Shown in pieces: positions 1 to 64,000 of a stretch of DNA of 64,000 nt. Each line of letters starts with the position of its first letter. Position 1 is the stretch's first letter. A program made the position numbers and the translations under genes. The notes beneath the pieces are model-generated. The model ran no database searches. It worked only from the letters and a program-made list of their open reading frames with translations, and had not been told where the DNA came from. Source of the DNA: Scilla litardierei (lineage: Eukaryota; Streptophyta; Magnoliopsida; Asparagales; Asparagaceae); assembly GCA_030789695.1 (NCBI GenBank), contig CM061135.1, positions 109,004,301-109,068,300 of the forward strand, in the 5' to 3' direction.

Positions 1-100
1 CCTAAATAGTCCCTTTAAAGGACTAAATTCAAATTACAAAGATTTAAGGGACTAATATCAAAATACACATAATTTAAGGGACTAATATGAGAAAAACCCT
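1..100. repeat. Degenerate ~30-bp tandem repeat before the Ty3 truncation point
   Basis: About three imperfect copies of a unit containing (T)TTAAGGGACTAATAT are visible, beginning near positions 14, 46 and 75. The array stops at about position 100, where Ty3 RT coding sequence begins in mid-domain. This is therefore the junction of the truncated element with other repetitive DNA. No coding content is seen. Confidence 0.5.
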
Positions 101-2764
101 AAGAATAAATACCTGTTGCCTCGCATCGATGATATTTTTGATCAGTTTGGTGGTTCGAGGGTGTTTTCAAAATTGGATTTGAGGAGTGGTTACCATCAGT
201 TGAAGGTGAAGAAGGATGATGTTCCGAAGACAGCATTCAGGACGAAGTATGGACACTATGAGTTTGTGGTTATGCCTTTCGGCGTAACTAACGCGCCCGC
301 AGTTTTCATGAATCTGATGAACCTGATTTTCTACGACTTTCTGGATAATTTTATCGTTATCTTCATTGACGACATTCTGATCTATTCGAAGTCGGAGGAA
401 GAGCATGCCTCGCACTTAAGGACGGTGTTGGAGATTTTGAGGAAGCATCGGTTGTATGCTAAGTTTTCGAAGTGCGAGTTTTGGCTGGATAGGGTTGCTT
501 TTCTCGGGCATGTGGTGACTGGAGATGGTATTTCAGTGGATCCCAAGAAGATTAGGGCCATCAGGGAGTGGCCTGTTCCGTCGTCTGCGTCTGAGATTCG
601 GAGTTTCCTTTGACTTGCTGGTTACTATCGGCGATTCATTAAGGACTTTTCTCGTATTGCTGAGCCGATGACCAGGTTGACGCGGAAGGATGTTGCTTTT
701 GTTTGGTCGGGTGATTGCGAGAGTGCTTTTGGTGTTCTGAAGGAGAGGTTGATGACTGCCCCTATTCTTGTTGTGCCTGATCGCAGCGGTGGATTTGAGA
801 TCTTTTGCGATGCTTCTGGCAAGGGTCTCGGTTGTGTGTTGCACCAGCACAGGCACGTTGTGGCGTATGCGTCTCGTCAGCTTAAGGTTCATGAGAAGAA
901 TTACCCGACGCATGATTTGGAGTTGGCTGCCGTTGTGTTTGCTCTTAAGATTTGGAAGCACTTCCTGCTGAGTGAGAAAGTGAAGATTTTCACCGATCAC
1001 AAAAGCTTGAAGTATATTTTCACTCAGAAGGAGCTCAACATGCGACAGCGTCGATGGTTGGAGCTTATGGCAGATTATGAGATTGATTTGCAGTTTCACC
1101 CTGGTAAGGTGAATGTGGTTCCAGATGCTTTGAGTAGGCTTCCAGCGGTGATGATTTTGACCTCGCAGTGGAGATTGCAGCAGGATTTTTGTGAGTCGGG
1201 CGTGGAGATTGTTCTTCCTGGAGAGGCTTCGTCGTTGATGTACATGCATGTACAGTCGACGATCGTGGATCGGATTAAGGCTGGCCAGGCTGAGGATCCG
1301 AAGCTGGTGAGGATTCGGGAGCAGGTGGAAGCCGGTTTGCGGACTGACTTTTTGATTCAAGAGGATGGCTCGCAGAGGTTCGGAGCCAGGTTATGTGTGC
1401 CAGCTGGGGATATCAGAGAGGAGCTGTTGGTGGAGGCACACAGTTCGCCGTATTCTATGCATCCTGGTGGCACCAAGATGTACCAGGATCTTCGTCTGAA
1501 TTATTGGTGGCATGGTATGAAGAGGAGCGTGGCTCGGAGTCTAGCCAAGTGCTTGGTTTGTCAGCAAGTGAAGGCGGAGCATCAGCGTACGGCCGGGTTG
1601 CTACAACCGCTTCCGATTCTGGAGTGGAAATGGCAACACATCACTATGGATTTCGTGACTGGACTACCTCGGAGTCCGAAGCAGAATGACGCGATTTGGG
1701 TGATCGTAGATCGATTGACCAAATCTGCGCACTTTATTCCGTTCTGAGTGGGACAGTCCACTGAGGCGCTAGCGAGGAGATATATGGAGGTAAAATTCTT
1801 TTACTCTCCGTTTTTATTTCCTTTTTCTAGTTTGGATAGTGATGTAACGTGAATCATGCAGGAGGTTGTGCGACTTCATGGAGTCCCCGTGAGTATCGTG
1901 TTTGACAGAGACACGAGATTCACATCTCAGTTCTGGCAGAGTTTGCAGAAGAGCTTGGGTACGCGTCTGAGTTTCAGCACGGCGTACCATCCGCAGACGG
2001 ATGGCCAGTCCGAGAGGACGATTCAGATTTTGGAAGACATGCTGAGGGCGTGCATGTTGGATTTCAAGGGTTCGTGGGAGGACCATCTACATTTGGTGGA
2101 GTTCTCTTACAACAACAGCTTCCAGGCGAGTATTGGCATGGCGCCTTTCGCCGCTCTTTATGGGAGGAAGTGTCGATCGCCATTGAGTTGGGATGACGTT
2201 GGTGATCGGGAGTTGTTGGGACCTGAGATGATCGTGGAGGCCGTGGATATCTTCAGGAATATTCGGGAGAGGTTGAGAATTGCTCAGGACCGTTTTAAGC
2301 ATTGGGCGGATGCTAAACTTCGTCCTTTAGAGTTTCAGCCGGGCGACCATGTGTTCTTGAAGATTTCCCCGAATCGTGGTATGATTCGTTTCGGGAAGCG
2401 TGGGAAGTTGAGCCCGCGATACATTGGACCGTTTGAAATTCTGGAGAGGGTTGGCGAGGTAGCTTATCGCTTGGCCTTGCCGCCATCTTTGGAAGGAGTT
2501 CACAATGTTTTCCATGTGTCGCAGCTTCGTCGATACATTAGCGATCCGTCTCATGCGGTAGATTTTTCGAAGATTACCGTTCGCCCCGATATGACGTATG
2601 ACCAGCATCCAGTGCAGATTCTGGACAGGCGTTAGAAATCGCTTCGGAACAAGATTGTCAATCTTGTGAGGGTGATGTGGCGACACGGCTCACCTGGAGA
2701 GTCTACTTGGGAGAATGAGGATGAGATGCGAGAGCGTTTCCCACTTTTGTTTCCGGACTCGTGA
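101..2764 (+). pseudogene. Ty3/Gypsy pol fragment: RT, RNase H, integrase, chromodomain-like tail
   Basis: One reading frame runs from RT to the end. RT shows the palm motif FIDDILIYS at about 361-387. RNase H (about 790-1130) shows FCDAS, an ELAAV segment and FTDHKSL. Integrase has an HHCC zinc region (about 1435-1565, ending CLVCQQ), then DDE residues in [15 protein letters not shown] and QSERT. The tail (about 2560-2760) contains VRVMWRH and STWENE, as in Tekay-type chromodomains. Breaks are TGA at 611 (Gly codon expected), TGA at 1745 (Arg expected) and TAG at 2633 (Glu expected). Each is a single base change from the family residue. A 72-bp segment at 1790-1861 must be removed to restore the integrase frame (see separate entry). 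The normal stop is TGA at 2762. Not functional as it stands. Confidence 0.9.
1790..1861 (+). other. Candidate 72-bp GT-AG intron inside the Ty3 integrase frame
   Basis: The frame reads RRYME up to 1789 and resumes at 1862 as EVVRLHGVP, which is contiguous in related integrases. The 72 intervening bases begin GTAAAA and end CATGCAG, are T-rich through most of their length, and contain an in-frame TGA. Removal is phase 0 and restores the conserved protein exactly. It could instead be a chance insertion divisible by three, but the GT and AG ends make an intron the better reading. Confidence 0.55.
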
Positions 2765-2800
2765 GTGTTCGGAAATTCCGAGGACGGAATTTTTCTTAAG

Positions 2801-2810
2801 TTAGGGAGGA
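2801..2810 (+). promoter_or_regulatory. Polypurine tract of the Ty3 element
   Basis: TTAGGGAGGA lies directly before the LTR start TGTAACGAC, as expected for the plus-strand primer. Confidence 0.75.
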
Positions 2811-3074
2811 TGTAACGACTGCTTTTCATGTATCTGGATTTATATAATATAATATATGTTTTGGTAGATTTTCTCCTCTTGTGTGGTTTTCGTCTCCGTA
2901 GCTTTCGTTTTCGATCGATTCGTCGTATTTTCTCGTTCCTTCCTTAGGATTGTCGATTTCGAAGTGTGTCACTCGTGATGGACTTCATAACGGTCGTATC
3001 TTACTATTAGATCAAGCCTAGGAGTCTTAGGAATCGATCCCGGGGCCCCGCGCTCCGTATCGGAACTTTTTGTG

Positions 3075-3510
3075 CTCATTAGCCGGTAGAAGAAGGGGCA
3101 CCGACCGACTAGATGACGATCTAGTCGGTCGGCAATCCTTCTTGGACCGACTAGTTGGCTTTCTAAAATTATTCAGGAGTTACTGTTTATCGTTAGTCGG
3201 TCTAAGAACGTTGGTTGACCGACTAGGTTGCAAACTAGTCGGTCGGCAATGCTTCTTTAACCGACTAACACATCATCTTAATTTTGGTTGAGTTACTGTT
3301 TACTCTTAGTCGGTCTAAGAACGTTCATCGACCGACTAGATGCTAAACTAGTCGGTCAGTATTTGTTCATGGACCGACTAACTCTAAAATCCTATTTTCG
3401 TTCAGGAGTTACTGTTTGCACTTAGTCGGTCTGCGTTGATCGACCGACCGACTAGTTGCCAAACTAGTCGGTCAGTGGTTGCTCTTTGACCGACTAACCA
3501 GTGTTGAAAC
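3075..3510 (+). repeat. Array of four ~76-nt hairpin units built from TTAGTCGGTC / GACCGACTAA half-sites
   Basis: Each unit has four half-sites in alternating orientation: TTAGTCGGT, ACCGACTAG, CTAGTCGGT, ACCGACTAA (the first unit starts TTAGCCGGT). The central pair has an 8-base loop. Spacers between outer and inner half-sites are often complementary too, for example AAGAAGG with CCTTCTT in unit 1. Units are separated by a conserved GTTACTGTTTA stretch. The array lies just upstream of the TATA-like element at about 3540. Confidence 0.85.
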
Positions 3511-3972
3511 CCTAATTTCTGGGCAGCCTTCAGCCCATCCTATTTAAACCCAACCCAAACGATTTCATCTTCCCCAACACGACCCAAAACCCTAAAATCT
3601 TCCCCCTTGAGCCCTCATCTTCCTCCAAGCTTCATTTCTTCATTCCAAGCCCTAAATCCATCATCCAAACCATCCATCCACTCCATCTACCTCTCATCTT
3701 CCCCAAAATCTCACCAAAATCCATCAAATCCCCCAAAACCCTAGTTTCCCCAAACTTCTCCAATCTTTTCCAGATCTGATTCTAGGGTTCCCCGGAGTGT
3801 TTCTTCCGCCTCCTCTCGGTAAGAAATCGATCTACCGTTGTTTTCATAACCTATTTATATTTTTATGAAACCCTAATATAATTTCATGTTGTTTGATGAT
3901 TGTTCCCCCAAAACAGCGATTTCCCCGTAGATTGGCATCCGTGTGACGAAGTAGTCACCATCCCCGGTGCTA

Positions 3973-4111
3973 GGCAAGTGAAACTTGCCACTTAGGGTTT
4001 AGGCCATGTTTTAGGCCATTTGCTTGTTGTAGGCGTAAAAGAGGCTAGGCGACGAAATGATACTCGCCTAGGCGCAAATTGGGGAACTAGCTTGACAACG
4101 AAGCTAGTTCC
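3973..4111 (+). repeat. Leader hairpin cluster in the Ty3 LTR
   Basis: Three perfect stems follow one another. GGCAAGT pairs with ACTTGCC (3973-3989, loop GAA). CTAGGCGA pairs with TCGCCTAG (4045-4071, loop CGAAATGATAC). GGAACTAGCTT pairs with AAGCTAGTTCC (4083-4111, loop GACAACG). They lie downstream of the TATA-like box and so would be in the 5' leader RNA. Confidence 0.7.
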
Positions 4112-5265
4112 GACATTTAGCATGTTGCACAACTTCCATGTCATGTTTACTTTCTATTAACGGTACGCGAGTTAAATGTCATGTCATTGCATTCTTTAAA
4201 TGCTTCTATGATTGCGTAGCTTTGCTACAAATGCTTGTGTTCCTGGCTCGTGTTTCAGAAGCGGGCCATGTGTTGGTTGATAGCCAATGCCCGAATTGCG
4301 TGTTTCCGGCTAGGTGCACCCCTACGCCAAATGTTTAAGAATGCGAGCTCATGTGCGGGGCAACCCCAGGCTCACTAGCTAAGCTCATTGTGCGGGGACC
4401 CTGGCTCCATTACGTGTGGGTATTGGGGGTAAGAGTTAAGCGACCAATCAACTGGGAGTCTGCCCGATCAGCAACTGCAGTGGTAAGGCGTAAACTCTTG
4501 GGTTTGGGGTAGTTGTTAAGCGGCCAATCAGCGGATGTGAAACCATTCAGCTGTAAGGCGTAAACATCTACAAAACGACGTGAATAGTGAATTGATTGAT
4601 ATTGATAGTAGCGTGGCTACTCTTGTCTTGTCTTGTCTTGTCCCGATGATTATTCTATTGTACAATTACCTTGCCATGTCTTGATTGTGCACTCATGTTA
4701 TAACTGCCATGTCATGCATACTAAACTGCTAGGTTGCTAGTTGTCTTACTTTCAGTTTTCTTGCCCAAGTCTTTTAGACTTGCTGACATGTGCCCCTTTA
4801 CTCTTTTGGGTGACACATGTTAGATCCTGAGCACGAGTACCTTGTTGAGGACGAGGTGTTTACCGACGCCGAGCCCGAGCTTGTGTTTGACGGGGAGTAC
4901 GTGGACACTGGGGACCAGTCCTAGTGTCTTCGTTGTGTTTTACTTTTGTTAGACAGTTGTTTTGTTATCGGTGCGTAGCACCTATACTTTGTTGTTGTTG
5001 CTTTTGTTGGCCTTGTTCTGGGCCTTTAGACTCTTCTCTTTAGCCTGGTGGCTTTTCTGGATGTTGGACTTATTTTCTTGTTGGACAATTTATGAGATGT
5101 GAGATTTTATTTCAGTCTCTCCTTGTGTTATTATTGTTATTCCGTTGTGGTTACAGGGACCTGCTTATGTATTTTTGACGCTTATCGGGTTTGGGGCTTC
5201 ACAGCTCCACTCTCGTGCGGACCTTTTCACGTCTCGCCTCCATTTTAGGGAAGCGAGTCGTGACA

Positions 5266-5700
5266 TACATTCATACTACCTCATGAGTGCATAAGAGTTC
5301 AATCCATGTGTTATAATATGAAAATTATATAAGCTCAAACCAAGTGTTAATCATAATAAACAAATAGTCATATATTTCGTATGTATTTGCATTACTCACT
5401 TCTCCCCCTTGACATATCAAAAATTTAGGAGACAAACAAGGTGGTATATCAACAAAGTGTGTAAGCACAAACGTATAAAAGTAGACATCCACAATATATC
5501 CAAGATAGATCCATGATCACAATCTCACATCCATTACCACAAAATGAAAGCACTTAAATATTACATAACCAAATTGTTTCATAACCAACATGAAAAGTTA
5601 TAATATCATAAGTTTTTAAAGCTCACACAAATGCATCATCATCAAAACATACACGATGTTCTGAAAGAGCCATCTTGTCATACATAGAAAATTATCACAA
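5266..5700. other. No gene; AT-rich Copia-type UTR remnant
   Basis: Non-coding. On the reverse strand a purine-rich AAGGGGGAGA (about 5402-5412) resembles the polypurine tract that precedes a Copia 3' LTR. This fits the envelope-like relic upstream of it on the same strand. No LTR boundary can be fixed here because the Ty3 LTR ends at 5265. Confidence 0.35.
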
Positions 5701-5739
5701 AATATTAACACATCACTCTCAAATAACTAAAGGAGGGGA

Positions 5740-6787
5740 GCAAAAAGCTTATCCTTAATCTCCTTAACATCATTCTCTAACTCATTAAGTATGTAGTCAG
5801 AAACATCAATTCTATCACAGATGTCCTTTTTTAGCTTGTCCATCTTTGTTTCCGAGTAATCAAGTCTCGAAAGTAGAAGTTCTTGGAAATCGAAGAAGTA
5901 TGGAGGCCGAGCATATCGTCCTATAGGATGTGCAGAGGAAATGGGTTTTCCTGATGTTTTCCATCAGGTTTTCCCTCAGATTCATGGACATCAGAGTCAG
6001 GGGAGTCAAAGAGGGACCATGTTTAAGAGACATTCTATGAATGAATCCCAAATCAAATTACCTATCCTTTCAGGAAATGACTAATGTCTTTGACTTAACA
6101 TCTTTGTCAAAATGCTTAAAAATAAGAGTAAGAAAGTATCCATAGTTAAGTGTAAATGTGCTAATATTGACAAGATTATCATAAGTAATACTTGTCCAAT
6201 TTATTTCAATCACAGCTATGAGAGCGTAGACACATTTATCCAGGCTCTCAGACAATTTAATAAAGATGTAAGATTTTTGACATATGTTATAGTACATGTA
6301 CAAGCCCTAGGCATAAGTGCCTTAGTTGTGATGCCTGGTTCGTAAGATCTACCCCCAGAGAACTTTGCCTGTATGATATCGAGATCATTCATTATGACCT
6401 CTCTCTCACGGTAGGTATGCCCAAAATCATCCCTAACATCTTGGGTGAAAAAGTGATGATAATAACATTTAAGGATATATCCTTCTTGCCAGAAATCATG
6501 TTTGTGTATAATAAGCTGACTAACCTAGTATAAAAGCAACGGAAACTTTATGTGGAAAAGAGTTCATCATATCTCTGCTTAGCAATTTCTTCTTTAATTC
6601 TATAACCACCAAGATCTTCATAGACAATAAATCTTTCGAACATGATGGTACGGCAAGAGTTAATCTCATAATCCTTTAACAAATTAGGATTATTCAAATA
6701 TTGGATTATGGACTCATGAGATTGTGATTCTTGTGAAGAGGTTCTCTTCTTCTTGGGTACAAATGAACTACCCTCACCTTTATTCAT
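5740..6787 (-). pseudogene. SIRE-type Copia envelope-like ORF, degraded
   Basis: Reverse-strand fragments in several frames resemble the third ORF found downstream of pol in SIRE/Maximus-type Copia elements (the 'putative plant transposon protein' family). The N-terminal block at 6548-6787 is basic and Ser-rich (VPKKKR). A middle block at about 6070-6300 has the NYGYFLTLIFKHF segment, matching the PYGxxLTxLFKHF stretch of the family. Frameshifts and stops are abundant. Function of the family is unproven; no signal peptide is visible. Confidence 0.45.
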
Positions 6788-7209
6788 CTTTCCCTAAGGT
6801 TGTGAGTGAATATGCAACTAATACAACTATGCTAAAATATGGTGCAATAGATGCAAATGTAAGTAAAATTGACAAGGGATATACCTAGCCTAGAGAAACT
6901 CCAAGAAAGATCCAAGGATTTGAAGCAAATTTGTGTAGAAGATCAAAGGGGATCAAGAATTTTGTGTGTTGGAGCTCAAGAGAGATGAATTGGGATTTTA
7001 GGGATAGAGATACGATTTTGTTTGAGTAGGAAGAAATCTTAGCCATATTAAGGAGTGAAGAGCTTAGATTAGTTCTTCAAGTGGATATAAGTCATGTGTA
7101 TCCACTAAGAAGTGGGTAAGAGTCCATTAAGTACAAGTGAAGCCTACAAACCCAACTCAAATACAGTGCAGTTTCGGGTCTAGATCCGTATTTCGTGGCT
7201 AATATTGCA
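6788..7209. other. No gene seen
   Basis: AT-rich, purine-rich sequence upstream (on the reverse strand) of the envelope-like relic. It may be the pol-env spacer of that Copia element, but no RT or RNase H sequence follows. No repeat boundary was found. Confidence 0.3.
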
Positions 7210-8870
7210 TGTTGTACCCCTCATTAGATGGCCATTTTCTCGTATATCATGTTCATTTGGTCTCTAATATGTGTATTTTACAATATCATTTAATTTTAGA
7301 TCTTATCACTTAATTATGCATAAAATATCATTGTGTGGATCTAATTTTGGCCCATTTTATTTTTCAGGTGAAGATTGTAATTTTCCGAGTCTAACGGCTA
7401 TTTTCTAGATTTTTCGGACGTCGGGGAAATTTTCTGGAAATTTTGCAGGCCAAGAAATCATTTTTTGGAAAAGAAAATTAAAAAACAGAAAAGAAAATCA
7501 TGGCATGCGGGTCGGCCCAACTGTCTGGCTCACATTCAAAAAAAAAGAAATAATAAAAAAATAATAAACTAGCCTATAAGCCGGCCTAATTGGCGACCCG
7601 CAAGCCAGCTACTTCAACACTCCACCAGAGCATGCATGCGCCATTTTGTGGGTCGGATAGCACATCACCTGACCCGACCTGGTTTTGCCGTTCTTATAGA
7701 GCAACAACGGGTCGGGTGATCAGCGCTGGCCAGACCCAACTCGCAATGCCTTTACTTAAGTTTTAGGCAGTGTTTTGGCGGGTTTTGGGTTGTAGAATCC
7801 GACCCAACAGCACAGTGTGGACTCAATACGGGTTTTAAAGCATTTTAGGGGGTTTGAGCCTCTTTTCTTCCCCATTCTATCTCCCCTTTCCAGATTTCTT
7901 AGGGGTTTGGAACCATTGGAAGGCCGGAGAGCTTGGTGGTGGTGGTGGTGGTGGAAAGAAGGGCAAAGGCGACTCCTTTGAGTGCTCAAAGGCTATCTCT
8001 TCCACATTCTCTTGTTCATTTGTATTTAGTTTAAGTGTTTTGTATTGGAATGATTATTTTGTATAAAAATATCATCGTGTTCATGATGCTTGGCTAAATG
8101 GTGTGGGTTGGGTTGTGTTGTAGTTAGGGTTTATGGTTATTGTGCATCCATTCATCTCAAACAACACTTAATGATTAAATCATTAGATTGATGGGTTGTT
8201 TATATTTGTATTGCATATGCATTACTCGTGAGGGGTTTAATGAAGATGGTGTGCCACGAGGCACTACCTATGTGTATTTGCATTACCCGTGAGGGGTCCC
8301 AAAAGGATGATATGCCGCGAGGCACTATCCACATGTATGTGCACAACCTGTTGAGGGATCCAAGAATGATATGTCGCGAGGCATTATCTACATGCATAAA
8401 ACTCATCAAGGGATCCTAGATGTGGATGGTGTGCCGCGAGGCTCACCTAGAACAATTAGAATATAAAACCCACGAATCTAACGATTATCTATATTGCCAA
8501 TTTTATCGTGCTTGATTGTTAAACCTTTCGATCCACATACCTTGGCATGGATGTGGGATTGAGTTATCCGAGGGAGTTTGGATAGCATAGTAAACCATAA
8601 CACTATCGATAGCACAACACACATGCACTCTTCCTTGCTATTTGCTTATCCATTCTCCAACCCTAGTTATTATAGGTTAGGTTGATAATATCACCATCTA
8701 TCTTCCCATCGATTTCCTGCTACTGAGGTGGTCGTATCATCACCACTACTAATCTTTAGTCAATCAAAGCTATGAGTTGTAGAACAACTTGTTCCCATGA
8801 TTCGACCCTGTACTCACCAGGACTTTACTGCATGACAGCCTCCTATACTTGGGAATATCGCAATATTTTG
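7210..8870 (+). repeat. Athila/Tat-like LTR relic (boundaries approximate)
   Basis: Starts TGTTGTACCCC and closes with a pyrimidine-rich GATTCGACCCTG... segment of the kind seen at the 3' end of Athila/Tat LTRs. Inside are paired GGGTCGG / CCGACCC-type inverted half-sites (about 7505-7740) and, further 3', a four-copy ~60-bp tandem repeat with hairpins (8219-8450). No gag or PBS follows, so it may be a solo or truncated LTR. I infer the family from layout, not from a coding domain. Confidence 0.4.
8219..8450 (+). repeat. Four-copy ~60-bp tandem repeat, each copy with a covarying hairpin
   Basis: Copies begin near 8219, 8280, 8341 and 8399. Each contains a stem with loop (A/G)CGA: 8248-8268, 8309-8329, 8368-8388 and 8428-8447. 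The outer stem changes between copies (GGT/ACC, GATA/TATC, GATA/TATC, GGTG/CACC) but stays paired. The inner GCC/GGC-like stem and a single unpaired base on the 3' side are kept. Each copy also begins with a smaller ACYC-GTGAG-GGGT-like element. Confidence 0.7.
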
Positions 8871-8886
8871 CGTGAGTCAATCCGCA

Positions 8887-8994
8887 AGTCGACTCTTGAC
8901 TCAACAAGAGTCGACTCCTAACCAAATTAGGCAAAATAAAGGTATTGGATCCTAACTAGGAGTTCACTCTTGTACAGCAAGGATTCAACTCCTA
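8887..8994. repeat. Two inverted repeats, GTCGACTC type
   Basis: AGTCGACTCTTG (8887-8898) and CAAGAGTCGACT (8905-8916) are perfect 12-bp arms with a 6-base loop. A second, looser pair follows with arms TAGGAGTT and AACTCCTA (about 8957-8994). They lie 3' of the Copia gag relic on that element's strand, the position where the other Copia elements here carry palindromes. Confidence 0.65.
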
Positions 8995-9184
8995 GACTGA
9001 TACAGGCTGATACAATTCAAGCCAATCAAGATCTCTCCAAGCCAAAACCTAAGCATTTCTAAGCTACCCTACATGCACAAACAAATCAAGCACACACATG
9101 CAAGTTTGTGAACCCTATTATTGTGAGATACATAGGGTTATGTTGGGGTATCTTACTTAGGTTTTAAACCTAAGCTACTCACCT

Positions 9185-10910
9185 TGGAAGCCAAATCCAA
9201 CTAGGTTTGGATTCTCCATATTTTATGTACTTATAATTAGGTGAATGATGTACCTCTTGTTTAAATTTAGTTGCAAAAATATCAAGCATTTTCTGATTTA
9301 TACCTTTTGGTATATTTAATCGTCTTTCCTTTATTAATATATGTTTTTGAGGATGTTATCTTTCTAGAATTCGTTTTATTAGAATGATTTTTAGACTTCC
9401 TATTATTACTAGAGTTTGCATTGAGGTTTATCCTATTCCTCTTTTATCATTTTTGATTATCTGAGACTTAATTAGATTATATAAGTTTTCTTTACCTTTA
9501 TTAATTTTTTTAACATTATTTTATAAATCACTATGCTTAGGTTTAATTTCTCCGATTTCTTTAAGTTTTCTATCATAGTGTTCATTATTTTAGATTCTTC
9601 AATCGATCTAATATTTTTAGATATTAGTTTTCATCCCTAAGTTTTTTATTTTCATTAACTAATTCTTGTTTATAAAGCGTTAATTCTTCAGTGGTCTCCT
9701 TTAGATTCATAAGTCCCACTTTTAGCCTAGAGTTTTCTTCATCAACTATAATTATTAAATTTGAGCAATTTTATGATCTTTTCTAGAGATTTGTATTTTC
9801 TTAGCAATCTATCATGTTATGCACACACACATTGTCAAATGCATGTTCAATATCAAAATCATCATTATTACTATCACAATCACTATCGTTATCATTATCT
9901 AAGTGGGAGGCACTTACCTTGGAGGAAGTCGAGGTCATAAGGTACATATGAGCCTTTTCTTTACTTTCTTCTTCGTCAGTTGATGAAAATGAGGATGGGT
10001 CCTTGGAATTATCCTCTACATCGCTTCGATCCCATACCACAAAATATTTCCTCTTGGGTTTTTTGAATTTCTCATCCTTCTATCCTTCTCGCGTGTCCTG
10101 GATTATTACATCCAAAATAGATAATATCGTTAGTTAATATGAATTTACGTTTTGAAAATTTACCTTTTAACATCCTTCTAAAGTTTCATGAAATAAGAGC
10201 CATTTATGTTTCATTAATATCAGATTCTGACTCTTAACTTTGGATTTATACCAAGTCCTTTTTCTTCGGCCATGTCTCTTACTTGTCTTCTTCAAGCTTG
10301 ATCTCGAAAGCCATGATATTTCTCATCAACTCCTCCAGGGTGAGTCTGGACATCTCGTTTGCTTATCAGATCGCAGTGGTCTTTGCCTTCCATTACGGTC
10401 TCAATGATATGATAATCTTCATAAATTGGTCATATATAGAAACGTTCTTACCGAGTCAAGCAAGATCATTAACAATTTCTGTAAAGCAAGTATTTAATTC
10501 TGAATACTCTCACCTTTCTTCATTTTGAAATTTTGAATTTACCATTTAACATGTTAATTCTAGATTCCTTTACCTTTTTAATTCCTTCATGAGCTACCTC
10601 TAGTGTTTGCCAGATCAGAGGTGACATTGGGCATTGTGACACCATGTTGAACTCATTTTCAATTACGGCACAGAATAGAGCATTCATTGCCTTTGGGTTG
10701 CCATTGCAGTTCCTTTTGTCGTTGTCCTTCCACATCTCCATAGGGGTGTCCAGCTTGACATACTATTTCTTTGTGATCATGCAGATGTCAATGTCCATTG
10801 ATTGGAGGTGGATCATTAACCTCGTCTTCCAGTTTGCGTTGTTGGTTCCATCAAACAAGTGTGGACAAGTGGTGGAGAGTTCCTTAGAGTGAGATGAAGT
10901 TGACGCCATA
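9185..10910 (-). pseudogene. Ty1/Copia gag relic (UBN2-type)
   Basis: Reverse-strand start ATG at 10910 gives MASTSS..., then LFDGTNNANWK (gag N-terminus). At 10520-10741 is the UBN2-like core with KAMNALFCAVIENEF, IWQTLEVAHEG and VKESRINML. At 9801-10040 lies the acidic Ser-rich tail, and near 9190-9215 the terminal WIWLP motif typical of SIRE-like gag ends. Frames are broken by indels and stops. The gag end reads into AG|GTGAGTA, a consensus-like splice donor (see findings). No protease, integrase or RT was found downstream. Confidence 0.65.
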
Positions 10911-10919
10911 TAATCTTTC

Positions 10920-10940
10920 TTGCCTTGATACGTATTAGGA
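10920..10940 (-). promoter_or_regulatory. Degenerate primer-binding site of the Copia relic
   Basis: On the reverse strand ACGTATCAAGGCA aligns with the TTGGTATCAAAGCA site of element 3 and occupies the same place, between the LTR end and the gag ATG. This is the tRNA-iMet class with several mismatches. Confidence 0.45.
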
Positions 10941-11775
10941 TCATGTAGATGGTAAGCAATACTAGAAGGGGTTGAATAGTGTTGCTCAAAAACAATATCT
11001 TAATAAAAATTCTTCTAGTAAATCTTAAGTATCTTGCAGAAGTTACTCTACTAGGTACTTAATCAACTACTCAATATTAGTTGCAATATAATGAAATAAA
11101 GCACCTGAAATTAAACAACTCAGCAAGCAATGAGAGAAATGAGAGACAACACCAATTGCAAACACAGAGAGATTTATACGGATTCATCCACCACCGGGCT
11201 ACCTCTAGTACCAAGCCAACCAACTTGGATTTTCACTACCCAACTCTCAAGTGAGAGTAAACTTGCCTCAAATTAGAGGGCTTTCTTACAACCTTGTCTC
11301 TTCTCTGATAAGAGGGCTTTTACAACAGATAACCAATAACCTCACCACATGAGAATCTCGTGCAATTGGATTTTCAAACACCACGTACAAATAACTTACC
11401 AACCAACCACCCTTCTATGTATACTAACTCTTTGCAGCGATTACAATGATCCTATAGCCAATTGATTTGAAGCTCGACTGAATAAGTGGCTATAAGAAAA
11501 AATTTGATCTTAAGAAAAGGACTAAAGAATAAAATCAAATCACTTGAGAATCGAATACCTCTTGATCCAATCTTAAAAGATAGAGATGAAGCTCTATGGA
11601 TTGAGATCAAGATAGGCCAAAAATCGTTGAAAAGATTAGAGTAAAAACGAAAATGAAATCTGCCAAAACTGAAAGCGCAATGAGAGAGATGAGAGCTTTG
11701 AAAACTTCAGAAAATAGCTTTTAAAATAACTTGTGATCTATTTATACATATTCTCCACCATGTTGCAGGTATACA
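10935..11775 (-). repeat. 5' LTR of the Copia relic (far end approximate)
   Basis: The end next to gag reads, on the reverse strand, ...ACATGATCCTA, matching the LTR end of element 3. The plus-strand text CTAGAAGGGGTTGAATAGTGTTG-like is the usual SIRE-type LTR end. Hairpins occur at 11211-11228 (CCAAG/CTTGG), 11243-11258 (ACTCTC/GAGAGT) and 11298-11314 (CTCTT/AAGAG). The distal boundary near 11.77 kb is a guess. Confidence 0.45.
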
Positions 11776-11924
11776 ATTTTTGTCTTAGGTAACATTGTCA
11801 TAAATTTATATATATAGTAAAAGTCGGTGACAAATTCATATTTATAAGTATGATTGTTGGAGAGATTGCATATATGAAGGCCTTCATACTCACAAAATAT
11901 ATTGGATGACATCCTCCTCTTAGG

Positions 11925-12980
11925 GTGCAGGTGAAATGTGTCAAGAACATTTTGGCAACTCCTCAGCAGAACCTCGATATGTATAAAAACAAGGTTGACT
12001 CGTTATAGAGTACACATGTTTGAATTTGTAAATTTTATATAGTGAGATGAATTAATGATATTCACATATTATGTAGTCTTATGATTTATTTATGTTTTGC
12101 ATTCCCATTAGGTTATCTGGAAGCCATATAATGAGCGAATCGAGAATGTTCCTACTTTATGTGTAGTAAAACCCATGATCGGGTGTGTGCATGTAACTTT
12201 ATTTTGCTGGGATGCTTCGGGGATGCATGTCCCAGACTGCATTTTGTGGCAATTTGGTATCCCTCGACATATACTAATTATGGTCCTAGTCATGCCTGGT
12301 GAGGGCTAATTAGAACCAACGACAATGGGAACAAGCCACTTTGGAGCCTCTCATGGAATGGATGCTCAGAGAGCAATGTGTTTTTGAGCCGGGGGATGTT
12401 GTATCCTTAAAAGATTAAATGGAATGTTATTGGGGGATTACAAGGCGGTTGATATATACTAAGCTGGAGCCCACGTTCGTGTACATGCCTCGTGGTCCCA
12501 TCGAGCGACAACTGGTTAATAGTATCTTCATAATCAATATTTGTGTGTTTATTTATGATTGTTGTATCTGATATATTTTTATCCCTTGGTCTGCCAAACC
12601 GACTCATTTCTTGACGTTGATGATATGATGTTACATGGTTTAGAAAAACAGGTCCTAGCATACTACAGTTCAATTGAGAGTAGGATCACAGAGTTGCTCC
12701 GCCAAACACGGCATCTTCCAAAAGGTGCTGAGACAAGTCATGTTCGTTGATTTCATAAGATGGTTGCAAGAAGGCCAGAAACTGTCGTGGATGACACTAG
12801 CATGTCTCAACAGCATCAGACTACCATGGATGACGCCAGCCCATCTCATCAGCATTAGACTGAAGTGGATTATATATGAATCAACAGCAGCAGACTAAAG
12901 TGGATGACAATGATCCTTCTCAGTAGCATCAAACTGAAGTGGATGACGTCGGACCTTCTTAGCCTCAACACACCGAGCTA
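11925..12980 (+). pseudogene. Plant mobile domain (MAIN-like / aminotransferase-like) pseudogene
   Basis: A first exon ends at 12017 with DMYKNKVDSL and an in-frame TAG. A 94-bp GT-AG intron (12018-12111) follows, then VIWKPYNERIENVP, HVPDCILWQFGIPRHI and, after 12,410, a YRRxTRR-like block and PRGPIERQL. This order (W.PY, H.PD.(V/I)L.QFG, IP, ITRRFI) is that of plant mobile domain proteins, found as host MAIN/MAIL genes and as cargo of Mutator-like transposons. An open block at 12559-12750 fits the C-terminal helix-rich region (LRQTRHLP). Multiple stops make it non-functional. No terminal inverted repeats were found to decide host versus transposon origin. Confidence 0.5.
12784..12975 (+). 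repeat. Degenerate ~48-bp tandem repeat in the tail of the mobile-domain pseudogene
   Basis: About four copies of a unit with GTGGATGAC and CATCAGACT-like parts. In the pseudogene frame they read as Q(Q)HQT.VDD...PS repeats before decay. Confidence 0.55.
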
Positions 12981-13149
12981 GAAATGGAAGGTGACACAGC
13001 AACATAACAGGCACATATGCTAACTTATAATATTCGGTCAATCGTGCAAATATTTTACGTAGGCGACAGATCATCGATGGGCCGATCGTGAATGTAAATG
13101 AAGAGATGTGAATATTATTGAATTTTAACTTTTGCTATGAAACTAGAAT

Positions 13150-13694
13150 TTTCAATGTTTTCATATTGGGTTTGAATGTAATATATGAGATATGTGTGAG
13201 ATATGTGTGATATGTTTGAGATAAGTGTGAGATATGTAATCTAGGTATGAGATATGTGATATCTGCTATATGTGTGATACATATTTTGCGAGGGGGTATG
13301 AAAGCAATTTGGATGATTGGGTAAGCCGCAGCAGCATCATTAGGAGTATAAGCAGCCCATGGAAGAAGCAGTGCATGAGGGCAGCAGCATAAGCTGCAAC
13401 TGGCAATATCTCTCTACTACAGTCGAGAATTGGGAAATTCGGTTCATTCTGGCCTCGGGTGGTAACCGCGGCCAATTGACCTGTCAGAATGAACTGATTT
13501 TCCCAATTCTCGGTAGCCGTAGAGAACAGCTCTTTGTTGCCGTTATTTGATGCTTATGCTGATGATGATGATGATGCTGCTGCTTATACAATCAACCAAA
13601 TCACTTTCGCACTATTACACAAATTAGTCGCACATCATGTATAACATATATCACATATATTACAGAAATCATATATATCACATATATCACATAT

Positions 13695-13782
<88 letters not shown>

Positions 13783-13790
13783 ACACTCAA
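13150..13790. repeat. Large imperfect foldback (inverted repeat), about 600 bp
   Basis: The left side reads in order GATATGTG-type minisatellite (13180-13290), GCAATTTGGATGATTGGGTAAG, CAGCAGCATCAT, then GAGAATTGGGAAATTCGGTT and CATTCTGG (13428-13452). The right side contains the reverse complement of the same order: CAGAATGAACTG, TTTTCCCAATTCTC, ATGATGCTGCTGC, CAATCAACCAAATCAC, then ATATATCACATATATC repeats. Arms are imperfect and the centre is near 13470. It is non-coding. It resembles a MITE or foldback element, or a locus able to produce a long hairpin RNA. Confidence 0.6.
13697..13781. repeat. (AT)n microsatellite
   Basis: An almost pure AT run at the right end of the foldback. The IYIY reading frames across it are artefacts. 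Confidence 0.95.
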
Positions 13791-13861
13791 ATAAGTTGAA
13801 AGCAATTTATTTCAACTGTGGGCTGAGAAATTGATTTCAATACAATTACATAAACTATGAG

Positions 13862-14374
13862 TGTTAAGTATATATTTTGCACATATTTACATTTCATCTC
13901 AACATATATTTTATGTTTTATGCTACATTTTCTATGCAATCTTCGTTTGTTCTTGTTCATTTCACTCTTGGGAAATGTTTTGAGTTTTTCAGGAAAAAAT
14001 GTGTGCCAAATGGTGTAAAGGAATGATGTGATGAGCATGGAAGAAAAGATGGTGAGGAGCAAAGAAGAAATGAAGAAGAAAGGGCCAAAATACAGGCAAC
14101 ACGGTCGTGTGGGTCAACGCACAGACGTGCCACCACATCAGCCCTAAGGAGAAAGATGCATCTTCAGTAGCACGGCCATGCACATCAATCACATGGCCAT
14201 GCCACGTTTGCAGATGATAAAGAGAGTTAAAGAAGAAATTGACATGATCGTGCATCTTTACTATACAGCCGTGCCAATAAAAAGACAGATGGCCCTTCTA
14301 TCTGCTTGCGGTCACACGACTATGTCGACTATGTAAAAGGTGACGTCTCGAGCTGAGGACAGTGACACGGTCAT
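13862..14374 (+). repeat. Element X LTR, left part (U3), with palindrome pairs
   Basis: Begins TGTTAAGT (start inferred from TGTTA matching the TAACA-like end). Paired near-palindromes of CACGGTCGTG / ACGGCCATG type occur at 14099-14132, 14170-14203 and 14241-14275, each with two copies about 10 bases apart. A further pair is cut by the Y insertion at 14374. The TSD of Y is 14370-14374. Confidence 0.55.
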
Positions 14375-14773
14375 TGATCGGGCCCCGGATATACACCCGG
14401 AGAACGATTGTAGTTTTACCGCAAGCGCACGGCCGAGTGGCGAGCGGGTATCGAACACGAGGAGGTGGTGTTGGCTCTAATCTATCCTAGGTTGGTTTGA
14501 CTACGAATGTTTTATTGGTGGATGTGGTTATGGAATGATGTAATGGAAATGGTGGTGGATGTCGGTGTCAGTGATAAAGAAGTCGGTCAAATATCGATTC
14601 AAATACAATATAATAAAAGTGTCTAGGGCTAGGGAATCCCCACTACGGGTCGGCATTCATCCTTGTGAATCGTGAGTCTCAATATTACTAGACTTGCGTT
14701 GAGGTGAACTAGTCGTAACTGAATAGAGAACCAAGCTCACGCTCTCGCGCTATTGCCAGTCTATAGCAACCTA

Positions 14774-15075
14774 GATTAGGGCCCAATCTCTTACAAACCC
14801 TAACCTAAGCCACTAGCATGAAGATCGACATCATCGTCCAATCGCCCCTCGAGCCCACTCTCGTGCAAGCTCGAGTTACGATCAAGGTTGGGATAGTTCG
14901 TATTCGTCCAATCTCTTGCAAACGAATATGGGTATAGATTTATAATAAAAATCCTAGCTTTGGTCCAATCTCTTGCAAACCAAGTCTAGAGAATCCCGAT
15001 TATAAACATAAATCTAATATCTAGGCCTTCCCATCGATTAGAATCCAATCTCTTGCAAACCCCAATTGATGGAAA
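14774..15075 (-). repeat. Five leader hairpins with an invariant 16-base loop and different stems
   Basis: Given on the plus strand, the loop is (T/C)CCAATCTCTTGCAAA with small changes. Stems: TTAGGG/CCCTAA (14776-14803); CTCGAG/CTCGAG (14848-14875, loop CCCACTCTCGTGCAAG); TATTCG/CGAATA (14901-14928); TTTGG/CCAAG (14959-14984); CCATCGATT/AATTGATGG (15031-15072, with four unpaired bases each side). In the other LTR the last stem is a perfect CCATCGATT/AATCGATGG. The set is repeated at about 27808-28107. Confidence 0.8.
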
Positions 15076-15537
15076 TCCCTAGCTATCCGTAATAAATCAA
15101 TCACAACCTAACCCCTTTAGAAATTCTAGCAACATTTCAATTCATTCATCACAAATATGAAATTAGATCCATAGGGTTCATCCTCATGCCCTAGAACATC
15201 AAATCTACTCAATCATAGCAATAACGATAGAGAAATCGATAAAAAACATTGCTTGCATATATAAAGATATCAAAACAAGGATTAAAGCAATAAGAACAAA
15301 ATACTTAGCTTTGATGAAGATCTTCAATCCAAAATACAAGCTTTTAGATCCAAGAGGGGGCCTAGGGCATGGCCTAACCTCTAAAATAATCACTAATAAA
15401 ACATATGGGAACCTCCTCTAATGGTGGCTACAAAACCCTTATATAGTCCCCCAAAACCCTAGAAAATAACCCTAGAAAAACCCCCAAAATAGTGCCCAAA
15501 AACAGCCCAAACCGCAACTTAAATCTGGGCCCAGGCC

Positions 15538-16150
15538 GCACTCGGCCGAGTGGAACATGTGACCCGGCCGAGTGGAAATTCCAGCACTGCAGCGTCAACT
15601 TACAGAAATTCTCCAGATTTCATCTGACCTCCAATTGGTGCGTTCTTGGTGGCGTTGGAACCGTCATGAAGTCTACTATCTATAAAAAATATGAGAAAAA
15701 TAATTTTATTGCTGGAATGATAGTATATTTCAAAAGAGTGGACGGTTGTCTGAAAATCTGGGCACTGCACGTCCTCGGCGTCACTCGGCCGAGTGGGATT
15801 CTTCACTCGGTCGAGTGACAGACCCTGTAGAAAAACAGTAACTTCGAGGTCCTCAGGGGTCTGTCTCCGGGGGTGGCTCGGCCGAGTAGCTTTCATCATT
15901 CGGCCGAGTGGTAATGTGTACTCGGCCGAGTCGGAGCCATCAAAAGCCTGTACATTTCCAGTAAGTCGGCCATTTTTTATGGGGGATTTTCCATGCCACT
16001 CGGGCGATGCGATATTCATACTCGGCCGAATGGGATATCGTCCCTCGGCCGAGTGCACGCCCAATTCCTTCTGTGGTGCATGTCCGGTCTGGTCGGCCGA
16101 GCGGGCTTTCTTGCTCGGCCGAGTGTGTGCTTTACGCGGCTGAGTGGCAT
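15538..16150 (-). repeat. CTCGGCCGAG palindrome array in the U3 of Y (left LTR)
   Basis: About eleven copies of ACTCGGCCGAGT or close variants, mostly in pairs 8-15 bases apart: near 15540/15561, 15783/15807, 15877/15900/15918, 16020/16043 and 16094/16116/16137. The array starts about 90 bp upstream (element strand) of the TATATAA box. Some copies have matched changes (for example ACTCGGTCGAGT) that keep partial symmetry. The same array is in the other LTR. Confidence 0.85.
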
Positions 16151-16451
16151 GCTGTAAATGCCCAATCTTCTCCGTTTCTCCTCCTCGTCGCTCCTATGAA
16201 GTTCTTCCCTTCTCCACTCATCCTCTAGCGCTGATAACTCCTTAATAAGGCCATGAGCGATGCTCCGTCATGCGTGCAAGTCCTTTAAGCTTATTTTTGC
16301 TCCCAATTGCTCCATATTTCCTGAAATCCGACAAAAACAAGAAATAGTGAAAAGTAACGCAATATCGTCGAATACTCGTGAAAATCGCAATATGAGCAAT
16401 CGAAATGGCGTGAAAACATGCAGAAAAAAGGTATAAAATATGGAGCGATCA

Positions 16452-16475
16452 AAATCCCCCAAGCTTACCTCTTAC
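16452..16475 (-). promoter_or_regulatory. Polypurine tract of element Y
   Basis: On the reverse strand AAGCTTGGGGGATTT abuts the LTR. It follows a short CCTCGAGG palindrome. Confidence 0.75.
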
Positions 16476-18450
16476 TCGTCCTCGAGGAAGATAAGTAGAG
16501 AGACGAACTCGGGAGATGAAAACAAAGAAAATAAAATGAAAAAAAAAGAGCACGAGGTGGAAGGGGTCGCTAGATTATTCTCTCAGATCTCAAGTCATAA
16601 GCTACACATCACGATAACTTGGTAAATACGAATCACATGCTATAAGGATTTCATATCTTACTTAGACATGATACTTGCAAGATTTTAAGAATAACAAAAG
16701 GGACTCTCTAAATTCATACAATCAATTCATATCCACATCACACATTTCATAGAATTTAATATACAAATGTTGGTGATGCACTTTTCAATCAAGAGTTATA
16801 ACAGAAGCATATAAGAATCATACCAAACATGCAATGGATAATGGAATAAATCATGGCATTCACATATTTATATCAATTCATAAGAAATCTCCATAGCTAA
16901 AGTAATTCGCTAAGTCTCAGTATTATCAAACTTCCCCATTCGTGCACCTCTCCACTCTAATGTCGTACTCACTCATATGGTCAAAACGGTTCACCCCCAA
17001 GCTTAGCTTGAGGCATCGTATCTAAAGGAATATGATAGTGGAAAAAGGGATGTTTGCCTTGGTTTTCCCAAGTATTTTGTGGCTCCAATAATGAGATAGA
17101 GAAACATCTTTCTTTTTCTTTTTGAACATTTTGTTTCTCATTTTTCTTTTCGGATTTTTGTAGGAGCTATATGATTTGTATTTTTTGGTTTTTGGCTCCT
17201 TTTTGGCTTTTTGGACTATTTGGAGCTAACTTTTTCTTTTGTGAGGATTTTTAGGAAATAGATGCGATATAAGTAGCTTTAGGAGGTGAACTCAAGTGAC
17301 ATGTAGAGAATAAAAAGATATATGTGGAGAAAGAAATAATGTAGCACTCGGTTCACTCTAAGATGTGCACGAACGGTTCAATAAAATAATACTTCAACTA
17401 AAACTCATATGTAAGCATGGATATTCTCAATCATCTCAATAAAAAGTTAAGTCAAGCGGTAAAGCGCATAATCATATCAAGCATGCAACAGAAGGTGAAT
17501 AAGACAATAAAACTGATGCTTCAGATATACTAATGATGCGTGACTCTTGGTGCATTTCCAACAAAAGCATACTAAACACTAATCCATGCATTCAGTTTCA
17601 ATTAATATCATGCATTCATGTAGAGAAACCAGCAAAAGAAATAGATTTGCAAGCACATGTGAATAGTAAGACTATGGAATACTCTAAGTAGCATGGCAAG
17701 GAATAATAAGCATCGTGATGGTTGCTAAAGCAATAAGAGATATCATCATACAAAATTCATCTAGCGGAAGAAGAGAAAGGAAAATAAAGAAATAAAAAAT
17801 AAAAGAGATGAAAGAAAAGAAAGACAAGCACACAACATGATGCATGAACACACATAAAAGGAAAATAAGATGGAAAATTCAAAAAGATGATGCAAAATTT
17901 TGAAAAATTCTTAAAACCCCTAAAATAAAGTAAAAATACAACTAATGCATCTAAATGGCATGGAAATGCACTCCCCCAAGCTTAAACTTCACATTGTCCT
18001 CAATGTGATCATAATGAAAGAATATGAGGAACAACGATAATAATAAGGGGGTGAATAAAAAATGATGAAATGAATGACATAAAATCCTAATGCAACTACA
18101 TGCACATACAATGATGCATGAGAGCGCCTCCTCCAAGCTAATACCAAACAATCCTATTCAAATGACTTGACCAAAAATGTCATGGCTTTGCAAAGCGTGA
18201 TCAAGTCAAACGAATAAGAAAGTAAGGTTTCACTTGAAAGCAATGCGCGAATGTGGTGAGCAAAAGGATGTGACACATCAAAATATGGAGAGCGCAATTA
18301 ATATATATAATGGGTTTGGGGTGTAAAAATTTTTGTTACCGTCATAAGAGGTGATATTTATTCAATCAAATCTATACGGTCCCCTCGCTGTCGAGAGGAT
18401 TCGGGTTTATTGAAAGCATAAAAATTTCTACACTACTGGATTGATATCAC
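16476..18450 (-). other. Long non-coding 3' region of element Y with extra PPT-like motifs
   Basis: AT-rich with no ORF of note. Two further reverse-strand AAGCTTGGGGG motifs occur, at about 16992-17004 and 17972-17984. The second follows CATTGAGGACAATG (about 17993-18006), an inverted repeat that I associate with Athila/Tat 3' regions. The region has no pol remnants. Confidence 0.6.
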
Positions 18451-18625
18451 CTATAGCAAAAGGCAGATCCAGTATCTTTGCCGGTGCAGGCAACTGCTCC
18501 AACTGCTCTTTCCATAGCTCTGCCAGATGCGTGTGTCCACGGACTCCATCAGACTCCAGCAATGCGGCTCCCAGAACCTATCCAAGGACTCCACCTGTAC
18601 CCTGCAAGAGATAAGCCGCATCAAT

Positions 18626-19045
18626 CTAATGTGGATAATTCTTCCCCAAAATAAATATATTCCAAAGAGGGTCATCAACATAAGTATTTAAAATTAAAGA
18701 CGGGTGACAACACTTCCCTGGAAATAAATCTCCACTCTCGTATACCACGTCGATCAACTCCTCATTGTTCGCCTCAGGTTGTTTAGGTAGCTTGGGCATA
18801 TAAGCGTAGGTCTCATCAGGTAGCTCCTCATCATCGTCAGACTTATCCCATCGCACCTCCTGATCATATTCAATAGCGTCCATGGGTGCTAACTCCTCGC
18901 TCTCCTCCTCATATACGTCCCATTGTACCTCTTGATCGTATGTACATGAATCCTGCAAAAGGCACGATGAGTCGCCAAAATCTGAATCATAAAAAACATC
19001 ATACACAGGAGGAGAATCAAATGTTGGAGATGAGGGAGTAAAGAG
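18626..19045 (-). pseudogene. Element Y gag-like ORF, C-terminal part (split by Z)
   Basis: Continues the frame of the 26207-27193 block across the Z insertion and TSD. It is strongly acidic, with two copies of a YDQEV(Q/R)WD motif separated by about 20 residues, and ends VDDPLWNIFILGKNYPH. Element X encodes a related end (FDDYLWNDFKMGNKL at about 32540-32580), so this C-terminus is a family feature. I do not know a characterised domain that matches it. After the stop (18626) a TCTTGCAG|GGTACAGGTGGA stretch is shared with X and may be non-coding leader or former coding sequence. Confidence 0.6.
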
Positions 19046-21008
19046 TGTTGGATCTGGATCGTAGCCTAGAGGGGGGTGAATAGGCTAATAAAAATATTCG
19101 TGCAACCCACAAACAATCCCACGCAGTTATAAGCACAGACAGGGCAATAAATTAGCAATCACAGAATACGCACAGATATACCGTGGTTCGGTCGTCCCCA
19201 CGACCTACTCCAGCCCCCGAAAGCAACTACTAGATAGATATGTAATCAAGTACAGCTACAATGAGTCAAGATCCCAAATCTACTCTCACCTAGCTCGTAT
19301 GCACACCACGTGCTCTACACTATCAATCTAGTCAGATGCTCTCCCTCCGTGACGACTCCCAAGTCGTCAGGTCCCCAAAAAGTAACACAAAAGGTAATGT
19401 TTCCCCTACGAAGAACTAACACAAATACTACACAATATAATAAACAAGAGAGTTTAGAATGCTCAGATTGTGTAGCGGTGTTGTCTTCGTCAATCAGTAC
19501 GGGTCAGATCTCGTCTGATGTAGATGTAGATGTCTCCTCGACACCAGCAACTCAGGTTGTGGCGATGTCTCTTGCAACTTGCGGCTTTGCCCCTTCTCTG
19601 AAATTTATAGCAAATGGATATTGGGCACTTGGGTTGAGGCAATAATATTTCCTGGGAATTAGTGTAACTTCCTCTCTGCCCTGGTAATCACAACACAAAG
19701 AATTCGGCTGCGGCTTTCTCCTCTAATTTTTTGTGCGGCAGCCTTCAATTAGATTTTCGTTCTCAATTGATTGTCTGGCTTGCAAACTTGAATTCTTCCT
19801 TGATTTCCTGCACACAACCTCTAATAAACTTTGGTTTAATAAAGAGTTAAAGCACTTACCTTTTGCCCATTGGAAATCAAAACTTTCGGATGCCTGTGTG
19901 CATTCAACAAAAAATATTGCGCCGCCTCTTTTTATTGAGATGCTGTTCTTGTGGCCGCATGAATTTTGCTCCTCGAAAATTTGTGGAGACTTGAGACTCA
20001 CGGTCCAATATTGCGGCTGGAAGCAATCTTGTACTCTTTGGTGCCTGCAGACAATTACAAGGGAAGTTAATGAATAGCAAGCAATTAATAAAAAAACTTA
20101 GTTTACTCGAAGTTGCTCCTCCCTCTAGTCAAATATTTCGGCTGGCCTTGTTTTGTGCTTTTGCTTGGTTGACTCCTCTCTCGTCCCCTCTATTGTTCAT
20201 TCAGGATGAATTCGGTAGCATCATCAAAAGGGATACCCCATAATAATTTCGTGCGCCCCCCTCAGGATGAATTTGATTGATCAAAGACGCGGCTTGCTGA
20301 GGATCTCTTGTGTGTGTATGGAAAAAATACTGCGCCTCTCTCTCTAGATCAAGTTCTCCCCTTTATTTTTTGTGCTCCTGCCAAAAAAGATAATGCACAT
20401 GCTCTTAGAAACAATTGGCCAGGAGATTTTTTAGAGGAGGCCTTTTTCCTGGGAACTTGCAGAAGGGGGGTAGAGGGCGGCTCCTCTAAAATTTCGGCTC
20501 TCCCCTTTTTTTTTAATTTGTTGGCTGCCGCACTCAATAAAATTCTGAGAGCTGCTAGGGTTTTTTGTTGGTGGGCCCTTTTTTAATTGATTTGGTCTGT
20601 GTTGGTTTTTTTTGGCCTGTGTTATTTTTTTTGGCCTTTTTTAATTCTGCCGCACTCAATAGGATTTTTTGGCCTGTGTTATATTAAGCCTAATCCAATG
20701 TCATGTTGATGCACTTATTTTGCATCACAATGACCAAGCATATATATGTACTTATATAAGTATGTAATAAAAACTTGGTACTCCCCTGTTCTCCTTTGCG
20801 CATTGACCAAGTCCTCTTTGCTAAGCGCATAGCTCTTTTTGACATAGTCCAATTGCTATGTGTACAGTAATTCCTCCATCTCTTTGAGTTAGCCATCATT
20901 TGGATATTTACGTCCGTGCCACTCCTGCAAATACTTAACACACACATCAGATCGTTCACAACTGTTTGTCATCATCAAACCATAATTCCTAGATCGTTGT
21001 TTCCAACA
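19046..21008 (-). repeat. 3' LTR of element Z
   Basis: Plus-strand ends TGTTGGATC...TTCCAACA; 1963 bp. Leader hairpins: GGTCGT/ACGACC with CCCC loop (19190-19205) and GACGACT/AGTCGTC with CCCA loop (19351-19368). A TATATAA-like stretch lies at about 20735-20760. The many short ORFs in it are duplicated in the other LTR and are not genes. Confidence 0.9.
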
Positions 21009-21022
21009 ATCTCCCCCTTTTG
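21009..21022 (-). promoter_or_regulatory. Polypurine tract of element Z
   Basis: Reverse strand AAAAGGGGGAGAT directly before the 3' LTR start TGTTGG. Confidence 0.8.
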
Positions 21023-22334
21023 ATGATGACAAACCCTTTAAGGATTTGCACAAATAAGTGTATGTGTGTGATGTGTGATGAATGATGTAATGCGGTATAA
21101 TATATTCAATGAGATGATATCAAACAATACTAGCATGTACAATATAACAATATAATTAGCATGTACAATATAACAATATAATTAGCAAACTCCCCCTTTT
21201 TCCAAGCTCCCCATTTTGCATGTATTTTCATTGCTCCTCCTTCAATAAATAATACCGTATTTTGAACCAACATTGATACCACAAATCTTTCAACACTTTT
21301 CTCCCCCTTTGGCATCATCAAAAGAGTATTCATGAAGATTAAAACATAGCACATGCAAAAAGAGAGTATTATTAATTAGAACTAGTATTTGCATGTCGTC
21401 ATTCTATAATTAGCACTCCAAATCCAATGATAATGATAATTAGAATTCAACACCATCGTGTAAGTGCAATTATTAAACATAGAAGTACAAAGGGAGATAC
21501 TTTTACAAATTTCAACCAAAACCAATCCATCATTTTCCAAATAACTTTATATCACCTAGGAATGATTTTCCCCACCTCATTAAAAATGAGTTCAAGGTAT
21601 CACACCCCAAAACATAGCCTAAAAGGACTCTTAGATGTGGGGGTGACATTGCTTGACGAGTAAAAACACCAACGCTAAAGATTACCCATAAAGCTTATGT
21701 TGGATACTCGTGGGTAGTGTATTTACCATGAATTGTATCCATTTTTCATACGGAGAAATTTTCAATATTTTTTTCACATTCATTTCCTTTGTTTTGTGCT
21801 CAATTTTTATTCATGGCAAATCACATCATATCCCGTAGATTTTTCAGTTAATAATCATCCTACATTCACTTTTCCAATATTCATAAATAGTATCTCCAAA
21901 AGTACGACATAGTCTAATATTCGTGGAAGTGAAAGTAGGTGTAGAAATCATATTATTAAAGCATTGAACTTGGCATGGCTATTATTGAAATAAAACATAC
22001 GCATGTAGTCAAAAATAATAATACTACAATTTCTACAAGGATATGATCATCGTTCATTTATACCTCTAGAACAATGCAAGGAGGAAGATATGTAATAAGC
22101 TCAACTTTTTTTTCTTTTGGTTTTTATAATGAAATAAACACACTAAAAACAATCAAGCAAACAAAAACAAAAACAAAAAAAAGTCCAAGCACACAAAAAT
22201 GTTAACCAAAAAAATGCTATGAAGGTATGCATTAAGGTCAAAGAATGAGATATACCTTCGCCTCGCCGTTTGACTAAGGAGCTAAAAAATAATGAGACAT
22301 TCAATTTATTGCTCCTCGTCAAATTTCCATCCAC
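21023..22334 (-). other. Non-coding 3' region of element Z
   Basis: About 1.3 kb of AT-rich sequence between the gag stop and the polypurine tract, where pol would be expected. I see no protease, integrase, RT or RNase H motif on either strand. Confidence 0.6.
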
Positions 22335-24190
22335 CTACAAAAGAGGTGTCGTGTGTGACCTTGGACTCCAACAAGGTCCACTAGTGTTAGTCAACAAAGA
22401 TTTAGGAACCCATACTTGTGTGAATTTAATATTGGAGTTCCTATATTTGCAATAGTATGATGTGTGACCAACACTATCACACGTAAAACACTTTGCGTAA
22501 ACATTTTTAGCAATGGAGGGCACATTGTGAAATTTTTTATATTTAGGCTTTTCAACATTTTTAGCACTAAATCCAAGGCCACGTCTATTATTGCCATACA
22601 ATTGATTTCCAAGAATGATATCCAAATTTTGTTTTCCTATGGAAAATCTTTTTAATGACAATTCTAGGGTGGTGACTTTGGATTTCAAGATATCATTTTC
22701 ATTCACAAGCAAAGTGCATTTATTAATGAAAGCTTACTTGTTTTCCTCTTCTTTCTTTTCAAAATCCTTCATTTTTACTTTAAGTTCAAGATTTAGCATG
22801 TTAATCTTTTCAGAAAGCAATTCATTTTCAACTTCAAGCTTTATCTTATCTAGCTTATACATGCTAATATCATTTAATAAAGAGGGACATGAAAGACAAT
22901 CAATTTTTTCAGGCAAGCTAGCTTTCTCTTTTTCTAACATGGCAATGGTAGATTTGCATGCAACAAGCTCTTGTTTAAGATTTTTCATTTCTATAGACAT
23001 GTCATACTCAGTTTGTTGCATATCAAAATTATCATTTCTATAACATTCCACATCAGCTTCTAGCTCATCAATTCTATGTTGCATTCCTTTACAAATTTCT
23101 AAAAGTTCGGCTTTAGTGGGAGATTCTACCTCATTGTGTTTGGCCATCAATGCCAAGCCGGAGTAGATTTCAACTTCCTCCTCATCCTCGGCTTCGCTAT
23201 CCATGTCCCACGTCAGCACTTTCGTTTTTTCTTTTGCAACTTGAGCTGTGTGTTGTTGTGGGCAATCTTTTATGTGGTGCCCTTTCTTCCTGCATTTAAA
23301 ACATTCACTTCTATTAATAGCTTTCTGATCATAGGAATTTCTACCAAAATTAGCATTATTAGAACGAATGAACCTTTTTCCCATCTCGGTTCTTCCTTGA
23401 TCAGTCTGAATGTATCTCCTGAAATTTCTGACCATTAAAGCTTGCTCCTCATCAAGATCGTCATTGTTAGCTTGAAGAGCTAATGGTGTGGAAGCTTTGG
23501 TCTTCTCTTCAGGTTTCTCTCTGGCTTCTATACTCTGCAACTCAAGCTCGTGTGACATTAGGTTGCCTATCAAGTCCTCCACTTTCATTATTGATAAGTC
23601 CTTAGCTTCTTGAATAGCGGTGACTTTAGGCCTGAACGAGCTCGGTAGCGCCCTTAATATCTTTCGTACCTGTTCATGGCTAGAGTATGGCTTACCGAGG
23701 GAACTGGATTTGTAGACGATGTCCGTGAACCTCGCAAACATCTCTTTCACATATTCTGTTGGTAGCATGCGGAAGCTCTCGTATTCTGTGCTCAGCAACG
23801 CAAGTCTGGATTCCTTCACTTGCGATGTTCCCTCGTGTGTCACCTCCAGAGTGTGCCAGATTTCCTGCGCAGTTAGACAATGTGAGATACGATTAAACTC
23901 ATATTTATCAAGAGAGCATATAAGCGCATTCATAGCTTTACCATTAAGAGTATAAAGTTTCTTATCAGCTAAATCCCACTTGTCTTTAGGCTTATTCATA
24001 ACAGTGTCTTCAATTTTAATAGTGGGTAGACTATAACCATTTTCAACAATATCCCACACATCATACTCAACAGACACTAAATATATTTTCATCCCAGCCT
24101 TCCAATATGCAAGTCTACACCGTTAAACTTAGGTGGACGTGCTATAGACTGACCCTCAGCAAAAGCACAATCAGATATATTCATGGTCAT
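22335..24190 (-). pseudogene. Element Z gag (UBN2, two zinc knuckles), broken by one frameshift and one stop
   Basis: The reading starts at ATG 24190. PPKFNGVD is followed by a one-base deletion near 24108 before AYWKAGMKIYL. The UBN2 core follows (KAMNALICSLDKYEFNRI, IWHTLEVTHEGT, VKESRLALL, PSSFRPKVTAI), then a CCHC knuckle CFKCRKKGHHIKDC, a long charged coiled-coil region, and a second CCHC CFTCDSVGHTSYYC near 22.49-22.43 kb. An in-frame TAA at 22734-22736 replaces a probable Gln codon; the frame is otherwise open. The tail ends WVPK..., as in SIRE-like gags. It would coat RNA and form particles; it may act for itself or for related RNA. Confidence 0.85.
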
Positions 24191-24213
24191 CTAAAAGTCT
24201 AGACTAGATCCTC

Positions 24214-24231
24214 TAAACTGGCTCTGATACC
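24214..24231 (-). promoter_or_regulatory. Primer-binding site of element Z
   Basis: Reverse strand TGGTATCAGAGCCAGTTT, the complement of the 3' end of plant initiator tRNA-Met, three bases inside the 5' LTR. Confidence 0.85.
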
Positions 24232-24234
24232 ACT

Positions 24235-26201
24235 TGTTGGATCTGGATCGTAGCCTAGAGGGGGGTGAATAGGCTAATAAAAATATTCATGCAACCCACG
24301 AACAATCCCACGCAGTTATAGGCACAGACAGGGCAATAAAATAGCAATCACAGAATACACACAGATTTACCCTGGTTCGGTCGTCCCCACGACCTACTCC
24401 AGCCCCCGAAAGCAACTACTAGATAGATATGTAATCAAGTACAGCTACAATGAGTCAAGATCCCAAATCTACTCTCACCTAGCTCGTACGCACACCACGT
24501 GCTCTACACTATCAATCTAGTCAGATGCTCTCCCTCCGTGACGACTCACAAGTCGTCAGGTCCCCAAAAAGTAACACAAAAGGTAATGTTTCCCCTACGA
24601 AGAACTAACACAAATATGACACAATATAATAAACAAGAGAGTTTAGAATGCTCAGATTGTGTAGCGGTGTTGTCTTCGTCAATCAGTACGGGTCAGATCT
24701 CGTCTGACGTAGATGTAGATGTCTCCTCGACACCAGCAACTCAGGTTGTGGCGATGTCTCTTGCAACTTGCGGCTTTGCCCCTTCTCTGAAATTTACAGC
24801 AAATGGATATTGGGCACTTGGGTTGAGGCAATAATATTTCCTGGGAATTAGCGTAACTTCCTCTCTGCTCTTGGTAATCACAACACAAAGAATTCGGCTG
24901 CGGCTTTCTCCTCTAATTTTTTGTGCGGCAGCCTTCAATTAGATTTTCGTTCTCAATTGATTGTCTGGCTTGCAAACTTGAATTCTTCCTTGATTTCCTG
25001 CACACAACCTCTAATAAACTTTGGTTTAATAAAGAGTTAAAGCACTTACCTTTTGCCCATTGGAAATCAAAACTTTCGGATGCCTGTGTGCATTCAACAA
25101 AAAATATTGCGCCGCCTCTTTTTATTGAGATGTTGTTCTTGTGGCCGCATGAATTTTGCTCCTCGAAAATTTGTTGAGACTTGAGACTCACGGTCCAATA
25201 TTGCGGCTGGAAGCAATCTTGTACTCTTTGGTGCCTGCAGACAATTACAAGGGAAGTTAATGAATAGCAGGCAATTAATAAAAAAAACTTAGTTTACTCG
25301 AAGTTGCTCCTCCCTCTAGTCAAATATTTCGGCTGGCCTTGTTTTGTGCTTTTGCTTTGGTTGACTCCTCTCTCGTCCCCTCTATTGTTCATTCAGGATG
25401 AATTCGGTAGCATCATCAAAAGGGATACCCCATAATAATTTCGTGCGCCCCCCTCAGGATGAATTTGATTGATCAAAGACGCGGCTTGCTGAGGATCTCT
25501 TGTGTGTGTATGGAAAAAATACTGCGCCTCTCTCTCTAGATCAAGTTCTCCCCTTTATTTTTTGTGCTCCTGCCAACAAAGATAATGCACATGCTCTTAG
25601 AAACAATTGGCCAAGAGATTTTTTAGAGGAGGCCTTTTTCCTGGGAACTTGAAGAAGGGGGGTAGAGGGCGGCTCCTCTAAAATTTCGGCTCTCCCCCTT
25701 TTTTTTAATTTGTTGGCTGCTGCACTCAATAAAATTCTGAGAGCTGCTAGGGTTTTTTGTTGGTTGGCCCTTTTTTAATTGATTTGGTCTGTGTTGGTTT
25801 TTTTTATGGCCTGTGTTGTTTTTTTGGCCTTTTTTAATTCTGCCGCACTCAATAGGATTTTTTGGCCTGTGTTATATTAAGCCTAATCCAATGTCATGTT
25901 GATGCACTTATTTTGCAGCACAATGACCAAGCATATATATGTACTTATATAAGTATGTAATAAAAACTTGGTACTCCCCTGTTCTCCTTTGCGCATTGAC
26001 CAAGTCCTCTTTGCTAAGCGCATAGCTCTTTTTGACATAGTCCAATTTCTATGTGTACAGTAATTCCTCCATCTCTTTGAGTTAGCCATCATTTGGATAT
26101 TTACGTCCGTGCCACTCCTGCAAATACTTAACACACACATCAGATCGTTCACAACTGTTTGTCATCATCAAACCATAAGTCCTAGATCGTTGTTTCCAAC
26201 A
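24235..26201 (-). repeat. 5' LTR of element Z
   Basis: 1967 bp, TGTTGGATC...TTCCAACA, nearly identical to 19046-21008. The GACGACT/AGTCGTC hairpin is kept with a changed loop (CACA, about 24540-24557). Confidence 0.9.
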
Positions 26202-26206
26202 AAGAG

Positions 26207-27193
26207 ATCTCCCTGAAAGGGAGCCATAAGCTCTGTGGGATTGTCCTTAGCATCAGTGGAAGCATGGTCCTCTGCAGGATGCTCAGCCTCTGTAGAAGGT
26301 GGGGATGGCTGCGGTAGCTCAAAAGGAGGGGGGCACAATTCGGGCTCCGTCTGTGTGCAGATGTCATCGTCCAAAGTCACGTCCTCCTCGATAGTCTGCT
26401 CCACTACTGTATGCATGACCTCCACAATAATATCCCCTGATGGTATAGGCTGCTTTGACTCTGGTGGGTGGCAGGGGAAGGCGACGACGGCATAAGGTGG
26501 CTCTATAGGCTCATGTATCTCGACCATGGTGTAAAAATGGGTCTTGTGCCCCTCAATTAGAGCGTAGACTCCATCATCAATTGTGCCTGTGGAAGAGATA
26601 AAATGAGTAATAATGTTTTGAAATTCAAGCTCAAAAGGATCACCTGCCGTTATTGTCAATGGACCGGAATTTCGAACTATGTCGACAATGTTTCTCAATA
26701 GGTCCGTGTATGTGTCCTCCTTTGGCAACTCAGATGTCTCTATTTGTGGAGTGTTGATGGTATAAAGGTGGATATGATCACCTTCAAGTGAAGCATACAC
26801 TCCATCTATGATAGTACCTGCACTAGAGACATTAGCCATAACAAAATCGATGAATACTTGGTCGGTTGGCTTACTTACCGTAACAGTTAGTGAACCGGTA
26901 GATCGAGCATCATCTATCATTTGCTCCAAGGCTGCTGCCAACTGCAAATCACTGAACTTTCTCACTTGCATCCTCTTCAGAAACTCACGTGGGGGTCCCC
27001 TTAGCCTTTTAGTGAAGATATCAAATAGCGTGGAGTCATTCCACTCAAGGTCTGACTCCGTCTGGAATATTCCTAACATTCCTTCAAACCTAGACAAGGC
27101 TTCCCCGAAGGATTCTCCATCAGCCTAATAGAATGTAGCGAGATACATGTAGGATTGTATAGAGCCTGCTCGCATTTTCTTTGGAAGCACCAT
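26207..27193 (-). pseudogene. Element Y gag-like ORF, N-terminal and middle part, with internal duplication
   Basis: The frame opens at ATG 27193. It reads YLATFY, then TAG at 27125-27127 (Gln expected), then ADGESFGEALSRFEGML, which matches the ADGES..EA..RF block of Ty3 Athila/Tat gag. After DSTLFDIFTKRL the sequence departs from standard gag. Two copies of a ~50-residue module follow: one with LTVTVSKP, GTIIDGVYASLEG and HLYTI, the next with LTITAGDP, GTIDDGVYALIEG and HFYTM. A Pro-rich, acidic segment leads to the Z insertion after ...PFQGDLF. With the 18626-19045 part it makes one long ORF with a single nonsense codon. I do not recognise the duplicated module. Confidence 0.7.
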
Positions 27194-27384
27194 CGCTGCA
27201 ACAACTGTACCTGATCAAGCAAAGTAAACAACCTGGAAAATACGTCAGTGGTACAAAGAGAGATAAAGATAATAATAGTAGCAGGTGGTGGGAAAAAAAA
27301 TCTCTCTCAATGTTTTTTTTTGATTTTTTTTAATGTAGTCTAATCAACCTAATTGTGACAAATTGGCACCCAACGGGAAACACC

Positions 27385-27402
27385 TCCCCGGCAACGACGC
27401 CA
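27385..27402 (-). promoter_or_regulatory. Primer-binding site of element Y
   Basis: Reverse strand TGGCGTCGTTGCCGGGGA, one base from the TGGCGCCGTTGCCGGGGA site common in Athila/Tat elements (tRNA-Asp class). It lies just inside the 5' LTR. Confidence 0.8.
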
Positions 27403-27408
27403 AAAACT

Positions 27409-29483
27409 TGGTCGGCCCCGGATACACACCCGGAGAACGATTGTAGTTTTACCGCAAGTGCACGGTCGAGTGGCGAGCGGGTATCGAACACGAGGAGGTG
27501 GTGTTGGCTCCAATCTATCCTAGATTGGGTTGACTACGAATGTTTTATTGGTGGATGTGGTTATGGAATGATGTAATGGAAATGGTGGTGGATGTCGGTG
27601 TCGGTGATAAAGAAGTCGGTCAAATATCGATTCAAATACAATATAATAAAAGTGTCTAGGGCTAGGGAATCCCCACTACGGGTCGGCATTCATCCTTGTG
27701 AATCGTGAGTCTCAATATTACTAGACTTGCGTTGAGGTGAACTAGTCGTAACTGAATAGAGAACCAAGCTCACGCTCTCGCGCTATTGCCGGTCTATAGC
27801 AACCTAGATTAGGGCCCAATCTCTTGCAAACCCTAACCTAAGCCACTAGCATGGAGATCGACATCATCGTCCAATCGCCCCTCGAGCCCACTCTCATGCA
27901 AACTCGAGTTACGATCAAGGTTGGGATAGTTCGTATTCGTCCAATCTCTTGCAAACGAATATGGGTATAGATTTATAATAAAAATCCTAGCTTTGGTCCA
28001 ATCTCTTGCAAACCACGTCTAGAGAATCCCGATTATAAACCTAAATCTAATATCTAGGCCTTCCCATCGATTAGAATCCAATCTCTTGCAAACCCCAATC
28101 GATGGAAATCCCTAGCTATCCGTAATAAATCAATCACAACCTAACCCCTTTAGAAATTCTAGCAACATTTCAATTCATTCATCACAAATATGAAATTAGA
28201 TCCATAGGGTTCATCCCCATGCCCTAGAACATTAAATCTACTCAATCATAGCAATAATGATAGAGAAATCGATAAAAAACATTGCTTGCATATATAAAGA
28301 TATCAAAACAAGGATTCAAGCAATAAGAACAAAATACTTAGCTTTGATGAAGATCTTCAATCCAAACTACAAGCTTTTAGATCCAAGAGGGGGCCTAGGG
28401 CATGGCCTAACCTCTAAAATAATCACTAATAAAACATATGGGAACCTCCTCTAATGGTGGCTACAAAACCCTTATATAGTCCCCCAAAACCCTAGCAAAT
28501 AACCCTAGAAAACCCCCAAAATCGTGCCCAAAAATAGCCCAAACCGCAACTTAAATCTGGGCCCAGGCCGCACTCGGCCGAGTGTAACATGTGACCCGGC
28601 CGAGTGGAAATTCCAGCACTGCGGCGTCAACTTGCAGAAATTCTCCAGATTTCATCCGACCTCCGATTGGTGTGTTCTTGGTGGTGTTGGAACAATCATG
28701 AAGTCTACTATCCATAACAAATATGAGAAAAATACTTTGATTGCTGGAATGATAGCAGATTTCAAAAGAGTAAATGGTTGTCTGAAAATCTGGGCGCTGC
28801 ACATCCTCGGCGTCACTCGGCCGAGTGGGATTCTTCACTCGGTCGAGTGACAGACCCTGTAGAAAAGCAGTAACTTCGAGGTCCTCAGGGGTCTGTCTCT
28901 GGGGGTGGCTCGACCGAGTAGCTTTCATCATTCGACCGAGTGGTAATGTGTACTCGGCCGAGTCGGAGCCGCCAAAAGCCTGTACATTTCCAGTAAGTCA
29001 GCCATTTTTTATGAAGGATTTTCCATGCCACTCGGGCGATGCGATCTTCATACTCGGTCGAATGGGATATCGTCCCTCGGCCGAGTGCACGCCCAATTCC
29101 TTCTGTGGTGCGTGTCCGGTCTGGTCGGCCGAGCGGGCTTTCTTGCTCAGCCGAGTGTGAGCTTCACTCGGCCGAGTGGCATGCTGTAAATGCCCAATCT
29201 TCTCCGTTTCTCCTCCTCGTCGCTCCTATGAAGTTCTTTCCTTCTCCACTCATCCTCTAACGCTGATAACTCCTTAATAAGGCCATGAGCGATGCTCCGT
29301 CACGCGTGCAAGTCCTTTAAGCTCATTTTTGCTCCCAATTGCTCCATATTTCCTGAAATCCGACAAAAACAAGAAATAATGAAAAGTAACACAATATCGT
29401 CGAATACTTGTGAAAATCGCAATAGGAGCAATCGAAATGGCGTGAAAACATGCAGAAAAAAGGTGTAAAATATGGAGGGACCA
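27409..29483 (-). repeat. 5' LTR of element Y
   Basis: 2075 bp. Plus-strand ends TGGTCGG...GGACCA: compared with the other LTR both ends have changed, yet remain inverted to each other. It carries second copies of the leader hairpins (about 27808-28107) and the CTCGGCCGAG array (about 28570-29185). Confidence 0.9.
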
Positions 29484-30648
29484 GTCATGCGCATCAATCG
29501 CACGGCTGTGCTCCATTTGTGTAACCTGAAGCCGCTGGAGCTGATTCAAGATCTGGCATGGCCATGCAGCTTCACTGCACCATCTTGCGTAATTCGTGGA
29601 ACAATGTAACCCTAGGTTACCTGGCAGTGGCACGGCCATGTCGATTAGCGACATGGCCGTTCGCCTGTCATTTTGCAGGTTTCAGACCTGAAATTTGCTT
29701 GTACATTGGGGGTATAAATAAGATTTTTATGGGCTGGGGAGTTCTTTCCTAGGTTTTCTTCCCCTTTTGGGGGGGCTGCTTCTCCAGGGGATTTGTAAAG
29801 ATTTTTATTGCGCTATCATTGTATTGAAGTTTGATTTCTAAATATTTTTATGAGTATTGTTCTTAATCTTTCACATTGCTATTTTTGTAATGTGTTTTTT
29901 CTTTGATTTGTTTGTTATTTATATTTATACTTAGTGAGTAGATTTTCTTACCTAGGGCAAGATTGAACCCTAGTGTAGATCATTTGTGTGGGTTGATCAC
30001 CCCACCCCAAATATTCCTCTATTAGATTATTACTAGGGCATTGTGTTGGATATATGCTTACAACGATTTTATCATTAGGATGCTACTTACCTTTAGTCCT
30101 CGACGAGAAATCATGACTTGATTTAATGCCCTTAGTGATGGATCAATTTTCTGATAATAAGGCTCTGACGAGACATCAGAGTAGGTTATTAGAACAATTT
30201 GAATAGTGACTTCTGATAAGACATCGGAGTCCCGATAGAGATCCATGCCATGCTCCGAGTTCTCTCACACGGCTAGACAGGGAGAGGACGAGGATTGAGA
30301 CTAAACCCTCATCAACAACTTTATTCTTTTAGAGTGAGAAGATATATTAACCCCGCATTTATTATGCACTAAAGGGCATACTTAGATCTGGCATCTTTCC
30401 CTTTTCGTTATTTTTAGCATAATTCTCCAATCTCCGATATCATCTACTTAACTAATTAGATCCCCAATTAATCGGTTAGACCTGGTATCTTTCCCTTTTC
30501 GTTATTTTTAATATAATTCTCCAATCTCCGATATCATCTGCGTAGCTAACAGATCCATAATTAATCGGTACTCAACCACTGCCTCCCTATGTTCCACCCA
30601 TAGGCTACTATAACATCGTACGCTTGCGGTTACTATAACATCACAACA
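29484..30648 (+). repeat. Element X LTR, right part (U3 end, TATA, leader)
   Basis: Begins with the second copy of the Y target duplication. Palindrome pairs GCACGGCTGTGC, GCATGGCCATGC and CACGGCCATGTCG...CGACATGGCCG lie at 29489-29662, plus GTAACCCTAGGTTAC at about 29606-29620. A TATAAATA box is at 29713-29720. Downstream hairpins: CTCTGA/TCAGAG with loop CGAGACA (30163-30181) and TTCTGA/TCGGAG with loop TAAGACA (30211-30229). The LTR ends ACAACA at 30648, before AGTTTTTGGC. Confidence 0.65.
30383..30570 (+). repeat. ~95-bp tandem duplication in the X LTR
   Basis: Two copies beginning TAGAYCTGGYATCTTTCCC at 30383 and 30478, each ending ATTAATCGGT. It lies just upstream of the PBS. Confidence 0.85.
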
Positions 30649-30675
30649 AGTTTTTGGCAACGTAGCTAGTGAGGA
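30649..30675 (+). promoter_or_regulatory. Degenerate primer-binding site of element X
   Basis: AGTTTTTGGCAACGTAGCTA aligns in position and first ten bases with the AGTTTTTGGCG site of element Y; the rest has diverged. Confidence 0.5.
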
Positions 30676-30969
30676 AATCGGCTTGATATTGATTCAATCA
30701 TGGATTTGTTAGACTCCCGCATAAAAAATTATAAACAAAATAAAATTTACCCCCACCCCACATTTTTACTGCTCATTTTTATTCTGACAATCTCTTTCTA
30801 GTTCTTCTATTTTCATAGCCAGATGAACTTGGAGCTACGATGTGGATGCAGGCGAGACATACACCAATGACTTCGATGTCTCCACATATCAGAGTGCTCA
30901 GATGGAAAGCATATGACCATTTTCTGTAGGTTGTAGAGAGCTGTGAGATTTGCAGTCTATAGGGACATG

Positions 30970-32660
30970 CCGCTGATATTTGCCAATACAATACCATCCC
31001 TTATGACCCACCTATAACCACTACCCAGATCACTCCTATCAATATCCTACAACATAAATGCCACCACCACCACCAGAAGAATCAAACCATGAAACCATGC
31101 TAACCAAATTTTTTGCAAACCAAGGCTTGCAGACTTCTCCTTCTCTCACCACTACGATCGACACCCATATAAACAGATTGCCCAAAATTTGAGCCAGATT
31201 TCCAAATCAGAAGGGCGTCTCGAACTGAATTCATGGGGTCAAATCTTTGAGATTACACCAAAGGAGGGGGGAGCATCTGGAAGGACCATTTGGATTGGTA
31301 CATACGTCTATCGTCATTCTATGGTGTGGCAGATGAGAGTCTAACGCATCGCCAGCCACTTGCACTTCGGGAGGTAATCTATCTAAACAAAATTTTGTCG
31401 ATTTTAATATAGATTCATCCTCTTATGCAGGTGATACCATTGAGACGTATCACGCCAATGACATCATCCAAAGCTACACTTCCGATGATGATGAAGTAGG
31501 GATGGCAGTAAAGGCCCGACCCGCCCAGCCTGACCTGGCCCGACCCGGTTTTGACCCGGCCCGACCCGGCCCGCAGCCGGGTCAGGGCAAGCTTGGGCTT
31601 TGTATGCACCCTGGCCCGCCCCGGCCCGCCCCGGTAAAGTATAGAGGTTCTAAAAAACCTTACTATTTTGATGCGGACCATGCAGTCAGCGAATAACCCA
31701 TAACTCATACTCTATTCCACGATTCTCCTAATTGGGCCAATTCCCAATTCCAAATTACCAAATAAATCAAAATTCTCCCAATTCACAAATAAAATTTTTA
31801 TTTGGGATTCATAATGGATGGGACTAATGGCCCGACCCGACCCGGCCCGACCCGGCCCGACCCGGTTTTGATAAGAAAGAACCCGCCCCGCCCCGGCCTG
31901 TAGATGAGACAGGGCAAGCTTGGGTAGTTAAATACCCGCCCCGCCCTGCAATATTGACATTCCTACAATGAAGTGGATGATGAGATGTTTGTTAGACTTG
32001 GTGAACACTAGATCTGATACTATTCAAATCTATTTAACGGTTGTATGGACCCGGGCAAAATCTCTGAAATAAAAGAGCACATGCCATCCTTCTCCGTCGA
32101 TCAGGTCCCCTATTTTGAGCCATGCAAGACCACTGAGAGGGATGTGACACACATACCTACTTGTGAGGAGGGCGTGCACACGGCAAGGATACGATGATTG
32201 ATTTCAGTGAGCCTGAACAATTTCTACCTCCATTATTACTGCCACAGCCACCCTCCTTTACACCAGAGCATGAGCATCACCATAACGCCATTAAAGGAGA
32301 TCTATTGAACCATATGCACTCCTTTTCTGAATCTCATACTTTCAGTCCGTTTTAGATTCAGATATTTCTAACACAACGTATCACATACAATCACCGGATA
32401 TATGCTTGGTTGTGCCAGCACCTGACCATTCAGAAAATGAGACGAATGGGGATCTGATCGTACTTGTCCCCGAGAGTAGCGAAACTTCTCCAGGGAGTAT
32501 TCGTCAACATATTCAAATTTTTCCTACAATTTTTGACGATTATCTCTGGAATGATTTCAAAATGGGGAATAAATTGTCACAGCTTGTATCTTGCAGGTTA
32601 TAGGTGGACACCTTTAAGGGATGCAAGGAGCTATGTTGCTTGGGCCTAATGATGTTTGTG
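30970..32660 (+). pseudogene. Element X gag-like pseudogene (interrupted by a hAT-like element)
   Basis: Block 1 (about 30970-31250) contains PYDPP and TKFFANQGLQT...DTHINRLPK, resembling the C-terminal region of Athila-type gag. Block 2 continues after the miniature insertion (31966 onward) with DDEVDDEMFVRLG. Near 32540 it has a FDDYLWNDFKMGNKL segment that matches the end of the Y ORF. Many stops and frameshifts. No pol domain follows. Confidence 0.5.
31497..31965. mobile_element. hAT-like miniature element, copy 1
   Basis: Ends TAGGGATGGCAGTAA and ATATTGACATTCCTA are imperfect inverted repeats. The interior is made of GC-rich CCCGACCCGG / GGCCCGCC runs around a 190-bp AT-rich centre. Flanking 8-mers tgatgaag and caatgaag match at six of eight positions. 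It is about 469 bp, non-coding, and homologous to 55109-55634. It is inserted in the X gag relic. Confidence 0.75.
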
Positions 32661-33950
32661 GAGTAAAGCAGCTGGTTGAGCCACGTAAGCGCAGAAGGAG
32701 CAACTTCCCACTCCATTGAAGATCATCGATCAGTAATGTAGATATTTTATATGCTTTCTAGAATAGTTTCTTAATAATCACGTCCTCCTCTCGGTAGCGA
32801 GAGGAGCATATTAAGATTTAGAATCTAATAATGAATCTCGATCCCCTATCGATGCACACAGGATATCAACTTGACCCTAACAACCCTATACATGCCAACC
32901 TCCTAATTCTAGCTCCGATCTCGACAATATTCCCCCAACCATAATTGAACCTTTGCTATTCACATCCCTAATTTTTAGGGCGATGCTTCTTTTTAGCTTG
33001 GGGACGGCTCTCCCATGCATTCCATCATTTTCCATGTACTTAGTGCATTCACATAACATACCCCATTTCATCATCCTCTTTTCCCTCACACATATCTACC
33101 CCCATATCTTCTATTCCTCTAGCATTGAGGACAATGCCTAGTTTTATTTTGGGGAGACATTTCACTCTTAGCTTGGGGAAGAAGCCCGCCTTGCACCACA
33201 TCACCTGCATTCATATGTTTTAAGTTATTTTTGCATCCCTGCATCATGCATGCATTTGCATATACTTAAAAATAAAAAATGAAAAAAATGAAAACCTTGA
33301 AGAAATGATCCCTCGAGGTCAATTCCTCTCGTGTGTAATTTCATTTATGCACTTAATTAGAATCATTTCTTTCACGTATATCTGAATATTTTCGTTTATG
33401 ATTTTTTTGTTCTCTCTTTGTGATTTCATTTTTAACCTCTCCCATAATTAAATACTAGTTTCCGGTTTTATCTTTTACAGGCTGGTTTGATTGTTTATTC
33501 AACTCTTGGAATACACGAGTCTAGGATTCACCAATCGTGGGCCTAAGCTTGATAAGAATTGGTTGTGGACATAGATTAGCTCCCCCTTAGACCTTGTATG
33601 ATTGATATGCTCTCTTCTATTAAAAAATAAAAAAATGATGATGAAAAATGAATTCCAAAAAGCGGAATAGGATAAGCACACCGTTTCCCCAACCTCACCA
33701 AGTAGCCGGATCGATGTGCCTCAGAAAGCATTGGAGATTCGCATAGAAAAATGAGATTTGCACTATATAAGAATAATAGGTCTTAGGCAATTCGAGAGAG
33801 TATGCCCGAGGGGCCCATCTTGGCCCAATGCCCTAGGTACGTATAAGTCGGGAGTCATTGGTCGAAATCTCACTACATGAATCGCCTAGGTCCGATGTAA
33901 ATAAAAAATGTGTGTGTGTGCGCGCTTATGTGTGTGTGTGTGTTTGTGTG
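32661..33950 (+). other. Non-coding 3' region of element X
   Basis: AT-rich. It contains CATTGAGGACAATG (about 33123-33136) followed by ATTTTGGGGAGA and then TTAGCTTGGGGAAGAAG (33170-33186), two PPT-like stretches as in Y. A (TG)n microsatellite lies at 33909-33951. No LTR follows. Confidence 0.5.
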
Positions 33951-34560
33951 TACTAGTCATAACACGTGCCCTAAGGGCACGGGGCATTTAAAATATTTCC
34001 CCTCAAAATCTTTGATCCCCTAAATTTAAACAAACAACAATAAGTACAGAGCAATAATGGTTATTAGTTCCCCAAAACAATTTAGGGAAATTTAGTTCCT
34101 CAAAGATTTTAGTCCCCAAAATTTAGTTCACTCAAGCTTTTACCTATGCCATAAAGGAACCGTTCATTTAAAATAGTTCCCCCCTCAAAATCTTGGATCT
34201 CTAATTTTAAACAAACAACAATTAAAGGGCAATAATTATAATTTAGTTCCCCAAAAAATTTTAGTCTCTTCAAATTTTAGTTCCACATTCATTTAAAATA
34301 TTCCTCTTCAAATCTTGGATCCCTTAATTTAGTTTCCGAAAAAAATTTAGTTCACTCTAGATTTAGTCCCGCCTAAAAATTTCAAAAATGTTTAGGTCCC
34401 CAAATATTTATTCCCCAGAAATTAGTTCTCCCAAAAAATTTAGTTCCATCCAGATATAGCTCCCCCCAAAGTTTTAGGGTTTTCCCCCCAAATTTTCACA
34501 ATCTCTCATCCTACCACTAATTTCTCAAGATTCAATTCCATCCATATAATAGATAACCTG
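33951..34560. repeat. ~170-bp degenerate tandem repeat, TTTAGTTCCCC-rich; possible DNA-transposon relic
   Basis: Three decaying copies with TTCATTTAAAATA...CCCCTCAAAATCTTGGATC...AAACAAACAACAAT begin near 33985, 34165 and 34285. The left edge TACTAGTCATAACACGTGCCC followed by TAAGGGCACGG contains a small inverted repeat (GTGCCC/GGGCAC), reminiscent of a common plant non-autonomous element end. Family not assigned. Confidence 0.45.
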
Positions 34561-35088
34561 GTCTCTTGATTTTATTTTATATGTATTGATATCGTTGGAT
34601 CAACAATTTGAGTCGTTCAAAGAGTACAAAATGAAGAGGAGAGTTATACCTTATAAGTAAAATTTTCATTATAATCCAAAAAAATTGATCAGACGGTTTC
34701 ATTCAAACTCAAAGCAATCTCCATAGCACAACAACATAATATCAGCATAATAGCACAATAGTTAATAATAAACATATGTTATGCCTATGAAAACTAAATA
34801 ATATCCAACTCACATCCATAAAATATTGGAATATATGTATGCCAAATCCATAGAGATGTCTCTGTATGCCAAATCAGTTTCATTGGATGTGATCTATCAT
34901 GCCTAAACTACTTTAAAACAAAATTTTACTGATGAAATATCAAGAACCATTTTGAAATATCAATGACAAAATGGCATTTCCATAAACATATTTTACTTCA
35001 CTAAATATCATCAAAAGTGTAATGTTTGTTATCATCAATTCCAATCATATTTAATAATCATTGTATCATAATATGCCACATGCTTCAC
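34561..35088. other. No gene seen
   Basis: AT-rich, possibly intronic to the adjacent reverse-strand exon fragments. No repeat structure noticed. Confidence 0.35.
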
Positions 35089-35329
35089 CTGATAAAGGTT
35101 TACAGTCACAGCATAAGCAAGCTATTGATGATGGCAAGCAATGTAATGCTCCCTACCAAAGTCCCAAGCACTGAAATTTCCTTTCCAATATGAACACCGA
35201 CGAAGTGAAAATGCCCCTATCGCATATCCCATGTGCGGAATACAAAGCGGCTCATTAAAGGTGATCCAATGATGTGCTATGTCTCTAAACATTCTAAAGC
35301 AACCATTCGCATAATTGATGAAGTCGTCC
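35089..35329 (-). pseudogene. GH1 beta-glucosidase exon fragment
   Basis: A reverse-strand block bounded by an acceptor-like ATCATAG and a donor-like AG|GTGAAG reads DDFINYANGCFRMFRD, then HWITFNEP, the acid/base motif of plant family-1 glycosidases, then MGYAIG and RCS. A later stretch REHYIACHH...VNLYQ matches the EPYIVAHN...KLY region. It has a TAG in place of the expected residue after ACHHQ. Its ~240-bp size is that of a typical GH1 exon. I found no further GH1 exons nearby (about 1 kb checked), so it is probably a transposed or decayed fragment. Confidence 0.75.
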
Positions 35330-35835
35330 CTATGATATGTAAATCAATTAAGACAGTGCTTGGACTAATATTGCATTTGGATCTAGACTTATATTAAATC
35401 AATCCTTAAATACTCTCTTTCAAAAGTCTGGATATGACCAAAGACACATACGATAATTAAAAATGATCTAATTAAGAAACCAACCTTAGTGTAGCTACTA
35501 ATAACAACCACACACAACATTGAAGATTTGTTTGTTTCTTTATTTATTTTGAAACCCAAACATAAGAGAAAGCATATGAAGATGACTTGCAAATCAGATG
35601 TACACCTTGATTAAATGATGTTATAAGGAAAGAAAAGCATAAAATTGCATTTGGTTATGCCTCAGTGTATTGTGTACTCTTTCCTTCAACAATAATTGCT
35701 GAATAACCAAAGATACTCTACCAATCCATAAAATTTTAACATTTTCTAATATTTAATGACATAAATTCACCAATTAGACCAAAAAATGGCATACTTCTCA
35801 ATAAAATAAAACACATAAAAGTAGAAAGATATGAC

Positions 35836-35928
35836 CTTTATAAGATCGACAATATCAAGATACAGACACTGCCTCATGATGCTATTGGCCATGTTGGCAT
35901 CCAGTGCTCTGCCAAACCTTATTATCCT
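35836..35928 (-). CDS. Putative host exon, unidentified
   Basis: A 93-bp reverse-strand block of exactly 31 codons. It is preceded by AATGTAG and followed by AAAG|GTCATA, both good splice-site context. It encodes RIIRFGRALDANMANSIM and then RQCLYLDIVDLIK. The next block upstream (36007-36120) is also phase 0, with a 78-bp intron between. I do not recognise the protein and did not find more exons. Either a gene fragment or a low-level real gene cut by element 2 at 36189. Confidence 0.4.
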
Positions 35929-36006
35929 CTACATTAAAAGAAGCCATAAAAATCAAACTTTTACAAAATTCAAAAATAAAATAACCAGAAGACAGAAGAA
36001 ACCTAC

Positions 36007-36120
36007 ATGCTTAAAAAGCTGGTTGATGACGATCTGTAGATGCTCTTGTACCATGGGTAGTATGCCCTGGCCACCCTGAGAATCCACCGGGAAGTATGGT
36101 GACGCCGGTATTTGCAAATC
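36007..36120 (-). CDS. Putative host exon, unidentified (upstream neighbour)
   Basis: A 114-bp reverse-strand block of 38 codons between an acceptor-like TTTTGGAAG and a donor-like CAT|GTAGGT. It encodes DLQIPASPYFPVDSQGGQG and then ILPMVQEHLQIVINQLFKH. Codon usage and lack of stops suggest real coding sequence. It ends 68 bp from the LTR of element 2, so the 5' part of the gene would have been displaced or lost by that insertion. Confidence 0.4.
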
Positions 36121-36188
36121 CTTCCAAAACAAACAATTAATCAAATACAAACAAATACACTTAAAAATGCAACATACAATCAAGACTA

Positions 36189-36485
36189 TGTTGGATCTCC
36201 TGGCACACCAAATACACTAGATGGGGGCGAATAGTGTAAATCACGACGATATTGCAAAATTAAAAGTTAATAAAAAATTGCAATAAGAGTGCGGAAAATA
36301 AAAGGTCACAATCCAGAATAATTCAAACGCAAACACAAAATTTTTTATCCTAGATCGGATCCTTGTGATCCTTTATCCAGTCCTCTACCCCATAGAGATT
36401 TGAATCCACTAAATAACTTGCTCCTCACAAGTAATCAACGTACAAAGATGCCAACACTCCCCATGTTACAAACTTGTACAATCTC
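36189..36485 (-). repeat. Element 2 3' LTR, distal part (R/U5), with hairpin run
   Basis: Begins TGTTGGATCTCC. Hairpins on the plus strand: GGATC/GATCC loop CTTGT (36357-36371); CTCTA/TAGAG loop CCCCA (36383-36397); ACTTG/CAAGT loop CTCCTCA (36416-36432); AACA/TGTT loop CTCCCCA (36453-36467). A last one, AATCTCTT/AAGAGATT loop CACC, is split by element 1. 36481-36485 is the TSD atctc. Confidence 0.85.
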
Positions 36486-36671
36486 TGTAATGCCCTACCA
36501 GCTACTGCACAAGTACTAGAGGGGGGGTGAATAGTACTTTAAAATAATAAGGCGTATAATTCCAATATTAAATTGCACACAACTACCAAATCAATTTGCG
36601 GAAGCTTAAATTGAATGACAACAAAGAAATTAACAATGCTAACAAACGAAGTTAATGGGTTCGGATCCACC

Positions 36672-36868
36672 CAAGTCTCCCCGACTTGTTCCCGGTGATC
36701 CTACGTCCCAACCACTCGGATCCCCTCCGGATACTTGAGTTAGAAACCCTAACTCAAGATTTCCACTATGAATATCTTGTGAAAAACCTTCACAAGATCA
36801 AATCATACATGCAATGGCAAAGTGAATCCCACAACCCGGGATCACAAACTTCTCTCACAACCGAGAGA
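36672..36868 (-). repeat. Element 1 leader hairpins with recurrent loops
   Basis: Plus-strand stems: CAAGTC/GACTTG loop TCCCC (36672-36688); CGGA/TCCG loop TCCCC (36717-36729; the other LTR has five pairs, CCGGA/TCCGG); CTTGAGTTAG/CTAACTCAAG loop AAACC (36734-36758); ATCTTGTGAA/TTCACAAGAT loop AAACC (36774-36798); TCTCTC/GAGAGA loop ACAACC (36851-36868). All the stems listed are perfect. The set is repeated in the other LTR about 10,693 bp to the right. Confidence 0.85.
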
Positions 36869-37225
36869 GCCAATAAGCAAAACAAAAGAGTTTAAATGAA
36901 ATAAATACTCTTACCACAAAATCCTATACCTTGAGTTTTTCTTACCCAATAGGTGGAATGAAGGATTTGAGGAAGATGAAGTCACCAAGCCCTAGCACCA
37001 AGGAAATGAGCAGCAATGGGTGCCTAGGGAAGAGTTGGAGACTTGGATCAAGCAATAGCTTGAAAAGCTCACCAAGAACAAGCTTCTCTCTAGATCTAGA
37101 AATGAGAGAGAATGGGTTTCTTGTGAGGAAGAGAGCTTTAGATTTGAGGGAGAATAGCTATCTCTTTTGATCTCAATGAATCTCTGAATGGAAGCTCTTA
37201 CCTAGATAGAAATGACCTAGGTTCG

Positions 37226-37233
37226 TATTTATA
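37226..37233 (-). promoter_or_regulatory. TATA box of element 1 LTR
   Basis: Reverse strand CTATAAATAC, between the U3 hairpin array and the leader hairpins. Confidence 0.7.
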
Positions 37234-37287
37234 GGAACCCAAAAACACAAGTTAGGTCAATCATCAACGGATAGAAATCTGTGAGAA

Positions 37288-37826
37288 TTAGTCGGTCAAA
37301 GAACGATCACTGACCGACTAGTTCATCAACTAGTCGGTCAACCAAACAACGTGGACCGACTAAGAGTAGATCTGAGAAGAGATAGAATTTCAGACCTAGA
37401 AATCTAGTCGGTCCAAGAACACTTTCTGACCGACTAGTTTCACAACTAGTCGGTCAGTCAATGAACGTAGACCGACTAAGAGGTAAAATAACTTAGTCTG
37501 AATGCAAAGTGACTTAGTCGGTCCAAGAACAAAAGTTGACCGACTAGATTGTCAACTAGTCGGTCATCAAACGTTCTTAGACCGACTAACGGTAAACAGC
37601 AGCTCAGGAGAAATTTAGAGTGAACAGTAAGTCACAACTAGTCGGTCAAAGAAGCATCACTGACCGACTAGTTCACAAACTAGTTGGTCGGTGAGTCAAC
37701 GTAGACCGACTAACTGTAAACAGTAAAGTCCAAGAAATTAAGGAATCAAACTAGTCGGTCCAAGAACAGTTGCCGACCGACTAGATCACCATCTAGTCGG
37801 TCAGTACTTGTTCTTGTACCAACTAA
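37288..37826 (-). repeat. Five ~76-nt ACCGACTAG hairpin units in the U3 of element 1 (3' LTR)
   Basis: Units start at 37288, 37404, 37514, 37637 and about 37750 (spacing 110-123 bp). Each has the alternating half-sites (T/C)TAGTCGGTC, GACCGACTAG, CTAGTCGGTC, GACCGACTAA. Spacers pair in unit 3 (AAGAAC with GTTCTT) and unit 5 (CAAGAACA with TGTTCTTG). The reverse complement of unit 3 with its flank matches the Ty3 LTR array at about 3175-3270. Second copy at about 47981-48519. Confidence 0.9.
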
Positions 37827-38227
37827 CATGCACAACAAAGTCCGAATCGAAGCGCGACGCTTCGAGGAAGTTAGAATGAACTTGTGCAAGGATCCTAGAG
37901 CTACGAAATGAGCGTAATGAAGATAGAAACGTAAGATATACTCAAGGCTTAACATTCTATCAATCGAAACTAAAAGACTATAAATAAAACCTTAATAAAC
38001 GGTCTTTGAGAGCTTCGATTGAATCTTCATAACTTCCAAAGCGTTGCAGGAGCTTCAACGAAGCTTTAGGCTTGAATACGAGCTTTTGGAAGTGTTGAGA
38101 TGTCGCTTTGAATATTCTCGTGAAATTGGCGACGATCTCCAATACTGCGCTCACAAATTGTTAGTTCATGAATTATTTATGTTTGCTCATCATCCAAAAC
38201 CAAATCCGGGGAGTCCAATATTCAACA

Positions 38228-38241
38228 TTCTCCCCCTTTTT
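38228..38241 (-). promoter_or_regulatory. Polypurine tract of element 1
   Basis: Reverse strand AAAAAGGGGGAGAA directly before the LTR start TGTTGAATA. Confidence 0.85.
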
Positions 38242-39163
38242 GGTGATGACAAACCAACATAAATAATAATCAAAGATAATAATTCAAATGTAAAATACTT
38301 ACTCCCCCTGCATTGATGATACGTTAATTCCAAAATGAATATAAATGAATTGCATCAAGCAGACGAGTAAGATAAATAAAATGAATTGATTTTTGAAATA
38401 TCGGATTTTGAAAATCCTTATATGTATCTTAACTCCCCCTGAATCTAACATATCAAACTAGATTCTTTGAAATTGAGTTAAATTTTTCATTTGCGCTATT
38501 TATTATCATTATCTCTCCCCCTTTGGCATTATCCCAAAAATGGGGGTCATACAACGACAACAATTAGGAAATGTAAAATCCAACATCGGGAGTCGTAGAC
38601 AAAGACAATGGACCAACTTGACACCAAGGGAAAATGAAAATTCAAAACAAGGTGTGTCAAATTTTCCATTATCAATAAAAATCAATGATAATCCAATTCA
38701 TCAAAAATACCAAATGTTTATTCATTTCTTGAATAAAGAAACATACTCTTCAATATTCAATATTCTTGGTCAAATTTGTGCATGGAAAACAATTCTATAC
38801 AATTATAGAATTTAAATCTATGAAACCAAGTTTTGAATCGTCGAGCGACAAAATAACATAGCATGGACATTGAATGAGAATGAATGTGCACGACGAAATA
38901 AATATCACAACATGAACATCGATGTATATATAGAAATGATAACAAGATGAGTACATCCAAAAAGATATCCAATATAAATGAAGTACATCACATCAAGTGC
39001 TACACATAATAAAAAAGAAATACATCAACATCATTGATACAACATCATCGACATCAACCAAAATACATGAAAACATCATAACCCTCATACTCTATCCTAA
39101 CCCAAAATACTCTCGCTAAGATATATCATCCAAAGCGTATATGGAGAGTCCTCGGAACAACGA
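38242..39163 (-). other. Non-coding region between envelope-like ORF and PPT of element 1
   Basis: AT-rich; two further CTCCCCCT stretches (38300-38310, 38431-38441) are PPT-like on the reverse strand. No ORF supported. Confidence 0.55.
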
Positions 39164-40822
39164 TCACGAGGAGGAGGCTGGATCTGCAGCGTCCGTGGGT
39201 CCAGTCGACGGAGTGGACTCAGGATCTGCAGGGAGTAGAGGTGTCTCAACAGATGGAATCGTCGGGGCAGGAGTCGAGATCTCAGCAACATGCTCAACAG
39301 TAGCAAGGGTCTCGACAGCAGAAGTGTCAACTGGAATATCAGCAGGCTCAGCAACAGGGTCAGCAGCAGGCTCAGAAGACTGAAGTGCTGAAGCAGAAGG
39401 CTCTGGAGCACCGGAAGTGGTGCCAACTCCAGGAGCAGAAGTGGTAGTACCAGCAACAGCAGCAGCAGTGGCCTCATCGCCACGGGCAAAAGAAGTAGCA
39501 AGCTCGTCAAGCTCCTCATCGTCCATATCCTCGGCCTCAGACACCGAAGGAGGAAGCTCAATCCCCATCATACGAGCCATACGGCAGACTACCTCCTCAG
39601 TACGAGCCAAACGGGAGTCGTGCTGACGAAGTAGGCGTACGACATCGTCCAATGTAGCAGGGGAAGAGGAGGCTGCAGCAGCTGACGGAGTAGACTGAGA
39701 TGCAGATGCGGTAGACCTCTGCACGTGACGAAGAGCCGCTAGAGATTTCTTCACGGCCGTCGCGTTCAGAGGCGTACCCAAGGGACGCTCATCGTCAGGA
39801 GGGAGGGGGACACGGAAATGACGGAATACGAGAGTCAACAGGCAAGGGTACGGAATGTGTGCAGACTTATTGGTCTTGCGTATACACTCGAAAGAATCCA
39901 TCTTATCGAGTATCACGCGAGCCCAATTAATCTCGCACCCTAAGAAAAGAGCGTATATGAGTTTCAAGAACGGCTGGGATGGGAGTGAAGAGGATCCATA
40001 CTTAGGGAGGAGACACGACTTCAAAATCAGGTTAAGAACCCACGCATTCGGCTTAAAAGATTTCGATGGAACACCAATGAATGCGGAGGGGATAACCTGG
40101 AAAATCTCTGAAAGAATAGACTGATCCAAGGAAGAAATGTCGTCTACGGAAATGTCCGAAGGGAGGAGGCCACACGACGAGCAACCAAGAATCTCCCCCA
40201 AGATTTCTGCCGTGAGAACTATAGGAGTTCCCAAGACAGTCGTCTCAATGGAGTGGCTGGCGTCGTACTGGCCTCGAATACGGTTGGCATAGAACAATTT
40301 CACGAGGCGAGGGTACGGTTTGGGATTGGCCTTGGGGTCGTATCGGAGATAATCTAGAAGACCACTATAAGACAGAAGATCAGCAAGGCCGAGAAAATCA
40401 GAGAACTGAACGTAATGCTCTAACAACAGTGGACAGTGTTCTATACGGTTGTACGCGGCGAGACACTGAGGGTCATCGCGGCACAATGATATGTCTACAC
40501 CGCCAACTGGCATAGGAGCTTTACCCTTGGCCTTACGGGTCTTCAGAGGTGGAGTAGGTTCCCTAGTAGGCTCATCCTCTGGGATAAATTCAGAGTCGGA
40601 ATCGGGAGGAGTAGCCGGAGTGTGAAGAATAGGCTTTTTGGTCTTGGATTTACGGGGTTTGACTATGGCAGTCCTAGGCTTCTTAGGAGGAGGCGAAGAT
40701 GGAGAGGCTGGGGTAGACTTGGCACGACGCTTAGGCTTCGGGGGATTCCTAGGGTCCGAAGGTTGTTCTACGGTCATAGGAGAGGCCCCGGAAGAGGCGA
40801 TAGGAATTCGAGTCTTAGCCAT
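39164..40822 (-). CDS. SIRE-type envelope-like ORF (putative plant transposon protein family), 552 aa, intact
   Basis: Starts at ATG 40822 and ends TGA at 39164. Residues 1-120 are Pro/Lys-rich and basic (KPKRRAK, PPKKPR, KPRKSKTKK), which looks more like a nuclear or nucleic-acid-binding tail than a signal peptide. Residues about 125-345 form the family domain: FYANRIRG, WVLNLILKSCLLP, CEINWARVILDKM, PYPCLLTLVFRHF. The C-terminal 200 residues are Ala/Ser/Pro/Thr-rich and acidic. It lies downstream of pol on the same strand, the position of the SIRE1 envelope-like ORF. Role unproven; no clear C-terminal anchor is visible. It is open over its whole length, matching the youth of the element. 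Confidence 0.8.
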   Translation of the reverse strand: MAKTRIPIASSGASPMTVEQPSDPRNPPKPKRRAKSTPASPSSPPPKKPRTAIVKPRKSKTKKPILHTPATPPDSDSEFIPEDEPTREPTPPLKTRKAKGKAPMPVGGVDISLCRDDPQCLAAYNRIEHCPLLLEHYVQFSDFLGLADLLSYSGLLDYLRYDPKANPKPYPRLVKLFYANRIRGQYDASHSIETTVLGTPIVLTAEILGEILGCSSCGLLPSDISVDDISSLDQSILSEIFQVIPSAFIGVPSKSFKPNAWVLNLILKSCLLPKYGSSSLPSQPFLKLIYALFLGCEINWARVILDKMDSFECIRKTNKSAHIPYPCLLTLVFRHFRVPLPPDDERPLGTPLNATAVKKSLAALRHVQRSTASASQSTPSAAAASSSPATLDDVVRLLRQHDSRLARTEEVVCRMARMMGIELPPSVSEAEDMDDEELDELATSFARGDEATAAAVAGTTTSAPGVGTTSGAPEPSASALQSSEPAADPVAEPADIPVDTSAVETLATVEHVAEISTPAPTIPSVETPLLPADPESTPSTGPTDAADPASSS

Positions 40823-41099
40823 TGTACTACGAGCACAATCAATCGAAGAAAATCACAAGCAACCTAGAGATCACAAGCTAACAACCCTAGAAATCAAGAA
40901 ATTCGAAAATAAACCAAACCCTAGAATACCTAGGAGGAGAAATCGAACCCTAGGGCAAGAAATCGACCTAGGAGAGGGAGGAAGATACCTAGGGGGTGGA
41001 GTCGACGGCGGCGGACGGCGGCGATGGCCGGAGAAATGGCCGGAGACGACGAGAATGCGAAGGGGCTCGATGGGGGTTTGGGGTTTTCGAGTGTGAGCT

Positions 41100-41495
41100 G
41101 GAGAGAAGACCGACTAATTAAGAAATTAGTCGAACGAAAAATGAGTATAAGTCGGTCTGGAATCAAAAAGACGTAACTGCCCTAACACACTTAGTCGGTC
41201 ACAGTTCAAGCACTGACCGACTAGATTACGATCTAGTCGGTCGGTCAATGAGCTTGAACCGACTAAGTCGAAACAGAGGCACAGAGTGATTTTTAGGGCT
41301 AGATTTAGTCGGTCGCAGTATACTTACTGACCGACTAGTTTTCAATCTAGTCGGTCGGAAAGTGTACTATGACCGACTAACGAAAGAAAATGATAGGAGA
41401 TGGATATTTGCTTGATCTAGTCGGTCTGAGTTCATTTGCTGACCGACTAGATGAGCATCTAGTCGGTTGACAAGAGAACTGAAACCGACTAGAAG
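41100..41495 (-). repeat. ACCGACTAG hairpin array in the pol-env spacer of element 1
   Basis: Three full units at about 41190-41267, 41307-41380 and 41417-41492, plus a partial one at 41107-41158. Half-sites are as in the LTR, but the paired inner spacers differ: TTCAAGC with GCTTGAA, AGTATACTT with AAGTGTACT (one G-T type mismatch), AGTTC with GAACT. The array lies between the pol stop and the envelope-like ATG. Confidence 0.9.
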
Positions 41496-41736
41496 AGTCC
41501 AAAAGTAGAAATTTGATTTCTCTTCACAAACCACTTGGATGAAACATCCTAACTCACTCATTAGTCATCTAAATTACCCCATAAAACGTCGAAATCTTAA
41601 ATACGACATTGAAATACGAATTCGATCATAAATTCAAATAAATCACATAAAATTCCCAAAAATTCAATTAATCTAGCATGAATGAAATATCGCGAAATAT
41701 ATTAGCATGCAAGATGATTGAATTTAAATATGAATC

Positions 41737-44700
41737 CTATATCTCGGATTCACCCATAATCCCCAATTCTCGACGCAACCGCACAAAGGAGTCCTCCTTT
41801 AGGGGTTTCGTGAAAATATCGGCGATTTGCTTTTGGGTTTCAACGTACACTAAAATGATGTCCTTTTTAGCAACATGATCATCTAAGAAATGGTGTCGGA
41901 CATCTATGTGTTTTGATCGGGAATGGTGCACCGGATTCTTTGAAAGACAAATAGCACTTTGGTTATCCACCATGATAGGGCTAGTATCACAATGAATACC
42001 AAAATCCTTCAATGTGTGTCTCATCCAAAGAACCTGGGCACAAGCGGCACCGGCGGCAATGTATTCCGCCTCGGTGGTTGAAAGTGATACCGAATTTTGC
42101 TTCTTGGAAAACCAAGAGACAAGAGAATTTCCTAGAAAATGGCAAGTGCCACTAGTACTTTTCCTGTCGGATTTGCATCCCGCATAATCAGCGTCACTAT
42201 ATGAGACTAACTCATATGTGCTAGATCTCGGATAAAGTAATCCAAAATCTAAAGTGTAACTTAGATAGCGAAAAATACGTTTAACCGCTACTAAGTGAGA
42301 ATCCTTAGGTTGAGACAGATAACGAGCACATATACATACGGCAAACATAATATCGGGCCTACTCGCGGTAAGATAAAGTAAGCTACCTATCATACCTCGA
42401 TATAGACGAATGTCTACATCTTTTCCGCCCGTATCTTTATCAAGATGCGTAGTCGTGCTCATTGGAGTCTTTTTCCCGGAGGCATTCTCCATTCCAAATC
42501 GCTTTAGCAACTCCACCGTGTACTTCGTTTGGTGGATGAAGATTGCATCGTTCAATTGGCGAATTTGGAGACCTAAGAAATATTTGAGTTCGCCCATGTG
42601 GCTCATCTCAAATTGTTCCTTCATCACATTAGAAAACTCTTCGCAAAGAGCGAAGTTAGTAGCACCGAAAATGATATCATCAACATAAATTTGAACTAAT
42701 AAAATATCATTATTCGCATGCTTAATAAAAAGTGTTGAATCGGCTTCGCCCATTTTAAAATTCAAATCCAAAAGAAAATTCTTTAGGCGATCATACCAAG
42801 CTCGAGGAGCTTGTCTCAAACCATAAAGAGCTTTCTTTAGTTTAAAAACGTGATTTGGAAATTTTTCATTTATGAAGCCCGGAGGTTGAGAAACGTAAAC
42901 TTCCTCAACGACATCTCCGTTTAAAAATGCACTTTTAACATCCATTTGAAATAATTTAAAATTCTTATGGCATGCAAAAGACAAAAGTAATATAATTGAT
43001 TCTAATCTAGCTACCGGAGCGAAAGATTCTTCGAAATCGATACCTTCCTCTTGACGATAGCCTTGAGCTACTAACCGAGCTTTGTTCCGGACGACGACTT
43101 GGTTTTCGTCGATTTTGTTCTTGAAGATCCACTTTGTCCCTATGACGGTGTGGTTCTTCGATGGCAATGGAACAAGCTCCCAAACTTCATTCCTCTCGAA
43201 TTGAATGAGCTCCTCCTCCATGGCTAAGATCCAAGCGCTATCTTCGCATGCTTCATTAATATTCTTTGGCTCTATCGATGAGGCAAAGGCACAATTTGCG
43301 AAGTGGTGGACTTGTGATCTCGTCTTGACACTATCTTGAATATTGCCAATGACTTGCTCATGGGGATGGTCACGAACGGTATGAAGCCGTTTGGGAATAC
43401 CTTGATCACTAGGAACATTCTCAACAACTTCATTAGTTGGGTTAGTCTCAATAGAATCAATAGAATCATTAGACTTAGAATTATCAAATGAATCACATAA
43501 AACATCCAAAGAATCATTATCATTTGAAATTCGAGTTGGGACAAATCCTTCATTAAATGAGACATGAAGCGACTCCTCGATCGTTGAGGTTCGTTTGTTG
43601 AATATCCGGTAGGCTTTGCTACGCGAAGAATATCCGACAAAAATCCCCTCATCGGATCTTGGATCGAATTTGTCCAAACTACCATATGTGTTCTTAATAA
43701 AACATTTCGAACCAAAAACACGAAAATGTTTAACTTGAGGCAACCTACCAAACAACAATTCATAACAAGTTTGTTTAGTGCCGGGCCTCAAAAAGTATTC
43801 TATTAAACACATAGCAAGCGGTGTGTACCGCTTCCGCCCAAAATTGATGGCCAAGTTGGCTATCATCAAGCATAGTGCGAGCACACTCCACTAGCGTCCT
43901 ATTCTTTCTCTCAACTACACCATTTTGAGGAGGTGCACGAGGGAAAGAGAAGGTGTGAGTAATACCAACTTCATCACAAAATGTCTCAAAAGACTCATTC
44001 TCAAATTCACCTCCATGATCACTACGAATAGTGACAATGGTGGTTCCTAAGAGATTTTGTACTTTCTTAACAAAAATTGTGAAGTTTTCAAAAGCTTCAT
44101 TTTTATTACACAATGAAAATACCCAAGTAAATCTTGAATAGTCATCTACGATGACAAGTCCATACCTTGCATTTCCTAAGGAAGCTACTCTAGTTGGCCC
44201 AAATAAATCTAGATGTAATAGCTCTAGTGGCCTTTTAGTAGAGATGCTTTTCTTAGGTTTAAATGAAGATTTAGGAAGCTTGCCGCGTTGACAACAATCA
44301 CAAAAACTTTTCTTTTCAAAAACAAGCTTCGGAAAACCTTTAATAGAATTCAATTTTGAAAGCTTATATAGTGTTCCAAAGTTCACATGTCCAAAGCGTC
44401 GATGCCATAAGTGTTGTTCACTTGTTTTGGCAACGAGACATTGTTCATATGACTTAGGAAGATCCAAAATATAAATGTCTTTACGACGAGTTCCGGAAAA
44501 TAATAATTTTTCATTATCCTTTCTTAAAATATGACACAATCCTTTCGCAAAGCCAACTTTGTAACCTTTGTCACAAAGTTGACTTATTGAAATAAGATTA
44601 TGATTTAAACCACTAACAAGATAAACATCACTAATTAATGGTTTAGAAGGGTTACCGACTTTACCAACACCTATGATGGTTCCGCTCTCGTTGCCTCCAA

Positions 44701-44854
44701 ATACGACGCGGTTTCCATTCGCAATGGGAACCACTCCAGAGAGCAAACGAGCGTCACCCGTCATGTGTTTGGAGCACCCGCTATCGAGTATCCAATTCCC
44801 TTTGGAGCTAAATTTAAATTCGTTGCTCCTTTTCTTTTTCTTTTCCTTGAGTAC
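41737..44854 (-). pseudogene. Element 1 pol: protease, integrase, RT, RNase H (single frameshift)
   Basis: Protease motif WILDSGCSKHMTG (44790-44755). Integrase: HHCC region HRRFGH...FCDCCQRG, DDE residues in HLDLFGP, IRSDHGGEFEN and VVERKNR. After the frameshift at the five-base A run 43790-43794, RT shows [16 protein letters not shown], the catalytic [12 protein letters not shown] and YFLGLQ. RNase H shows [18 protein letters not shown] and DNQSAI, ending at 41737. The frame is closed by TAG just upstream of 44854 and has no ATG before the protease, so expression depends on joining to gag (see the 44855-44913 entry). Otherwise all catalytic residues are present. Confidence 0.9.
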
Positions 44855-44913
44855 CTAAAGATAGACAATTTCATATCATGGTACCCAAGGTCATTGGGTC
44901 CAAGGGATTAGAC
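44855..44913 (-). other. Candidate gag-pol mini-intron of element 1 (59 bp)
   Basis: On the reverse strand gag ends CCG AAG|GTC TAA, and pol opens after TATCTTTAG|GTACTC. Removing the 59 bases GTCTAA...CTTTAG joins LPK directly to VLKEKKKK and puts gag and protease in one frame. Without it the two are out of frame, with stops on both sides. The length is at or below the usual plant minimum and the donor (GTCTAA) is weak, so this is a hypothesis. Confidence 0.45.
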
Positions 44914-47151
44914 CTTCGGAAGCCAAGTCCAAGTGGACTTAGACTTTCCCACATAATTCTTACTATGCACAACATCCGAAAAATAAGCATTCATATACAT
45001 TTGTTTTTCGTCCATGCTTGTGTCCTTTGGGCTCCAAATAGTGAAAATTTTGGGAGCCATCATCCTATTGGGTGCATGCATACGACGTTGATTTCTACGT
45101 GATGCATGTTGTGGATAGGCATATGGGACATGATGGAATGGTGCACGATGAGAATTATTCATATGATGAGGTGGGTGTACATATGCATGTGAGGGAACAC
45201 GTGCATGAGAGTGTCTCACATTGTGTGCACGTGCCCGAGAATGTGTTGCATAAAAATCATCATATGTGTGAGACGGTGGAGTAGGACGTGTGTTCCTACG
45301 TGGCATGGTATTAGTGTACAAGTAAGCATGCCCCTTCTTTGGAGGTCCACCCAAAGTGGGTTTCTTTCCGAAAGAGGGTGTGGACGAGGTGGAAGCACCA
45401 TTGGTAGATGAACTACCAATAGAGTGTTTGCTCCCACTCGTTGAGGCTTCGGAAGTTGGCCTAACAAAAGTAGTGACCGACTTGGATGAATTTCCCATCA
45501 TATACCCCAAGCCAATGTGGTGTTTGGCCGGAAGTAAATCTTTTAGGATATTATCCAAATGGCCCTTACCCTTGTTGAATTTGTTGATTCGGCCCAATGT
45601 GTCCTCATATTTCTCTTTGAGAGAACGCAAAGAAGTATCCAAAGTGGATATTTGCGATGTGAGCACATAAACACGAGATTTAAGATTCTCGTTCTCAATA
45701 CTCAAAGTCGAGTTTTGAGAAGTTAAATCCGCTATCTCATGTTCTTCCGCATCCTCAATGCTAGCATGTTCAAGTTTAGATTTGAGATTCACAATCTCAT
45801 TTCTTAACTCTTCAACAACGGTGTCGTTGTTGGTGATGATAGTCTTAGGCGATGTTTGAATGCTAGCTAGGTCATCTTTTACCTTAGTATATCTATTTAC
45901 TAACTTAGTGTATTTTGACCATAGTTGAGTGTTAGCATTCCTAAGATCATCCATCGTTACCTCATCGCTTTCTTCATCACTATCATCGGACGAGGAGGAT
46001 CCTTGATCGTGCTCCTCTCTTGCCATGAAGCACATGTGTGCTTGCTCCACTTGCTCATCATCCGACTCTCCGCTTGAGGAATCCTCGGAGTCGGTGAAGG
46101 TAGCTCCGACAAGTCCCTTCTTGTTTCCTTTCGTGTACTTCTTGGACTTGTCATACTTTGGCGCCTTCCACTTCTCCTTGTGCTTATTGAGGGGACACTC
46201 CGCTTTCATGTGTCCCGGCTTATTACACTTGAAACACAAAGGAGAGGAAGAGGCGTTAGTAGAACAAAATTTAGCTTTGTTCTTGAAGTTACCTTTTCGG
46301 AAGAAACGGTTGAACTTCTTGGCCATGAGTGCCATGGACTCCAAGTCCAACTCGTTTTCCGATTCTTCATCATCGGTAGAGGTGGATGAAGCCGCCTTGA
46401 ATGCAATCGCCTTTTTCTTAGGCGCATCTAGGTTCAAATATGACTTCATCTTTTCTTGTAGCTTCACCTTGCTATCTTTGCGTACCTCGTATGACATCAA
46501 GGTACCCATTAGTTGAACTACGGTATATTTGTTCATGTCATTACCTTCCTCGATGGCGAAGGTACGTTTTTCCCAAGAAGAGGGAAGTCCTTCAATAAGC
46601 TTTAAGCACTTCTCCTTTTGAGTGTGGGTCTTGCCGAGGGCCTCTAACTCGTTTATTATGTCAACGAAGCGAGCGTAATATTCTTTCATCTTCTCGCCCT
46701 GTTGCATATGAAACATTTCGTAATCTTTGGTTACGACTACGAGTTTAGAGTCTCTTACCCTACTCGTCACTTCATGTAGAATGAGGAGGGAGTTCCAAAT
46801 TTGATACGCACTCTTACATGTGCATATCTTATTGAAATCCTCGGGCTCCAATGCACATTGCAAGGCGTTCATTGCCTTGGCATTGCTTACCTCCGCGGCG
46901 ACCTCCGCGGTAGTCCATTTCTCAAAATCTTCTTCTTCGGGTTCAATATACTCCTTCATTGTAGTTCTCCATAAAGATGCACTTCGGAGGAAGGTTTCCA
47001 TCCGACACTTCCAGTACCCGTAGTTGGTACCGTTGAAGAATGGAGGCCTCGTAGAGGAATGTCCTTCCATCACGGAAGATGCTCCTTCACGGTTCCTGAA
47101 GGTGTCATAGTTGGAAGGTGGACGCACGGTCTTGTTGTCGTTGGCAGACAT
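44908..47151 (-). CDS. Element 1 gag, 747 aa (UBN2, zinc knuckle)
   Basis: Starts at ATG 47151, a dozen bases past the PBS. N-terminal FFNGTNYGYWKCRME and the UBN2 core KAMNALQCALEPEDF, IWNSLLILHE, GLPSSWEKRTFAI (residues about 30-220). A CCHC knuckle CFKCNKPGHMKAEC lies near residue 310. A long acidic and coiled-coil stretch follows, then a basic His/Arg/Pro-rich tail, ending WTWLPKV. It would form the particle shell and package element RNA in the cytoplasm. It is open throughout. Shadow frames on the other strand are discarded. Confidence 0.92.
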   Translation of the reverse strand: MSANDNKTVRPPSNYDTFRNREGASSVMEGHSSTRPPFFNGTNYGYWKCRMETFLRSASLWRTTMKEYIEPEEEDFEKWTTAEVAAEVSNAKAMNALQCALEPEDFNKICTCKSAYQIWNSLLILHEVTSRVRDSKLVVVTKDYEMFHMQQGEKMKEYYARFVDIINELEALGKTHTQKEKCLKLIEGLPSSWEKRTFAIEEGNDMNKYTVVQLMGTLMSYEVRKDSKVKLQEKMKSYLNLDAPKKKAIAFKAASSTSTDDEESENELDLESMALMAKKFNRFFRKGNFKNKAKFCSTNASSSPLCFKCNKPGHMKAECPLNKHKEKWKAPKYDKSKKYTKGNKKGLVGATFTDSEDSSSGESDDEQVEQAHMCFMAREEHDQGSSSSDDSDEESDEVTMDDLRNANTQLWSKYTKLVNRYTKVKDDLASIQTSPKTIITNNDTVVEELRNEIVNLKSKLEHASIEDAEEHEIADLTSQNSTLSIENENLKSRVYVLTSQISTLDTSLRSLKEKYEDTLGRINKFNKGKGHLDNILKDLLPAKHHIGLGYMMGNSSKSVTTFVRPTSEASTSGSKHSIGSSSTNGASTSSTPSFGKKPTLGGPPKKGHAYLYTNTMPRRNTRPTPPSHTYDDFYATHSRARAHNVRHSHARVPSHAYVHPPHHMNNSHRAPFHHVPYAYPQHASRRNQRRMHAPNRMMAPKIFTIWSPKDTSMDEKQMYMNAYFSDVVHSKNYVGKSKSTWTWLPKV

Positions 47152-47162
47152 AGCTGAGTATC

Positions 47163-47176
47163 TGGCTCTGATACCA
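47163..47176 (-). promoter_or_regulatory. Primer-binding site of element 1
   Basis: Reverse strand TGGTATCAGAGCCA, initiator tRNA-Met class, two bases inside the 5' LTR. Confidence 0.88.
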
Positions 47177-47178
47177 AA

Positions 47179-48920
47179 TGTAATGCCCTACCAGCTACTG
47201 CACAAGTACTAGAGGGGGGGTGAATAGTACTTTAAAATAATAAGGCGTATAATTCCAATATTAAATTGCACACAACTACCAAATCAATTTGCGGAAGCTT
47301 AAATTGAATGACAACAAAGAAATTAACAATGCTAACAAACGAAGTTAATGGGTTCGGATCCACCCAAGTCTCCCCGACTTGTTCCCGGTGATCCTACGTC
47401 CCAACCACCCGGATCCCCTCCGGATACTTGAGTTAGAAACCCTAACTCAAGATTTCCACTATGAATATCTTGTGAAAAACCTTCACAAGATCAAATCATA
47501 CATGCAATGGCAAAGTGAATCACACAACCCGGGATCACAAACTTCTCTCACAACCGAGAGAGCCAATAAGCAAAACAAAAGAGTTTAAATGAAATAAATA
47601 CTCTTACCACAAAATCCTATACCTTGAGTTTTTCTTACCCAATAGGTGGAATGAAGGATTTGAGGAAGATGAAGTCACCAAGCCCTAGCACCAAGGAAAT
47701 GAGCAGCAATGGGTGCCTAGGGAAGAGTTGGAGACTTGGATCAAGCAATAGCTTGAAAAGCTCACCAAGAACAAGCTTCTCTCTAGATCTAGAAATGAGA
47801 GAGAATGGGTTTCTTGTGAGGAAGAGAGCTTTAGATTTGAGGGAGAATAGCTATCTCTTTTGATCTCAATGAATCTCTGAATGGAAGCTCTTACCTAGAT
47901 AGAAATGACCTAGGTTCGTATTTATAGGAACCCAAAAACACAAGTTAGGTCAATCATCAACGGATAGAAATCTGTGAGAATTAGTCGGTCAAAGAACAAT
48001 CACTGACCGACTAGTTCATCAACTAGTCGGTCAGCCAAACAACGTGGACCGACTAAGAGTAGATCTGAGAAGAGATAGAATTTCAGACCTAGAAATCTAG
48101 TCGGTCCAAGAACACTTTCTGACCGACTAGTTTCACAACTAGTCGGTCAGTCAATGAACGTAGACCGACTAAGAGGCAAAATAACTTAGTCTGAATGCAA
48201 AGTGACTTAGTCGGTCCAAGAACAAAAGTTGACCGACTAGATTGTCAACTAGTCGGTCATCAAACGTTCTTAGACCGACTAACGGTAAACAGTAGCTCAG
48301 GAGAAATTTAGAGTGAACAGTAAGTCACAACTAGTCGGTCAAAGAAGCATCACTGACCGACTAGTTCACAAACTAGTCGGTCGGTGAGTCAACGTAGACC
48401 GACTAACTGTAAACAGTAAAGTCCAAGAAATTAAGGAATCAAACTAGTCGGTCCAAGAACAGTTGCCGACCGACTAGATCACCATCTAGTCGGGCAGTAC
48501 TTGTTCTTGTACCAACTAACATGCACAACAAAGTCCGAATCGAAGCGCGACGCTTCGAGGAAGTTAGAATGAACTTGTGCAAGGATCCTAGAGCTACGAA
48601 ATGAGCGTAATGAAGATAGAAACGTAAGATATACTCAAGGCTTAACATTCTATCAATCGAAACTAAAAGACTATAAATAAAACCTTAATAAACGGTCTTT
48701 GAGAGCTTCGATTGAATCTTCATAACTTCCAAAGCGTTGCAGGAGCTTCAACGAAGCTTTAGGCTTGAATACGAGCTTTTGGAAGTGTTGAGATGTCGCT
48801 TTGAATATTCTCGTGAAATTGGCGACGATCTCCAATACTGCGCTCACAAATTGTTAGTTCATGAATTATTTATGTTTGCTCATCATCCAAAACCAAATCC
48901 GGGGAGTCCAATATTCAACA
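47179..48920 (-). repeat. 5' LTR of element 1
   Basis: 1742 bp, same ends as 36486-38227. It includes the second copies of the leader hairpins (about 47365-47561) and U3 hairpin units (about 47981-48519). Differences are single bases, for example in the loop-proximal stem of hairpin 2 and in unit 5. Confidence 0.95.
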
Positions 48921-48925
48921 ATCTC

Positions 48926-49962
48926 TTCACCAAGAGATTCACCAAAAGTAAAAGAAAGAGTATGAAACAATATCACCTATAGACTTAATAATTGATGGAA
49001 TTATTGCGCAATGAAGGTGATCGAATCTCCATGGTTCTGGATGGAACTTGTAGTAGAACGAACTTGAAGATTAGACTTTCTATGGAGGAAAAATTTCTGC
49101 ACAGGTTCCTCTAAGAAAATCTGAAAATTACTAACTTTCTAGAGAGAGAAAGTGAACTTAAGAAAATAGAAAGAAAGTGAATTTTCGTGTGTTTTAGGCA
49201 GGGGTCTGGGGTTCTATTTATAGTCTAAGAAGGTAGTTTTTGAACGTTGGACAACTGCCTAAATTTTCAAAAAATTCTGGAAAATTTTTTCTATTAGTCG
49301 ACTAATATGGGTGCCTGGTCGACTAATTATTACTGCTGACTAGGATTCTGGATGTTGAGGTGTCTTTAAGAAAATAATTTCCACAAACTAAAAGAAACTT
49401 CTTTAAACAGATATAAACTATTAGAAACTAGCCGTTTATGGCAGTTCTAACTTCCAGAAATAAAATATATTATTTAAATGATAAATCATTTAAATAACTA
49501 TTTTGAAAATAGACTGGTAGACTAACAGAGTTTGTTGGCGGACTAAAAATATGAAATTTTAGGAAATTATAGAAAAATGATCCTAGAGACTTAAAAATGG
49601 GTCTGATGAAATTTTAGGACAGAAATATTTAAATATTAAAATTAGTCAATTTGTATCAAGGGTTGGTCGACTAATAGGATTTTTGTCTTGATTGATTTTG
49701 AGGATGAGTCCTAAACGACTTAGAGAGATTATCATCAAGGCTTTTACATTCTAAGCAACCGCAAGAGACAAGATAACATCTCATTTACAAGAGACAAAAT
49801 ATCATCGATAAGCTTCGTCTTGTAGTGGATGCTTCTTGCAATATGTAGACTTGATGAATGTCTTAGTTGATTTGTGCTATAACATCTGCATAGATAGAGT
49901 TAGTATAATGATAATATGTTTGTATCATCAAAACCACATGGAGGAGTTGTGAGTTTCCAACA
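48926..49962 (-). repeat. Element 2 3' LTR, proximal part (U3), with GTCGACTAA palindrome pairs
   Basis: Continues the LTR after the second TSD of element 1 and ends TTCCAACA at 49962. A TATAAATA box (reverse strand) lies at 49215-49222. Upstream of it are paired TTAGTCGACTAA-type palindromes at 49293-49327, 49511-49548 and 49641-49678; the first pair is the best kept. Total LTR length without element 1 is 1334 bp. Confidence 0.85.
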
Positions 49963-49978
49963 TTCTTCCCCTTTTTGA
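49963..49978 (-). promoter_or_regulatory. Polypurine tract of element 2
   Basis: Reverse strand CAAAAAGGGGAAGAA before the LTR start TGTTGGAAA. Confidence 0.8.
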
Positions 49979-50559
49979 TGATTTTACAAACATTGAATAT
50001 AATAATATAAAAATGATGTTATTACAAAAGAAAATGTTAGTACTACTAAAAAGAAATGTTAATATATGGCTTATAAAAAATATATGAAACTTGCATTTTG
50101 TATAACCATATATGATGTTTATTAGAACATGAATATTAACATGCTTATGTATATTTCATATGTAGCATGAATATTATATCTCCCCCTAAAAATTCAATCT
50201 CCCCCTGAATATTAGCATATGTGTTTATTATTTCTCCCCCCTTGGAAATTATCAAAAAATGGGAAAATCTGTAAATTTAATGGATTAGTCGACTAATGGT
50301 ATAGTCTGGTCGACTAACTGCAGAAAAATTTCAGAGAACAGAAAAAACAGAGGAGACATTTTGTGAAGGCAAATTGAAATCCATTGATAAGTAATACAAT
50401 ACATGATAAGATGCGTACATGCCATAAGAAGATACAATCCTAAGCAACCATACAACAACATAAAGCAAATACATTGAAATAACTAAACAAACAAACATCA
50501 AGGATAACTAGTCGACCAGCTGATTGTCCCGGTTGACCAGAAACTAAAACATGCGAGGC
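49979..50559 (-). other. Non-coding region of element 2 with two palindrome pairs
   Basis: AT-rich 3' UTR. TTAGTCGACTAA pairs occur at 50284-50319 and, in the CTAGTCGACCAG form, at 50509-50545. Confidence 0.6.
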
Positions 50560-51652
50560 CTAATATGGTGGAGGAGGCCTATGGGCGCAGTGCGATGTGG
50601 AAGGAGAGTACGGAGACCTTTGTTCCAAAAGACTAAAAATTTGTGCTTGAGTGTCTTGCACATTTCCAAAGCATGTATTCATGTCGGTATTAATCCTCTC
50701 AAGGTGAGTCTCAAAACCACTAAGATTCTCTTGAACACCGGTAAAACCAATTTGGACATCTTCCCGAAGTTGATCAATTTGATCTTGTAGTGTTGGTCGG
50801 GAAGGAGGACGGTGACTTTGTGCATAAGGGTTGAGGGTTACTCCACGTCGACGGGAAGGACATTCAACTTGGAGTTGTTGTTCTTGTGGTTCGTCTTCCT
50901 CATCTTCGGGCATGGGAGGAGGAGGAGGAGGAAGTTCCATGTGATTGATGACGGAACGATCAAATTTTTTAGGATTAACGATGAAGTATTCACCATCAAG
51001 AGGGACTCCAAAGTGGTGAAAAACACGAGTAAGTAGACATAGAAGAAAGATGTGAGTGGTAATGGGCTTGAGCAAGACATGCATGATAGTGAGAGACCAA
51101 TCGACCTTGATCCCCCCCCATTATAGCATAAAGAGCCCGGCTACTAGTGTCATTAACATAATTGAGAGAACCTACCTTGGGAATCAAATTGTAAGAGATT
51201 ATTTTGAGGAGAAGGCATGGAATGGGTTGCAAATTAATTGCGGACATACCAATCTGAAAATCGGAACTAAGTTGAGTGAGGATTTCGGGATTATCCATAT
51301 GAATTGAAGCGGGATGTTGGGCACAACGAGGGATAAGAAGAATTTAAGCAAGAGTATCATAAGTAAGATGAATTGGAATTCCTTTAACAATGGTGTCAAG
51401 GAACGCCGGACCACCTTTCTCTACCAAAACCATATCGGAGTAAAATTCTTTGACAAGAATGTGATAGTACGGGATTGGTTCATTCCAAATGGTGAAGAGA
51501 GAAACAGTGTTGAGAAAATGAAAGAGATTATAGTTGAGGATGACCGGATCCGAAAAATTTATGGTTTGTTCTGGGAAGAAAGAAGCTTTTCCAACGGTGG
51601 CAGCCAGATTTGGGCAACGAGGATGGCGAGGATTCGAAGAGGAGGTCATCAA
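50560..51652 (-). pseudogene. Element 2 envelope-like ORF, frameshifted
   Basis: Three overlapping reverse-strand frames make up one family protein. The N-terminal part (51652 to about 51344) contains VKEFYSDM. The middle (51298 to about 51115) has LISYNLIPK-like text and GSLNYVNDTS. The C-terminal part (51084-50560) has LLCLLTRVFHHFGVPL, a Pro-rich stretch and a coiled-coil tail. A run of eight C at 51112-51119 marks one frameshift. Same family as the ORF at 39164-40822, but the proteins differ greatly in length and tail. Confidence 0.7.
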
Positions 51653-51689
51653 AGTGGGATGAATTGCTCCTACAGAGAATTTGTGTAAT

Positions 51690-52382
51690 CACTCTCGAAA
51701 TATAGAGGATTTTCAGCTATATGACGCCTTGGGTTTTGTCATGGTGAAGAAGAAAGACCCATGGTGTTTAAATAGAAGATTTGAGTGGGAAATTTGAATT
51801 TTGAATCAAGAAACCAAATCAAATAACTCCCTAATAACTCCTAAGAAGTTTTGGGAACTTCTGAAACGTTTTTGAGAGTGAAACCTAACAAAAAATCGTG
51901 CAAAACAACGTTCAAAAACTGTTGTTCTTCGGATGTCTACATCGATTAGTCAACTAGGAGTAGGTACTGGTCGACTAGTCGGGTAAAAAATGAGCAGTTT
52001 GGGCATTAATCGAATAATTCAAATAAATTATTAATTAAGTTTCGGTCAAAAGAGAGGACTGATGGGTTGTTTCCTTGGGAAGGTAATTTGTGTAAGAGGC
52101 TTGACCATGTGTAAGTACTTTTGTACTTAAAGTATAAAATAGTGTAAAGGAGAGGTCTTGTCCTTAGTACTTGAAAAGTACTTTGTGACAGGGAAATTAA
52201 TCATTCAAAGTTTTGAATGAGAGAGACCGGTTTTAACAAAATATAAAAATAATTTAATGTTAAATATATTTTTATTAATATAATAAGTGATTCTGGATAG
52301 TTAGTCGACTAATATCTAATATTGGTCGAATCCAGAAAAATTATTAAATGAAACTACCTTAATATATTATTAAAATATATGA
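51690..52382 (-). other. Pol-env spacer of element 2 with palindrome pairs
   Basis: Non-coding. TTAGTCAACTAG/GTCGACTAG (51954-51983) and TTAGTCGACTAA/GGTCGAAT (52298-52332) lie here, matching the spacer position of the array in element 1. Confidence 0.65.
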
Positions 52383-53734
52383 TTAAAACATTGATTCACT
52401 AATAATGCCAAGTTCCCTTCTAAGCTTTAGAAAAGTTTCTTCCTTAAGAGGTTTAGTAAGGATATCGGCTATTTGATTTTTAGTATATATATACTTAAGA
52501 ATAATGTCACCTTTTTGGACATGATCATCCAAGAAGTGACGACGTATATCAATATGTTTAGTGCGTGCATGATGTACCAGATTTTTGGATAAATTAATAG
52601 CACTAGTGTTGTCACACATAATAGGACATGTGTTACAAGTAATGCTGTAATCTAGTATAGTTTGTTTCATCCATAAAATTTGTGCACATGCTAAACCAGC
52701 GGCGATATATTCCGCTTCAGTAGTAGATAAAGAAACAGAATTTTGTTTCTTACTAAACCATGATACTAATGCATAACCTAAAAAGTGATAACTACCACTT
52801 GTACTCTTACGATCAAATTTGCAACCTGCAAAATCTGCGTCATTATATGAAACTAAATCAAATGAACTTGATTTTGGATAATATAAACCAAAATCAGATG
52901 TATGTTTGATATACCTAATTATCCTTTTGACTGCAGTCAAATGTGATAATTTAGGATCAAATTGACATCTAGCGCATATACAAACAGAAAAAATAATATC
53001 TGGTCTACTTGCGGTAAGATAAAGTAATGATCCAATCATACCTCGATATAATGTTTGATCAACACTCTTACCATTTGGATCCTTATCAAGATTTGATGAT
53101 GTACCATGGGAGTACGCTTTTCTGCAGAATTCTCTAATCCAAACCTTTTGATGAGTTCCTTTGTATATTTACTTTGATGTATAAATATACCTTCCTTCAT
53201 TTACTTGATTTGAAGTCCAAGGAAGTAAGTTAATTTACCCATGTGACTCTCTAAAATTCATTCTGTATTTCCGTAGAAAATTCTTGACAAAGAAGATCAT
53301 TAGTAGAACAAAAAATTATGTCATCAAAATATATTTGTATAATGATAATATCAGAATCTATATGTTTGGTAAATAAAGTAGAATCTATCTTTCCAATAGA
53401 ATAACCAGATATTAAAAGAAAGTTCTTTAATCTTTCATACCAAGCGTGAGGTGCGTGTTTTAATCCATATAATGCTTTCTTTAACTTGAAAACATGTTTA
53501 TCCAAACTTTCATCTTGAAATCCTGGTTGTTGTTCTACATAGACTTCTTCATTTATAATACCATTTAAAAATGCGCTTTTAACATCCATTTGATATAACT
53601 TAAAATCCTTATAACATGCAAATGCTAGAAGCATTCTAATTGATTTTGATCTAGTAACAGGTGCGTATGTTTCATCATAATCTATACCTTCTTCCTGATT
53701 ATAACCTTGTGCAACTAATCTAGTCTTATTTCTA
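52383..53734 (-). pseudogene. Element 2 RT (C-terminal part) and RNase H
   Basis: 53251-53734 encodes RT from RNKTRLVAQGY through [18 protein letters not shown] and the active site, which reads IYFDDIIFCSTN (Phe in place of the usual Val of YVDD). A frame break lies between 53251 and 53039. 52383-53039 encodes [12 protein letters not shown], the RNase H segment with YNDADFAGC (Asn for Ser), STTEAEYIA and DNTSAI, then the stop. The N-terminal RT continues at 63917-64000 after element 3. Confidence 0.88.
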
Positions 53735-53739
53735 ACTAC

Positions 53740-54805
53740 TCTTGGAACTTGGTATATTCCATCTTCTATTCCATAAGGTTTTGATATGACAATCAATATA
53801 TTTTCTGTTACTAACTCTATCTATGCAGATGTGCAGACTTACAGACTATTCTATTCACATTATGCATATGATCAGTTTATAAGGACTCTCTGAGGATACT
53901 AGCTTCACTACTCAAATTACGTTTGGACAACGTATCTTCAGAATGATGTAATTTAACTTTTTAGATAGCTTCAGGGCCTTTGCTATAACATATCATATAT
54001 CCCTAAGCTTCACATTACATTATCTTCCAACTCATTTGATCCCAAGTCAAAAATTTCCAATTTACATATTTGGTCGACTACGAATTTTCGTAGCCTGCTA
54101 AACCGTTGTTTTGACAGTTCGAGTCCGAAATTTTCTGGACAGTTTCTAGCCATTTGTAACTTCCTTCAGAACCGTTCAGAACAGTTTCTGAACACTATAA
54201 AAGGAGGGGTACATCCTCTCTTTTTCATTCACATCTTTTCCTCATCTTTGTTTTCATTTTGTGTAAATCAAGGCTTTAATTCTCTTGGAATAAGTTGTTT
54301 GTGTTCTCATTTGTAAGAAGAAATTCTGATCTCTTTCTTCATTTGAGAACTAAAGAAATTCAAGGGTGTTTTGCAAATTCTATATTTAGAAACATTGAAG
54401 TTCTCTTTTTAAAACACCATCCTTTGAATTCATTCTTGATATTCATACCAAGGCTATAAGTGTTTTATATTTCATTATTTCTTTAACAAGGTTTGAATCT
54501 CTAGTTGTAGAGATTGTACAATGTTTGGGACTCGGGGAGTGTCGTCATTTTTGTAAGTTCGTGCTTGCGAGGCAAGTGATTATAGTGGATTAAAAATCTC
54601 TTCAGGAAGTAGAGGGCTGGAGTAGGATCAAAAGGATCCAAACCCGGATACATCTTTGTGTTTACGATTGGTTTATTTTCTATACTTGTCATTTAATTTC
54701 TGTTCCATCCTTGCAAATTTTACTAACGTTTTATTTGCAACAAGTTTTTATAATACACTATTCAACCCTCCTTCTAGTGTATTTGTGTATACATGTGATC
54801 CTACA
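53740..54805 (+). repeat. 5' LTR of element 3
   Basis: 1066 bp. U3 palindrome pair GTCGACTACGAA/TTCGTAGCCTGC (54071-54104); TATAAAA at about 54196-54202. Leader hairpins: AATCTCT/AGAGATT loop AGTTGT (54496-54515), CTTGC/GCAAG loop GAG (54564-54576), GGATC/GATCC loop AAAAG (54625-54639). Confidence 0.9.
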
Positions 54806-54807
54806 TT

Positions 54808-54819
54808 TGGTATCAAAGC
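54808..54819 (+). promoter_or_regulatory. Primer-binding site of element 3
   Basis: TGGTATCAAAGC, two bases after the LTR; initiator tRNA-Met class with one change from TGGTATCAGAGC. Confidence 0.8.
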
Positions 54820-54828
54820 AGGATTAAG

Positions 54829-57117
54829 ATGGCAGAACAGAATATGACAACAGTTCCACATAACTACTCATCTCAATATCCAGAAGGCAACACTCAAGTT
54901 CTTCCTCCAATATTTGATGGTTCCAGTTATTCATACTGGAAGGTTAGAATGGAGATTCATCTTCAAAGTATTGATTATGTGTTATGGAACATCATAGAGA
55001 CATGATATCAGAAGCTAACAACTTCCTTCTCTGAATGGACTACCAACGACAAAACTGCAGCAACCAACAACTCAAAGGCTATGAATTATCAATTCTGTGC
55101 CATGGATATAGAGATGGCAGTAATGGCCTGACCCGCCCGGCCCGACCTGGCCCAACCCGGTTTTGACCCGGCCCGACCCGGCCTGCAGCCAGGTAGGGGC
55201 AAGCTTGGGCTTTGTATGTGCCCCGACCCGGCCCGTCCCGGTAAACTATAGAGGTTCTAAAAAACCGTACTATTTTGATGCGGACCATGCAGTCAGCACA
55301 TAACTCATAACTCATACTTTATTCTACGGTTCTCCTAATTGGGTCAATTCCCAATTCCAAATTACCAAATAAATCAAAATTCTCCCAATTCACAAATAAA
55401 AATTTTATTTGGGATTCATATGGATGGCACTAATGACCTGACCCGACCGGCCCGACCCGGTTTTGGTAAGAAAGAACCCGCCCGCCCCGGCCCGCGACCC
55501 GACCCGCCCCGGCCTGTAGATGGGTCGGGGCAAGCTTAGGTAGTTAAATACCCGCCCCGCCCCGGCCTGTAGATGGGTCGGGGCAAGCTTGGGTAGTTAA
55601 ATACCCGCTCCGCCCCACAATATTGCCATTCCTACATGGATAAGAATGAGTTTAATCGAGTATCTCAGGCCAAAACTGCTAAAGATATTTGGCATATACT
55701 CGAGGTAACTCATGAAGAAACCAATAAAGTGAAGGAAACTAAGATTTCCATTTTGGTTTATAAATTCGAGTTGTTCAAGATGAAGGACAAAGAGACAATT
55801 GGAGAAATGAACACCAGGTTTACTAATATTATAAATTCTTTAAATGCTCTTGGAAAAACTTACACTTCACTTGAACAGGTTCGCAAGATTCTTAAAGCTT
55901 TAACTCCAGAACGGCGTCCAAAGATCACCGCAATTGAAGAAGCCAACGATCTCTCAACTCTATCTGTTGAAAGTCTTGTTGGTAATCTAATGGCTTTTGA
56001 AGTTCAACTGGAAGACAAGAAAGAAGAAACACACAGAAGAAGAAAGTACTAGCTTTCAAAGCTTCATCATATGATGAAGATTCAGAAATGGATGATGATG
56101 TTGTTGCTTTCCTCACAAGGAACTTTAAGAAGTTCTTAAGAAAAGGTAAGTATAACAATTTCAAATCTAAAATTCTAATTCTTCTCTTTGTTTTAATTGT
56201 AATAGGCCTGGACATATAAAGAAGGATTGTCCACTCCTCAAAGCAAAGTACAAAACTTCCAACAACTACAACAATGATCATTCCAAGAAGAAAAGGAAGT
56301 TTGATAAAATGAAGAAAGCATTCGCAGCAACATGGGATTCTTCAGATGAAGAAGACAACAATGAAGAAAATGCTAACATGTGCTTTATGGCACAAAACGA
56401 TGAAAGCGATGTGAGTACTATTGACAATGAAGAATTACTTGATGCATTTAATGATCTCTTTGTTCGTTTCAAAAGACTAAGTGCACAACACAAGTCGTTG
56501 AAACAAAGTAATGATGATCTTATTCTTGAACATCAAGAATTAACATCAAAATGCACTTCATTTGATGCAATAAACACTGAGAATACATCTTCTCAAATCT
56601 TGAATCTTAGCAAAGAGAATGACCTTCTCAAAACTAAGAATCAAGAATTGCATGCACAAATATCCAATATGGATAATATTATTTCATCACTAAAGATGAA
56701 GTACGATGAGATGTCTTCTAATGTTAATAAGTTTAACAAAGGAAAGACTAATCTCGATGATTTGCTTCAAATCCAATATCCAGCAAATCATAGACAAGGA
56801 TTGTGGTATTCTAATAAGAATATATCCAAGCCTTCTAACACATCTTCATTTGTTGGAAAGACAACTTTTGTAAAACCACAAAAGAAGAATCATGCATTCA
56901 TCTATACGAAGATTGTAAACACTTCTACATCTTCTTCACAAAGAACTGTTTCAAACATTTCAATTGCAAACCTAATACAATTAGTATATTGGTTCCTAAG
57001 GATACATGTGTAGATATTAGAAAATCATACATTTCTGTTTATATGCAATATGTTGTTCATTCTGTAAATTATTTAAGAAAGCCAAATTCTACTTGGGTTT
57101 GGATACCTAAGATCTAA
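54829..57117 (+). pseudogene. Element 3 gag, broken and carrying a hAT-like insertion
   Basis: ATG at 54829, then PPIFDGSSYSYWKVRMEIHL, a TGA at 55003, and AMNYQFCAMD cut by the miniature element. It resumes at 55636 (KNEFNRVSQ, IWHILEVTHEE, VKETKISIL, LTPERRPKITAIEEA) to 56052, frameshifts near 56020, then a CCHC knuckle CFNCNRPGHIKKDC near 56190-56232, an acidic and coiled-coil stretch (56309-57013), and the terminal WVWIPK before TAA 57115. Confidence 0.85.
55109..55634. mobile_element. hAT-like miniature element, copy 2
   Basis: Ends TAGAGATGGCAGTAATGG and ATATTGCCATTCCTA are imperfect inverted repeats. A perfect 8-bp duplication catggata flanks it (55101-55108 and 55635-55642), as for hAT elements. 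526 bp, non-coding, GC-rich CCCGACCCGG-type arms. The right arm has an extra direct repeat compared with copy 1 (CGGCCTGTAGATGGGTCGGG twice at about 55511-55590). Confidence 0.85.
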
Positions 57118-57171
57118 TCCCAAGGACCCTAAGGAAAAAGGGTACCAATACTTCATGTTTTATCTTTTCAG
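57112..57171 (+). other. Gag-pol junction of element 3, 60 bp, same layout as element 1
   Basis: Gag ends CCT AAG, followed by ATCTAATCCC with stops, then a T-rich TTTTATCTTTTCAG and GTTCCAAG opening pol. Both ends align with the proposed intron of element 1, but the donor is AT rather than GT here, as expected if it decayed. Confidence 0.4.
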
Positions 57172-60100
57172 GTTCCAAGAAAAGAAAGATGGATCTTAGA
57201 TAGTGGATGTTCAAAACACATGACTGGAAACATCAACCTTCTTTCAACCATTCAATATAAAGATGGAGGCTCAGTAACCTTTGGTGACAACAACAAAGGA
57301 AGAATTATAGGCATTGGAACAGTTGGAAACTCCGATCAGCCTATCATTGAAAATGTACTCCTGGTTGATGGTTTGAAACATAATTTACTTTCCATTAGTC
57401 AATTATGTGATAAAGACTTTAAAATTGTTTTTGAACAACATGAATGCATCATTTATGATTCCGATATGTCTTCTATTTTATTTCGTGGCAAGCGTAAGAG
57501 TAATATTTATATCTTATGCATGTCAGTTGCGACTCACAATTATTGTTTGATGATTTCATCAGACGATACACTTTTATGGCATAAACGTTTGGACACATTA
57601 ATTTCAAAATTCTTGCACACATTTCAAAACACAAGTTAGGTCTTAGAATGCCAAATATTTCATTCAAACACAAACATTTTTGTGATGCTTGTCAACAAGG
57701 AAAAATGCAGTAATCTTCTTTTAAATCAAAGGATGTCATCTCAACAAAGAGACCATTAGAACTCCTACACTTGGATTTATTTGGTCCTTCAAGAGTAGCC
57801 TCTTTGAATAAAAATAGATATGCATTTGTTATTGTTGATGATTATTCACGATACACTTGGGTTTTATTTCTACATAATAAGAATGATGCTTTCGAAGAGT
57901 TTTCCATCTTCTGTAAAAAGATTTAAACGATCAAATCCTCAAACATTGTTACTATTCGTAGTAATCATGGGGGAGAATTTGAAAATGAATCTTTACTAAG
58001 TTTTGTAATGAAAATGGTATTACTCATAATTTTTCTTTTCCACGTGCTGCACCACAAAATGGTGTTGTAGAAAGGAAAAATAGAACTCTACAAGAATGTG
58101 CCAGAACGATACTTTATGATAGTAACTTACCAAAATAATTTTGGGCAGAAGCTGTTGCAACCTCTTGTTATATCTTGAATAAAGTTCTTATTAGACCATT
58201 TCTAAACAAAACTTGTTTTGAATTATTCTTCGATTGTATTCCCCGAGTATCTTATTTTAAAGTGTTTGGGTGTAAATGTTTCATTCTTAACACTAGAGAT
58301 GCACTTGACAAATTTGATTCTAAACCTGATGAAGGAATTTTTGTTGGATACTCAACACGTAGTAAAGCCTACAGAGTATATATACAATAAAAGAACTTCA
58401 ACCATTGAAGAATCATTACATGTCACTTTTGATGAGACCCCCTCATCTAATTCTCGAATCATTGATGATGAAGAGAATTTATTACCTGTTATTAAATTTT
58501 TTGATAATGTTAAACTTAATGATGATGGTGCTACTAACCCTTCTGTTGAGTCTGTTTCAGATCTTCCAAAAGCATTTGCACAAGTTCCAAATCATCCATC
58601 AGATTTAATCATTGGAGATATCACAGATGGAGTGAAAACTCGTCGACAAATAGAACAAATGGCACGTTGTGCATTTCTATCATCTATTGAACCAAAGAAC
58701 ATTAATGATGCTTGTAATGACAATTCATGGATCATGGCTATGCAGGAAGAACTCAACCAATTCCAAGGAATGATGTTTGGGAATTAGTTTCTCATCCTTC
58801 AGATCATCCAGTTATTGGTACCAAGTGGGTATTCAAAAATAAGTTGGATGAATTTGGATAGGTAATAAGAAACCAGGCAAGATTGGTTGTACAAGGTTAA
58901 AATCAAGAAGAAGGTATTGATTATGAAGAAACATATGCACTATTGATCGCCTTGAATCTAAAAGAATGTTATTATCTTATGCATGTTTTAGAGATTTTAA
59001 ATTATTTCAGATGGATGTCAAGAGTGCTTTTCTCAACGGATTTCTTAAAGAAGAAGTCTATGTTGAACAACCTCCGGGTTTCCATCATGAAAAATTAGAT
59101 AATCATGTTTTAAAATTAAGAAAAGCTTTATATGGTCTTACGCAAGCACCTCATGCTTGGTATGAAAGACTTAAAAGTTTTCTTTTGAATCCTGGTTATT
59201 CTATTGGTAAAATTGATTCTACTTTATTCATCAAAAATATAGATCCAGATATAATTATTATTCAAATATATGTTGCTGATATTATATTTGGCTCTACTAA
59301 TGAATCTCTTTGCCAAGATTTTTCTAACATTATGCAGAAAGAATTTGAAATGAGTCATATGGATGAACTCACCTACTTCCTTGGTCTTCAAATCAAGCAA
59401 ATGAAGGAAGGCATATTCATCCACCAAAGCAAGTATTCAAAAGAACTCATCAAACGCTTTGGACTTGAACATTCTTCAGATAAGCATACTCCTATAAGCA
59501 CATCAACATCTCTTAAGAAAGATTTAAATGGTAAGGATGTTGACCAATGTCTCTATAGAGGTATGATTGGTTCTCTACTTTATCTTACGGCTAGTAGACC
59601 CGATATTATGTTTTCAATATGTTTATGTGCTCGTTTTCAGTCTAATCCAAAACTTTCACATTTAACTACTGTGAAAAGGATTATTATATATATTAAATAT
59701 ACATCTGATTATGGTCTATTTTATCCTAAAACTAGCATATATGATTTATTATCATATAGTGAAACAGATTTTACTGGTTGTAAATCAGACCGAAAGAGCA
59801 CTAGTGGGACATGTCATTTTCTTGGCCATGCCTTAGTCTCTTGGTTTAGCAAAAAGCAGAACTCTGTTTCATTATCTACCACAGAGGCAGAATATATTGC
59901 CGCTGGTTTAGCATGAGCTCAAATTTTATGATAAAACAAACTATATCAGATTATGGCATTCAGTGTTCCACATGTCCTATTATGTGTGACAACACTAGTG
60001 CAATTAATTTATCTAAAAATCATATTCACCACTCACGAACAAAACATATTGACATACGTCATCATTTTTTGGATGATCATGTTCAAAAAGGTGATATAAT

Positions 60101-60227
60101 AATAAAATTCATTTCCACTGAACATCAAATTGCCGATATTTTTATTAAGCCTTTGAAAGAAGAATCTTTCATTAAACTTAGAAGAAATTTGGGCATTATC
60201 AGTGAATCTGAATTTGATATATAAGTA
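57172..60227 (+). pseudogene. Element 3 pol: protease, integrase, RT, RNase H, multiply broken
   Basis: Protease WILDSGCSKHMTG at about 57190-57230. Integrase frames follow to 58390; the second catalytic position reads IRSNHGGEFEN (Asn for Asp), while VVERKNR is kept. RT (58966-59916) has [10 protein letters not shown] and KALYGLTQAPHAWYERL, but the active site reads IYVADIIFGSTN, with Ala for the first Asp. RNase H (59750-60224) has [16 protein letters not shown] and DNTSAI, with stops and a one-base deletion around 59915-59935. Not functional. Confidence 0.9.
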
Positions 60228-61265
60228 TGTTAATTTTTTTTATTTTTGAGAATTTTCCTATAATTTTTTCGTCATTATTTATTTTTAGCCGACTACAAAT
60301 TTTTGTAGCCGACTAATTTGTAAATATCTTATGTCTTCTACTTTTAGTGGCTATCTTTTTGTCTGTTACTATTTTAACCCATGTGTTATCATTTTTATCT
60401 CATACAATTTAAACATGCGGTTTTGGGAAATGATTTTTTAAAAAAATAATTATAATTATTTTAAACACTTACCCACTATCTTTAACTCATACATTTCCTT
60501 GCATACAACTAATTGCCTTGCAAAATTGGTCAACTTTCATGCTCTCTTCCTTGGGATTTGGCATTAACCTTCAACCGTCCTTTTCATTGCATATGGTTTA
60601 TTTCCATTAGTCAACCTTCATTAACTCCCACCAAACACGTCCTTCTCTCTTCAGTTGAAGTGACTTCTTCCTATTTTTTTGGATTTTTATCTCTTCTCTT
60701 TACTTTATCTCTTGGAAAAGTGTTTTTATATCTCTTTATTTGGATGAGATTTCTCTTGTCAAGTGGCTCATTTCCATTGCCTTCTCTCTACTAACCATCT
60801 TATGCTCTCTTCATGTCGACTTTGACTTTCTTTTCTCTCCTAGTTCCAATGTCATTGGGACTCACCAATCATTGAATTTTGGCATGACAACATTCACCAA
60901 CCCCCTTTCACCTACTTTCTTTAATTTTTATCATCTTCTCTTTTCGTTTTAACTTCATCTCTTGTTTAATTATTTTTTGGGATTATATACAACGGTTACA
61001 TTCAAACCGTCTCTTTTTAGTTTTTTCATTTATTTTTGTTGCGTCTCTTCATCTACGAGTCTCTTCAGTTTTCTTTTTTGAAAATTTTCAGTTTTTTTAA
61101 CCCATTCAGTTTTAGCAACTTCCTCATGAAACTGATCATGGCAACCGTTCGGTTCTCTCCTCCTTCTATTTATATCATCCAAATCATATACCATGTTTAT
61201 CATCCTTCTTCATTTCGTTCTTCGTTTCGTTCCTACTCATCACCATTGTCGAAACCGAACCCTCC
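60228..61265 (+). other. Pol-env spacer of element 3
   Basis: T-rich, non-coding in effect. The palindrome pair AGCCGACTACAAA/TTTGTAGCCGACTAA is at 60286-60318. Short frames here are not supported. Confidence 0.55.
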
Positions 61266-62340
61266 TCTCGTTTCTGTTCCTCCTCCGCCAAGGCTCGTTA
61301 TCTCTCCTTCGAAGCAACCCGCTTTCATCCCGAGCGGTTCCTAGATTTTGCCGAACTCTACAGCTTCAACATCTGTGAAATCCTCGAAGCCGTCGGCCTT
61401 CACCAAGTTTGGTGTCTAAACAACAAGGTCACATACTATCCGTCCCTGGTCAAGGAGTTCTATGCCAACCTTGAAACCTCAGTCTACCACGGTCAGAAGC
61501 ACTTCACAACCATGGTTCGTGGTGTCTCCTTCACGGTGTCTGGCAAGACTATTGCCAAGGTTATCGCCCAGCCCCCCAATTTTTATGGCACTCTCTCATT
61601 TCCTATGAATGATACTACAATCCTTGCGAAATTGGCCCCAAAATTTTTCCCTCACATGTCAGCCACTCGACTTCATCCCGAGGCCCGATTTCTCCATAAA
61701 ATCATAACCCACAACCTAATGCCGAAGTCTGGATCCCTAAACTACGTGAGTTCATCCCCTGAGCATTTCCTCTATGCCATATTGGGTGGTTTTCTGATCC
61801 AATGGGGAAATCTTCTTTACTTCACCCTTGTGAAAAGCGTCACCTCCCATTTTTATCTGCCGTGTTTGATCACCCTGATTCTCTGCGCATTTTTTCGTAC
61901 CCACTGACGGAGAATACAGTATTCATAGTGATATTCACTTTGATGAAATGACCGCTCACAACATGCACTTGTCGGATCCTCCCTCTTCCTCTTCAAAGCG
62001 AAAGCCGATGATGATGATGATGAGTCTGAAGGGACTCCTACTCAGACTCCACAGCCTCAACCGCAAGTATCTCCAACTCCAGGCTCTTCTCGTTCCAAGT
62101 CAAGCAAGAAGCTCCTTGATTCGAAAGATGGCATTTTTCCCTCATGCGAAACAAACGCCGTGCTTCTCTGTTGCCTTACCGGGACTGTCTCTGCAGGATT
62201 TGCTGGAATTCAAATGCAGTTTAGTTCTTACGATGCTACCTCAAGCATCATTCAGAGGTTCTCGACCAAATTCAAATAAACCAGTCTCAGCTTGTCTCTG
62301 CCTTAGAAGCCCAGAACGTCTTTCCCACCCATCGCACTAG
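61266..62340 (+). pseudogene. Element 3 envelope-like ORF, frameshifted
   Basis: Fragments in shifting frames show RFLDFAELYSF, VKEFYANL, VRGVSFTVSGK (61512 onward), IITHNLMPKSGSLNYVSSS and, past 61907, a Pro/Ser/Gln-rich tail with a basic RSKSSKK. Same family as the ORFs at 39164-40822 and 50560-51652. Confidence 0.65.
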
Positions 62341-62834
62341 ACCCCGCCCTTCCTCCCCTGGACCTTCCTCATATCATCCTTTCTCCCCATGATCATTATG
62401 CCTTTTGAATGTCCCTTTGACCGTCCCTACTTCAGATTCCGTTGGTTTGTTCCATGTTTCAGTTTGGGTTGCTACTACTAGATGTTTTTCTCTGTTTTTT
62501 TCGTTGGTCTCAAATCTGCAGTTTGGGTGTTGATCGCTACAGCTTTGTTTTATCGGTTGTTTTGGATGTAATGGTTGTTTAAGTTGGGTATTTTGTATTT
62601 CATTCTGCTCTCTGTAACTCCAATTATGTTTAATTATATGTTCTCTATGTATTACTTAGTTATATTTTTACTTCCATGCAATTTCTCTTCATTTCGTTAT
62701 TAGCCGACTACAAAAATATGTAGCCTGCTAATTTTGTTTTTCCACTTTTTGTGAATGACAAAGGGGGAGAACTTAAGGCATATATTCAGGGGGAGTAATA
62801 AACATACTATATCTTTTAATTGTTTGTCATCATC
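62341..62834 (+). other. 3' UTR of element 3
   Basis: T-rich, no ORF. The palindrome pair AGCCGACTACAAA/TGTAGCCTGCTAA lies at 62699-62733, and a GGGGGAG stretch at 62764-62770 precedes the true PPT. Confidence 0.55.
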
Positions 62835-62848
62835 AAAAAGGGGGAGAA
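62835..62848 (+). promoter_or_regulatory. Polypurine tract of element 3
   Basis: AAAAAGGGGGAGAA immediately before the LTR start TGTCGGAAC. Confidence 0.85.
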
Positions 62849-63911
62849 TGTCGGAACTTGGTATATTCCATCTTCTATTCCATAAGGTTTTGATATGACA
62901 AGCAATATATTTTCTGTTACTAACTCTATCTATGCAGATGTACAGACCTACAGACTATTCTATACACATTATGCATATGATCAGTTTAAAAGGACTCTCT
63001 GAGGATACTGGCTTCACTACTCAAATTACGTTTGGACAACGTATCTTCGAAATGATGTAATTTAACTTTTTAGATTGCTTCAGGCCCTTGGCTATAACAT
63101 ATCATATATCCCTAAGCTTCAAATTACATTATCTTCCAACTCATTTGATCCCAAGTCAAAAATTTCAATTTACATATTTGGTTGACTACGAATTTTCGTA
63201 TCCTGCTAAACAGTTGTTTTGACCATTTGAGTCCGAAATTTTCTGGACAGTTTCTAGTCGTTTGTAACTTCCTTCAGAACCGTTCAGAACTGTTTCTGAA
63301 CACTATAAAAGGAGGGGCACCACCTCTCTTTTCATTCACATCTTTTCCTCTTCTTTGTTTTTATTTTGTGGAAATCAAGGCTTTAATTCTCTTGGGAAAA
63401 GTTGTTTGCGTTCTCATTTGTAAGAAGAAATTCTGATCTCTTTCTTCATTTGAAAACTACAGAACTTCAAGGGTGTTTCGCAAATTCCACATTGCGAAAC
63501 ATTGAAGTTCTCTTTTTAAAACAACATCATTTGAATTCATTCTTGATATTCATACCAAGGATATATGTGTTTTCTATTTCATTATTTCTTCAACAAGGTT
63601 TGAATCTCAAGTTGTAGAGATTGTACAAAGTTTGGGACACGGGGAGTGTCGCTATTTTTGTAAGTTCGTGCTTGCTGGGCAAGTGATTATAGTGGATTGA
63701 AAATCTCTACAGGAAGTAGAGGACTAGAGTAGGATCAAAAGGATCCGAACAAGGATACATCTTGTATTTGCGATTGGTTTATTTTCTATACTTGTTATTT
63801 AATTTTTGTTCCATCTTTGCAAATTTTAGTAACGTTTTATTTGCAATAATTTTTTATAATACAATATTCAACCACACTTCTAGTGTATTTGTGTATACAG
63901 GCGATCCTATA
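62849..63911 (+). repeat. 3' LTR of element 3
   Basis: 1063 bp, TGTCGGAAC...GATCCTATA. The CTTGC/GCAAG hairpin is kept with a changed loop (TGG, near 63670-63682), as are the TATAAAA box and the U3 palindrome pair (63180-63211, one half decayed). Confidence 0.92.
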
Positions 63912-63916
63912 ACTAC

Positions 63917-64000
63917 TTGACCAGATTCATCCAATTTATTCTTAAATACCCACTTAGTACCAATAATAGGATGATCTGAAGGTCTAGATACTAATTTCTA
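63917..64000 (-). pseudogene. Element 2 RT, N-terminal part, continuing out of the window
   Basis: The reverse strand reads LVSRPSDHPIIGTKWVFKN and KLDESGQVV, the start of a Copia RT. It joins the VRNKTRLVAQGY part at 53734 once element 3 and one TSD copy are removed. Confidence 0.85.

Follow-up and report, generated by a model that had tools for sequence, protein, structure and literature searches.

LTR retrotransposons in the window

A 64,000 nt stretch of Scilla litardierei DNA (GCA_030789695.1, CM061135.1, 109,004,301-109,068,300, forward strand), hereafter the window, carries LTRs of Ty3 and Copia elements. TATA-like boxes were read from the sequence, and leader transcription is assumed from them. 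The features are listed by window position and strand.

86-2760: Tekay pol fragment upstream of the 3' LTR, with RT, RNase H, integrase zinc-binding and SH3 domains
2811..5265, plus: Tekay/Del-like Ty3 3' LTR (direct reading)
3063..3498, plus: Tekay U3 array, four units of ~113 bp with four half-sites each (TTAGTCGGTC, GACCGACTAG, CTAGTCGGTC, GACCGACTAA)
3541..3548, plus: Tekay TATA-like box (from sequence)
4421..4579, plus: pair of hairpins in the Tekay leader, alike in their conserved internal-loop frame, different in their outer and apical stems
7690..8490, plus: putative leader of the 8-kb LTR relic; its 61-bp repeats could fold into small hairpins (not clearly beyond chance)
10955..10985, minus: hairpin with a polyC loop in the 11-kb Copia relic, one stem pair mismatched
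14375..16451, minus: X 3' LTR (Athila lineage; no pol found inside)
14756..15083, minus: five tandem hairpins of the X 3' LTR, TTTGCAAGAGATTGG-type loops
15539..16146, minus: U3 array of the X 3' LTR, CACTCGGCCGAGTG-type palindromes; TATA ~15447
19046..21008, minus: Y 3' LTR
24235..26201, minus: 5' LTR of Y, a gag-only Copia element; U3 array not above chance
near 24560 and 24394, minus: leader hairpins of the Y 5' LTR; polyC-loop hairpin near 24276-24250
27409..29483, minus: X 5' LTR, then the primer-binding site
27794..28115, minus: five tandem leader hairpins of the X 5' LTR
28571..29178, minus: U3 palindrome array of the X 5' LTR; TATA ~28480
36189..36485, minus: SIRE-2 3' LTR, downstream piece, polyC-loop hairpin ~36213-36238
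36486..38227, minus: SIRE-1 3' LTR
37272..37827, minus: U3 array of the SIRE-1 3' LTR
41175..41493, minus: third array of SIRE-1, with diverged spacers, lying between pol and the env-like ORF (Transposase_32 domain)
47179..48920, minus: SIRE-1 5' LTR, 99.5% identical to the 3' LTR
47204..47232, minus: polyC-loop hairpin of the SIRE-1 5' LTR, upstream of the primer-binding site
47348..47561, minus: leader hairpins of the SIRE-1 5' LTR, GGTTG/GGTTT and GGGGA loops
47965..48520, minus: U3 array of the SIRE-1 5' LTR, five Tekay-type units; TATA ~47928
48921..49962, minus: SIRE-2 3' LTR, upstream piece, TAGTCGAC-type inverted pairs; TATA ~49224
53744..54805, plus: SIRE-3 5' LTR (start set by the repeat's limit), with leader hairpins and weak U3 pairs
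54740-54795, plus: polyC-type hairpin of the SIRE-3 5' LTR
62849..63911, plus: SIRE-3 3' LTR

The SIRE-2 3' LTR was split in two by the insertion of SIRE-1. SIRE-1 has Sirevirus traits: CGG-CCG palindromes precede both the TATA and the env-like gene, and a polyC signal lies near the LTR end. Its polypurine octamer AGGGGGAG (38230-38237, minus strand) starts 10 bp before the 3' LTR and is followed by AA, where AT is usual. The primer-binding site TATCAGAGC follows the 5' LTR after TTTGG, where ATTGG is usual. The primer-binding site of X, read directly after its 5' LTR, is GGCGTCGTTGCCGGGGA, which may be of the Athila type. Between two X-type LTRs elsewhere in the genome (L031) lie a Ty3 RT, RNase H and integrase (tblastn identities 36%, 46% and 28%) and an ATHILA ORF (PF03078, E 5.1e-11). 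With the query used for L031 no RT was found inside X, L029 or L030, giving RT in 1/4 regions on the basis of a single Tekay query plus a few Pfam scans.

Inverted repeats upstream of the TATA box

Perfect inverted repeats (arm at least 7, spacer at most 40) were counted up to 600 bp before the TATA box and compared with 200 dinucleotide shuffles. Tekay has 8 against 1.1 expected (0/200 shuffles reach the count), the two X LTRs 6 and 5 against 1.1 (0/200, 1/200), the SIRE-1 LTRs 8 and 8 against 1.2 and 1.3 (0/200 each), and SIRE-2 7 against 2.4 (0/200). SIRE-3 shows a weak excess (15/200 for the 5' LTR, 69/200 for the 3' LTR). Neither the two Y LTRs (74/200, 71/200) nor the 8-kb LTR (43/200) exceeded their shuffles. 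The upstream palindromes of the initial annotation are thus upheld for Tekay, X, SIRE-1 and SIRE-2, weak in SIRE-3 and not upheld in Y. Excess over shuffles also occurred in 4/8 control segments outside LTRs, namely SIRE-1 gag-pol (2.56x, 0/200), the SIRE-3 internal region (1.66x, 1/200), SIRE-2 RT (1.90x, 5/200) and segment 30600-36100 (1.47x, 8/200); observed/expected ratios of the eight ran from 0.68 to 2.56. Enrichment in the Tekay, X and SIRE-1 U3 regions (4.6 to 7.0x) is well over these controls, and that in SIRE-2 (2.9x) only slightly.

Genome copies all come from a single contig, within its initial ~13 Mb, and form a non-random sample. U3 excess (reached by at most 5/100 shuffles) was found in 14/14 SIRE-1-type LTRs, 5/19 having been dropped because they had no TATA match, and in 18/19 Athila-type LTRs, with 1/20 dropped. 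Position relative to the TATA-like box is directly observed: in both types the nearest U3 repeat ends 51-113 bp upstream.

Mismatches in the Athila U3 dyads, read on the sense strand, comprise 33 G-U and 130 A-C. This is the reverse of what sense-RNA pairing gives, suggesting that the U3 arrays are closer in behaviour to DNA sites than to RNA structures. In SIRE-1 the numbers were 19 G-U and 9 A-C, which is not significant. The contrast may be partly due to decay of CG sites and to the way matches were chosen. The core of the DRE/CRT stress-response element is RCCGAC. The Tekay/SIRE-1 boxes contain ACCGAC, and the SIRE-3 pol-env boxes contain GCCGAC; on reading the sequences, the core is absent from the Athila box CACTCGGCCGAGTG and the SIRE-2 pairs TAGTCGAC.

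The motifs had been called family-specific, which is wrong for two families, since Tekay and SIRE-1 share their box and unit. The ~113-bp unit, spacers included, is common to Ty3/Tekay and Copia/SIRE-1 LTRs, as is seen directly. With the half-sites removed, Tekay unit 1 against SIRE-1 unit 1 still scores 21.0 (null mean -10.2, sd 4.4), and the match between the arrays runs first unit to first unit. The array flanks of the two show no relation above the null (50/200, 78/200). In the 3.68-Gb genome, a 28-bp core of the unit is present 238,470 times. L082 is 96.5% identical to the Tekay LTR over about 600 bp, and a Ty3 gag adjoins a Tekay LTR end (93.9% identical) in the interval between two array sites 7.3 kb apart. 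That Ty3 and Copia LTRs share a box unit is apparently new; no description was found in searches of the open-licence literature.

Hairpins downstream of the TATA box

Twenty-two Athila-lineage LTRs (20 genome loci and both X LTRs) were aligned. Because a two-loop pattern served to pick the loci, the presence of two or more loops in each locus reflects that choice. Five tandem hairpins were found in 22/22, each consisting of a variable outer stem, a UG bulge, a three-pair inner stem and a GAGA tetraloop. Inner stems (n=110) read CAA-GAGA-TTG in 83, CAC-GAGA-GTG in 21, CAT-GAGA-GTG in 2 and otherwise in 4. Arms pair with their own partners at a mean of -10.1 kcal/mol (n=110), against -3.6 after exchange among hairpins within an LTR (n=440); for H1 and H5, swapping the arms of corresponding hairpins from different loci has a small cost. 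Among 90 pairs, 18 have two-sided changes, and 1936/1974 cells are paired. Consensus folds of six array windows gave z-scores of -6.1, -5.3, -1.3, -5.7, -5.9 and -3.4 against column shuffles. The two-sided-change counts were reached by 5, 1, 17, 0, 2 and 8 of 60 shuffles, hence are not exceptional in every window. The alignment folds far better in sense than in antisense, and a strand test beyond base composition favoured sense in 16/22 sequences. The leader hairpins earlier proposed for X are strongly confirmed across its lineage. The two-loop pattern matches 29,525 and 29,258 times genome-wide, and a control pattern 0 times. No description of this array was found in searches of the open-licence literature.

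The SIRE-1 family (21 sequences) gave leader z-scores of -4.5, -5.0 and -5.1 in three windows, and -2.2 and -2.0 in two among them; sense was not preferred beyond base composition (0/21). Strand tests therefore favour RNA for the Athila hairpins, not for those of SIRE-1. Covariation on genome copies, a direct observation, is conclusive in the Athila lineage and gives good support in SIRE-1. In the aligned families ~300 nt after the TATA box are little structured and conserved hairpins begin ~300-380 nt in; SIRE-1 itself is able to form hairpins nearer the TATA, inconspicuous across the family.

Inverted-repeat counts in single leaders exceeded shuffles in Tekay (0/200), SIRE-1 (1/200, both LTRs), SIRE-2 (4/200) and the SIRE-3 5' LTR (1/200). 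They did not in X (16/200, 29/200), Y (26/200, 38/200), the SIRE-3 3' LTR (25/200) or the 8-kb LTR (54/200). Because 4/8 controls are also in excess, such raw counts prove little alone. An unguided search for the same loop on different stems was run on 19 leaders and 10 controls at three word lengths, with counts uncorrected for multiple testing. The level of at most 10/200 was reached by X and 2/3 other Athila LTRs, by SIRE-1, L035 and L060 in one or two word lengths, by three other Copia leaders in one, and by 0/10 controls; Tekay, Y, SIRE-3 and the 8-kb LTR did not reach it. Loop sharing found in this way is clear in the Athila lineage only. Across five loci, the two-copy Tekay hairpin frame recurs in L088 and L092, as one copy in L089, and not in L090 or L091.

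Among 32 Copia LTRs the polyC hairpin has 14 distinct stems, and 4.36 of 5 outer pairs are kept, against 2.49 on exchange. The stem flanking the motif thus covaries between families, making the polyC motif the loop of a hairpin. The 11-kb relic, too, has a polyC hairpin, on the minus strand. Beyond the Athila lineage, then, the proposed leader hairpins hold for SIRE-1 by covariation and are not clearly above chance in the 8-kb LTR (54/200).

Two proposed cis-acting systems and their alternatives

In Sireviruses, palindromic CGG-CCG boxes precede both the TATA and ENV, and there is a polyC 'integrase signal', as given in the portions of Bousios 2010 (PMC2829016) compared. The combined layout, of which the initial annotation knew no description, is to that extent known for Sireviruses. 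Those repeated-motif (RM) boxes, like the ones here, are CG-rich palindromes in multiple copies before the TATA, and SIRE-1 has further boxes ahead of its env-like gene. In the same portions they are called Sirevirus-specific and absent from the other Copia elements studied, whereas here the Ty3 Tekay and the Athila-lineage LTRs have boxes too, and one unit is common to both superfamilies. The polyC signal there is likewise a C-rich motif near the LTR end, but its place as the loop of a covarying stem is not described in those portions. Retroviral and Ty1 leaders also carry structured 5' hairpins before or around the primer-binding site (the Ty1 TIPIRT domain, in the part of PMC5454406 consulted). 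The Athila array differs in its five near-identical units with UG bulge and GAGA loop, and no sequence relation is shown. In BARE1/BARE2 a gag-deficient element keeps its packaging signals and is packaged in trans; a word search of the main text of PMC3735527 gave neither stem-loop nor hairpin.

The two-part layout recurs in both superfamilies as proposed. A single shared system is not indicated: the U3 arrays seem closer to DNA sites, the leader hairpins covary, and the layout appears to comprise two systems, one on each side of the TATA. Our preferred reading, to which we give a probability of about 0.5, is that these LTRs hold two unrelated cis-acting systems that flank the TATA by coincidence: U3 DNA arrays, one unit of which moved as a block, and leader RNA hairpins that dock Gag. 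Upstream, the CG-containing palindromes and inverted half-sites would be enhancer-type binding arrays, as the Sirevirus RM boxes may be. Downstream, the leader would carry RNA hairpin arrays whose recognised part stays constant as stems change by compensation. We infer the binding partners and functions from these patterns. GNRA or G-rich loops resemble Gag-bound retroviral loops. The Athila array shows the packaging-signal trait of covarying RNA hairpins in a 5' leader (one assumed to be transcribed from the TATA-like box), and has the appearance of a genuine RNA signal, perhaps a packaging one. Its hairpins would most likely be repeated docking sites for the element's Gag, in packaging and dimerisation; the Copia polyC hairpin, beside the primer-binding site, may serve the start of reverse transcription.

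We infer that the array unit moved as a block between the Ty3/Tekay and Copia/Sirevirus lineages, most simply by recombination or template switching. Separate acquisition by Tekay and SIRE-1, whether out of some third mobile element or through convergence on a single binding factor, seems less likely, even with a core this abundant. A maize Sirevirus palindrome is also the most abundant motif of structured Helitron regions (PMC10760457, as far as consulted), suggesting that other vehicles for the array may exist. Convergence explains neither the spacer matches nor the first-unit-to-first-unit correspondence, leaving a third carrier as a possible route.

For the leader hairpins, translational control (shunting, internal entry or uORF bypass) would suit their place in a long leader before gag, after the little-structured stretch. 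We think it improbable. X, L029 and L030, with no pol detected, keep the whole array in their LTRs as does L031 with pol, so that a cis signal for replication or packaging is preferred, and near-identical loops on varying stems resemble protein docking sites. Still less probable is that both parts are silencing substrates, processed to small RNAs and passively maintained. Maize Sirevirus palindromes are linked to small RNAs and draw an excess of them (Bousios 2016, via the consulted part of PMC10760457), but maize Ty3 elements are there generally without an obvious peak of such structure, and compensation around a constant loop needs selection for structure, which a silencing target does not supply. 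That the hairpins are by-products of tandem duplication and composition fits the 8-kb LTR repeats and the unspecific raw counts. It is very improbable in view of the arm swapping, two-sided changes and column-shuffle z-scores of the Athila and SIRE-1 families.

Plant LTR retrotransposons might be doubly modular, with a promoter cassette that crosses superfamilies and, in Athila, a five-site Gag-docking array for packaging pol-less relatives in trans; this we put forward tentatively. If so, unrelated elements would answer to the same factor through the shared cassette, the Ty3-Copia unit would show that promoter modules cross superfamilies, making joint activation or silencing possible, and trans packaging of pol-less Athila relatives would go some way towards explaining why they have tens of thousands of copies. 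The covarying five-hairpin array is a precise target for Gag-binding and trans-packaging tests.

Nested elements of the window

Plant LTR retrotransposons lie nested within one another in the window (C6:109004301-109068300), which belongs to a genome of 3.68 Gb; older relics are also present. Except where a detected domain supports them, the element and lineage names are our own labels or conventional ones that we take to apply. The principal elements are as follows.

2811-5265, plus strand: 3' LTR of a Tekay-like Ty3 element (Tekay)
14375-16451 and 27409-29483, minus strand: LTRs of X, an Athila-lineage element interrupted by Y
19046-21008 and 24235-26201, minus strand: LTRs of Y, a gag-only Copia element
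36486-48920, minus strand: SIRE-1, a Sirevirus-like Copia element with 99.5% LTR-LTR identity
Minus strand: SIRE-2, also Sirevirus-like, with its 3' LTR split by SIRE-1
53744-63911, plus strand: SIRE-3, also Sirevirus-like

SIRE-1 encodes gag and pol as well as an env-like ORF bearing a Transposase_32 domain. Its insertion point is a hairpin-forming stretch of the SIRE-2 3' LTR, with a 5-base target duplication (gagat) at 36481-36485 and 48921-48925. A C+G-rich repeat with CCCGGCCCGA units occurs outside the LTRs in two copies (31497-31980 and 55109-55649, 85% identical); it probably represents a mobile or satellite-like repeat of its own. At 13671-13780, approximately 53 units form an (AT)n tract that could fold on itself.

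Hairpin array of the Athila-lineage leader

The leader of X, the presumably transcribed stretch between the TATA box and the primer-binding site, contains five tandem hairpins (H1-H5) with TTTGCAAGAGATTGG-type loops on stems unlike each other. Genome-wide, the pair-of-loops pattern has 58,783 occurrences (control 0). Twenty Athila loci were picked by this two-loop pattern; in L028 one additional weak match was discarded. Five hairpins are present in 22/22 LTRs, namely those of the 20 genome loci and the 5' and 3' LTRs of X (X5 and X3). GAGA is enclosed by C-A-A/U-U-G or C-A-C/G-U-G, with two C-A-U/G-U-G intermediates, and a two-base UG bulge precedes.

Interchanging arms among the hairpins within an LTR weakened pairing from -10.1 to -3.6 kcal/mol. 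When arms of the same hairpin were exchanged between loci, pairing was weaker for H2 (-9.6 to -6.3), H3 (-5.9 to -4.0) and H4 (-13.0 to -9.8), with hardly any loss for H1 (-9.0 to -8.8) and H5 (-11.5 to -11.0). In the consensus fold the five hairpins comprise 90 pairs, 18 of them with two-sided changes. Six windows over the array gave z scores of -6.1, -5.3, -1.3, -5.7, -5.9 and -3.4; two-sided-change counts were less regularly above shuffles, being reached by 0 to 17 of 60. The alignment fold strongly favors the sense strand (-89.7 vs -31.6 for antisense), and 16/22 single sequences favor sense beyond composition. Among 70 distinct hairpins, read in a fixed register without folding choice, the outer-stem exceptions comprised 26 G-U vs 11 A-C (p 0.02) and 31 other mismatches. 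Folded structures gave a G-U excess far greater than this, which was set aside as biased by folding.

One recognizable loop on varied stems would fit a loop-reading protein. X, L029 and L030 gave no RT match to a query that detects RT in L031, an Athila-type element with Ty3 pol, and their LTRs (X5, X3, L014 and L011) keep all five hairpins. Retention of the array in elements without their own pol would suit a cis-acting signal for replication, for instance one for packaging. Translation control and a silencing-related role are also possible for leader hairpins. Rfam returned no match at the gathering score, and no relatives were found in viral_contigs or genome_contigs with the patterns tried.

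Leaders of the Copia and Tekay elements

In the SIRE-1 family, represented by 21 sequences with a mean identity of 0.72, five consecutive windows gave z scores of -4.5, -5.0, -2.2, -5.1 and -2.0. Paired cells numbered 104/105 in the hairpin with the GTTG loop, 195/202 with GGTTG and 168/168 with GGTTT; pairs changed on both sides numbered 0, 2 and 3, respectively. The sense strand was not favored beyond composition in this family (0/21). Folding of four other Copia families (30 LTRs; a fifth small group of L049, L057 and SIRE-3 was left out) yielded windows scoring a z of -4.0 or lower in all four. Two-sided-change counts were mostly within shuffle range, and the clearest covarying hairpins are those of the Y family. 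In the window and in 2/5 fetched loci, the Tekay leader has an internal-loop frame in two copies whose stems change.

Leader hairpins had also been claimed for the relic 8-kb LTR. This was not accepted: its GNRA hairpins were equaled in 6/300 shuffles with stems of at least 4 and in 36/300 with stems of at least 5. Raw inverted-repeat counts were rejected as proof of leader hairpins, 4/8 control segments being likewise in excess. Loop-sharing as a general rule was also rejected, as it is clear in the Athila lineage only.

A polyC motif was found on 14 distinct stems among 32 Copia LTRs (30 loci, SIRE-1 and Y), and its pattern has 22,854 genomic matches (control 0). Since the search pattern fixes the inner 3' side, only pairs 4-8 were counted. 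Pair 4 (AT, CG or GT) and pair 5 (CG, TA or GC) hold in 14/14 stems, pair 6 (AT or GC) in 13/14, and pairs 7 and 8 in 10/14 each. Stems kept 4.36/5 outer pairs with their own arms vs 2.49 with exchanged arms. Because the pairs vary yet hold in their own arms, we read the motif as a hairpin loop adjoining the primer-binding site; it may have an integrase role. Several GGGGGAG purine tracts precede the 3' LTR in SIRE-1 (38230-38530) and in Y (21005-21310), both on the minus strand. If these tracts paired with the C-rich loop, the two ends of the genomic RNA might be brought into contact.

U3 palindrome arrays and the unit common to Tekay and SIRE-1

Among the boxes found upstream of the TATA, GACCGACTAG-N8-CTAGTCGGTC of Tekay and SIRE-1 has 17 matches in the window vs 0.01 expected, and the box CACTCGGCCGAGTG of X has 23 vs 0.67 expected (both at up to 3 mismatches). 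Of the latter, 22/23 are within the X LTRs, one of them outside the U3 array, and one is elsewhere. SIRE-2 has TAGTCGAC-type pairs and SIRE-3 weak pairs. U3 inverted repeats were tested against shuffles, with 4/8 control segments likewise in excess. The array attributed to Y by the initial annotation was rejected in this test. Among other genome copies, excess was seen in 14/14 SIRE-1-type LTRs, 18/19 Athila-type LTRs, and 1/3, 1/1 and 1/1 LTRs of three other Copia groups. Sense-strand dyads of X contain 33 G-U vs 130 A-C mismatches; those of SIRE-1 contain 19 G-U vs 9 A-C, which is not significant. Given their location upstream of the presumed start and the absence of a bias toward sense-RNA pairing, we take the arrays as putative DNA binding arrays.

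According to Bousios 2010 (PMC2829016), Sireviruses have palindromic boxes clustered before the TATA, with a CGG-CCG core in all but one; further boxes precede ENV, and multiple PPTs and a polyC motif, the integrase signal, are also described. That study reports that the other Copia elements it examined lack the boxes and that no common single-factor binding site was found. In maize Sireviruses small RNAs map in excess to palindrome clusters (Bousios 2016, as described in PMC10760457), and maize Ty3 elements are generally without an obvious peak of such structure (PMC10760457). Therefore the U3 part of SIRE-1 to SIRE-3, including the SIRE-1 pre-env array (41175-41493), is known in kind. The initial annotation knew of no description of the combined layout. 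The Sirevirus U3 boxes had in fact been described; the titles and abstract openings consulted among open-licence papers gave no description of the Athila array.

What looks new in U3 is the unit common to Tekay and SIRE-1, whose arrays contain the same unit. With half-sites stripped, the four leftover segments of Tekay matched SIRE-1 in the same orientation (each 0/300 shuffles). The first units of the two arrays scored 21.0 against each other (null mean -10.2, sd 4.4, 99.9th percentile 4.0), and the other three Tekay units found their best partners in inner SIRE-1 units. The LTR flanks are unrelated on both sides (50/200 and 78/200). The SIRE-1 pre-env array bears a weak likeness to the Tekay array (spacers 0 or 1 of 300), with none in the 22 bases preceding (198/300). 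Nor did those titles and abstract openings describe LTR module exchange between superfamilies; template switching has been treated in Triticeae (PMC1950507).

The exact 28-bp core of the unit occurs 238,470 times genome-wide (control 0). L082 is 96.5% identical to the Tekay LTR of the window over approximately 600 bp, array included, and L083 is a diverged relative. L087 comes from between two array-bearing sites separated by 7.3 kb; in it, a Ty3 gag adjoins a 93.9%-identical Tekay LTR end. L086 is SIRE-1-like. L084 and L085 match mainly within the array and may represent further families.

In one Athila subgroup (L012, L013, L014, L017, L019 and L020) the TATA lies within a near-palindrome of type GGGGTATTTAACCCC. 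By eye, box-like inverted pairs are present between pol and the env-like ORF, and also past that ORF, in SIRE-2 (50540, 51980 and 52340, minus strand) and SIRE-3 (60290 and 62700, plus strand).
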